Positions 1-38,327 of a DNA stretch of 38,327 bases are shown one piece after another; the first letter of the stretch is position 1, and every line of letters starts with the position of its first letter. The stretch comes from an uncultured Alloprevotella sp. (GTDB taxonomy: Bacteria > Bacteroidota > Bacteroidia > Bacteroidales > Bacteroidaceae), in contig CALUIN010000015.1 of the NCBI GenBank assembly GCA_944320745.1, positions 1-38,327 on the forward strand. The letters are read 5' to 3'. Position numbers and translations under genes: made by a program. The notes under the pieces were generated by a model. It ran no database searches. It saw only the letters and a list, made by a program, of their open reading frames with translations, and had not been told where the DNA came from.

Positions 1-60
1 TATGGAAGTTTCTTCAAAGATCTCTCGTCGCGTCACCGGGCTGCCCCGGCTTAGCGAGTG

Positions 61-92
61 CAAAAGTACGAACATCTACATTACCCACCAAA
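61..92 (-). promoter_or_regulatory. Bacteroidetes-type promoter firing leftward out of the window
   Basis: On the minus strand, TTTG (89-92) is followed after exactly 20 nt by TACTTTTG (61-68). This matches the Bacteroidetes sigma-ABfr pattern TTTG-N19-21-TAnnTTTG in both elements, the best match in the window. It would transcribe toward position 1. There is no ATG on that strand between 60 and 1, so the driven gene must start beyond the left edge. Confidence 0.65.
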
Positions 93-242
93 CTTTTCCA
101 CAACTTTTTTCGAAGAAATTAGCAAGCCGAGGCTCAAATTCGGAACAAATTCACTGACTATCTACCACTTACAACCTTACAAAATTCCCAAGAAAAAGCG
201 TGCCAATCTTTCGGCCACGGCCGCGCTCCCGCCCGGAAATGC

Positions 243-271
243 ACATCGGGCCGCTGGCGGCAGCCCGATGT
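243..271 (-). terminator. Hairpin directly after the CYTH gene
   Basis: A 9-bp perfect stem (ACATCGGGC / GCCCGATGT, 243-251 with 263-271) begins at the base after the CYTH stop codon on the minus strand. The following bases (GCATTTCC) hold only a short T tract, so termination is plausible but not strong. It would end the acyl-CoA ligase/prfB/CYTH transcript. Confidence 0.5.
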
Positions 272-739
272 TTACCAATTCTTATAAGGATTATTGCGCA
301 GGGAGGAATTATAATAGCGGCGATCGCCCGTCACCTCAGCGGCCAGAAACGGCGGCCGTTCGAAAGGCTCGTCTTCGCGGGCAAGCTCCACTTCGGCCAC
401 GACCAGACCGGCATTATCGCCAAAAAACTCGTCCACCTCGAAGATGTGCGCACCACAAGGCACCAGCCAGCGCACCTTATCTATAATACCCGGCTCGCAA
501 AGCTCCAACAACGCCTGCGCGTCGTCGGCCGAGATTTCTTTCTCGAACTCATAGCGTGAGAGACCACCGTCGCGCGAAGGACCTTTAATGGTAAGATACC
601 CCTTCCCGTCGCGCAGACGGACGCGCACAGTCCGCCCGGGATGACTACTGATATAGCCCTGCACTATGTGGCTGCACGATGAGGACATGGACTTGAAGTC
701 GCCGTCCACAAGAAACTTCCGTTCTATCTCCATTCCCAT
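272..739 (-). CDS. CYTH-domain triphosphatase-like protein
   Basis: A 155-residue protein consisting of a single CYTH domain, the fold shared by class IV adenylate cyclases, thiamine triphosphatases and inorganic triphosphatases. The N-terminus has the signature EIERKFLV (residues 4-11), whose alternating Glu/Lys bind metal and triphosphate in the tunnel fold. VRVRLRDGKGYLTIKG (about 38-53) and the later FEVDEFFGDNAGLVVAEVEL supply further basic and acidic strands. No signal peptide, so cytoplasmic. The start could be Met1 or Met3. The gene lies 4 bp after the stop of the small membrane ORF and is last in the operon. The CYTH fold is clear. The substrate is not readable from sequence; for stand-alone bacterial members polyphosphate or triphosphate hydrolysis is more usual than cAMP synthesis. 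Confidence 0.88.
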   Translation of the reverse strand: MGMEIERKFLVDGDFKSMSSSCSHIVQGYISSHPGRTVRVRLRDGKGYLTIKGPSRDGGLSRYEFEKEISADDAQALLELCEPGIIDKVRWLVPCGAHIFEVDEFFGDNAGLVVAEVELAREDEPFERPPFLAAEVTGDRRYYNSSLRNNPYKNW

Positions 740-743
740 GGCG

Positions 744-887
744 TCAGCCCATCCAGAGGTAGTATCCGAGAAGCAGCAAGACCATCAGGACAATCAGTCC
801 GATAAATATGCCATTCACCACACGGCGAGCCTGACGAGCCTGTCGGGCTTCGCGTGCCTTATGTTTGAGTTGGTGCTGTTGGTTCAT
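744..887 (-). CDS. Small single-pass membrane protein (47 aa)
   Basis: A 47-residue ORF starting MNQQHQLKHKAREARQARQA. A strongly basic N-terminal half (Lys/Arg/His/Gln, no acid except one Glu) is followed by a hydrophobic helix of about 20 residues (GIFIGLIVLMVLLLLGYY, about residues 26-43) and the ending LWMG. By the positive-inside rule this is a tail-anchored or N-in protein in the inner membrane. It sits 62 bp after prfB and 4 bp before the CYTH gene on the same strand, so it is probably cotranscribed and coupled to CYTH. I do not recognise a family. The basic/hydrophobic layout and tight packing favour a real gene over chance. Confidence 0.6.
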   Translation of the reverse strand: MNQQHQLKHKAREARQARQARRVVNGIFIGLIVLMVLLLLGYYLWMG

Positions 888-949
888 AATGCTTGCATCT
901 ATATGGTTGGAATTTCGGAGTAGCCGTTTTGCGAACGGACAAGGGCGGG

Positions 950-2071
950 TCAGTCGTTGCCGTCCTGACCGGCAAACTCCATCAGGTAGGCCTTGATGAA
1001 GCCGTCGATTTTCCCGTCCATGACGCCGTTCACGTCGCTGGTCTGATAACCTGTGCGGTGATCCTTCACGCGCCGGTCGTCAAACACGTAGCTTCGTATC
1101 TGGCTGCCCCATTCTATTTTCTTTTTCCCGGCTTCTATCTTAGCCTGTTCGGCCCGGCGTTTCTGCAGAGCCCGATCGTAGAGTTGCGAGCGAAGCAGGC
1201 GCATGGCGTTCTCCCTGTTCTCCAGCTGCTTGCGGCTCTCCGTATTTTCGATGAGGATTTCCTCTTCCTCGCCCGTATCCGGGTCCTTGTACTGGTAGCG
1301 CAGGCGCACGCCCGTCTCCACCTTGTTCACGTTCTGGCCGCCGGCACCGCCTGAGCGGAAGAGGTCCCAGCTGATTTTGGAAGGATCCACGTAAACCTCG
1401 ATGGTGTCGTCGACCAAAGGCGTCACGAACACGGAAGCGAAGCTCGTCATGCGCTTGCCCTGCGCGTTATAGGGCGAGACACGCACCAGACGGTGCACGC
1501 CATTCTCGCTTTTCAGGTATCCGTAGGCATATTCGCCCTCTATCTCCATCGTGACCGTTTTGATGCCGGCCTCGTCACCGTCCTGCAAGTTCGAGATGGT
1601 CACCTTGTACCCGTGGGCTTCGGCGTAGCGCATATACATACGCATGAGCATGGAAGCCCAGTCCTGGCTCTCCGTGCCGCCGGCGCCGGAGTTTATTTTC
1701 AGCACGCAGTCCATGGAGTCCTCCTCCTGGCGCAGCATGTTTTTCAGTTCCAGAGCCTCTATGGCCTCGATCGTCCTGGCGTAATCCTCGTCCACTTCTT
1801 CCTCGGTCACCATGCCGTCCTTGTGGAACTCAAACGCCAGTTCCAGTTCGTCGACCAGCAGCTTTACTTCCTTGTAGGCCTCGATCCATTTCTCGAGTCC
1901 TTTTACCTTTTTCATCTGTTCCTCGGCCCGTTTGGCATCGTCCCAGAAACCGGGAGCCTGCGTGCGGAGTTGCTCCTCCTCGAGCTCTACGGTCTTGGCG
2001 TCAATGTCCAGATAGTGATGAAGAGCCTCGGCCCTTTCCTTCGCGTCCTTAAGTTGGTCAATGGTGATCAT
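950..2071 (-). CDS. prfB: Peptide chain release factor 2
   Basis: RF2 (373 aa) terminates translation at UGA and UAA by triggering peptidyl-tRNA hydrolysis on the ribosome. The catalytic loop GGAGGQNVNK places the universal GGQ at residues 244-246. The codon-recognition tripeptide is SPY (199-201), where E. coli RF2 has SPF. INSGAGGTESQDW (about 127-139) is the usual central motif. The reading frame is uninterrupted: at the site where many bacteria carry the autoregulatory +1 frameshift (a CUU UGA at the YLD motif), this gene reads CTG GAC (2011-2006). The start ATG overlaps the upstream ligase stop as ATGA. Length is normal for RF2. Confidence 0.97.
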   Translation of the reverse strand: MITIDQLKDAKERAEALHHYLDIDAKTVELEEEQLRTQAPGFWDDAKRAEEQMKKVKGLEKWIEAYKEVKLLVDELELAFEFHKDGMVTEEEVDEDYARTIEAIEALELKNMLRQEEDSMDCVLKINSGAGGTESQDWASMLMRMYMRYAEAHGYKVTISNLQDGDEAGIKTVTMEIEGEYAYGYLKSENGVHRLVRVSPYNAQGKRMTSFASVFVTPLVDDTIEVYVDPSKISWDLFRSGGAGGQNVNKVETGVRLRYQYKDPDTGEEEEILIENTESRKQLENRENAMRLLRSQLYDRALQKRRAEQAKIEAGKKKIEWGSQIRSYVFDDRRVKDHRTGYQTSDVNGVMDGKIDGFIKAYLMEFAGQDGND

Positions 2072-3927
2072 TCTTCTGTATTAGTCTGTTCTGCCTCGGC
2101 GGCCCGTTGTTCCGCCTCGGCATCTTCATATATTTTTTTTATTTCGTTGGCATAACGTCCGTAGACCACGCTGCGCTTCACCTTCAGCGTATTGGTCAGT
2201 TCGCCGTTGGCGATGGTGAAAGGCTCGGGCAGCAGGACGAAGCGCTTCACCTGCTCGTAGTGGGCCAGTTCCTGCTGAAGCATCTCCAGGCGCCCGGCAA
2301 TCATACGGATAATCTCCGGGTGGCGGCACAGGGCCGCATTGTCCGAAGCCTCCAGGCCGTGGGCGTCGGCATAGCGGCGCAACAGGCCGTAGTCCGGCAC
2401 GATGAGTGCAGAGACGAACTTGTACTGATCCGCCACGACGACCGCCTGCTCTATGTACTTGTCAATGACCAGTTTCGATTCTATCATCTGCGGCGCTATG
2501 TACTTGCCGTTCGACGTCTTGAAGAGGTCCTTTATGCGCTCCTTGAGGAAGAGCTCGCCGTCCTTCATGTAACCGGCGTCGCCGGTATGGAACCAGCCGT
2601 CGGCATCGATAGCCGCCTTGGTCGTGGTCTCCTTCTTGTAGTAGCCGGGCGTGATGGTCTTTCCGCGGAGCAGGATTTCATCGTTCTCACCGAACTTTAT
2701 CTCCAGCCCTTCGATGGGGCGCCCCACGGAACCCAGCGAACTGGGGCCGCCGGGCACATCGCACGAAACGGTGGCCGTGGACTCCGTCAATCCATACCCC
2801 ACCACCATATTAATACCCGCGGCATGAACGAAGCGTTCCAGTTCCGGCGAGACGGCTGCACCGGCCGTGGGGAAGAAATTGGCGCGCTCCAGGCCCAGCG
2901 TTCGGCGCAACAGGTTGACGATGGTGCGATTGTAGAAGTTGTACTTCAGCTTCAGTGGCAGGGGCGGCTCCTTTCCCTTCGAACGGTAGTCGGCCCAGTA
3001 GCGGCCGCCCACCTCGAGCGCGTCGCGGATGAGCCGGCGCTCCAGGAACGAACCCGTGTCCATGCGGTCCTGCACGCCCTGGTACACTTTCTCCCAGAAA
3101 CGGGGCACGGCGCACATACACGTCGGGTGCACCTCCTGCATGGAGCGCTGCACGTCCGTCGGCCGCAGGTTGACCGCTAGCCGTGCGCCCTGAGCCAGGC
3201 AGAAATAGGACCAGGCCCGCTCGAACACATGCGTAAAGGGCAGGAAGTTGAGCACCACGTCGTGCTCCGTGACCGGAAGAACCAAGGCGTTCGCACGGAA
3301 GGCCTCGTGGTACATCCCATGCGTGAGCATCACGCCCTTGCTGGCTCCAGTCGTTCCGCTGGTGTAGAGGATGTTGGCCAAGTCGTCGTAGTTCGCCGCG
3401 GCAGCGCGCTCGCGCAGCTCGTCCAAGTGCCGGCCGCAGTCGCTTAGGGCGAGAAACTCGTCGAAGTACATGGACAGGCTGTCGTTGTCGCGCCGCTTCA
3501 CGTGGCGGTCGAAGATGACGACGTGCTCCAGCGTGGGACAGAGCGAGGCCACGCACAGGACCGTGTCATACTGCTCCTGCTCGCCCACGAAAAGGCAGCG
3601 CACCTCGGCGTCGTTCACCATGTAAGCCACCTGCGCCCCGCTGCTCGTGGCATAGAAGGGGACGGTGACCGCACGGATGGCATAGGCTCCGAAGTCCACG
3701 TAAAGGCATTGCGGCATGTTCTGCGAGAACACGGCCACCTTCTCCTGCACGGCCACGCCCAGATCGAGCAAAGCGTGCGAGACGCGCTCCGCGCAAACGG
3801 CAAACTCGTGCCACGAAACAGCCACCCAGCGTCCCATGTCGTAATCGCGGTAGCTCATCGCCGGCCGGTCGCGGTAACGCTTCGCCTGCGTGTGAATCAG
3901 TTGGGAGAGATGACAGTTGTTCAGCAT
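2068..3927 (-). CDS. Long-chain acyl-CoA synthetase (AMP-forming)
   Basis: A 619-residue ANL-superfamily enzyme that activates a fatty acid with ATP to acyl-AMP and then acyl-CoA. The AMP-binding P-loop is YTSGTTGASKG (about 188-198). The second signature YGLTEST lies further on. The hinge region reads DGWFHTGDAGYMKDGELFL followed by KERIKDLFKTSNGKYIAP, which carries the conserved Asp, Arg and Lys of the family. Length and motifs fit FadD/FACS-type long-chain ligases better than acetyl-CoA synthetases. First gene of the operon: a -7 promoter element lies 20 bp upstream, and the stop overlaps prfB by 4 bp. No membrane anchor seen. Exact chain-length preference is unknown. Confidence 0.9.
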   Translation of the reverse strand: MLNNCHLSQLIHTQAKRYRDRPAMSYRDYDMGRWVAVSWHEFAVCAERVSHALLDLGVAVQEKVAVFSQNMPQCLYVDFGAYAIRAVTVPFYATSSGAQVAYMVNDAEVRCLFVGEQEQYDTVLCVASLCPTLEHVVIFDRHVKRRDNDSLSMYFDEFLALSDCGRHLDELRERAAAANYDDLANILYTSGTTGASKGVMLTHGMYHEAFRANALVLPVTEHDVVLNFLPFTHVFERAWSYFCLAQGARLAVNLRPTDVQRSMQEVHPTCMCAVPRFWEKVYQGVQDRMDTGSFLERRLIRDALEVGGRYWADYRSKGKEPPLPLKLKYNFYNRTIVNLLRRTLGLERANFFPTAGAAVSPELERFVHAAGINMVVGYGLTESTATVSCDVPGGPSSLGSVGRPIEGLEIKFGENDEILLRGKTITPGYYKKETTTKAAIDADGWFHTGDAGYMKDGELFLKERIKDLFKTSNGKYIAPQMIESKLVIDKYIEQAVVVADQYKFVSALIVPDYGLLRRYADAHGLEASDNAALCRHPEIIRMIAGRLEMLQQELAHYEQVKRFVLLPEPFTIANGELTNTLKVKRSVVYGRYANEIKKIYEDAEAEQRAAEAEQTNTEE

Positions 3928-3946
3928 AGCCCTTCGTGCGATAGGA

Positions 3947-3954
3947 CAAAGATA
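3947..3954 (-). promoter_or_regulatory. -7 promoter element of the acyl-CoA ligase operon
   Basis: Minus-strand TATCTTTG matches TAnnTTTG and lies 19 bp before the ligase ATG, implying a leader of only about a dozen bases. The nearest upstream TTTG (3983-3986) is 28 nt away, longer than the usual 19-21 nt, so the -33 element is weak or absent. Confidence 0.6.
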
Positions 3955-4101
3955 AGGGTTTCATTTTATATATTAAACTTTTCAAACCGTTTTTTTGTGC
4001 CTGCGTGCTTTTTCGGGAAAAGAAGGGCTTGGCGGCAGGACTTCCGGCCCCGCCCCGCAAAAAAGAGGACGGGCGACAGGGCACGCGCGGAAACTTTCCC
4101 G

Positions 4102-4109
4102 TATATTTG
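4102..4109 (+). promoter_or_regulatory. -7 promoter element of the ArgE-like gene
   Basis: TATATTTG matches TAnnTTTG and would give a leader of about 115 nt before the ATG at 4232. No TTTG is found at the expected -33 position. The rest of 3955-4231 holds no gene I can support. Confidence 0.5.
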
Positions 4110-4231
4110 TATCGGAATAGCTGGTGATGCGGGCCGATGAACGGGCCGTTTTCCGATGCTCCGCACCGCCGTACAGAGCCCGCAGCCGACGCCGCGCCCA
4201 GCCTTCCCCACTTCCGCAAAACGCATAGCCC

Positions 4232-5302
4232 ATGACACTCAGCCCCGAAACGCTCGGACGGCTCACCGACGAGGCCGTCGCCCTGCTACAGGACCTCATC
4301 CGCATCCCCGCGCCCAGCCGCGAGGAAACCGAAAAGGCCGATTTCATCGAAGAAAAACTGACCGGATGGGGCCTCGCGCCGCGCCGCGAGGGAAATAATC
4401 TGTGGTGCACCGCACCGCAGATGCGTCCCGACCGCCCGACGCTGCTCCTCAACGCGCACATCGACACCGTACGCCCCGTGAAGGGCTGGCGACGCGACCC
4501 CTTCACGCCGGCCCTGGAGGACGAGCGGCTTTACGGCTTGGGCAGCAACGACTGCGGCGGGGGGCTCGTGGCACTCCTTCAGGCGTTCAGGCTGCTGGCA
4601 GCGGACGCCGCCACCCCGTGGAATCTGGTATACCTGGCCTCATGCGAAGAGGAAGTCTCCGGCCGCGACGGACTGGAGCGCGTGCGCCCCCTGCTTCCGC
4701 GGATAGACTGCGCCGTCGTGGGCGAGCCGACCGGGCTCCAGCCCGCCACGGCCGAAAAGGGGCTGATGGTACTCGATGTCACGGTGCGCGGCCGCGCCGG
4801 CCACGCCGCCCGCGAAGAGGGCGTCAACGCCATATACCGCGCCCTGCCGGACATAGAATGGTTCCGCACGCACCGGTTTGCCCGCGTGTCGCCCCTGCTG
4901 GGGCCGGTAAAGATGAGCGTTACCGTCATTCAGGCCGGAACGCAGCACAACGTGGTGCCGGACACGTGCCAGTTCACCGTGGACGTGCGAAGCAACGAAC
5001 TGTACACGAACGAGGAACTGCTCGATGAAATCGCCAGAAACGTGCACTCCGAGGTGCGGGCACGGTCCACGCGGCTCAATTCGTCGCGCATCGCGGCGGA
5101 CCACCCGCTGGTGCGCCGCGCCGTCGCGCTGGGCCTTGAGCCGTTCGGCTCGCCGACGCTCAGCGACCAGGCGCTGATGCCCTGGCCGTCGCTGAAGCTC
5201 GGGCCGGGCCAGTCCGCCCGCTCGCACACGGCGGACGAATACATCCGGCCCGACGAAATACGCGACGCCATCGCGCTCTACTGCCGGCTGCTCGGGGAGT
5301 AA
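4232..5302 (+). CDS. argE: M20-family N-acyl-ornithine deacetylase (ArgE-like)
   Basis: A 356-residue zinc-dependent M20 peptidase-family hydrolase. Predicted metal ligands are all visible: NAHIDTVRP (His76, Asp78), the bridging Asp107 in GLGSNDCGGG, the Glu pair in SCEEEVSG (about 139-141), Glu165 in VVGEPTG, and the late His in SARSHTADEY. GRAGHAAREEGVNAI is the dimerisation-domain signature. Compact length and the SHTADEYI ending fit the Bacteroidetes acetyl-/succinyl-ornithine deacetylase of arginine synthesis better than M20 carboxypeptidases or DapE. In Bacteroides the substrate is reported to be the succinylated intermediate; which one applies here cannot be read. It stands alone, with no other arg gene in the window. 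Confidence 0.75.
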   Translation: MTLSPETLGRLTDEAVALLQDLIRIPAPSREETEKADFIEEKLTGWGLAPRREGNNLWCTAPQMRPDRPTLLLNAHIDTVRPVKGWRRDPFTPALEDERLYGLGSNDCGGGLVALLQAFRLLAADAATPWNLVYLASCEEEVSGRDGLERVRPLLPRIDCAVVGEPTGLQPATAEKGLMVLDVTVRGRAGHAAREEGVNAIYRALPDIEWFRTHRFARVSPLLGPVKMSVTVIQAGTQHNVVPDTCQFTVDVRSNELYTNEELLDEIARNVHSEVRARSTRLNSSRIAADHPLVRRAVALGLEPFGSPTLSDQALMPWPSLKLGPGQSARSHTADEYIRPDEIRDAIALYCRLLGE

Positions 5303-5303
5303 G

Positions 5304-5429
5304 ACCGGCGGGAAGAGGGCTGGCATCCCTTTCGAAAGGTCATACAAATACTACGCTTATGATGCCGGGAACATGAAAATAGCCAAAGAGGGCATCATGA
5401 CCCGCAGGGAATATCAAGAGAAAAAGTAA
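5304..5429 (+). pseudogene. Possible 3' remnant of a foreign gene
   Basis: After the argE stop, an open frame without its own good start runs to TAA at 5427-5429. Its last part reads SYKYYAYDAGNMKIAK then EGIMTRREYQEKK. The composition (Lys/Tyr-rich, AT-rich codons such as AAA, ATA, TAT) differs from the GC-rich neighbours and resembles the adjacent efflux block. It looks like the truncated C-terminus of a gene brought in with that block. I cannot name the family. A short independent ORF from the ATG at 5373 is the alternative. Confidence 0.3.
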
Positions 5430-5455
5430 CGCGAGAACAACCCATAGACTTATTC

Positions 5456-5491
5456 GGGCAGGAAGAATGGTTCCCAACATTCTTCCTGCCC
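5456..5491. terminator. Bidirectional terminator hairpin at the left edge of the efflux block
   Basis: A perfect 14-bp stem (GGGCAGGAAGAATG / CATTCTTCCTGCCC) with an 8-nt loop lies between the rightward remnant and the leftward MFS gene, 26 bp past the MFS stop. T-tracts on either side are short. The position between convergent reading frames supports a terminator role. Confidence 0.65.
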
Positions 5492-5517
5492 GTGTCTATT
5501 CTATAAGCAGTCTACCC

Positions 5518-6699
5518 TTATGCCGCTTTGAAGTTGAGGCAATTAACAAGCAAGGAAGCCACGGTAAAGACAACTCCTACCCCTACCACGCCCGCCCATC
5601 CATAATGTTGCCAGAATAGGCCTGAAACGAATGTGCCGGCAGAACCGCCCAAGAAGTAAATTGTCATATAAACGGTATTGACCCGGTTGATGGCGGATGC
5701 GTCAAGGGCAATCACGCTGGTCTGATTTGACAAATGGATACACTGCATTCCTGCATCAATCAAAAGGATGGCGATTATCATCCACAGGTAACTGTCATTT
5801 CCCCCAAATGCCAGCAACCATGCAGTCAAGATAACGCATCCTCCGACAATGGAAAAGAATCTTGCGCCGTACTTTTTGATATATCCGCTAATGAATACAA
5901 CCGTAGATGCACCTGCCAATCCGCACAGACCGAGTGCTCCGATAATATCATCACTTGCAAAGAAAGGCTCTTGCTTCATTCGGAAAGCAAGGCAACTCCA
6001 CAGGGCGAAGAACGAGCCATAAGCCAACGCCGCCCTCAACGAGGCAACACGCAAGTACGGGTATTTGAAGAACAGACGCAACAAGGACTTCATCAGTCCT
6101 GCATAACTTTGCTGAGAACGGACAGGCAGTACGGGCAACATCTTGTGAATCGTCAGAAAGCAGCCGAACATAAACACGCAAGCCACCGAATATACGGAAC
6201 GCCATCCCCATACATCTGCGAGAAAGCCGCTGAACACCCGCGAGCCAAGAATGCCTATGAGCAGGCAGGACTGTATAATTCCCACGTTGCGCACCTTGTG
6301 TGCAGGCGCTGAATGATAAGACACCAACGGGATGAAGAACTGCGGCATAACCGAGGATGCTCCGGCAAGCAAGGATGCGCCCCACACCAAATAGATGTTA
6401 GGGGCAAAAGCGATGGTAAGCAAGGCGCACGAAGAAATAATATAATTAGTCAATATCAGCTTCTTTCGCGAGACCAAATCGCCAAGTGGAATGACAAATA
6501 CAAGCCCGGCCACATAGCCTATCTGGGTCAATGTCGCCACCATGCTGGCGGAAAAGTCATTGACCGCAAAATCCTTTGCCATGCTGCCCAACAAAGGCTG
6601 GTTGTAGTAGCAGTTGGCGACGGAAAGTCCGGTAGCGACTGCCATCAGAGCCAGCAGAGGTGCCGGAATGCCTTGGTTCTCCCTTAATTCATACCTCAT
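5518..6699 (-). CDS. MFS efflux transporter
   Basis: A 393-residue major facilitator protein with about 12 hydrophobic segments. It shows the loop 2-3 motif A as GDLVSRKKLIL (about residues 73-83) and a typical drug:H+ antiporter start (GLSVANCYYNQPLL, about 24-37). Predicted inner-membrane exporter; the substrate is unknown. It follows the SMR gene by 12 bp on the same strand, so the two form one operon opposite a Crp/Fnr-type regulator. Its codons are clearly AT-richer than in argE or the dcw genes, suggesting acquisition. Assignment to MFS is firm; drug versus metabolite export is not decided. Confidence 0.9.
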   Translation of the reverse strand: MRYELRENQGIPAPLLALMAVATGLSVANCYYNQPLLGSMAKDFAVNDFSASMVATLTQIGYVAGLVFVIPLGDLVSRKKLILTNYIISSCALLTIAFAPNIYLVWGASLLAGASSVMPQFFIPLVSYHSAPAHKVRNVGIIQSCLLIGILGSRVFSGFLADVWGWRSVYSVACVFMFGCFLTIHKMLPVLPVRSQQSYAGLMKSLLRLFFKYPYLRVASLRAALAYGSFFALWSCLAFRMKQEPFFASDDIIGALGLCGLAGASTVVFISGYIKKYGARFFSIVGGCVILTAWLLAFGGNDSYLWMIIAILLIDAGMQCIHLSNQTSVIALDASAINRVNTVYMTIYFLGGSAGTFVSGLFWQHYGWAGVVGVGVVFTVASLLVNCLNFKAA

Positions 6700-6711
6700 A
6701 GCCGCCTCCTT

Positions 6712-7038
6712 TCAATATGACACGACTTTCAACCCTATCAAGGAAGCGATGAGCGTGAATAGGAAGAAAAGCCGGATGGGAGTGGCCGGTTCCTTGAAAA
6801 CGAATATACCAATCAGAACCGTGCCGACCGCCCCGATGCCTGTCCAGATGGCGTATGCCGTTCCCAAAGGCAAAGTCTGCACCGCCTTGGCAAGTAAGGC
6901 CATGCTCAGTACGGCGGAGGCCAGGAAGCCGCTGCCCCACAGATAAAACGCAAGTCCTGACGCCGTTCTCGTTTTACCCAGGCAGAATGTAAGGCTCACC
7001 TCAAACAACCCTGCCAATAATAAGGTTATCCAATTCAT
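6712..7038 (-). CDS. SMR-family small multidrug/guanidinium exporter
   Basis: A 108-residue four-helix small multidrug resistance protein, which works as an antiparallel dimer exchanging cations for protons. Start is MNWITLLLAGLFEVS, with the essential membrane Glu at position 13 as in the SugE/Gdx and EmrE families. GTAYAIWTGIGAVGTVLIGI is the SMR signature. Longer open frame to 7137 is rejected: it would pass through the promoter, and 108 aa is the family length. The TGIGAVG motif and Glu13 are compatible with the Gdx (guanidinium) branch, but Qac-type drug export is not excluded. First gene of the SMR-MFS operon. Confidence 0.9.
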   Translation of the reverse strand: MNWITLLLAGLFEVSLTFCLGKTRTASGLAFYLWGSGFLASAVLSMALLAKAVQTLPLGTAYAIWTGIGAVGTVLIGIFVFKEPATPIRLFFLFTLIASLIGLKVVSY

Positions 7039-7064
7039 ACTTATTGATTTATTAAATTCGGGTG

Positions 7065-7072
7065 CAAAAGTA
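7065..7072 (-). promoter_or_regulatory. -7 promoter element of the SMR-MFS operon
   Basis: Minus-strand TACTTTTG matches TAnnTTTG, 27 bp before the SMR ATG. No TTTG lies at -33. The two direct repeats at 7093-7132 begin about 20 bp upstream, where a regulator could touch polymerase. Confidence 0.6.
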
Positions 7073-7092
7073 AGCAAGTTATCCCCAATGTT

Positions 7093-7132
7093 TTTTTGCA
7101 TTTGGTAAAAACGGTTTTTGCGTTTGGTAAAA
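7093..7132. promoter_or_regulatory. Tandem operator-like direct repeats in the divergent promoter region
   Basis: TTTTTGCATTTGGTAAAA (7093-7110) is repeated as TTTTTGCGTTTGGTAAAA (7115-7132). The copies match at 17 of 18 positions and are offset by 22 bp, about two helical turns. Each copy is itself an imperfect palindrome (TTTTGC-N5-GTAAAA), the shape expected for a dimeric winged-helix or HTH regulator. They sit between the divergent -7 elements of the SMR-MFS operon and the Crp/Fnr-like gene. The likely ligand is that regulator, by position only. Confidence 0.55.
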
Positions 7133-7169
7133 CACAACCGTTCATCCCCCCTTTCCGTGTGCTATTTTA

Positions 7170-7177
7170 TAATTTTG
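7170..7177 (+). promoter_or_regulatory. -7 promoter element of the Crp/Fnr-like gene
   Basis: TAATTTTG matches TAnnTTTG and lies 25 bp before the chosen ATG at 7202. No TTTG is present at -33; the direct repeats end 37 bp upstream. Confidence 0.55.
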
Positions 7178-7201
7178 CACTCCGATGACAGCTACGGACT
7201 T

Positions 7202-7765
7202 ATGGATATAAAAGAAATCATCAATTTGAGATATTCCATGCCGGACGCATCCTTTGACAGGTTACGGCAATGCCTGACGGAAGTTTCATACCCCAAAGGC
7301 TTCCGGGTGCTGGAAAGCGGCAAGGTGGAGAAGGACATCTTTTTCATCAAGAAAGGCATAGTCCGCGCCTACACTTCGGTGGACGGGAAAGATATTACTT
7401 TTTGGATCGGTAAGGAGGGAGCGACCATCGTTTCCATGAAAGGATACGTGAACGACGAACCGGGATATGAAACGATGGAGCTGATGGAAGATTCGGCCTT
7501 ATATGTATTGAAAAGGAAAAAGCTGAAGGAGTTGTTTTCGGAAGACCTTCACATCGCCAATTGGGGGCGGCGCTATGCGGAGATGGAGCTGCTTGCCATT
7601 GAGGAACGGCTGATTTCCATGTTGTCCGCCATCGCTTCGGAACGATATAAGGAGTTACTGGAGAAAGAACCTGATTTGTTACAGCGGTTGCCGTTGGGAA
7701 GCATCGCCACCTATTTAGGAATCACTCAGGCGAGTCTGAGCAGAATCAGAGCACAAATAAAGTGA
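7202..7765 (+). CDS. Crp/Fnr-family transcriptional regulator
   Basis: A 187-residue protein with an N-terminal cyclic-nucleotide-binding-like beta-barrel (about residues 20-115, including KGFRVLESGKVEKDIFFIKKG) followed by a long dimerisation helix. A compact C-terminal HTH follows (LPLGSIATYLGITQASLSRIRAQ, about 163-185). It lacks the Arg/Ser phosphate-binding cassette of true CRP, and has no Cys cluster as in Fnr, so the effector is unknown. The start at 7202 is chosen because the longer open frame from 7118 would begin upstream of the promoter. Divergent from the SMR-MFS operon, which it probably controls. Codon use is AT-rich like the efflux genes. Confidence 0.85.
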   Translation: MDIKEIINLRYSMPDASFDRLRQCLTEVSYPKGFRVLESGKVEKDIFFIKKGIVRAYTSVDGKDITFWIGKEGATIVSMKGYVNDEPGYETMELMEDSALYVLKRKKLKELFSEDLHIANWGRRYAEMELLAIEERLISMLSAIASERYKELLEKEPDLLQRLPLGSIATYLGITQASLSRIRAQIK

Positions 7766-8272
7766 CGTATCAGCCAACGGGAGAACAACAAGGTGGAGGG
7801 CCGGATCTGCCGGAAACACAAACTTACTGCCACGAAAAAGCTGGGTCCCGACTTTAGCGAAACCCATAAATCATCGGGTAACCCGACCGGGCGTTGCCCG
7901 CCCTTACGCCGGCTGTCTACTGGGAACGGCCCGTAACGCACTGTTGCCTGCAAGGGATGGTCCGATGGCCTGCTTGGAGCGGTTGTCCCGTTTTCCAGCC
8001 GATGAAAGAACCGCATATCTCGATGACCAGATTATCACTGCCCCGACGGGCAAATGCGCCATGCAGACCGGCACTTTCAGATACAAGTCAAAAATGGATG
8101 AGAACAAAACGGTGCCCGCGAACCGCATCACGGACCGACAGGTCAACTGCCGCAGCCGGCACCGCCGGACACACGGGGCAAACGGACGGCGCAACAACAG
8201 GGACTGTCCACGCACTCTAACCGTCCGGGAGGCAGCGTGCCGAAGGCTACCGGACCGGGAAGGAGATCTACG
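7766..8272. other. Unassigned stretch at the right end of the acquired block
   Basis: About 500 bp with no gene I can support. An open frame crosses it on the plus strand, with a locally protein-like, less GC-rich part (LERLSRFPADERTAYL at about 7974-8021, continuing to about 8130). It starts only at TTG and runs on through a repeat array into the antisense of the next gene, so as a whole it is not real. The part could be debris of a transferred gene. Composition changes gradually to host-like by about 8160-8270. Confidence 0.35.
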
Positions 8273-8318
8273 ACAAACGGGGCTAAGGCCAGAAATTTCT
8301 GGCCTTAGCCCCGTTTGT
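8273..8318. repeat. Perfect 46-bp palindrome
   Basis: The 23 bases 8273-8295 are the exact reverse complement of 8296-8318, with no loop bases. The arm reads ACAAACGGGGCTAAGG then CCAGAAA. The inner part coincides with the first unit of the 21-bp array described next. Neither side has a T tract, so it is not an ordinary terminator. It could extrude as a cruciform or fold as a long RNA hairpin. Confidence 0.9.
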
Positions 8319-8366
8319 GCTTCCCTTAGGCCCGTCAGCCGCGACCTAAGCGGCGGCCACCGGGCG
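8283..8366 (+). repeat. 21-bp tandem repeat array, copy A (4 units)
   Basis: Four contiguous 21-bp units start at 8283, 8304, 8325 and 8346. Each opens with CTTAG or CTAAG. Units 2 and 3 continue SCCCGT, and unit 1 continues GCCAGAAATT, close to array B. Units differ internally but keep exact 21-bp phasing. The array lies between the acquired efflux block and the terminator of the dcw operon. Confidence 0.7.
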
Positions 8367-8431
8367 CCGGACGGACTACCCGCGCAGAAGGCGACGCCGC
8401 GACAGGCAGACGGGATATACGCTATAAAACG

Positions 8432-8476
8432 AGCCGCGCGGCACCGTCCCCGTTTGCGGGAAGGCAGCGCGCGGCT
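8432..8476 (-). terminator. Terminator of the dcw operon
   Basis: On the minus strand a 9-bp stem AGCCGCGCG / CGCGCGGCT encloses a small inner hairpin (CCCGCAAACGGG) and is followed by CGTTTTATA. It lies about 65 bp past the cyclophilin stop codon. The T tract is on the correct side for minus-strand transcription. Confidence 0.6.
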
Positions 8477-8539
8477 GCTACGGGCTGAAAAGTCCCTACC
8501 GACGGATGGGCCGGATAACGGCCGGCGGGGGCGTAGCGC

Positions 8540-9262
8540 TTATTCCGCCACGGTGGCCCGGACTATGCGCACGTCCGTTATGGGGCGGTCGTCGGCGTTC
8601 GTTTCCACGGCCTGCATGGCCTCGATGACGTCAAGCCCCTCTACCACTTCGCCGAAGACGGTGTACTGCCCGTCCAAGTGGGGCGCACCGCCCGTCGCGC
8701 GATAGACGGGATCGAGCGACGGGTCAAGTTCCACCTTTCCCTGCGTCAGTTCGTACACATCGCCGGCCAAGGCCGCGAGCTGTCCGTCGGTGAAGCGTTG
8801 CCCCCAGACCACATAGAACTGCGAGCCGCTGCTGCGCCACTCGGGGTTGACGTCATCGCCCTCGCGGGCTGCGGCCACCGCGCCGCGGCGGTGATAGTGG
8901 GCCGGATAGCGGATCTCGGCCGGCAGCGTATAGCCGGGACCTCCCTCGCCCAGCAGCTGGCCGGGCGAGGCGGAGCGCGAGTCGGGGTCGCCCGCCTGCA
9001 CCATGAAGTGGCGGATGACACGGTGGAAGAGCAGGCCGTCGTAATATCCTTCGCGTACCAGCTTGAGGAAGTTGTCGCGGTGAAGGGGTGTGTCGTTGTA
9101 AAGCGCGATGACGAAGTTGCCCATCGTCGTCTCGAACCTTACACGGGTGAGGCTGTCCGTGACGGCTCCCGATGCGGGCAGGAGGGCGACAAGCCACAGC
9201 AGCAGCGGGATGCAGCGGCGGAAGAGGGGGCGAGATGTCTGCGGTTTCATGCTGGTGTTCAT
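8540..9262 (-). CDS. Secreted cyclophilin-type peptidyl-prolyl isomerase
   Basis: A 240-residue protein with an N-terminal signal peptide (hydrophobic RRCIPLLLWLVALLPASGA, about 15-33) and a cyclophilin domain. Motifs include FETTMGNFVIALYNDTPLHRDNF, GLLFHRVIRHFMVQAGDPD (catalytic Arg and Phe/Met/Gln equivalents) and FGEVVEGLDVIEAM. It should catalyse proline cis-trans isomerisation in the periplasm. The ATG overlaps the ftsW stop as ATGA, so it is coupled to the dcw operon and is its last gene. An inserted loop (about 110-190) makes it longer than minimal cyclophilins. No lipobox Cys follows the signal peptide. Confidence 0.9.
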   Translation of the reverse strand: MNTSMKPQTSRPLFRRCIPLLLWLVALLPASGAVTDSLTRVRFETTMGNFVIALYNDTPLHRDNFLKLVREGYYDGLLFHRVIRHFMVQAGDPDSRSASPGQLLGEGGPGYTLPAEIRYPAHYHRRGAVAAAREGDDVNPEWRSSGSQFYVVWGQRFTDGQLAALAGDVYELTQGKVELDPSLDPVYRATGGAPHLDGQYTVFGEVVEGLDVIEAMQAVETNADDRPITDVRIVRATVAE

Positions 9263-10515
9263 ATTAATCCTACGTTGCTTTGGAACTCCTTGGCCAGGGG
9301 GTCGGCCGCCGCGGCCGGCGTCTCGGACTTGGCTGCGGCGTCACGGTTGCGGCGCGCATAGCGGCTGACGCTGAGCATCATGCCGAAATAGATGCAGTTG
9401 ATAATCGTAGAGGTACCGCCACGGCTGATGAGCGGCAGGGGCTGGCCTGTGATAGGCACGAGACCTACGGCGACGAGCATGTTGACCATGGCCTGGAGCA
9501 CCATGAGCAGAGCCAGGCCCATGATGAGGAAGGCGGGGAAATTGCGCTCGCAGCGGCTGGCAATGCGGCCGGCCCGGAAGAGCAGGACAATGTAGAGGAA
9601 GACGACGAAGAAGGCGCCCCAGATGCCCATCTCCTCGATGATGATGGCATAGATGAAGTCGGAATAAGCGTGGGCCAGGCGGTCGCGCTGCTCCGAGTTG
9701 CCGGGCAGCTTGCCGACTATGTTGCTCGAGGCGATGGCTATGTTGGCGTGAGCCTCCTGCGGATGTTCCTCCAGATACTCCATAGGGCTGAGGTCCTTGC
9801 TCCCGTGGTCGTCCACACGGTTCACCCACGTCTCGGCACGGTGAAGCAGGGGGACTTCATTGAGCGCTGTGGAAGGCAGGGCGCGGACAAGGAGCAGGAC
9901 GCCGAGGCCCATTGCGACAAAGAAGAGCGCGACCTTGGCCAGCTGGACCATAGGCACCCGGCCTATGAACATCATGATGTAAACGGTAGCGAAAAGGATG
10001 GCGGCCGTCGAGAGGTTTTCCGGAAATATCAGCAGGCAGACTATGCCGGTGGCCGTAAGCACATATTTCAAGGCGCGGCGGTCCGCTCCGTTCTCGTGCT
10101 GCAGATTGGCCAGCATGAGGGCTACCGTGATGACGACAACACCCTTGGCCAACTCAGAGGGCTGGAAACTGATGCCGAAGATATTCAGCCAGCGCGAGCC
10201 TTCATTGAGCCGCTCGCCCAGAAAGAGCGTGATAATCAGCAGAACAATACAGGTAGGCAGCATCACCACGGGGATAATCTTGAAGTAACGGCAGGGGATG
10301 GCGTGGAAAAACCACACCACGGCCGTGCCTACGGCCAGAAACGAAATTTGCTTGAAAAGTGGGGCCATGTAGTTGCCCGTACTGTAGCTCAGGGAACTTG
10401 CGGCGCTGAAGACCTCAACGATGGAAATCATGCTGAGGAGGAAGAAGACGGCCCATATCACGCGGTCGCCCTGGAATAGCTTCCCCGACGAAATACGTTT
10501 GACTGGTATGTTCAT
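9259..10515 (-). CDS. ftsW: FtsW septal peptidoglycan polymerase
   Basis: A 418-residue SEDS-family inner-membrane glycosyltransferase with about 10 membrane segments that polymerises lipid II at the septum with FtsI. Supporting motifs are SRWLNIFGISFQPSELAK (about residues 117-134), an extracellular loop with SPMEYLEEHPQEAH, GNSEQRDRLAHAYSDFIYAI, and the C-terminal PLISRGGTS. RodA is the alternative, but the position in the dcw operon after murD decides for FtsW. The gap to murD is 54 bp. The C-terminal tail is Ala/Lys-rich and cytoplasmic. Normal length. Confidence 0.95.
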   Translation of the reverse strand: MNIPVKRISSGKLFQGDRVIWAVFFLLSMISIVEVFSAASSLSYSTGNYMAPLFKQISFLAVGTAVVWFFHAIPCRYFKIIPVVMLPTCIVLLIITLFLGERLNEGSRWLNIFGISFQPSELAKGVVVITVALMLANLQHENGADRRALKYVLTATGIVCLLIFPENLSTAAILFATVYIMMFIGRVPMVQLAKVALFFVAMGLGVLLLVRALPSTALNEVPLLHRAETWVNRVDDHGSKDLSPMEYLEEHPQEAHANIAIASSNIVGKLPGNSEQRDRLAHAYSDFIYAIIIEEMGIWGAFFVVFLYIVLLFRAGRIASRCERNFPAFLIMGLALLMVLQAMVNMLVAVGLVPITGQPLPLISRGGTSTIINCIYFGMMLSVSRYARRNRDAAAKSETPAAAADPLAKEFQSNVGLI

Positions 10516-10569
10516 GATTACGGAAGATTTTGTACACTATACACGCGGAATCCGGCAAGGCTGTCGGCA

Positions 10570-11904
10570 TCAGGCCAAGCGCTCGCGGACGCGCTCCTTG
10601 AACTGCTCGCCGCGGTCCTCCATGTTGTGGAAGAGGTCGAAGCTGGCGCAGCAGGGACTGAGCAGCACGGTGTCGCCCGGCCGGGCCAGGGCGGCGGCGG
10701 CCTCCACGCAGTCGGCCATGCTGTGCGTATCGGCGACAGGCAGGTGCAAGTCGTCGAACGCGGCGTGGAGTTTGGCGTTGTCCGCCCCAAGGTAGACCAG
10801 TGCGCGGCACTTCTGGCGGACGAGGGGCAGGACCTCGGCATAGTCGTTCCCCTTGTCTTTCCCGCCGAGAATGAGTACGACGGGGGTCGTCATGCTCTCG
10901 AGCGCCCAGCGGCAGGCGTCCACGTTTGTCGCCTTGGAATCGTTCACGTAATGCACGCCGTTGACGTCGCAGACACGCTCCAGACGGTGCTCCACTCCGG
11001 GGAAGTCCGCCAGCCCGGCGCGTACGGCCCCGGCCGGCGCGCCGGCCGACAGGGCAGCCAATGCGGCGGCAAGCGAGTTGCGCAGGTTGTGGCGGCCGGG
11101 CAAGGACAGTTCGGCCAGCGGCATGCTGAAGGCAACGGGCGCGGTGATGCGGAACGTGTCGCCGTCGGCGTAGCCCACGGCGCCGGCTTCGGGGCTGTCG
11201 GCAAAGGGACAAAGGCGGCGCGACGCGGGATACTTGCGCAGCTCGCGCCCCACGTATTCGTCGCCCTGCCAAAATACAAAGGTGTCGTCGGGGCCTTGGT
11301 TGCGAAGGATGCGCATCTTGGCGTCCACGTAGTTCTGCATGCAGAATCCGTAGCGGTCCAGATGGTCGGGCGTGATGTTCAGGAGCACGGCCACGTCGGC
11401 CCGAAAGTCGTACATGTTGTCCAGTTGGAAGGAGGAGAGCTCTATGACGTAGCCGGGCCGGGGCGCTTCGGCCACCTGATAGGCCAGGCTGCGACCGATG
11501 TTTCCTGCCAGGCCGTAGTTCATCCCCGCCTTCTGGAGGATGTGGTGAATGAGGGAGGTCGTAGTGGTCTTTCCGTTGCTACCTGTGATGCAAATCATGC
11601 GGGCGTCGGTGTACCGTCCGGCAAGCTCGATCTCACTGATAATCGGGACGCGGCGTTCGCGCAACGCTGCGACCATAGGGGCCGTGTCCGGGATGCCGGG
11701 ACTTTTGACCACCTCGTCAGCGGCGAGGACACGCTGCGCCGTATGTCCGCCCTCCTCCCAAGCAATGCCGTAGCGCTCGAGCATTTGCTTGTACGGCTCG
11801 CCTATGTGCCCGGAGTCGGAAACGAATACTTCGGCGCCCTGCTTCTGAGCCAGCACGGCGGCGCCCACGCCGCTTTCGCCCGCTCCCAATATGACTGTTC
11901 GCAT
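10570..11904 (-). CDS. murD: UDP-N-acetylmuramoylalanine--D-glutamate ligase
   Basis: MurD (444 aa) adds D-glutamate to UDP-MurNAc-L-Ala in the cytoplasm. An N-terminal Rossmann-like fold (MRTVILGAGESGVGAAVLA) is followed by the Mur-ligase ATP loop GSNGKTTTT (residues 108-116). Next come the LDNMYDFRADVAVLLNITPDHLDRYG region with the metal-binding His/Asp, the NDSKATN motif, and the C-terminal LGGKDKGNDY. Fifteen bases separate it from mraY upstream. Length is typical. Confidence 0.97.
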   Translation of the reverse strand: MRTVILGAGESGVGAAVLAQKQGAEVFVSDSGHIGEPYKQMLERYGIAWEEGGHTAQRVLAADEVVKSPGIPDTAPMVAALRERRVPIISEIELAGRYTDARMICITGSNGKTTTTSLIHHILQKAGMNYGLAGNIGRSLAYQVAEAPRPGYVIELSSFQLDNMYDFRADVAVLLNITPDHLDRYGFCMQNYVDAKMRILRNQGPDDTFVFWQGDEYVGRELRKYPASRRLCPFADSPEAGAVGYADGDTFRITAPVAFSMPLAELSLPGRHNLRNSLAAALAALSAGAPAGAVRAGLADFPGVEHRLERVCDVNGVHYVNDSKATNVDACRWALESMTTPVVLILGGKDKGNDYAEVLPLVRQKCRALVYLGADNAKLHAAFDDLHLPVADTHSMADCVEAAAALARPGDTVLLSPCCASFDLFHNMEDRGEQFKERVRERLA

Positions 11905-11919
11905 CGTCTATGAATTGTT

Positions 11920-13194
11920 TTATCGGATTTTCAATGTTATGATGGTGGCCGCGGCCAGGAGAATCGTCGTAATCCAGAAACGGACGGTAATCTTGGACTC
12001 GTGCCAGGCGCCATGTGGCCAGTTCTTGAAGACATAGCGGCACGTGGGGTCGAGCTGGTTCTTCAGGACGCGGAAATTATCGTGGATCGGCGTCCGCTTA
12101 AACAGTCGCTGCCGCACGCCCTTGCGCTTGCCCAGCTTGAAATACTCCACCTGAAGAATGACACTCAGGCTCTCCACGAGGAATACGCCGCAGAGTATGG
12201 GGATAAGCAGCTCCTTGTGAATGATAATGGCCAGCACGGCTATCACGCCGCCGATGGTCAGCGAGCCGGTGTCACCCATGAAGATCTGTGCCGGATAAGC
12301 GTTGTACCATAGGAAACCGATGAGCGCGCCCACCATCGCGCAGATAAAGATTACCAGTTCCTGCGAGCCGGGTATGTACATGATGTTCAGGTAACTGGCA
12401 AACTCTATGTGACTGGACACATAGGCCAGAATGCCCAGCGCGATACAGATTATCGCAGAATTGCCCGCCGCCATGCCGTCCATGCCGTCGTTGAGGTTTG
12501 CCCCGTTCGACACGGCCGTTATCACGAAAATCGTGACGATGACGAAGAGTATCCAACCGGCCTGGGTCTTGTACTTCCCGCAGAAGGACATGATTTCGGT
12601 ATAGTCCAGGTTATTGTTCTTGACGAAGGGGATAGTCGTCTTGGTCGACTTGACGGGCTCGCTCTTGTGGACCACCTCCGTCTGCGCCCCGCCCTGCCGG
12701 TCTATCTCCACGTTCTCGCGGATGACGGCGTCGGGACTGAAGTAGAGGACCAGGCCCACGACCAGCCCCAGTACGACTTGTCCCAATATCTTGAACTTGC
12801 CGGGCAGGCCGTCCTTGTTTTTCTTGAAATTCTTGATATAGTCGTCAATGAATCCCAAGGCGCCAAGCCACAGCACCGTTACAATCATCAGTATCATGTA
12901 TATATTGCGCAGACGGCCGAGCAAGAGGCAGGGCACCAGCACCGACACGATGATAATGATGCCGCCCATCGACGGCACGTTCAGTTTCTGCACGCCGAAG
13001 GGGTCTATGGACGCGTCGCGCTGCGTCTCGCTGTAGTTGTGGCGCTTCATCCATTTGATGAAGTACTCGCCGAACCACGCCGAGATGACAAGGGCGAGCA
13101 TCAGCGCCAGCAGGGAGCGGAAGGAGATGTAGCCCCACAGGTTCGCGCCGGGTACGCCGAACTGCTCCAGGAATCGGAAGAGGTAGTATAGCAT
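11920..13194 (-). CDS. mraY: Phospho-MurNAc-pentapeptide transferase (MraY)
   Basis: A 424-residue polytopic membrane enzyme that moves phospho-MurNAc-pentapeptide from UDP onto undecaprenyl phosphate, giving lipid I. Motifs seen are PSMGGIIII, the Asp-rich GFIDDYIKNFKKNKDGLPGKFK, and NGANLNDGMDGMAAG, which hold the catalytic acids. It is about 60 residues longer than E. coli MraY because of a hydrophilic insertion (about 168-205, DRQGGAQTEVVHKSEPVKST) after the fifth membrane segment; such insertions are known in Bacteroidetes MraY. 21 bp downstream of murE. Confidence 0.96.
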   Translation of the reverse strand: MLYYLFRFLEQFGVPGANLWGYISFRSLLALMLALVISAWFGEYFIKWMKRHNYSETQRDASIDPFGVQKLNVPSMGGIIIIVSVLVPCLLLGRLRNIYMILMIVTVLWLGALGFIDDYIKNFKKNKDGLPGKFKILGQVVLGLVVGLVLYFSPDAVIRENVEIDRQGGAQTEVVHKSEPVKSTKTTIPFVKNNNLDYTEIMSFCGKYKTQAGWILFVIVTIFVITAVSNGANLNDGMDGMAAGNSAIICIALGILAYVSSHIEFASYLNIMYIPGSQELVIFICAMVGALIGFLWYNAYPAQIFMGDTGSLTIGGVIAVLAIIIHKELLIPILCGVFLVESLSVILQVEYFKLGKRKGVRQRLFKRTPIHDNFRVLKNQLDPTCRYVFKNWPHGAWHESKITVRFWITTILLAAATIITLKIR

Positions 13195-13215
13195 GTCGGT
13201 AAGATTTTTTGGGAA

Positions 13216-14700
13216 TTAACGGGCGTGGGCGGCGGACGGTTCCGCGTCCAGGCCGAAAGCGGCCCGCACCTCCTCGTGGTCGTCGAAGTGGTGTTTCACG
13301 CCTTTCACTTCCTGGTAGGGCTCGTGTCCTTTCCCGGCCACGAGGATGACGTCGCCCGGCTGCGCCAGCATGGCCGCCGTGCGTATGGCTTCCCTGCGGT
13401 CGGCTATGCTGATCACTTTGCGCGCCTGCTCGGCATCGAGCCCGGCCAACATGTCGTCGATGATGGCCTGCGGATCCTCGAAGCGGGGATTGTCGCTCGT
13501 GATGATGACGCGGTCGCTGCGCGTGGCGGCCTCGCGGGCCATGAGCGGGCGCTTACCCCGGTCGCGGTTGCCGCCGGCCCCGCACACCGTGATGATGTGC
13601 CCCTTGCCGCGGACTATCTCCCCTATAGCCGTCAGCACGTTGGCCAAGGCGTCGGGGGTATGGGCATAGTCAATGATGGCGCTCACGCCCTGCGGCGAAC
13701 GGATGGCTTCGAAACGTCCGTTGACGGGGTGGAGCGTGGAAAGTACGCGCAACACTTCGACCGGCTCATGGCCGGACATGACTGCCGCGCCGTAGACAGC
13801 CAGCAGGTTCGACACGTTGAAGCGCCCCACAAAGCGGACGCTCACCTCGTGCCCGTCGATGTCGAGCAGCATGCCCTCGAGCGACTCTTCCAGAATGCGG
13901 CCCTTGAAGTCGGCTGCCGCGCGGGTGGAATACGTCCGCACGACGGCCGCCGTATTCTGCACCATGACCATGCCGTTGCGGTCGTCCGCGTTCGTAATGG
14001 CAAACGCTTCCTTCGGCAGGCCGTCGAAGAAGGCCTTCTTGGCGTCGCGGTAGTTCTCGAACGTCTTGTGATAGTCCAGGTGGTCGCGCGTCAGGTTGGT
14101 GAAGATGCCGCCGGCGAAACGCAGGCCGGCGATGCGCCGCTGGTGTATGGCGTGGGAACTGCACTCCATGAAGGCGTACGTGCAGCCGGCGTCGGCCATG
14201 CGGCCCAGGAGCCGGTTGAGCGTCACGGGGTCGGGCGTGGTGTGCTCCGTGGGGACGGGCTCGCCGTCCACGTAGTTGCAGACGGTAGACACCAGGCCGC
14301 AGCGGTAGCCGAAGGCGCGAAACATGTGGTAGAGCAGCGTGGCAATGGTCGTCTTGCCATTGGTACCCGTCACGCCGACCAGGTGCATGCGCTCCGTAGG
14401 ATCGCCGTAGAAATGCGTAGCGACAGGTCCTACGGCCCCTTCCGTGTCCGCCACGCGGACATAGGTCGTGCCCGGCTGCGCGTCGACGGGGATGGGCTCG
14501 CTCACCAACACGGCGCCCGCGCCCTGTGCTACGGCTTTGCCCACGTAGGCGTGACCGTCCGTCTGCGTACCCTTCACGGCTACGAACAAGTCGCCGGGAC
14601 GCACCTGGCGTGAATCCATGTTCACGCCCGATATTTCTACCTCAAGGCTGCCCTTCACTTCCAGCGGGGACAGCATTCGGATAAGTTCTGACAGTTTCAT
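13216..14700 (-). CDS. murE: UDP-MurNAc-tripeptide synthetase, meso-DAP type
   Basis: MurE (494 aa from the ATG at 14700) adds the third stem residue to UDP-MurNAc-L-Ala-D-Glu. The ATP loop [10 protein letters not shown] is at about residues 109-118. The specificity motif reads DNPRFEDP, with the Arg that recognises meso-diaminopimelate rather than lysine (DNPR versus D(D/N)P(N/A)). The C-terminus carries [11 protein letters not shown]. An in-frame TTG four codons upstream also opens the frame, but ATG followed by MKLSEL is the usual MurE start, so the shorter form is chosen. The 25-bp gap follows ftsI. Confidence 0.96.
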
Positions 14701-14725
14701 GGCAGCACTCAAATATAGTGATTCT

Positions 14726-17101
14726 TTAGTTTGACCTCTTCTTACGGTTCTCTACCGGCTGCGCCGCGCCCTGGGCGGCGGGCTGCGCGGCGGCCCGGGG
14801 TTTGCGCGGTTTTTCGCCCAGCGTCAGGCGTACCGTCTGCCCGCGCTTCACGGCATGTCCCGGCCGGATGCTTTGCTCGCGCACCAGCCCCACGCCTTCG
14901 GCCTTTACCCGCAGGCCCATGCGCTCCAGGCGGTAGAGGGCGTCGCGCAGTCCGTAGCCCTCCACGTCGGGCATGCGACCGTCGGCGTCCTCGGCCGGCA
15001 AGAGCACGATGTCATTGCCGGAGCCGCCGCTCTTTCCCCAGACGGCCTCCCTGCCGTCCACGGGCATCCCGGCGCGGCAGCCTACGCCGATTTCCCGGAA
15101 CAGGCGGGCCGCAGCGGCCATGTCGCCGGCCATCCGCACGGGCTGCTTGCAGCGCACCGTGTCGCGCGCCTTGCTGTAGTCAGCCACGTGGTTGCGGGCC
15201 ATGATAGACTCGGCCACCCGCTTGAACACGGGGCCGCACATGCCGCCGCCCGAGGCCGGGGCCGTCTTGCGGATGCAGACGATGCAGGAATAGAGCGGCT
15301 TGTCGGCAGGAAAATAGCCGGCATAGGAGATGAAATACTCCGAGGTGCGTCCGCGGCCTGTCCAGATCTGGGCCGTTCCCGTCTTGGCCGCCACGGGGAA
15401 GTAGCGGCTGCCGCCGGCCTTGCCCAGCCCTATGGACACCACTTCCTCCAGGCAGGTACGGATGTTGCGCACGGCTTCCGGCCGCGCCATCTGCTTGCGC
15501 AGCACGGTCACGGGAAATTCCTTCACCACCTTGCCGTCGCGCAGGATGGCCTTCACCAGGCGGGGGCGGAGCAGGCAGCCGTTGTTGGCTATACCGTTAT
15601 AAAAGTTCAGCGTATTGATAGGGGCCAGCTGCGTCTCGTAACCGATGCTCATCCAAGGCAGCGTGGTGCTGGACCAATAGGCGCCTTCGCCCGGACGGCG
15701 GATGCGGGGTTTCTGGTAGCCGGGCAAGGGTATCTTCAGGTCTTCCTTCACGCCGATGCGCTCCAGGCCCTTGACGAAAGCCGCCGGGTCATCGTGGTAG
15801 TACTTATTAATAAGGTAGCTCACGCCGACGTTGGACGAGCGCTGGATGATTTGCGGGACAGTGAGCACACCGTAGCCGCCCGAACGCCAGTTGTGGTCGC
15901 GCATTTTGCGGTTGCCGAAGTTGTAGACGCCGCCGCCCACGTCCACCTGATCGTCCATCTTGATTTTCCCGTCGTCGAAAGCCACGAGGAAGGACATGGG
16001 CTTGAACACGGATCCGGGCTCGTAGATGTCCGTGACGGGCAGCGCCGTGTCCTCGTGGTAGGACCCGTCCTCATGGCGCGTCAGGCCGGTCATGCCCTTG
16101 ATGTCGCCCGTGGCCACCTCCATCACGATGCACACGCCCGACTTGGCCTCCAGCTCCTTGAGCTTGTCGCTAAGGGCTTTCTCGCAGATTTCCTGGATAG
16201 TGACGTCGAGCGTGGTCATCACGTCGCAGCCGTCCACGGCGGGGCTGTCTATCTGTACGACGCGGCGGTTCATCACCTTTTCGAAATGGAACGAGCCGGG
16301 GCGGCCGGCCAGCGCGCTGTCGAACGTCAGCTCCAGGCCGTAGCGGGCCGTGTCCTTGAAGTCGCCGATGGTGCGCACGGCCAGTTCGCCAAACGGCCGG
16401 CGCCGCATTTCGATCTTGCGGAAGTTCGCGCTGGAGCGCAAGCGGAAGAGGGGAAGTTTGCTCACCTCGCTGTATTCCACATAGCTGATGCGGCGGTTCT
16501 CGCGCTTGCGCAGGGGCAGGGAGGTCACCGCCCGGGTGTAGACGGGCCAGTAGCGGCTCCGGGCCCGGCGGCCGGCCAGCAGGTGTGCGCGCAGCTTGCC
16601 CGGGTCAACATCGGGGAAGATGCGGTGGAAGCCGGCGCAAATCTCGTTCATATGGAGCATGAGGACCGTGTCGCGGCGGTACTGGTCCTTCTCGCGCCAG
16701 TCCTCCAGGAGCCGCGCGCGCAGCGCGGTCAGGTTCTCGTCGGGATACACGGACTGCACCAGGCGGCACGCGGCGGCCAGGCTGCGGTAGACGGTCGTGT
16801 CCTTGAGGTAACGGTTGTCCTTGCTCCAGGCCGTGTCGTTTTCGGTCGACATGAAGTCCAGATTGATCTCGTACTCGGGCAGCGAGGCCGCCAGCACCTG
16901 TCCGTCGGCGGCAAGGATGTTGCCGCGCTTGGCGGGCAGCGGGCGCCCTTCCTTCACCTGCAGCTTGCTCATTTCGAGCCAGTATTCGCGGTCGGCCGTC
17001 ATCGTATAGAGCGCCTTGCCCACCACGCTGAGAGCCAGCAGGGCCAGCACCAGCGTCACCAGGAAATAGCGGGGCATGATTTTCTTGCTCAGGAAGTTCA
17101 T
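14726..17101 (-). CDS. ftsI: FtsI/PBP3-type transpeptidase with PASTA domain
   Basis: A 791-residue class B penicillin-binding protein that crosslinks septal peptidoglycan. A short cytoplasmic tail and one membrane helix (about 11-34) come first, then the pedestal domain and the transpeptidase. Active-site motifs are EPGSVFK (Ser364, Lys367), SSN (422-424) and KTG (573-575). A PASTA domain follows (about 708-763, [20 protein letters not shown]), then a Lys/Arg/Ala/Pro-rich tail. It is longer than many Bacteroidetes homologues, in part through a pedestal loop about 105-200 rich in Arg. Alternative start at Met9. Position after the ftsL-like gene supports FtsI. Confidence 0.95.
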
Positions 17102-17114
17102 AAGCCGAGACCTT

Positions 17115-17627
17115 TCAGTTAGGTAAATAATAGGACGACTCTACGGACGTGCGCAGCGTCGTGTCGCTCACGTTATCCTCGACATTGCTGCGCATGGAGA
17201 ACTCGGTCAGTTCGCTTGAGATGGTCAGGTACTTGAACTTGCGGTCCACGAGCGAGTCGGCCAAGTCCTCGCGGCGGATTTCCTCGCGCTGGCAGGCATA
17301 GCGGTTGCTCACGTAGAGCACGGCGAGCACGACGAGCAGCAGGACGTAGCCCATCTGCCGGCGAAACCAGTGGCTGCCCAGCACGTCGCCGCCCATAATG
17401 GTCCGGAAGGTCATCCGGCGCTCTTCGTCGTTTTCCTCTTCGTCGAGGTCGGTCAGCTGGCGGAAGGCCTCACGCGCCTTCTCGTCCCCGGAGGGGGCGG
17501 AGGCCGACGGCTCCGCCGCCGGAGCGTCGGGACCGTCGGCCACGGCTTCGGACTCGGGCTGAGCGGCGCGCTCCAGCAGGCGCTCCATCGCATCGGACTG
17601 CGCCGGGGTTTCGTCTTGTCCTTTCAT
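17115..17627 (-). CDS. ftsL: FtsL-like division protein
   Basis: A 170-residue single-pass membrane protein in the ftsL position between rsmH and ftsI. An acidic Ala/Pro/Glu-rich cytoplasmic region (about 1-72) precedes a linker, one hydrophobic helix (QMGYVLLLVVLAVLYVS, about 91-107) and a short periplasmic part with a heptad-like RREDLADSLVDRKFKYLTIS. FtsL joins the FtsQ-FtsL-FtsB complex that activates FtsW/FtsI. The long disordered N-terminus is unusual against E. coli FtsL (121 aa). Sequence identity to FtsL is always low, so the call rests on topology and place. 10 bp after rsmH and 13 bp before ftsI. Confidence 0.8.
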   Translation of the reverse strand: MKGQDETPAQSDAMERLLERAAQPESEAVADGPDAPAAEPSASAPSGDEKAREAFRQLTDLDEEENDEERRMTFRTIMGGDVLGSHWFRRQMGYVLLLVVLAVLYVSNRYACQREEIRREDLADSLVDRKFKYLTISSELTEFSMRSNVEDNVSDTTLRTSVESSYYLPN

Positions 17628-17637
17628 GTCCTGTCGT

Positions 17638-18564
17638 TTAACTTTCTGTATCTATTTTTTCAGCAATGCGCAGTTTAGCGCTGCGGCTGCGGGGGTTGCG
17701 CTCCTGCTCGGCGGCATCGGGCACGATGACCTTGCTGTTCACGGGCCGGAGCGGCGCGAGGCGGTTACCGTAGAAGTCGGTGTCCACGCGCCCCGACACG
17801 TTGCCGGCGCGCATGAAGTTCTTGACCAGACGGTCCTCGAGCGAATGGTACGTGAGCACCACGAGCCGTCCGCCCGGGCGCAGTACAGACGTGGCCGCCT
17901 GCAGCAGTTCGGTCAGCGCGTCGAGCTCGTGGTTCACCTCGATACGCAGCGCCTGGAACACCTTGGCCATGTCCTTCTTCTCCTTCGAGCGCTCCAGTAG
18001 CGGCGCCGCCACTTCCATGAACTGGGCCACGGTGGCCAGCGGGCGGGCGGCGCGGGCGCTCACCACGGACGCAGCCAGGCGGCGCGCGCAGCGCAACTCG
18101 CCGTAGAGGCGGAAGATCTGTTCCAACTGCCCGGCCGTGTACGTATTCACCACGTCGGCGGCCGAGAGGGCGGACCGCGTGTTCATCCGCATGTCCAGCG
18201 GCCCGTCGAAGCGGAAGGAGAAGCCGCGGCGCTCGTCGTCGAAATGATGGCTCGACACGCCAAGGTCCGCCAAGAGCCCGTCTATCTGCTCCTCGCCGTA
18301 GTAGCGCATCCAGTTACGCAAGTAGCGGAAATTCGTGCGGACAAAGGTAAAGCGGGCATCGCCCTGCGGGGCATTGTGCGCGGCGTCGGCGTCTTGGTCG
18401 AAACCGTAGAGCCGGCCCTCCGGACCCAGACGCGACAGAATCTCGCGGCTGTGCCCGCCGCCGCCGAAGGTAGCGTCGACGTAGACGCCGCCGGGCCGCA
18501 GGTCCAAGCCGTCGACAGTGGGGCCAAGGAGTACGGGAACGTGATAAGCGGGTGCGGTGATCAT
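17638..18564 (-). CDS. rsmH: 16S rRNA (cytosine-1402-N4)-methyltransferase
   Basis: RsmH/MraW (308 aa) methylates N4 of C1402 in 16S rRNA with SAM. The start YHVPVLLGPTVDGL and the SAM-binding VDATFGGGGHSREIL (about 28-42) are diagnostic. DGLLADLGVSSHHFDDERRGFSFR (about 94-117) and LTYHSLEDRLVKNFMR are further family blocks. Its ATG overlaps the mraZ stop by 4 bp. Confidence 0.97.
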   Translation of the reverse strand: MITAPAYHVPVLLGPTVDGLDLRPGGVYVDATFGGGGHSREILSRLGPEGRLYGFDQDADAAHNAPQGDARFTFVRTNFRYLRNWMRYYGEEQIDGLLADLGVSSHHFDDERRGFSFRFDGPLDMRMNTRSALSAADVVNTYTAGQLEQIFRLYGELRCARRLAASVVSARAARPLATVAQFMEVAAPLLERSKEKKDMAKVFQALRIEVNHELDALTELLQAATSVLRPGGRLVVLTYHSLEDRLVKNFMRAGNVSGRVDTDFYGNRLAPLRPVNSKVIVPDAAEQERNPRSRSAKLRIAEKIDTES

Positions 18565-19070
18565 GGTTCGGGAACAAAGAGGCCGCCCGGGGCGGCCGGG
18601 ATGGAAGTATCAGCGGGAGAAGCGGCGCCCGGCCGGCCCATGACGCGCTCCATCGCGGCGGAGTAGTCCGCGGCGGGAAGGAACGGTGCGGCGGCGCGCG
18701 TGCTCTCCCAAAGTTCGATGCGGTCGTCCACGCCGACGAAGGTCAGGTCGCGGCTGATGCCGGCCCAGTCGAGCAGGCGGCGCGGGATGAGAAAGCGGCC
18801 GTTGCTGTCGAGCGTGAACAGCTCGGCATCGGCCATGAACTGGCGGAAGAGCATGGCTTCCTGCGGGTTCCAGCGGTTGAGCCGCCGGCGCAGGGCATCC
18901 AGCTCGGCCGACCAGGCGGCCTGCGGATAGACCACCAGGCAGGGGGCATAGACGTCGCGCTTCAGCACCAGCTCGCTGTCCGTTTCGGACAGGAGCCGGC
19001 GAAACGACGCCGGAAAGAAGGCTCGGCCCTTGGCGTCCAGCTTGGCGGATATGCAACCGGTAAATCTCAT
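18561..19070 (-). CDS. mraZ: MraZ transcriptional regulator
   Basis: A 169-residue MraZ with two SpoVT/AbrB-like beta domains: ISAKLDAKGRAFFPASFRRL (about 7-26) and FTLDSNGRFLIPRRLLDWAG (about 83-102). Each carries the DxxGR core that binds DNA as a ring-shaped oligomer. MraZ binds TGGGN direct repeats upstream of its own operon. The start at 19070 is chosen because MRFTGCISAKLDAKGR is the family start; the open frame to 19172 would cross the promoter and boxes. The C-terminal 25 residues (Ala/Pro/Gly-rich) exceed the usual 143-152 aa. First gene of the dcw operon. Confidence 0.95.
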   Translation of the reverse strand: MRFTGCISAKLDAKGRAFFPASFRRLLSETDSELVLKRDVYAPCLVVYPQAAWSAELDALRRRLNRWNPQEAMLFRQFMADAELFTLDSNGRFLIPRRLLDWAGISRDLTFVGVDDRIELWESTRAAAPFLPAADYSAAMERVMGRPGAASPADTSIPAAPGGLFVPEP

Positions 19071-19088
19071 CCTTTCTAAAAGATTTTC

Positions 19089-19120
19089 CAAAATTACGAA
19101 CTTCTCTCCACAATTCCCCA
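19089..19120 (-). promoter_or_regulatory. dcw operon promoter with candidate MraZ boxes
   Basis: Minus-strand TAATTTTG (19089-19096) matches the -7 element, 19 bp before the mraZ ATG. Upstream on the same strand lie TGGGG (19116-19120) and TGGAG (19106-19110), a 10-bp period with 5-bp spacers. This is the geometry of MraZ boxes (TGGGN-N5 repeats), although the second copy is imperfect and no third copy is seen. They cover the -33 zone, so binding should block polymerase. Inference from known MraZ biology. Confidence 0.6.
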
Positions 19121-19332
19121 CTCCGGCCGGGCAATTTTTCTCGCCTTTTCTCCTTTGCTGGAGGTGATTCATGGCAAGCCTTTATTTATCAACGGCTTAC
19201 ACGATTGTTAAAAGTGAAGCGCAGGGGCCCGGCACGGTGGGGCAAAGGCAAGGAGGTAAGCAGTCCGTGTCTGTGCCGCCCGCTGGCAAAACCGGCCGCC
19301 CGGCGTGAAGCTTCGGGCCACGAGAAACTCAC

Positions 19333-19395
19333 CTTAGGCCAGGAATTACGCGCCTTAGGCCAGGAATTACGCGCCTTAGGCACGTGACTGCGCGC
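19333..19395 (+). repeat. 21-bp tandem repeat array, copy B (3 units)
   Basis: Units start at 19333, 19354 and 19375. The first two are identical over all 21 bp (opening CTTAGGCCAGGAATTACG); the third keeps CTTAGGC at its start and GCGC at its end. Region 19071-19543 between mraZ and gyrB contains no gene; besides the promoter and the hairpin at 19464 this array is its main content. Confidence 0.85.
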
Positions 19396-19463
19396 CTGCC
19401 TCCGTCATCCAGCCGAACGGGCGGCGACGGTGCGGCAGAGCTGTAGCGGTACGCCCGGATACG

Positions 19464-19499
19464 CGTACAGCCGGCGGCTCAAATGCCGCCGGCTGTACG
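19464..19499. terminator. Strong hairpin after gyrB
   Basis: A 15-bp perfect stem (CGTACAGCCGGCGGC and its complement) with a 6-nt loop TCAAAT lies 45 bp past the gyrB stop. There is no T tract on the minus strand, so it may terminate with help from Rho or act as an mRNA 3' stabiliser. Confidence 0.5.
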
Positions 19500-19543
19500 G
19501 ACACTGCGACCGACCGGGCGAAGAGCCGCCGGCAGGTCTGCGG

Positions 19544-21517
<1,974 letters not shown>

Positions 21518-21537
21518 CTACTTGCTGTTTAACCAAG

Positions 21538-21545
21538 CAAAAGTA
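21538..21545 (-). promoter_or_regulatory. -7 promoter element of gyrB
   Basis: Minus-strand TACTTTTG matches TAnnTTTG and lies 39 bp before the gyrB ATG. An A/T-rich run precedes it; there is no TTTG at the canonical -33 distance. Confidence 0.6.
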
Positions 21546-21666
21546 CAAAAAAAATGCGAGTTACGAGCGGACCTCAGCCATGAAAATGCCCCCTTGTTCA
21601 AGCAGCCACCCGGCGGCGGGACATGCGGGAAAGGTTACGGCGAACGTCGGCCGGAATATAGAAAAA

Positions 21667-21693
21667 GGGCCCTACGCATCACGCGCCGGACCC
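21667..21693 (-). terminator. Terminator of the fasciclin lipoprotein gene
   Basis: On the minus strand GGGTCC pairs with GGGCCC (one G-U), enclosing a nested CGC/GCG, and is followed at once by TTTTTCT (21666-21660). It sits about 50 bp past the stop codon at 21742. Confidence 0.65.
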
Positions 21694-21741
21694 TCCATGT
21701 GCAAACTAAAAAGATTGCTATGAAAAAAATCATTCTATGTT

Positions 21742-23853
21742 TTACCAGATGTCCTCGGGCTGTACGCCGTTGTACACTGAAGTCGGTACGTATTCGATGT
21801 AGTCCAGGAAGAACTGGGCATCGGTCTTTCTCAGGGCGGACTTCATGCGCAGGTAGTAGGTCTGGTTCGCCTTCATGTTCTCCACGCTCAGGATGGCGCG
21901 GCAAACGGCGTTACCCGTGATGACGCTGCGAAGGGGCGTGTTGCCTTCACCGTTGCAGACGGTGGAGTACTGCGGTGCCTTCATCCAGCCCTGGTTACGC
22001 AGGTTGCGGTCGTTCTCTATGTTGGTCTGCTCGTCGTCCACGTCGGCCACAGCGGGGATAGCCGGGTTGTTCTGCATGCTTTGGCGCATGTCGATAGGCA
22101 ATCCGACGGGGCCGAGGCGGAGCGGGTCGCTGCCGAAGTAGAACTGTCCCATGCCGCGCATGGCGTTGAGCGAGATGCCGAGGCGGATTTCATACGTTCC
22201 GTCCATAGGCACGGGCGGCAGGCGGAAAGTGGCGTCGAAGAGTCCCTCGAGCTGCATTTCGTCGCCCTGGTAGTCACGCCAGCTGCCGCCGCTCTGCGTG
22301 TAGAGGTAGTAAATCGTGGTGCCGGCGGAAGCCGTGATGATGTTGTCGAAGTAGTCGTTCGTGAAGTAGTTGATAGACACGCCACGGATGTTGTTGGAGG
22401 CCAGCTCGGGCAGGAAGGTCGTGAAGTCCATGCGCATACGCTCGCCGCCGAGACGCTCCTTCGTGGCGAGGTCGTAGGTCAGGATGTTGTTGATGGGATA
22501 GTAGAAGCCGTTCTGCGCGTTGTTGTCGTATTCGCCGTTGGTGGCGTTGACGAGGATGCCTTCCTCGGCAACGCTCAATACGGAGTAGTCGCCGTCGAAG
22601 TCGTTGTTATATACGGGGAAGCGGTTGACGTAGATTTTGTGGTCGGGGTCTCCGTAGGGGCCGGCATCGCCCGACTGTACCACCTTGATGAGGCCGCGGT
22701 ACTTGCCCACGGTGGTGTAGTAGTCCCACACGTCGGTCGGGCAGTTGGCGGTCTGCGGGTTGCGCCAGTCGCCTACGCGGTAGTTGTACTCGTTGCAGTG
22801 GCGCACGAGGCGGTCGTAGCCCATGCGGCCCTTGACGAAGTGGTAGGCCACGAAGCGGTTGACGGCGTTGTCGGGGTTCGTAAGGTCGCCGGCAGCGGCA
22901 GCGGTCAGGGCGGCATCGTCGCCGCTGGAGTAGATGTCGGCGCAACGGTCCTCGATGATACTCATCACTTCGTCCCAGTTGGTCACGTTGCCTTCGGCGT
23001 CGGTCTGCAGGTTGATGCCCCACTCGCGGGCATAGACATCATCAGTCTCCACGAAGCCGGTGAAGCCCAGATAGCGGTGGTCCGGCTGGTAGAGGGTCTC
23101 GCCCGTTCCGGTGCGGTACTGGTCGTCGCTCCGCTCTTCCTCATAAGCGTCATCGCGCTCTTCGAGCAACGAGTCGCAGAGATGGGTCTGCGTGAGCAGG
23201 TAGGACATAATCTTCATGTTGGGCGCTGCGGCAATCATGTCGGGGAGCAGGTCGGACGACGGGGCGATGACGGAGGAGACGATATGAATCATGCCGTTGG
23301 ACACTTCATGGTCCGAGCTCACCACGCGGGACTCGCCGTTGATGAGGTAGTCGCTTGCTCCCCCCACGGTGTCGAGCTCGCAGGAGAGCAGACGGTCGTT
23401 CAGGTTGGAGATGGGGAACGTACCGGGCGTGGGGAAGTCGGCCGTCTCATAGGCCGCCTGCGTACCGTTGTCGATGATACAGCTGTTTGCGATAAGCTGC
23501 GCCTGCTCGTAGGACAGGGAGTCCACACTCGCGACGCCGAGCGACGCGATATAGGCGTCGATGGCGGCGTTGCTCGGGACAAACAGCGTATAGTTGCCGC
23601 GGGCGGAGAGTACGCTGGTCAGGGAAGAGGCCTGCTCGTCGTCGCCCAAGCGCACGCGATCGAAGATGGCTTTAATCTTCGACAGGCTGTCCGTCGTAGA
23701 AAGGAAGTCCGTCACGGTCTGCTCCTCCGCTATCGCGTAGTTGCTCTCGTCAATGTCTTCCGTACAACCGGTCAGTGCACTGCCGGCACCGAGCAAGGAC
23801 GCCAGACCGAACACCCCGCAAAGGGTCCGTCTGAGGAATGGGTTCTTTTTCAT
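21742..23853 (-). CDS. Fasciclin (FAS1) domain lipoprotein
   Basis: A 703-residue lipoprotein. The signal peptide ends in the lipobox LTGC (Cys30), followed by TEDIDES, an acidic stretch like the lipoprotein export signal that sends Bacteroidetes lipoproteins to the cell surface. One FAS1 domain follows (about 44-215, including NYTLFVPSNAAIDAYI and VSNGMIHIVSSVI). The remaining 480 residues form an uncharacterised, beta-rich Asn/Asp/Tyr region with YYLRMKSAL near the end. FAS1 lipoproteins of this type often accompany SusC/SusD pairs, but no SusC/D gene is adjacent here. Role in adhesion or glycan binding is inferred only. Own promoter and terminator. Confidence 0.85.
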   Translation of the reverse strand: MKKNPFLRRTLCGVFGLASLLGAGSALTGCTEDIDESNYAIAEEQTVTDFLSTTDSLSKIKAIFDRVRLGDDEQASSLTSVLSARGNYTLFVPSNAAIDAYIASLGVASVDSLSYEQAQLIANSCIIDNGTQAAYETADFPTPGTFPISNLNDRLLSCELDTVGGASDYLINGESRVVSSDHEVSNGMIHIVSSVIAPSSDLLPDMIAAAPNMKIMSYLLTQTHLCDSLLEERDDAYEEERSDDQYRTGTGETLYQPDHRYLGFTGFVETDDVYAREWGINLQTDAEGNVTNWDEVMSIIEDRCADIYSSGDDAALTAAAAGDLTNPDNAVNRFVAYHFVKGRMGYDRLVRHCNEYNYRVGDWRNPQTANCPTDVWDYYTTVGKYRGLIKVVQSGDAGPYGDPDHKIYVNRFPVYNNDFDGDYSVLSVAEEGILVNATNGEYDNNAQNGFYYPINNILTYDLATKERLGGERMRMDFTTFLPELASNNIRGVSINYFTNDYFDNIITASAGTTIYYLYTQSGGSWRDYQGDEMQLEGLFDATFRLPPVPMDGTYEIRLGISLNAMRGMGQFYFGSDPLRLGPVGLPIDMRQSMQNNPAIPAVADVDDEQTNIENDRNLRNQGWMKAPQYSTVCNGEGNTPLRSVITGNAVCRAILSVENMKANQTYYLRMKSALRKTDAQFFLDYIEYVPTSVYNGVQPEDIW

Positions 23854-23959
23854 AATATGGTTTTTCTTTTCTGTGATTTTATATTCGGTAACAGTAAGAT
23901 TTCCAATCCGTGACCCGCTGCCGCCAAAGATTCTTCAGGAACAGCGGTATTTTATCCTG

Positions 23960-23993
23960 CAAATATAATCTTTTCCTTATTATGTCTTACAAA
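23960..23993 (-). promoter_or_regulatory. Promoter of the fasciclin lipoprotein gene
   Basis: Minus-strand TATATTTG (23960-23967) has TTTG (23990-23993) 22 nt upstream, close to the 19-21 nt Bacteroidetes spacing. The leader to the ATG at 23853 is about 100 nt, long for this window, and has no obvious riboswitch fold. Confidence 0.6.
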
Positions 23994-24107
23994 AACTACT
24001 GGTGTATTAACCTTTTTTAATCTGCAATTTTTTCCTGCGCCCGGTTTTCGGGCGTTTTGGGGGAGCAATCGGCAGCCTCGGTCTCGCGCGCCGTTGCCGC
24101 CGTCCGC

Positions 24108-24170
24108 GTCCGCGAAGACGGGGATAATGGCCGTAGCGACGGGGCTTAGCGGCGTAGCGACGGGGATAAG
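24108..24170 (-). repeat. 21-bp tandem repeat array, copy C (3 units)
   Basis: Read on the minus strand, units start at 24170 (CTTATCCCCGTCGCTACG), 24149 (CTAAGCCCCGTCGCTACG) and 24128 (ATTATCCCCGTC). The first two differ at only four or five of 21 positions. The array lies between the fasciclin gene promoter and the terminator of the POT transporter. The gene-free region 23994-24300 holds only this array and that terminator. Confidence 0.8.
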
Positions 24171-24228
24171 CCCAGTATTTAGGGAAACAGGCCGGGCGGC
24201 GCGGCCGCGGACGGGCGGAGACGAAAAA

Positions 24229-24261
24229 CGCGGGCCGGCAGCCGGAACTGCCAGGCCCGCG
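24229..24261 (-). terminator. Terminator of the uvrA-ybaK-POT operon
   Basis: A GC-rich stem (CGCGGGCC-GGCAG with one bulged base) is followed on the minus strand by TTTTTCG. It lies 40 bp after the POT transporter stop: a classic intrinsic terminator. Confidence 0.75.
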
Positions 24262-24300
24262 GGATATGGGTTTTGCGGTTTTCGCTCAGTGCTGCCGTCC

Positions 24301-25791
24301 TCAGCAGACTTTCTCAAGGCGCTTCATCACGGAGAAGATGAATACGAAGGAGATGAGGCAGAGCACGACGAGCACGGTCCATACGACCCAGAGGGGCACG
24401 TGGCCCCAGAGGAAGCCGGGGATGGAGACGAGCAGGTTGCCCACAGCGGTGGCTACGAACCAGCCGCCCATCATGAGGCCCTTGTACTTGGGGGGAGCTA
24501 CCTTGCTGACGAAGCTAATGCCCATGGGGCTGAGCAGCAGCTCGCCGAAGGTGAGGATGAGGTAGGTGGAGACGAGCCAGTTGGGCGATACGCGGTCGCC
24601 GGGGGCGATGCCTACGGAGGCGAGAATCATGACGACGTAGCCCAGGCCGGCTACGAGCATGCCGAGACCTATCTTGCGCGGAGCGGAAGGCTCCTTGCCG
24701 CGCTTGGCCAGCGCGCCGAAGATGGCCATGGAGACGGGGGTCAAGGCTACGACAAAGCAGGGGTTGAACTGCTGGAAGATGGGGGCTGCGACGTCGACGC
24801 CGGCGGGATCGAGCGAGAAGTACTTCCACACGAGGCCGCCGATGCCGGCCAGGATGACTACGGCGGAAACGATCTTGCCCATCACGCTCTTGCTCTGGAA
24901 GAGGGAGAAGAGGGCGTAGACGATGACGATGAGCAGCGTGAGATTGACGACGTCGAATATCATGCTCTGCAGGCCGGTGGCGTGCTGCACGGTGTACTGG
25001 TCGGCGAAGTAGGTGAGCGTGGCGCCGTTCTGGTGGAAGGCCATCCAGAAGAAGATGACGACGGCGAAGACAAGGCAAAGGGCCACGACGCGGTCGGACG
25101 TTTCCTTCTTCGTGAGCTCGGGCTCGGCGTGGCCGGTAGTGGTCGCGGCCGTCTTGGCGGAATAGTCGGCATGCTTGAAGGTGCCGCGGAAGGCGTAGTA
25201 GATGATGATGCTCACCACGAGGGAGAGGCAGGCCACGCCAAAGGCGTAGTGGTAGGCGTCGGCCATGGTGGCGCCGAGGTGCTTCTGGGCGTAGTCCATG
25301 ACCTTGACGGCGGCTGTCGGGGCAAAGAGGGCGCCGATGTTGATGGCCATGTAGAAGATGGAGAATGCGGAGTCGCGCTTGCTTTCCAGCTTGGGGTCGT
25401 CGTAGAGGTTACCGACCATGACCTGCAGGTTGCCCTTGAAGAGGCTGGTGCCTACGCAGACCATGAGCAGGGCGGCGAACATGAGCACCATGGCGGGGAC
25501 GCCGTTTCCGGCGGGGATGGAGAGCATGAGGTAGCCCAGGAACATGACGATGATGCCCGTAGTGACGCACTTGCCGTAGCCGATGCGGTCGGCCAGGGCG
25601 CCGCCCACGAGCGGCAGGAAATAGACTAAGGCTAAGAAGCCGGAATAGACAAGGGTTGCCATGCCTTCGTCCCATCCGAAATTTGCCTTGAGGAAGAGCG
25701 TGAAGATGGCCAGCATCGTGTAGTAGCCGAAGCGCTCGCCCGTGTTGGAGAGCGCGAGGGCAAACAGACCTTTTGGTTGTCCTTCGAACAT
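24301..25791 (-). CDS. POT-family proton-coupled oligopeptide transporter
   Basis: A 496-residue inner-membrane transporter of the PTR2/POT branch of MFS, importing di- and tripeptides with protons. The helix 1 motif reads NTGERFGYYTM (residues 16-26); the usual form is ExxERFxYY, so the first Glu is Asn here. Other blocks are GGALADRIGYGKCVTTG, FKGNLQVMVGNLYDD and SIFYMAINIGALFAP (the FYxxINxG signature). Fourteen helices are likely, as in bacterial POTs. 41 bp downstream of ybaK on the same strand, with no promoter motif in the gap, so probably the last gene of that operon. Confidence 0.92.
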   Translation of the reverse strand: MFEGQPKGLFALALSNTGERFGYYTMLAIFTLFLKANFGWDEGMATLVYSGFLALVYFLPLVGGALADRIGYGKCVTTGIIVMFLGYLMLSIPAGNGVPAMVLMFAALLMVCVGTSLFKGNLQVMVGNLYDDPKLESKRDSAFSIFYMAINIGALFAPTAAVKVMDYAQKHLGATMADAYHYAFGVACLSLVVSIIIYYAFRGTFKHADYSAKTAATTTGHAEPELTKKETSDRVVALCLVFAVVIFFWMAFHQNGATLTYFADQYTVQHATGLQSMIFDVVNLTLLIVIVYALFSLFQSKSVMGKIVSAVVILAGIGGLVWKYFSLDPAGVDVAAPIFQQFNPCFVVALTPVSMAIFGALAKRGKEPSAPRKIGLGMLVAGLGYVVMILASVGIAPGDRVSPNWLVSTYLILTFGELLLSPMGISFVSKVAPPKYKGLMMGGWFVATAVGNLLVSIPGFLWGHVPLWVVWTVLVVLCLISFVFIFSVMKRLEKVC

Positions 25792-25832
25792 AAGTTATTG
25801 AATTTAGAGTTAGTGAATAAAGATTTTTCTCG

Positions 25833-26318
25833 TTACTCGCCGCCGGCGGCGAGGTCGGCCAGCTCGGCGCGGGCCTCGCGCAAAAGGTCGGCGGGGGCTA
25901 TGCGGACCTGCAGGCCGCGCTGGCCGGCGCTGACGTAGATATGGGGGTGGTCGGCGGCGCTACGGTCCACGTAGGTGGGAAAATGCTTCTTCATCCCGAT
26001 GGGGGAGCAGCCGCCGCGGATGTAACCGGTCGTAGGCAGCAGTTCCTTGAGCGGCAGCGGCTCCACCTTCTTGTTTCCGCTGACGCGGGCGGCCTTCTTC
26101 AGATCGACTTCCGCGTTGCCCGGCACGACGCAGACCAGATGGCCGGTGCGGTCGCCGTGAAGGACGATGGTCTTGAACACTTGCCGCACGTCCTCACCCA
26201 GGGCTTCGGCCACGTGGGCGGCGCCAAGGTCGCTCTCGTCGAAGTCGTAGGGAATCAGCTCGTAGGGCACCTTATCGCGGTCCAGCAGTCGCGCCACGTT
26301 GGTCTTCTGTATTTTCAT
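25833..26318 (-). CDS. ybaK: Cys-tRNA(Pro) deacylase YbaK/EbsC
   Basis: A 161-residue trans-editing enzyme that hydrolyses mischarged Cys-tRNA(Pro). Motifs are HVAEALGEDVRQVFKTIV (including the conserved Lys), VVPGNAEVDLKKAARVSGNKK, and GYIRGGCSPIGMKK, the YbaK signature loop. The length equals the E. coli protein. Its ATG overlaps the uvrA stop by 4 bp. ProX-type Ala-tRNA(Pro) deacylase is the alternative, but the GGCSPIG motif favours YbaK. Confidence 0.93.
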   Translation of the reverse strand: MKIQKTNVARLLDRDKVPYELIPYDFDESDLGAAHVAEALGEDVRQVFKTIVLHGDRTGHLVCVVPGNAEVDLKKAARVSGNKKVEPLPLKELLPTTGYIRGGCSPIGMKKHFPTYVDRSAADHPHIYVSAGQRGLQVRIAPADLLREARAELADLAAGGE

Positions 26319-29164
26319 TTGAGTTCGTTTTTCAGGAACGGCGCAGTGTGGCCCAACCCCGAGGCGGCCACCTGCTCGGGCGTACCGGCGACGACGATCT
26401 GTCCGCCGCCGCGTCCGCCCTCCGGACCCAGGTCGATGACGTAATCGGCCGACTTGATGACATCCAGATTGTGCTCGATGACTATCACCGTGTTGCCGCG
26501 GTCGGCGAGGCGGTTCAGGACGCCGAGCAGTACGCGGATGTCCTCGAAGTGTAGCCCCGTGGTCGGTTCGTCTAATATATATATGGTGCGGCCGGTGTCG
26601 CGCTTGGCCAGTTCGGTGGCCAGCTTCACGCGCTGGCTTTCGCCGCCGGAAAGCGTTGTCGAAGACTGTCCGAGCTTAATGTAGCCCAGCCCGACGTCTT
26701 GCAGCACCTTTATTTTGTGCAGGATACTGGGGACGTTCTCAAAGAACTCGACCGCGCGGTTGATGGTCATGTCCAGCACGTCGGCGATGCTCTTGCCCTT
26801 GAATCGGACTTCGAGCGTCTCGTGGTTATAGCGTTTGCCGTGGCATACTTCGCAGGGGACGTACACATCGGGCAGGAAATTCATTTCTATGGTCTTGTAA
26901 CCGTTGCCCTTGCAGGCTTCGCAGCGTCCGCCGCGGACGTTGAAGGAGAAGCGCCCGGGCTTGTAGCCGCGCATTTTCGCTTCGGGCAGGCCGACGAAGA
27001 GGGCGCGGATGTCGGCGAACACGCCGGTGTAGGTGGCGGGGTTGGAACGGGGCGTGCGGCCCAAGGGGCTCTGGTCTACGGCCACGACCTTGTCCACGGC
27101 GTCGAGCCCCTCGATGGCCTCGTAGGGCAAGGGCTCGCGCAACGAGTGGTAGAAACGCTGCGAGAGGATGGGCAGCAGTGTGTCGTTGATGAGCGTGCTT
27201 TTCCCGCTTCCCGAAACGCCGGAGACGCAGATGAGCGTTCCCAGGGGAAAGTCGGCCGTCACGCGCTTAAGGTTGTTGCCGCTGGCGCCGACGAGCCGCA
27301 GGTGGCTGCCGTTGCCGGCGCGGCGCCGGGCCGGGATGGCGATGGACTGGCTGCCGTTCAGGTAGGCCGCCGTAAGGGTGTCGCGGTGAAGCATCTCGGC
27401 GGGCGTGCCCTGGAACACGACTTCGCCGCCCAGGCGCCCGGCCCGGGGGCCCATGTCTATGATATAGTCGGCCGAGAGCATCATATCCTTGTCGTGCTCC
27501 ACGACGACGACCGTGTTGCCCAAGTCGCGCAGCCGCTTGAGCGAATCGATGAGGCGCACGTTGTCGCGCTGATGAAGTCCGATGCTGGGCTCGTCGAGTA
27601 TGTAGAGTACGTTGACCAGCTGCGAGCCTATCTGCGTGGCCAAGCGGATGCGCTGGCTCTCGCCGCCGGAAAGGGTCATGGTGGCGCGGTTAAGCGAGAG
27701 GTAGTCCAGGCCTACGTCGAGCAGGAACTTCAGGCGCGAGCGCAGTTCCTTGAGTATTTCGCGGGCTATGGCGCCGCTCTTTTTGTTGACCTTCGTCTCT
27801 ACGCCGTCGAGCCATTCGTAGAGTCCGGCCACGTCCATGGAGGACAGTTCGTAGATGTTCTTGCCGTTGAAGCGGTAGCTGAGGGCCTCGCGATTGAGGC
27901 GTGCGCCGTGACAAAGGGGACACACGGACGTTTTCGAGAACTGGTCGGCCCATTTTTGCGCCGCGGCAGTCATTTCGTCGGCGGCCATGCGCTCGATGTA
28001 CTTCGCCAGGCCGTCGAACTCCACGTAGTAGTCGTCCGTTGTGTGGGCCATGGCCGCGGGGATGCGTATCCGGTCCGCCGACCCGCTGAACACTTCGTCG
28101 AGCGCCTCCTCCGGCACTTCGGCCAGCGGCGTGTCCAAGTCGCAGCCATAGAGCGCCAGCACGGCGGCCACTTCCCAGAAGATAAAGGCGTTGCGGTACT
28201 TCCCCAGCGGGACGAGCCCGCCCTGGCGGATGCTGAGCGAGGGGTTGGGCATCACCTTCTCGCGATCGATGACGCTGACATAGCCCAAGCCCTTGCACTT
28301 CGGGCAGGCGCCCTGCGCGGAGTTAAAGGAAAAGTTGTGGGGAGCCGGCTCGCGGTATGAGATGCCCGAGGTGGGACACATCAGCCGCTTGGAATAATAG
28401 CGTGCGTCGCCGGTCGTGTCGTCCAGGATAAGCATCAGGCCGTTCCCCTGCTCCATCGTCCGGGCCACGCTTTTGCGGAGGCGCTCGCCGTCCTTTGCGC
28501 GGACCACGAGCTTATCCACCACGACTTCGATGTCGTGGTTTTTGTACCGGTCCACCTTCATGCCGGCCGTCACCTCACGGATCTGTCCGTCGACGCGCAC
28601 GGTCAGGTAGCCCTTGCGCCTCACCGTCTCGAACAGCTCCCGGTAATGCCCCTTGCGGTTCTTCACGAGCGGGGCCAGGAGGTAAGCCTTATGCCCTTCG
28701 TAATGGTCCAGGATGAGGCGGATTATCTGCTCCTCGGTGTATTTCACCATGCGCTCGCCCGTGACGTAGCTGTAGGCTTCGCCGGCACGGGCATAGAGGA
28801 GGCGGAGGAAGTCATAGATTTCCGTCACCGTCCCCACCGTGGAGCGCGGATTCTTGTTCGTCGTCTTCTGCTCGATGCTGATCACTGGGCTCAAGCCGGT
28901 GATTTTGTCCACATCGGGCCGCTCCAGATTGTCCAGGAAGTTACGGGCATAGGCCGAGAAAGTCTCGATGTAGCGCCGCTGTCCTTCGGCATAAAGCGTA
29001 TCGAACGCCAGCGAACTCTTGCCGCTGCCGCTCAGCCCGGTAATGACGGTCAAGGAATTACGGGGCAGGCGCACGTCCACGTTTTTCAGATTGTGTACGC
29101 GCGCGCCCCAAATTTCTATCCAGTCTTTCTCTTCCATCTGATTGTCTGGTCCGCCGGAACTCAT
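26315..29164 (-). CDS. uvrA: Excinuclease ABC subunit A
   Basis: UvrA (949 aa) is the damage-sensing ATPase of nucleotide excision repair. Two ABC modules are seen: Walker A GLSGSGKSS (43-51) and GVSGSGKST, with signatures LSGGESQRIRLA and LSGGESQRVKLA and the Walker B blocks LDEPSIGLH and LDEPTTGLH. The C-terminal zinc site is intact (CEACKGNG with CEVCHGKR). The first zinc site reads CPTS (263-266) with CPKC (287-290), so one of its four Cys is Ser. The ATG overlaps the T9SS-cargo stop (ATGA); Met10 is an alternative start. UvrB and UvrC are not in the window. Confidence 0.96.
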   Translation of the reverse strand: MSSGGPDNQMEEKDWIEIWGARVHNLKNVDVRLPRNSLTVITGLSGSGKSSLAFDTLYAEGQRRYIETFSAYARNFLDNLERPDVDKITGLSPVISIEQKTTNKNPRSTVGTVTEIYDFLRLLYARAGEAYSYVTGERMVKYTEEQIIRLILDHYEGHKAYLLAPLVKNRKGHYRELFETVRRKGYLTVRVDGQIREVTAGMKVDRYKNHDIEVVVDKLVVRAKDGERLRKSVARTMEQGNGLMLILDDTTGDARYYSKRLMCPTSGISYREPAPHNFSFNSAQGACPKCKGLGYVSVIDREKVMPNPSLSIRQGGLVPLGKYRNAFIFWEVAAVLALYGCDLDTPLAEVPEEALDEVFSGSADRIRIPAAMAHTTDDYYVEFDGLAKYIERMAADEMTAAAQKWADQFSKTSVCPLCHGARLNREALSYRFNGKNIYELSSMDVAGLYEWLDGVETKVNKKSGAIAREILKELRSRLKFLLDVGLDYLSLNRATMTLSGGESQRIRLATQIGSQLVNVLYILDEPSIGLHQRDNVRLIDSLKRLRDLGNTVVVVEHDKDMMLSADYIIDMGPRAGRLGGEVVFQGTPAEMLHRDTLTAAYLNGSQSIAIPARRRAGNGSHLRLVGASGNNLKRVTADFPLGTLICVSGVSGSGKSTLINDTLLPILSQRFYHSLREPLPYEAIEGLDAVDKVVAVDQSPLGRTPRSNPATYTGVFADIRALFVGLPEAKMRGYKPGRFSFNVRGGRCEACKGNGYKTIEMNFLPDVYVPCEVCHGKRYNHETLEVRFKGKSIADVLDMTINRAVEFFENVPSILHKIKVLQDVGLGYIKLGQSSTTLSGGESQRVKLATELAKRDTGRTIYILDEPTTGLHFEDIRVLLGVLNRLADRGNTVIVIEHNLDVIKSADYVIDLGPEGGRGGGQIVVAGTPEQVAASGLGHTAPFLKNELK

Positions 29165-29862
29165 TCGGCGACTCCGCTGCTCTCGGAGTATCCGCGCAGT
29201 ATGTTGATTACTTTCTTGATGTTATAGTCGCGTCCGTCCGCGCCGCGCGCCTTGAGAACGAGGTAATAGGCGCCGTCCGGCACGTCCGATCCGCCGCTTT
29301 TCCCGTCCCAGCCTTCTGCGGGGTCGTTCCACTCGTAGAGTTTACGCCCCCAGCGGTTGAACACTTGCGCCCGGAACGAGACAATGCTCTCGTAGCCGTC
29401 CTTCACTTTGAACACATCGTTCACGCCGTCGCCGTTGGGCGTGAAGGCGTTGGGCACCTCCAGGCGCGACTCGCTGATGTTTATGGTGAACGGTTGGTCC
29501 ATCTCGTACTCCAGCGTGTCAGTCCCGAGGACGAAGCTCACGAGCAGGGTCACCGTAAAGGCGCCGCTTTCCACGAAGGTGTACTCCGTTTCCGCATCGT
29601 AGCGCACGATGAACGGTTCGGCCTGTCCGTCGCGGCGGAACTGCCATTCATAATAAGGAGTGTACTGCCCCTCATCGGTCACGTTGGCAGCGAAGCGGGC
29701 CGTCATCGGGGCCGAGCCGTCGAAGGCCGTTTCTTCCGTCTCGCTGCCGTCCGCCGCTACGATGGTCATCGTCGGCCCGGCCGAGGGCAACGTCTGCGCG
29801 GCGGCCCAGAGCGGACAGAAGGCCGCCCCCAGGAGCAACAGGGACAGGAGAATACGGGGCAT
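29161..29862 (-). CDS. Small T9SS cargo with type-B (gliding-motility-associated) C-terminal domain
   Basis: A 233-residue secreted protein. A signal peptide (MPRILLSLLLLGAAFCPLWA) is followed by a short PKD/Ig-like beta region (about 30-130, YYEWQFRRDGQAEPFIV). The C-terminal domain of about 90 residues starts LEVPNAFTPNGDGVNDVFKV (about 135-154) and continues VFNRWGRKLYEW and DVPDGAYYLVLKARG. This is the type-B sorting domain of the type IX secretion system, which delivers proteins across the outer membrane. The ATG at 29862 is used because the longer frame (29895) starts upstream of the promoter. Coupled to uvrA by ATGA overlap. Function of the short N-terminal part is unknown. Confidence 0.85.
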   Translation of the reverse strand: MPRILLSLLLLGAAFCPLWAAAQTLPSAGPTMTIVAADGSETEETAFDGSAPMTARFAANVTDEGQYTPYYEWQFRRDGQAEPFIVRYDAETEYTFVESGAFTVTLLVSFVLGTDTLEYEMDQPFTINISESRLEVPNAFTPNGDGVNDVFKVKDGYESIVSFRAQVFNRWGRKLYEWNDPAEGWDGKSGGSDVPDGAYYLVLKARGADGRDYNIKKVINILRGYSESSGVAE

Positions 29863-29878
29863 AGAATCGATTTTCCTG

Positions 29879-29886
29879 CAAAGATA
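29879..29886 (-). promoter_or_regulatory. -7 promoter element of the T9SS cargo-uvrA operon
   Basis: Minus-strand TATCTTTG matches TAnnTTTG and lies 16 bp before the ATG at 29862, implying a very short leader. It fixes the start codon downstream of 29879. No TTTG at -33. Confidence 0.65.
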
Positions 29887-29987
29887 GTGAATCACGGGAG
29901 ATTGAGATGTTAAATCGTCAGAATTTATTGTGCGCTTGTGACAGAATCCTGCTTTCCGCGGAGCCTGGCGGGGGTGCGAAACAAGAA

Positions 29988-30017
29988 CTCCCCGCCGGCA
30001 CTGCTGCCGGCGGGGAG
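29988..30017 (-). terminator. Terminator of pnp
   Basis: A perfect 13-bp GC stem (CTCCCCGCCGGCA and complement, 4-nt loop) is followed on the minus strand by TTCTTGTTTC. It is about 45 bp past the pnp stop codon. Confidence 0.75.
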
Positions 30018-30061
30018 GCTGCGGGCCTTGGCCCGTTATGGTATCTGTCGCGACCCGTGCC

Positions 30062-32278
30062 TTAGCGGCGCTCGCGGCGCGGTCCGCGGTGGTCGGCTCC
30101 GCCCTCGCGGCGCGGACGGCGCGCGGGGCGCTCCTCCCAGCCTTCGGGCTTCTCCTCGAGTACGCGATGGGACAGGCGGAACTTGCCCGTCTTCTCGTCT
30201 ATCTCAAGCAGCTTCACCTTGATCATGTCGCCTTCCTTGATGCCGGCGTCCTCCACGCTCTCGAGGCGCGTCCAGCTGATCTCGCTGATGTGGAGCAGGC
30301 CTTCGCGTCCGGGCATGAACTCTACGAAGCAGCCGTAGGGCATGATGCTCACCACTTTCGCGTCGTACACCTCGCCCACTTCGGGGATGGCTACGATGGC
30401 GCGGATCTTGGCCACGGCGGCGTCGATGCTTTCCTTGTTGGGCGCGCTCACCTGCACCTTGCCCACGCCGTCTTCCTCGTCGATGGTGATCGTAGCGCCG
30501 GTGTCCTCCTGCATGCCTTGGATAATCTTTCCGCCCGGGCCGATGACGGCGCCGATGAACTCCTTCGGAATCTCGAAGGCCTCGATGCGCGGCACCTGGG
30601 GCTTGAAGTCGGGACGCGGAGCGGGCATGGCCTCGTTCAGCTTGCCGAGGATGAACTCGCGGCCGGCCTTGGCCTGCATCAAGGCTTTTTCCAGGATTTC
30701 GTAGGAAAGCCCGTCACACTTGATGTCCATCTGCGTAGCGGTCAGGCCCTTGGCCGTACCGGTTGTCTTGAAGTCCATGTCGCCCAAGTGGTCCTCGTCG
30801 CCGAGGATGTCGGAGAGGACGGCATACTTCTCCTCGCCGGGGTTCTTGATAAGGCCCATGGCGATGCCGCTGACGGGGGCCTGGATGGGCACACCGGCGT
30901 CGAGCAGTGCGAGCGTTCCGGCGCAGACGGTGGCCATGGAGCTGGAGCCGTTGCTTTCCAGGATATCGCTCACCACGCGGACCGTGTAGGGGAAGTCTGC
31001 GGGAATCTGTCCCTTCAGCGCGCGCCAAGCCAAGTGGCCGTGGCCGATCTCGCGGCGGCCCACGCCGCGCTGCGCCTTGGCCTCGCCCGTGGAGAAGGGC
31101 GGGAAGTTATAGTGGAGCAGGAAGCGCATGTAGCTCTTGTCGAGCACGTCGTCCACCAGCTTCTCGTCGAGTTTCGTGCCCAGGGTGCACGTGGCCAGGG
31201 CCTGCGTCTCGCCGCGGGTGAAGATGGCCGAGCCGTGAGGTCCGGGCAGGGGGTCGATCTCGCACCAGATGGGGCGGATTTCCGTCGTGGCGCGTCCGTC
31301 GAGGCGCTTGCCCTCGTCCAGGATGCAGCGGCGCATGGCGTCGCGCTCCACATCGTGGTAGTAGCGGTCCACGAGGGCGTTCTTCTCCTCGAGCTCGTCG
31401 GGCGTCAGGTCGGGATGGGCGGCTGCATAGCGCTCCTTGAAGTCCTCGCGAATCTGCATGAAGGCGTCCTCGCGCTGGTGCTTGTCGTGGTCGCCGGCCT
31501 CGGCGATGGCGTAGGCGGGCGCGTAGCATTCGTTCTTCACCTGCTCGCGCAGTTCCTCGTCGTTCACCTCGTGGCAGTATTCGCGCTTCACGTCGGTGCC
31601 CAGTTCCTTGGAGAGTTCCTTCTGCAGGCGGCACATGGGCTTGATGGCCTCGTGGGCCACCTTGAGGGCTTCGAGCAGTGCGCTCTCGGGCACTTCCTTC
31701 ATCTCGCCCTCCACCATCATGATGTTCTCCTCCGTAGCGCCGACCATGATGTCCATATCGGCCTTCTCCAGCTGCTCGAAGGTGGGGTTCACGACATACT
31801 TCCCGTCGATGCGGGCCACGCGGACCTCGGAGATGGGGCCCTCAAAGGGGATGTCGGAGCAGGCCAGGGCGGCTGAGGCGGCAAAGCCGGCCAGCGCGTC
31901 GGGCATGTCCACGCCGTCGGCCGAGAAGAGCGTGATGTTGACGTAAACCTCTGCATGGTAGTTGCTGGGGAAGAGGGGGCGCAGCGCGCGGTCCACCAGG
32001 CGCGAAGTCAGGATCTCGTAGTCCGAGGCGCGGCCTTCGCGCTTGGTGAAGCCGCCGGGGAAACGTCCTGCGGCGGCGTATTTTTCCTTGTAGTCGCATT
32101 GGAGCGGCATGAAGTCCGTTCCGGGCACTGCGTCCTTGGCAGCGCAGACTGTGGCCAGCAACATCGTGTTGTTCAGGCGGAGCATGACGGCTCCGTCCGC
32201 CTGTTTGGCCAGCTTGCCGGTCTCGATGCTGATGATGCGTCCATCAGGCAACTCGACGGTTTTCGTAATCACGTTCAT
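30062..32278 (-). CDS. pnp: Polyribonucleotide nucleotidyltransferase
   Basis: PNPase (738 aa) degrades RNA 3'-to-5' by phosphorolysis. Two RNase PH-like domains are linked by an alpha-helical segment; [25 protein letters not shown] and [20 protein letters not shown] are core motifs. A KH domain follows (about 563-625, [16 protein letters not shown] with the GxxG loop), then an S1 domain (about 640-712, [20 protein letters not shown]). The tail after about 715 is Arg/Pro/Gly-rich and may bind RNA or a partner. Length is usual. Transcribed alone, with own promoter and terminator. Confidence 0.97.
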
Positions 32279-32326
32279 CTGGTTGGATTTCTAATGTTTT
32301 AATGCTATATTCTTCTCTAAATCGCG

Positions 32327-32334
32327 CAAAATTA
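32327..32334 (-). promoter_or_regulatory. -7 promoter element of pnp
   Basis: Minus-strand TAATTTTG matches TAnnTTTG, 48 bp before the pnp ATG. The leader is AT-rich with no strong fold. No TTTG at -33. Confidence 0.6.
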
Positions 32335-32395
32335 CCAATTTATTTTGAGCGGGAACCGCGCGCGCGGCATTTTTTTCAGAATATTGACGCACGGG

Positions 32396-32479
32396 GCCGC
32401 CGCACACGGGGCTAAGGGGAATTTTTACGGGGCTTAGCCCCGTGCCGACGGCAATAGGGCCCGTAGCGACGGCGCTTGA
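32396..32479 (-). repeat. 21-bp tandem repeat array, copy D (4 units)
   Basis: Read on the minus strand, units start at 32479 (TCAAGCGCCGTCGCTACG), 32458 (CCTATTGCCGTC), 32437 (CTAAGCCCCGTA) and 32416 (CTTAGCCCCGTG). Phasing is exactly 21 bp; two further hairpins arise because neighbouring units are partly self-complementary (12-bp stem 32405-32416 with 32433-32444). The array lies between the divergent promoters of pnp and the macroglobulin-like gene. A weaker fifth unit may follow to 32500. Confidence 0.75.
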
Positions 32480-32615
32480 GGAAACGGGCGGCGCGACGGT
32501 CGGCGACAGCGTGGGGCGGCGCTCCGGAGGCACCGCGGAGGGCCTTTTTGCGATTTTTCACGCCGCACGCTTGGCCGGTCCGCCGCGATGTCCTATATTG
32601 CGCCAATTTTGGCGC

Positions 32616-32641
32616 CGGCCGGACCTCCCCGCGTCCGGCCG
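32616..32641 (+). promoter_or_regulatory. Leader hairpin upstream of the macroglobulin-like gene
   Basis: CGGCCGGAC pairs with GTCCGGCCG (8-nt loop) and is followed by CGGTTTTGTATTT, 36 bp before the ATG at 32677. A near -7 element (TATATTGC, 32594-32601) lies just upstream and would put the hairpin in the 5' leader. A second small palindrome (GCGCCAATTTTGGCGC) is at 32600-32615. This could be an attenuator or an mRNA-stabilising structure. Confidence 0.4.
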
Positions 32642-32676
32642 CGGTTTTGTATTTCCTTAAAAAACCTATACCGCAC

Positions 32677-35361
32677 ATGAAACGATTCTGTTCCTTCCTC
32701 TTCGTCCTGCTGGCCCTCACGGCCGCCGCCCAGCGGCCGGATGCCGAGGCCCTCTTCGCCCGCTTCAAGGCCGCGGCGGGGTTCGACTTCCGCTATCCGC
32801 GGGAGAAGGTGTACCTGCACCTGGACAACAACGCCTACATGGAGGGCGAGACGCTCTGGTTCAAGGCCTACGTGGTGCGGGCCTCGACGCTGCAGCCCTC
32901 GGGCCTGAGCCGCGTGCTCTACGTGGACCTGCTCAACGCCTCGGGGCAGCTGATGGACCGCCGCCTGCTGCGCGTGGACAGCCTGGGGCAGGCCCACGGG
33001 GAGTTCGACCTGACGCTGCCCGTCCGCTCGGGCTATTATGAAGTGCGGGCCTATACGCGCGAGATGGTGAACTGGGGCCGCGAGGCCTGCTTCTCGCGCG
33101 TGGTCCCCGTGTTCAGGAGCCCCGAGCGCAACCCGAAGAAGCTGCGCGCGGCCGACATCGCCGCCGGCCGCCTCGGCGTGACGCCGCCGGACAGCAGCCT
33201 GGACCTGCCGGGCTGGGCACGGCGGCCGGAGGCGCCCGCCGCGGAGCGGGGCTATGCCCTGGAGTTCTACCCTGAAGGAGGCAACCGCGTGGCGGGACTG
33301 GCGCAGCGCGTGGCCTTCCGCCTGACCGACGCGCAGGGCCGGCCGCTGCACGACACGCTCCGCCTGTGCCGCGCGGACGGAACGGAGCTGCAGCGCCTCG
33401 TAAGCGGGCACGAAGGCATGGGGCGCTTCGTCCTGCCGGCCGACTTCGACGAAGGCTATGCCGCCGTGGGCAGCGGGCGCCGCGAGGCCCGCTTCGAACT
33501 GCCCGCCCCCGTGGCGCAGGAGGAGTTTGTCATGGCGGCGGACCGCACGGACGGCGGACTGGAGGTCATCCTGGCGGGCCGCGACGCCGCCCACGGCGGT
33601 CACACGGCCGGCCTGTTGGGCCTGGCGGTGTTCTGCCGCGAGGAGGCGTGCTACTTCGACACGCTGACGCTCGGCGCGGAGCCGGCGGCCCTCCTCATCC
33701 CCGACGCCGCGCTCCACGGCGGCGTGAACCGCATCGAGCTCTTCGACCAGCAGGGGCGCAGCCTGTGCCGCCGCCTCGTCTGGCACGACGCGCCCCAGCG
33801 GCAGCTACAGCTCTGCGTGCGGCAAAGCCGGGTGGCCTACGATGCCTTCTCGCCCGTGGCGCTCGAACTGGAGCTGAAGGATGCCGACGGCCGCCCGGTG
33901 CAGACGCGCTTCTCCCTGTCCGTGCGCGACGGCGGCGGCGACCTGGCTGCCGGCACGGGCACCGACGCGGCCACGGACCTGCTGCTAGCCTCGGAACTGA
34001 AGGGCTACGTACACGACCCGGCCTACTACTTCGCTGCGGCCGACGAACGGCGGCGGGCCGACCTGGACCTGCTGCTCATGGTGCAGGGCTGGACGGCCAA
34101 CACGTTCGAGACCATGTGCGGCCGCGACTCGTTCCGCCTGCAGGAGCCCATCGAGGAGAATCTGACGCTCAACGGGCGCGTATTCCGGGACAACGACCGC
34201 GAAGAGCCCTGCCCGGGCCTGGACCTGAGTCTGAAAATGTACACCCGCGACGGCGGCGCCCTCGACGCGCAGACGCGCACCGACGCGCAAGGACGCTTCG
34301 CCTTTGTCTCTGCCGTAGACTTCACGGGCGACTGGATCGCGCAGTTCTACACGACGGACGCCGACGGCCGGAAGCAGTGGAGCCGCATCGCCCTGGACCG
34401 CTGGTTTGAGCCGGAGCAGCGGCGGCTCGACCCGCGCGAGACGGAGGTGCGCCCTCCCCTTGCGCCGGCGGCCCCGGCCGACGTCGCGGCCGAACGGCCG
34501 GACACCTTCGCCTGGCGCGACACCATCCCACGCTACGTGGCCAGCGAGCTGCACGAGGCCGTCGTCACCCACCGGAACCGCTACCGCGGATTCACGGGCA
34601 ACCGCTACACCTGGAACGGCGGCGAGGAGGCGGGCATGCGGCAGTGCGACATCTTCTACGACATCACCCGCGCCGTGGAGCGCTGCAAGGATGCCGGGCA
34701 CAATCCGGGCTACATCATGGACTTTCTGGCCTATCTGGACAACAACGCCAGCGTGGACCGCAACTTCGACCCTGCGGCCGACGCGCCGGACCGCAGCATC
34801 GACGTGGGCGTGGACTACGGCCCGACGCGCCAGGAACAGACAGCCGCCGAGATGGAACTGGACCAGACGGAGCGGAACGAGTCCGACCGCCTGCTCTACC
34901 GCAACCGCCCGGCCACGATCTACGTGAACAACGAGACGCCGAAACTCGACGTGGGCACGCTGCTGGCCGAGGAAGTGAAGTCCGTAGCCGTGGCGCGCCG
35001 CGGGGCCCGGAGCAGCCACATCACCGGCAGCCCGGGCGGAGCCGCCGACGGCGGGACGTGGAGCGTCTATATTTATGAGGACCCGGACTATTACCGCTTC
35101 CGCGGACAGAAGGGCGTGGAGCGCCGCCACGTGGAGGGCTACAGCCGGCCCCGCGCCTTCTACAGCCCGAGCTACCGCGGACTGGACGAACCGGAAGCCT
35201 GGGACGTGCGCCGCACGCTCTTCTGGGAACCTGACGTGCAGACCGACGCGTCGGGCCGCGCCTCGGCCGTGTTCTTCACCAACGCCCGCGGGCGGGTGAC
35301 GCTGCGCGTGTCGGCCCACGGCGTGACGCCGGACGGCCGCTTTGTGGACTACGAGCGGTGA
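32677..35361 (+). CDS. Secreted macroglobulin (MG2)-like protein with plug-like C-terminal region
   Basis: An 894-residue exported protein. A signal peptide (MKRFCSFLFVLLALTAAAQ) is followed by an MG2-type beta domain with the block PREKVYLHLDNNAYMEGETL (about 39-58), seen in Bacteroidales alpha-2-macroglobulin-like and TonB-receptor-associated proteins. A carboxypeptidase-regulatory-like segment (LTLNGRVF) lies about residue 500. A stretch resembling a TonB plug (RPATIYVNNETPKLDVG, about 745-761, then EEVKSVAVARRGARS) comes near the end. There is no beta-barrel. Start at 32677 gives a clean signal peptide; the longer frame from 32476 crosses the repeat array. Very GC-rich. Molecular role unknown. 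Confidence 0.8.
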   Translation: MKRFCSFLFVLLALTAAAQRPDAEALFARFKAAAGFDFRYPREKVYLHLDNNAYMEGETLWFKAYVVRASTLQPSGLSRVLYVDLLNASGQLMDRRLLRVDSLGQAHGEFDLTLPVRSGYYEVRAYTREMVNWGREACFSRVVPVFRSPERNPKKLRAADIAAGRLGVTPPDSSLDLPGWARRPEAPAAERGYALEFYPEGGNRVAGLAQRVAFRLTDAQGRPLHDTLRLCRADGTELQRLVSGHEGMGRFVLPADFDEGYAAVGSGRREARFELPAPVAQEEFVMAADRTDGGLEVILAGRDAAHGGHTAGLLGLAVFCREEACYFDTLTLGAEPAALLIPDAALHGGVNRIELFDQQGRSLCRRLVWHDAPQRQLQLCVRQSRVAYDAFSPVALELELKDADGRPVQTRFSLSVRDGGGDLAAGTGTDAATDLLLASELKGYVHDPAYYFAAADERRRADLDLLLMVQGWTANTFETMCGRDSFRLQEPIEENLTLNGRVFRDNDREEPCPGLDLSLKMYTRDGGALDAQTRTDAQGRFAFVSAVDFTGDWIAQFYTTDADGRKQWSRIALDRWFEPEQRRLDPRETEVRPPLAPAAPADVAAERPDTFAWRDTIPRYVASELHEAVVTHRNRYRGFTGNRYTWNGGEEAGMRQCDIFYDITRAVERCKDAGHNPGYIMDFLAYLDNNASVDRNFDPAADAPDRSIDVGVDYGPTRQEQTAAEMELDQTERNESDRLLYRNRPATIYVNNETPKLDVGTLLAEEVKSVAVARRGARSSHITGSPGGAADGGTWSVYIYEDPDYYRFRGQKGVERRHVEGYSRPRAFYSPSYRGLDEPEAWDVRRTLFWEPDVQTDASGRASAVFFTNARGRVTLRVSAHGVTPDGRFVDYER

Positions 35362-35385
35362 GCCGACCTGCCGGCCGCATACGCC

Positions 35386-35423
35386 GATGGCCCGCCCCGG
35401 ATTAGTCTCCGGAGCGGGCCATC
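35386..35423 (+). terminator. Terminator of the macroglobulin-like gene
   Basis: GATGGCCCGC pairs with GCGGGCCATC, extended by CCGGA/TCCGG past one mismatch, with a 6-nt loop. GCATTTCTTTC follows on the plus strand. It lies 25 bp after the stop, between convergent genes, and may serve both. Confidence 0.7.
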
Positions 35424-35445
35424 GCATTTCTTTCGGGCGCCGCGT

Positions 35446-37110
35446 TCACTCGGCTGCCGGCGGAGCAAGCAGGGCGCGGCGGCGGGCATCGTCGCACACG
35501 ATGCGCAGGGCCTCCTCCAAATCCTTGTCCTCCCGCAGGTCGTACTCGGCCTGCCCGGCCTGGTAGTAATAGTTCAGGACGATGGAGCGCTCCACGAGCT
35601 GGCGTATCTCCTTCTCCCAGCGCGTGAAGTCGAAGTCCTCGTTGTGGATGAGCTTGGCCTCGAGGGCGTCGAACTCGGCCTTGGCCTCCTCGGCATAGCC
35701 CTCGCCGGCTGCCACGTGGCGCAGCAAGTCGAGCACGCTGCGGCTCTGGCGGTCGTAGGTGAACTTGTGGTCCTTCAGGTACTGCCGGAAGGCGGCGTAC
35801 TCCGCATCGGTGAGGCGGAACGCGGCGGGCGGGGCTATGGTGTCGTGGGCATTGCGGTAGTCCACGCTATAGTCCAGCAGCTGGTCCGACAGGGCCAGAT
35901 AGGTGATGAGCGTGGGCAGACTGTCGAGCGTCACTTCCACGTCGGGCGTGATGCCGCCGCCGTCGCGCACGGTGCGGCCGGCCGCCGTCTTGAAGGCTTT
36001 CGAGAGGCTGTCGGGCAGGTGCTGCGGCACGCCGTCCTTGAACGTATAGGCCTGCACGCAGCGGCCGCTAGGGATGTAGTACTTGCTGGTGGTGAGCTTC
36101 AGGATTCCGCCGTAAGGGAGCTGGCGCGTTTCCTGTACGAGCCCCTTCCCGTAGGTGCGGCGCCCGACGATGACGGCCCGGTCGTAGTCCTGAAGCGCAC
36201 CGGCCGTGATTTCCGCGGCCGAGGCCGTGCCGAAGTCCACGAGGACCACAAGGGGGATTTCCGTGTCGAGCGGCTCGGACTTTGTCTTGAACGTGGTGTT
36301 GCGCTCGGCGATTTTGCCGCGCGTGCTGAGCACTTCCTTCCCGCGGGGCAGGAAGAGGTTGACCACGTCGACGGCCTGATCCATGAGTCCGCCGGGATTG
36401 CCGCGTAGGTCGAGCACGAGGCGGCGCGCCCCCTGCTGCTTGAGTTCGACGACAGCGCGCCTGACGTCGCGGGCGGTATTCTCGGTGTAGCCGTTCAGCT
36501 GCACGTAGCCCACACTGTCCGAAAGGACCTTGCTGAGGACCACGCTGGGCAGCTCAACGGTGCGCCGCGTGAGCTTGAACGTCATGGGCTTTTCGCGGCC
36601 GGGGCGGCGGACGCGCACCTCAAACTGCGTGCCGGGCTGCCCGCGCAGGGCTTCACTCACGCTGCTGGAAAAGTCGGAAGGGTCGTCGGCCGTACACGTG
36701 CCGGTGTCCTTCCCGTCGATGGAGAGAATGACATCGCCGCGACGAAGGCCGGCCTCGGCGGCGGGCATGCCGGCGTAGGGCTCGTTGATGATGCAGCGGG
36801 CCAGGTCCTTGCGGTAGGAGATGACGGCGCCGATGCCGGCATACTTGCCCGTGGTGAGCTGCTTGAGCTCGCCGGTATCGTCCTCGGGGTAGTACACGGT
36901 ATAAGGGTCTATCTGGTCGAGCATGTAGAGCACGGCATTCTCTACGTTCTTCTTGGCATCGAGCGTGTCGACATAAAAGAGGTCGAGCAGTTTGTAAATG
37001 CTGTTGAAAATGTCGAGCTGCTTGGCCGTCTCGAAGTTGTGGCGGCTCTGCTGCGCGGCCGCCGGAATGCAAAGGGCGGCGGCACAGAGCAGGGTAAGGA
37101 TTTTTTTCAT
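35446..37110 (-). CDS. S41-family C-terminal processing peptidase
   Basis: A 554-residue periplasmic serine protease of the CtpA/Prc type. A signal peptide (MKKILTLLCAAALCIPAAAQ) is followed by a PDZ domain (about 86-180, AGMPAAEAGLRRGDVILSIDG) and the S41 core. The catalytic Ser-Lys dyad is Ser297 in FGTASAAE and Lys322 in YGKGLVQ, 25 residues apart as in the family; LDLRGNPGGLMDQAV is the conserved strand. The C-terminal region (about 430-554) is helical and charged. The start at 37110 is used: the open frame extends to 37701 only as antisense of the kinase gene. 71 bp after the PfkB-like gene on the same strand, probably cotranscribed. Confidence 0.94.
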   Translation of the reverse strand: MKKILTLLCAAALCIPAAAQQSRHNFETAKQLDIFNSIYKLLDLFYVDTLDAKKNVENAVLYMLDQIDPYTVYYPEDDTGELKQLTTGKYAGIGAVISYRKDLARCIINEPYAGMPAAEAGLRRGDVILSIDGKDTGTCTADDPSDFSSSVSEALRGQPGTQFEVRVRRPGREKPMTFKLTRRTVELPSVVLSKVLSDSVGYVQLNGYTENTARDVRRAVVELKQQGARRLVLDLRGNPGGLMDQAVDVVNLFLPRGKEVLSTRGKIAERNTTFKTKSEPLDTEIPLVVLVDFGTASAAEITAGALQDYDRAVIVGRRTYGKGLVQETRQLPYGGILKLTTSKYYIPSGRCVQAYTFKDGVPQHLPDSLSKAFKTAAGRTVRDGGGITPDVEVTLDSLPTLITYLALSDQLLDYSVDYRNAHDTIAPPAAFRLTDAEYAAFRQYLKDHKFTYDRQSRSVLDLLRHVAAGEGYAEEAKAEFDALEAKLIHNEDFDFTRWEKEIRQLVERSIVLNYYYQAGQAEYDLREDKDLEEALRIVCDDARRRALLAPPAAE

Positions 37111-37181
37111 CTTGAAAGGGTTTGTCGTTTGGTCCGCCTCGGGGCGGGCGGCTTGGGGGATACGGGATGGACGCCGGGCGG

Positions 37182-38150
37182 TCAGCCGACGCGGCGGCGC
37201 ACGCCGGTCCAGACTTCGGGCGCCAGGTCCGTGCCGACCGTCTGGATGACGGCACCTGCCAGCACGCCGCCTGCCCGCAGGCATTCGGCCAAGGGGCGGC
37301 CCTGGTAATAGGCATAGAGGAATCCGGCGGAGAAGTAATCGCCCGCGCCGGTCGTGTCGACCACGCACGCCACGTCCTCGGCCGCCACGGCGGCGCGCTC
37401 CGTGCCGCGGGCCGCCAAGGCGCCGGCGGCACCAGTCTTGACGACGACCACAGGACAGAGGGCCGACAAGGTCTCGAGCGCGGCGACCGGCTCCTGTCCG
37501 GTGTAGGCGCGGGCCTCCTCCTCGTTGGCGAAGATGATGTCCGCCTGCCGGAACAGGGCGGCAAAGAAATCGCGGTCGGACTCGACGATGTTGTAGCTGG
37601 CCAGGTCGAGGCACACCGTGAGCCCGGCCTTCCGGGCAGTGCGGACGATGCTGGAAATGAGCTCGTGGTCCTGCACAAGGTAGCCCTCCAGATAGAGGCA
37701 ATCGTAGCCGACGAACCAGTCCGGGGCGACGTCGGCGGCTGAGAGGCGGGCCGCCGCGCCCAGATAGGTTGCAAAGGTGCGCTGCCCGTCGGGGGTGATG
37801 AAAGTGGAAGCCACGCCCGTGGGGAGCGAATCGGGAAGCAGGCGGGTGCGCACGCCCAAGCCGGCAAAACGCTCGGCGAAGAAACGGCCATGGGCGTCGG
37901 CGGAAACCTTTCCCACCAAGCCGGCCGAAGCGCCGAGCAGGGATAGCGCCTTCACCGTGTTACAGGCGGAACCGCCCGTGGCCAACCGGGAGGGACAGGC
38001 GGACATGCGCCGCGAAATATCCATGAACTGCTCGATTTCAATAAGTTGCATGGCCCCCTTGGCCAAGTACAGTTCCTGAAGAACGGCGTCGCCGGAGACC
38101 TGATAGAGCGCGTCGACCAGCGCGTTTCCGATACCTATAAAATGGACCAT
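37182..38150 (-). CDS. PfkB-family carbohydrate/nucleoside kinase
   Basis: A 322-residue ribokinase-fold kinase. The N-terminal substrate motif includes GGSACNTVKALSLLG (59-73), and the C-terminal anion-hole signature is DTTGAGDYFSAGF (265-277) with catalytic Asp271. The start FIGIGNALVDALYQV and the GGSACNT variant resemble the adenosine kinase-like branch common in Bacteroidales, but sugar versus nucleoside substrate cannot be settled. No signal peptide. First gene of the operon with the S41 peptidase; a -7 element lies 26 bp upstream. Confidence 0.88.
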   Translation of the reverse strand: MVHFIGIGNALVDALYQVSGDAVLQELYLAKGAMQLIEIEQFMDISRRMSACPSRLATGGSACNTVKALSLLGASAGLVGKVSADAHGRFFAERFAGLGVRTRLLPDSLPTGVASTFITPDGQRTFATYLGAAARLSAADVAPDWFVGYDCLYLEGYLVQDHELISSIVRTARKAGLTVCLDLASYNIVESDRDFFAALFRQADIIFANEEEARAYTGQEPVAALETLSALCPVVVVKTGAAGALAARGTERAAVAAEDVACVVDTTGAGDYFSAGFLYAYYQGRPLAECLRAGGVLAGAVIQTVGTDLAPEVWTGVRRRVG

Positions 38151-38175
38151 AGATTTTTTTTGAGATTTTTTCCTG

Positions 38176-38183
38176 CAAAGATA
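38176..38183 (-). promoter_or_regulatory. -7 promoter element of the PfkB kinase operon
   Basis: Minus-strand TATCTTTG matches TAnnTTTG, 26 bp before the ATG. It abuts the divergent tRNA promoter, so the two polymerases compete for overlapping DNA. Confidence 0.65.
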
Positions 38184-38214
38184 TTGCTAATTTCAAAATT
38201 AACCATTACTTTTG
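38183..38214 (+). promoter_or_regulatory. Promoter of tRNA-Asn
   Basis: ATTG (38183-38186) is followed after 20 nt by TACTTTTG (38207-38214), matching three of four -33 bases and the full -7 element. The tRNA begins 43 bp downstream, leaving a short 5' leader for RNase P removal. Confidence 0.65.
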
Positions 38215-38256
38215 CAGTGCAATTCGGCAGCACGGGTGAAAGTTTTCACAGGAACT

Positions 38257-38327
38257 GCTTCAGTAGCTCAGTTGGTTAGAGCACCTGACTGTTAATCAGG
38301 GGGTCGTTGGTTCAAGCCCATCCTGAA
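38257..38327 (+). tRNA. tRNA-Asn (GTT), 3' end cut by the window edge
   Basis: Seventy-one bases of a tRNA are present. The acceptor arm GCTTCAG pairs with CTGAA(GC), whose last two bases lie beyond the window. The D arm is GCTC-AGTTGGTTA-GAGC. The anticodon arm CCTGA-CTGTTAA-TCAGG places GTT at 34-36, so asparagine. The variable loop is GGGTC. The T arm is GTTGG-TTCAAGC-CCATC, which has a U50-U64 mismatch in an otherwise normal stem. Confidence 0.95.

Follow-up and report, generated by a model that had tools for sequence, protein, structure and literature searches.

Evenly spaced intergenic arrays of near-palindromic sites at 21-bp steps, with motifs that differ between species, in an uncultured Alloprevotella and its relatives

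Four gaps between genes in a contig of an uncultured Alloprevotella sp. (CALUIN010000015.1; the whole 38,327-nucleotide stretch is the window below) carry short runs of 21-bp repeats. How large is the family to which they belong, what fixes their layout, and what might read them?

Four arrays in the window and a larger family

The original prediction described four arrays of three to four units, two on each strand, as members of a dispersed family. All four arrays are in the predicted places, but not all of their units are sites. With a matrix built from 56 training sites at other loci of the same genome (L001-L030, all outside the window), 11 of the 14 reported units score 7.2 to 25.3 bits, whereas those at 8346 (-0.2), 32458 (2.0) and 32479 (-12.6) fail. 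Arrays A, B and C therefore have three sites each, and array D has two plus one that has decayed. Array A (8277..8335) consists of 17-bp sites starting at 8277, 8298 and 8319 and lies in a convergent gap. Array B (19327..19385) lies between gyrB and mraZ and array C (24118..24176) in a tandem gap, both with 21-bp steps. Array D (32406..32443) is beside the PNPase gene in a divergent gap, its two strong sites 21 bp apart and the decayed third at about 32448-32464. The gap types of A, C and D come from a gene finder made for this work. The only known RNA family found in the window at gathering scores is tRNA.

A genome search with a profile of the 14 units had been set beforehand as the test of a dispersed family. 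It returned 163 matches at the lax limit of E 10, where 150 candidates out of 2471 received a score. Of the 30 loci then extracted, 29 have CTWAG recurring at multiples of 21 bp; two of the 30 (L005 and L024) show one and the same array. The family is thus real and far larger than the window suggested: 431 kb of this genome contain 65 arrays. By extrapolation, the whole genome would hold about 320.

Each site is a 6-bp arm, a 5-bp core and a second 6-bp arm (ACGGGS-CTWAG-SCCCGT) followed by four variable bases. The consensus is ACGGGSCTWAGSCCCGT, and the bases after it include no fixed tag. Since the 17-bp site is nearly palindromic, the division into plus-strand and minus-strand arrays loses most of its meaning. 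The arms are conserved and the spacers are not: 71 distinct 4-mers occur among 138 spacers (both readings counted). Arrays are mostly three sites long, with only a weak partial half-site at their edges. Left and right arm scores are negatively correlated (rho -0.18, p 0.007, 231 sites), as expected if it is total affinity that is selected.

The spacing rule is strict. In 430,976 bp of the genome, 152 pairs of sites lie 21 bp apart, with 4 at 22, 98 at 42, 5 at 43 and none at any remaining distance from 17 to 45; some of the training sites lie in the C1, C2 and C3 parts of this sample, while C8 and the window are independent of the training. When these 430,976 bp were simulated once with a Markov-1 model, no pair appeared at any distance in that range. 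Two relatives, G008 and G020, have 55 pairs at 21 bp, 2 at 22 and 30 at 42, and six distances besides 42-44 have one or two pairs each when real sequence and control are taken together.

Placement between genes

It is clear that the arrays belong to intergenic DNA, as originally predicted. In the home genome 63 of 65 are intergenic, as are all 28 in G008 and G020. They lie several kilobases from one another and occur in convergent, tandem and divergent gaps alike, and they are nearer to stop codons (median 57.5 bp, 62 sides) than to start codons (median 185 bp, 60 sides). Only one of the 60 start-codon sides is shorter than 60 bp.

Their spacing along the chromosome is also more even than random intergenic placement would give. 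The CV is 0.57 against null means of 0.86-0.98, and none of 5000 draws from the null, which is built on the home-made gene finder, is as low. The corresponding values for G008 and G020 are 0.41 against 0.75-0.81 (P 0.0003 or less). Eight array-free intervals exceed 11 kb, each with zero to three gaps of at least 150 bp. Most are long same-strand runs, although the one at 23.5-40.7 kb of C1 is mixed.

The neighbouring genes are varied. A Pfam scan of 10 proteins near five arrays, other than the C13 array of 7 units and those at contig ends, found an RNA methyltransferase, a flavin reductase, MerR, an AraC-type protein, an Lnb domain, an aspartyl protease, a thymidine kinase, a Mur ligase/alanine racemase, a deaminase and a dipeptidyl peptidase.

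Dialects and turnover among relatives

Many sampled relatives within the genus have the same layout with a different motif. The home motif (R2) matches 2 of 58 genus genomes and the motif of G008 and G020 (R3) matches another 2. Across a sample of 18 genus genomes there are 59 matches at lag 21, 16 at lag 22 and no more than 5 at any other. Twelve genomes of other families, thinly sampled, gave none at 21 bp and one at 22, and 140 kb of G004, a genus member that is 99% complete, had no clear array. Among genome contigs scanned with MraZ two records matched, the better one from an uncultured Prevotellaceae at 49% identity. Arrays of this kind were not found in the literature searched, namely open-licence PMC papers.

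Why should some relatives step by 22 bp? One idea tied steps of that length to palindromes with an even centre and to an unchanging gap of 4 bp. It was dropped because G016 (CCCAGAAATTTCTGGG) has an even centre and yet steps by 21 bp. G066, G024 and G007 fit the idea. The spacing tables of G054, G007 and G024 are smeared by one-base register shifts of weak matrices and were left out as counts; the G054 and G024 lists each enter one array twice.

Do the arrays stay in place while their motif changes? Several do. Four arrays of G008 and G020 occupy equivalent gaps, and the gap of G014 that corresponds to array A holds a three-site array in G014's own motif. However, the effect is not universal. 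At block edges, two arrays of G020 lack a partner in G008, where the best pairs score 5.8 and -6.1 compared with about 44, and no array was called in the gyrB-mraZ gap of G014, the site of array B, so that one of the two comparable window gaps has an array there. Positions therefore turn over. Arm identity between G008 and G020 is no higher for matched arrays (0.86-0.97) than for unmatched ones (0.83-0.94), which means that it reflects the shared motif and not the conservation of single sites. For the right flanks of matched arrays, identities of up to 0.57 and 0.50 compare with a random level of 0.40 (sd 0.04), so the flanks have not been wholly lost. The suggestion that units arise by local copying holds for the longest arrays, whose units are near-identical (three of them run off contig ends), but not for most.

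A putative binding protein and its rivals

The explanation given an even chance here is that the arrays are cooperative platforms for a putative sequence-specific DNA-binding protein whose specificity changes between species. Each 17-bp site would take one dimer. With a step of 21 bp, or two helical turns, the dimers, as a rule at least three, would line up along a single side of the helix, and half-sites would follow one another at intervals of about 10.5 bp in alternating orientation. Such arrays might serve throughout the chromosome to anchor it or to insulate one transcription unit from the next. When the specificity of the protein shifted, its sites would shift along with it, as dialects. 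The fixed 21/22-bp step, the conserved arms and the variable spacers favour the original suggestion of a protein on one DNA face, which was offered beside RNA hairpins and a mobile repeat; the protein itself was not found among the five guessed families searched (ArgR, ParB, TetR, HTH_3 and Lrp/AsnC). MatS, SlmA and Noc sites are likewise palindromic and dispersed along the chromosome for one protein. However, those are mostly single, conserved motifs, unlike evenly spaced 21-bp arrays that come in species dialects.

What if the arrays are instead a REP- or MITE-like mobile or selfish family, which grows locally in tandem and is spread out through target immunity or its removal from genes? This is unlikely, even though the arrays are lineage-specific and intergenic, their positions turn over between species, and the longest have near-identical units. 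The spacers vary widely, and no common flank was noticed by eye in the printed arrays. Copies of a MITE such as BrickBuilt have terminal inverted repeats and target duplications in common. CRISPR repeats are about 30 bp long with unique spacers of about 30-40 bp, whereas the sites here are 17 bp with 4-bp spacers, in 65 separate short arrays. REP/BIME elements with RAYT are also repeated extragenic palindromes. The GTAG/CGTC class of REP has at one of its ends an unpaired tag, GTAG or CGTC (PMC3733652). The arrays have a fixed 21-bp step, even spacing and no such tag, and the Y1/RAYT family (PF01797) had no match in the home assembly, which is 84% complete (5 of 14 controls were positive). REP/RAYT was rejected on the absence of both tag and match. 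A viral origin was also rejected; one exact two-site pattern had no match in IMG/VR.

It is also unlikely that the arrays are a self-recognition signal, in which a machine for DNA uptake, transfer or defence reads the dialect of the species and every fragment of several kilobases has a copy. Even spacing and species dialects are what this would call for, and DUS/USS, which promote the uptake of DNA that bears them, are chromosome-wide signals whose sequence differs between related species. However, DNA uptake words are short, single and often intragenic, unlike phased near-palindrome arrays of about 60 bp that lie almost only between genes. In the Neisseriaceae, DNA uptake sequences also come as dialects (PMC3630211).

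An ordinary large regulon, in which a known regulator (ArgR-like, Lrp-like or, for example, AraC or MerR) binds tandem operators, is less probable still. An AraC-type gene does flank a 7-site array, and a MerR-type gene is second from an 8-site one. ARG boxes and Lrp-type operators are also tandem near-palindromes at about two helical turns. In an ArgR operator, two semi-palindromic ARG boxes of 18 bp are separated by 3 bp, compared with 17 + 4 and usually three sites here. The geometry fits an Lrp octamer on tandem semi-palindromes two turns apart, and the Lrp-type BarR is predicted on 4-5 such sites. Nevertheless, these operators serve a regulon, whereas here the arrays are very many, evenly spaced and beside varied genes, and the recognition helices that could be read largely stay the same while the array motif changes. 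Lrp/AsnC occurs in 16 of 16 genomes, and 14 of its 26 listed matches were retrieved. In one group, where 10 rows could be read (G015 left out), helix CGVSRAAIHQRV is constant in 9 and differs in G007. ArgR occurs in 7 of 10 genomes, and its helix was read in five of these (all but G016 and G066). TQATLSRDL is identical in four, the home genome, G014, G015 and G047, and becomes AQTTLSRDL in G020, a change of two residues. G004, G008 and G054 have no ArgR match, yet G008 and G054, both incomplete, have arrays. For ParB the comparison was one of presence: 6 of 7 genomes have it, G004 among them. TetR and HTH_3 are each in 7 of 7; by eye the helix is kept in one TetR group (G047, G004, G020, G016, G014) and in one HTH_3 group (G014, home, G016, G015, G020).

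It is very improbable that the arrays are transcribed as hairpins or terminators, or that they act as roadblocks where genes end in the way of stoperators, despite the nearby stop codons, given that 15 of 61 placed arrays are in divergent gaps (36 such gaps are at least 80 bp long) and that array arms are less complementary than arms that have been shuffled (for 143 internal pairs across the spacer z is -6.0, and for 221 sites across the core -7.0). A smaller count of 98 sites, which included array ends where the next arm is not a site, points the same way (z -2.3 and -3.8). Paired arms show no compensatory changes, and RNA hairpins were rejected on covariation. Mycobacteriophage stoperators are dispersed repressor sites too, with a motif that differs between phages and evolves with the repressor (PMC6550527). 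However, they are asymmetric single sites of a phage genome, mostly one-way relative to transcription, and not near-palindromic arrays on a chromosome.

That evenly spaced platforms for three or more dimers between transcription units, their dialect co-evolving with the putative DNA-binding protein, form a boundary or self-marking system new to bacteria has somewhat less than an even chance. The proposed co-evolution is somewhat like that of PRDM9 or CTCF-like animal proteins and their sites. If it is true, the chromosome in a bacterial genus is marked at intervals of 5-10 kb by arrays that keep one geometry while their sequence is rewritten between species. The arrays would then bear on whether and how Bacteroidales set domain boundaries from one transcription unit to the next, and on how a protein with hundreds of sites changes its specificity. 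The spacing rule can itself be searched for without knowing any motif.

Anatomy and phasing of the sites

The original prediction of four arrays in the window holds: when the stretches are read, the units align in register. Each unit consists of a 6-bp arm, a 5-bp core, a second 6-bp arm and a 4-bp spacer. The core is CTTAG or CTAAG, and additionally CCTAT, ATAGG, CCTAG or CTAGG. Not every reported unit is a site. Against a matrix built from loci elsewhere in this genome, 11 of the 14 reach 7.2 to 25.3 bits and three stay at 2.0 or less. Array A has a perfect 46-bp palindrome (8273-8318) across its first two sites. C15, the contig that makes up the window, belongs to an 84%-complete assembly of 2.15 Mb in 50 contigs. 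Its GyrB is 81% identical to a Phocaeicola record, and one of its proteins has a CHU_C domain, which places the genome in Bacteroidales.

The family extends well beyond the window, with its phasing. A model built on nothing but the sequences of the 14 units finds at least 163 matches in this genome up to an E value of 10, with 150 scored out of 2471 candidates. The best of these matches lie outside the window, and CTWAG recurs at multiples of 21 bp in 29 of 30 excised loci. A sample of 430,976 bp (all of C1, positions 1-140,000 of C2, 1-60,000 of C3 and 1-20,000 of C8, and the window) contains 152 site pairs at 21 bp, 4 at 22, 98 at 42, 5 at 43 and none at the remaining distances within 17-45 bp. 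The 56 training sites for the matrix lie partly inside C1, C2 and C3, while C8 and the window are independent of training. A single simulated control sequence has no pairs at distances 17-45.

Gene context and even spacing

The sample holds 65 arrays, which extrapolates to about 320 in the whole 2.15 Mb. By span, which may take in a weak middle site, 36 have three sites, 17 four, 4 five, 4 two and 4 more. The predicted intergenic location is upheld: 63 of the 65 have less than 30% overlap with predicted genes (the other two lie inside such genes), and all 28 arrays in two relatives, G008 and G020, lie between genes. With genes called by a home-made codon-usage finder, on which gap types and null placements rest, the 61 intergenic arrays with a gene on either side occupy 30 tandem, 16 convergent and 15 divergent gaps. 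The median distance to a stop codon is 57.5 bp (62 sides) and to a start codon 185 bp (60 sides, only one under 60 bp).

The arrays are also evenly spaced. Their intervals have a CV of 0.57, against means of 0.86-0.98 when arrays are placed at random, one per predicted gap of at least 100, 150 or 200 bp (0 of 5000 draws as low). Outside one block of C3 (31-41.5 kb) there are no intervals under 2 kb, against an expectation of about 8 to 10. Within that block (about 31000-41500) neighbouring genes are similar and intervals are about 1.5-2.6 kb; these arrays were probably copied together with duplicated genes. In G008 and G020 the mean interval is 9.1 kb and the CV 0.41, against 0.75-0.81 (P 0.0003 or less), and none of the 21 intervals is shorter than 3 kb, against 3.6-4.7 expected. 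Being closely related, with array positions in common, the two genomes amount to a single repeat of the test.

Dialects and turnover of positions

The same layout is written in different motifs in different species. Run with stricter filters and 116 candidates scored per genome, a model of the own motif matches, at E 0.01, two of 58 genomes in the genus: its own (at least 119 matches) and G014 (6). The model for the G008 and G020 motif, TCTGCA-AGCAC-TGCAGA + 4, matches only those two of 58 at E 1e-4 (at least 89 and at least 115). Other relatives have GATCCATCCCATGGAAT + 4 (G015, five arrays), ACtGgCCTaAGGcCaGt (G014, a cousin of the own motif), CCCAGAAATTTCTGGG (G016, four arrays in 100 kb), AAACCAAGCCTTGGTTT (G047, one array) and AAATTAAGCCTTAATTT (G054). 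Steps are 22 bp in G066 and G024, and G019 and G047 each have more than one array motif.

Without any motif, the non-coding DNA of 18 genus genomes (1.53 Mb, the own one among them) was compared with itself at lags 14-39: 59 matches fall at 21, 26 of them in the own genome, 16 at 22 and no more than 5 at any other lag. Fourteen of the 18 have matches at 21 or 22, G004 and G073 a single one each amid other lags; there are none in G014 or in 20 kb each of G017, G009 and G044. A matrix from G014 sites finds 9 arrays in 118 kb there, partly those same sites, with pairs at 21 (17), 22 (1), 33 (1), 42 (9) and 45 bp (2). In 413 kb from twelve genomes outside the family (4 to 100 kb per genome) there are 0 matches at lag 21, 1 at 22 and no more than 5 at further lags.

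Several other repeats were seen. G019 has several 22-bp motifs in 80 kb (L115, L150-L152; joined coordinates about 21258 and 60859). In its 11-unit array the arms co-vary with pairing kept (TTGGAC/GTCCAA, TTGCAA/TTGCAA, CTGAAC/GTTCAA), which sets it apart from the main family as a possible hairpin array. Alongside its TCTGCA arrays G020 has four of 22 bp (TTATCATGCGCATGAGAAGAAC; L132 about 690, L135 about 147 and 14590, L136 about 4771), three near-identical, which perhaps belong to a mobile or duplicated element. A locus of G069 picked up by the MraZ query (L055) has head-to-tail repeats of 26 bp (ATAACCTGCGCGAAGCGCA...), unlike the 21- or 22-bp arrays. In relatives (L057, L058, L060, L061, L063-L065 and L067) a repeated GTGGGGAA box immediately upstream of mraZ resembles a MraZ operator.

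Positions are only partly shared. G008 and G020 have arrays at four equivalent gaps in DNA about 72-88% identical. The 40-bp flanks reach a best-shift identity of 0.38-0.57, against 0.40 (sd 0.04) at random, with two right flanks (0.57, 0.50) exceeding it. Several cores are inverted (GTGCT vs AGCAC). Arms of matched arrays are 0.86-0.97 identical, no more than unmatched ones (0.83-0.94), which implies a common motif, not conservation of single sites. Two further G020 arrays (49538, 60481) stand just beyond collinear-block edges. In G008 the matching places have no array (the best pairs there score 5.8 and -6.1; those of called arrays, about 44), through either loss or rearrangement. Window positions 271-21499 are syntenic with G014 contig C287. 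The gap there that corresponds to array A's holds a three-site array in the G014 motif, although the proteins on its flanks are 62-69% identical between the two genomes. Between gyrB and mraZ an array is called in the own genome and none in G014.

Local copying of units, as originally proposed, holds for the longest arrays, whose units are near-identical, but not for most arrays, in which spacers differ. Three of the longest are cut off where a contig stops, at the ends of C5 and C7 and the start of C20, and 21-bp arrays of this length are thus probably undercounted.

A proposed binding platform and its rivals

The best supported mechanism is one of those first suggested, a putative protein along one DNA face, with usually three or more dimers binding cooperatively. 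No partner was found among PF01797 (own genome only), PF01316, PF02195, PF00440, PF01381 and PF01037; recognition helices are largely kept in the groups compared, which come from the ArgR, TetR, HTH_3 and Lrp/AsnC families. One AraC-type and one MerR-type gene each lie near a long array. From their place and even spacing, the arrays would act as boundaries or anchors. That they are cooperative binding platforms with such a role is, in our judgement, evenly balanced.

Both this estimate and that for a new system (below) were lowered in view of the turnover of positions and the narrow range of partner families searched. The same points raise three rivals. A mobile-repeat family would account for dispersed copies that come and go; spacers differ within most arrays, and we consider it unlikely. 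An uptake or self-recognition signal would suit a species-specific motif repeated genome-wide; here sites come in phased arrays, and this is slightly less likely still. A known regulator with a large regulon would bind phased sites; the number of arrays, their even spacing and the variety of their neighbours speak against it, and this seems improbable. Transcribed hairpins or terminators, lowered on those points, would suit near-palindromic sites close to stop codons, but are very improbable. Arms pair worse than shuffled arms across the spacer (z -6.0, 143 internal neighbour pairs) and the core (z -7.0, 221 called sites), as in an earlier count of 98 sites (z -2.3 and -3.8), although related arrays were kept in and all these values overstate the evidence. 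Counting G-U pairs changes nothing, and the low complementarity speaks against selection for base pairing. Over 231 sites a higher left-arm score tends to go with a lower right-arm score (rho -0.18, p 0.007). This, with the low pairing, is consistent with selection for overall binding strength or with perfect hairpins being avoided.

Such arrays may already have been described somewhere; no earlier account was found in the open-access papers searched, with PMC5771137, PMC3733652, PMC6640053, PMC10201364, PMC5217627, PMC3630211 and PMC6550527 among those compared. Perhaps, though we put it at somewhat short of even, the arrays are a chromosome-wide boundary or self-marking system new to bacteria, whose dialect would co-evolve with a putative DNA-binding protein.
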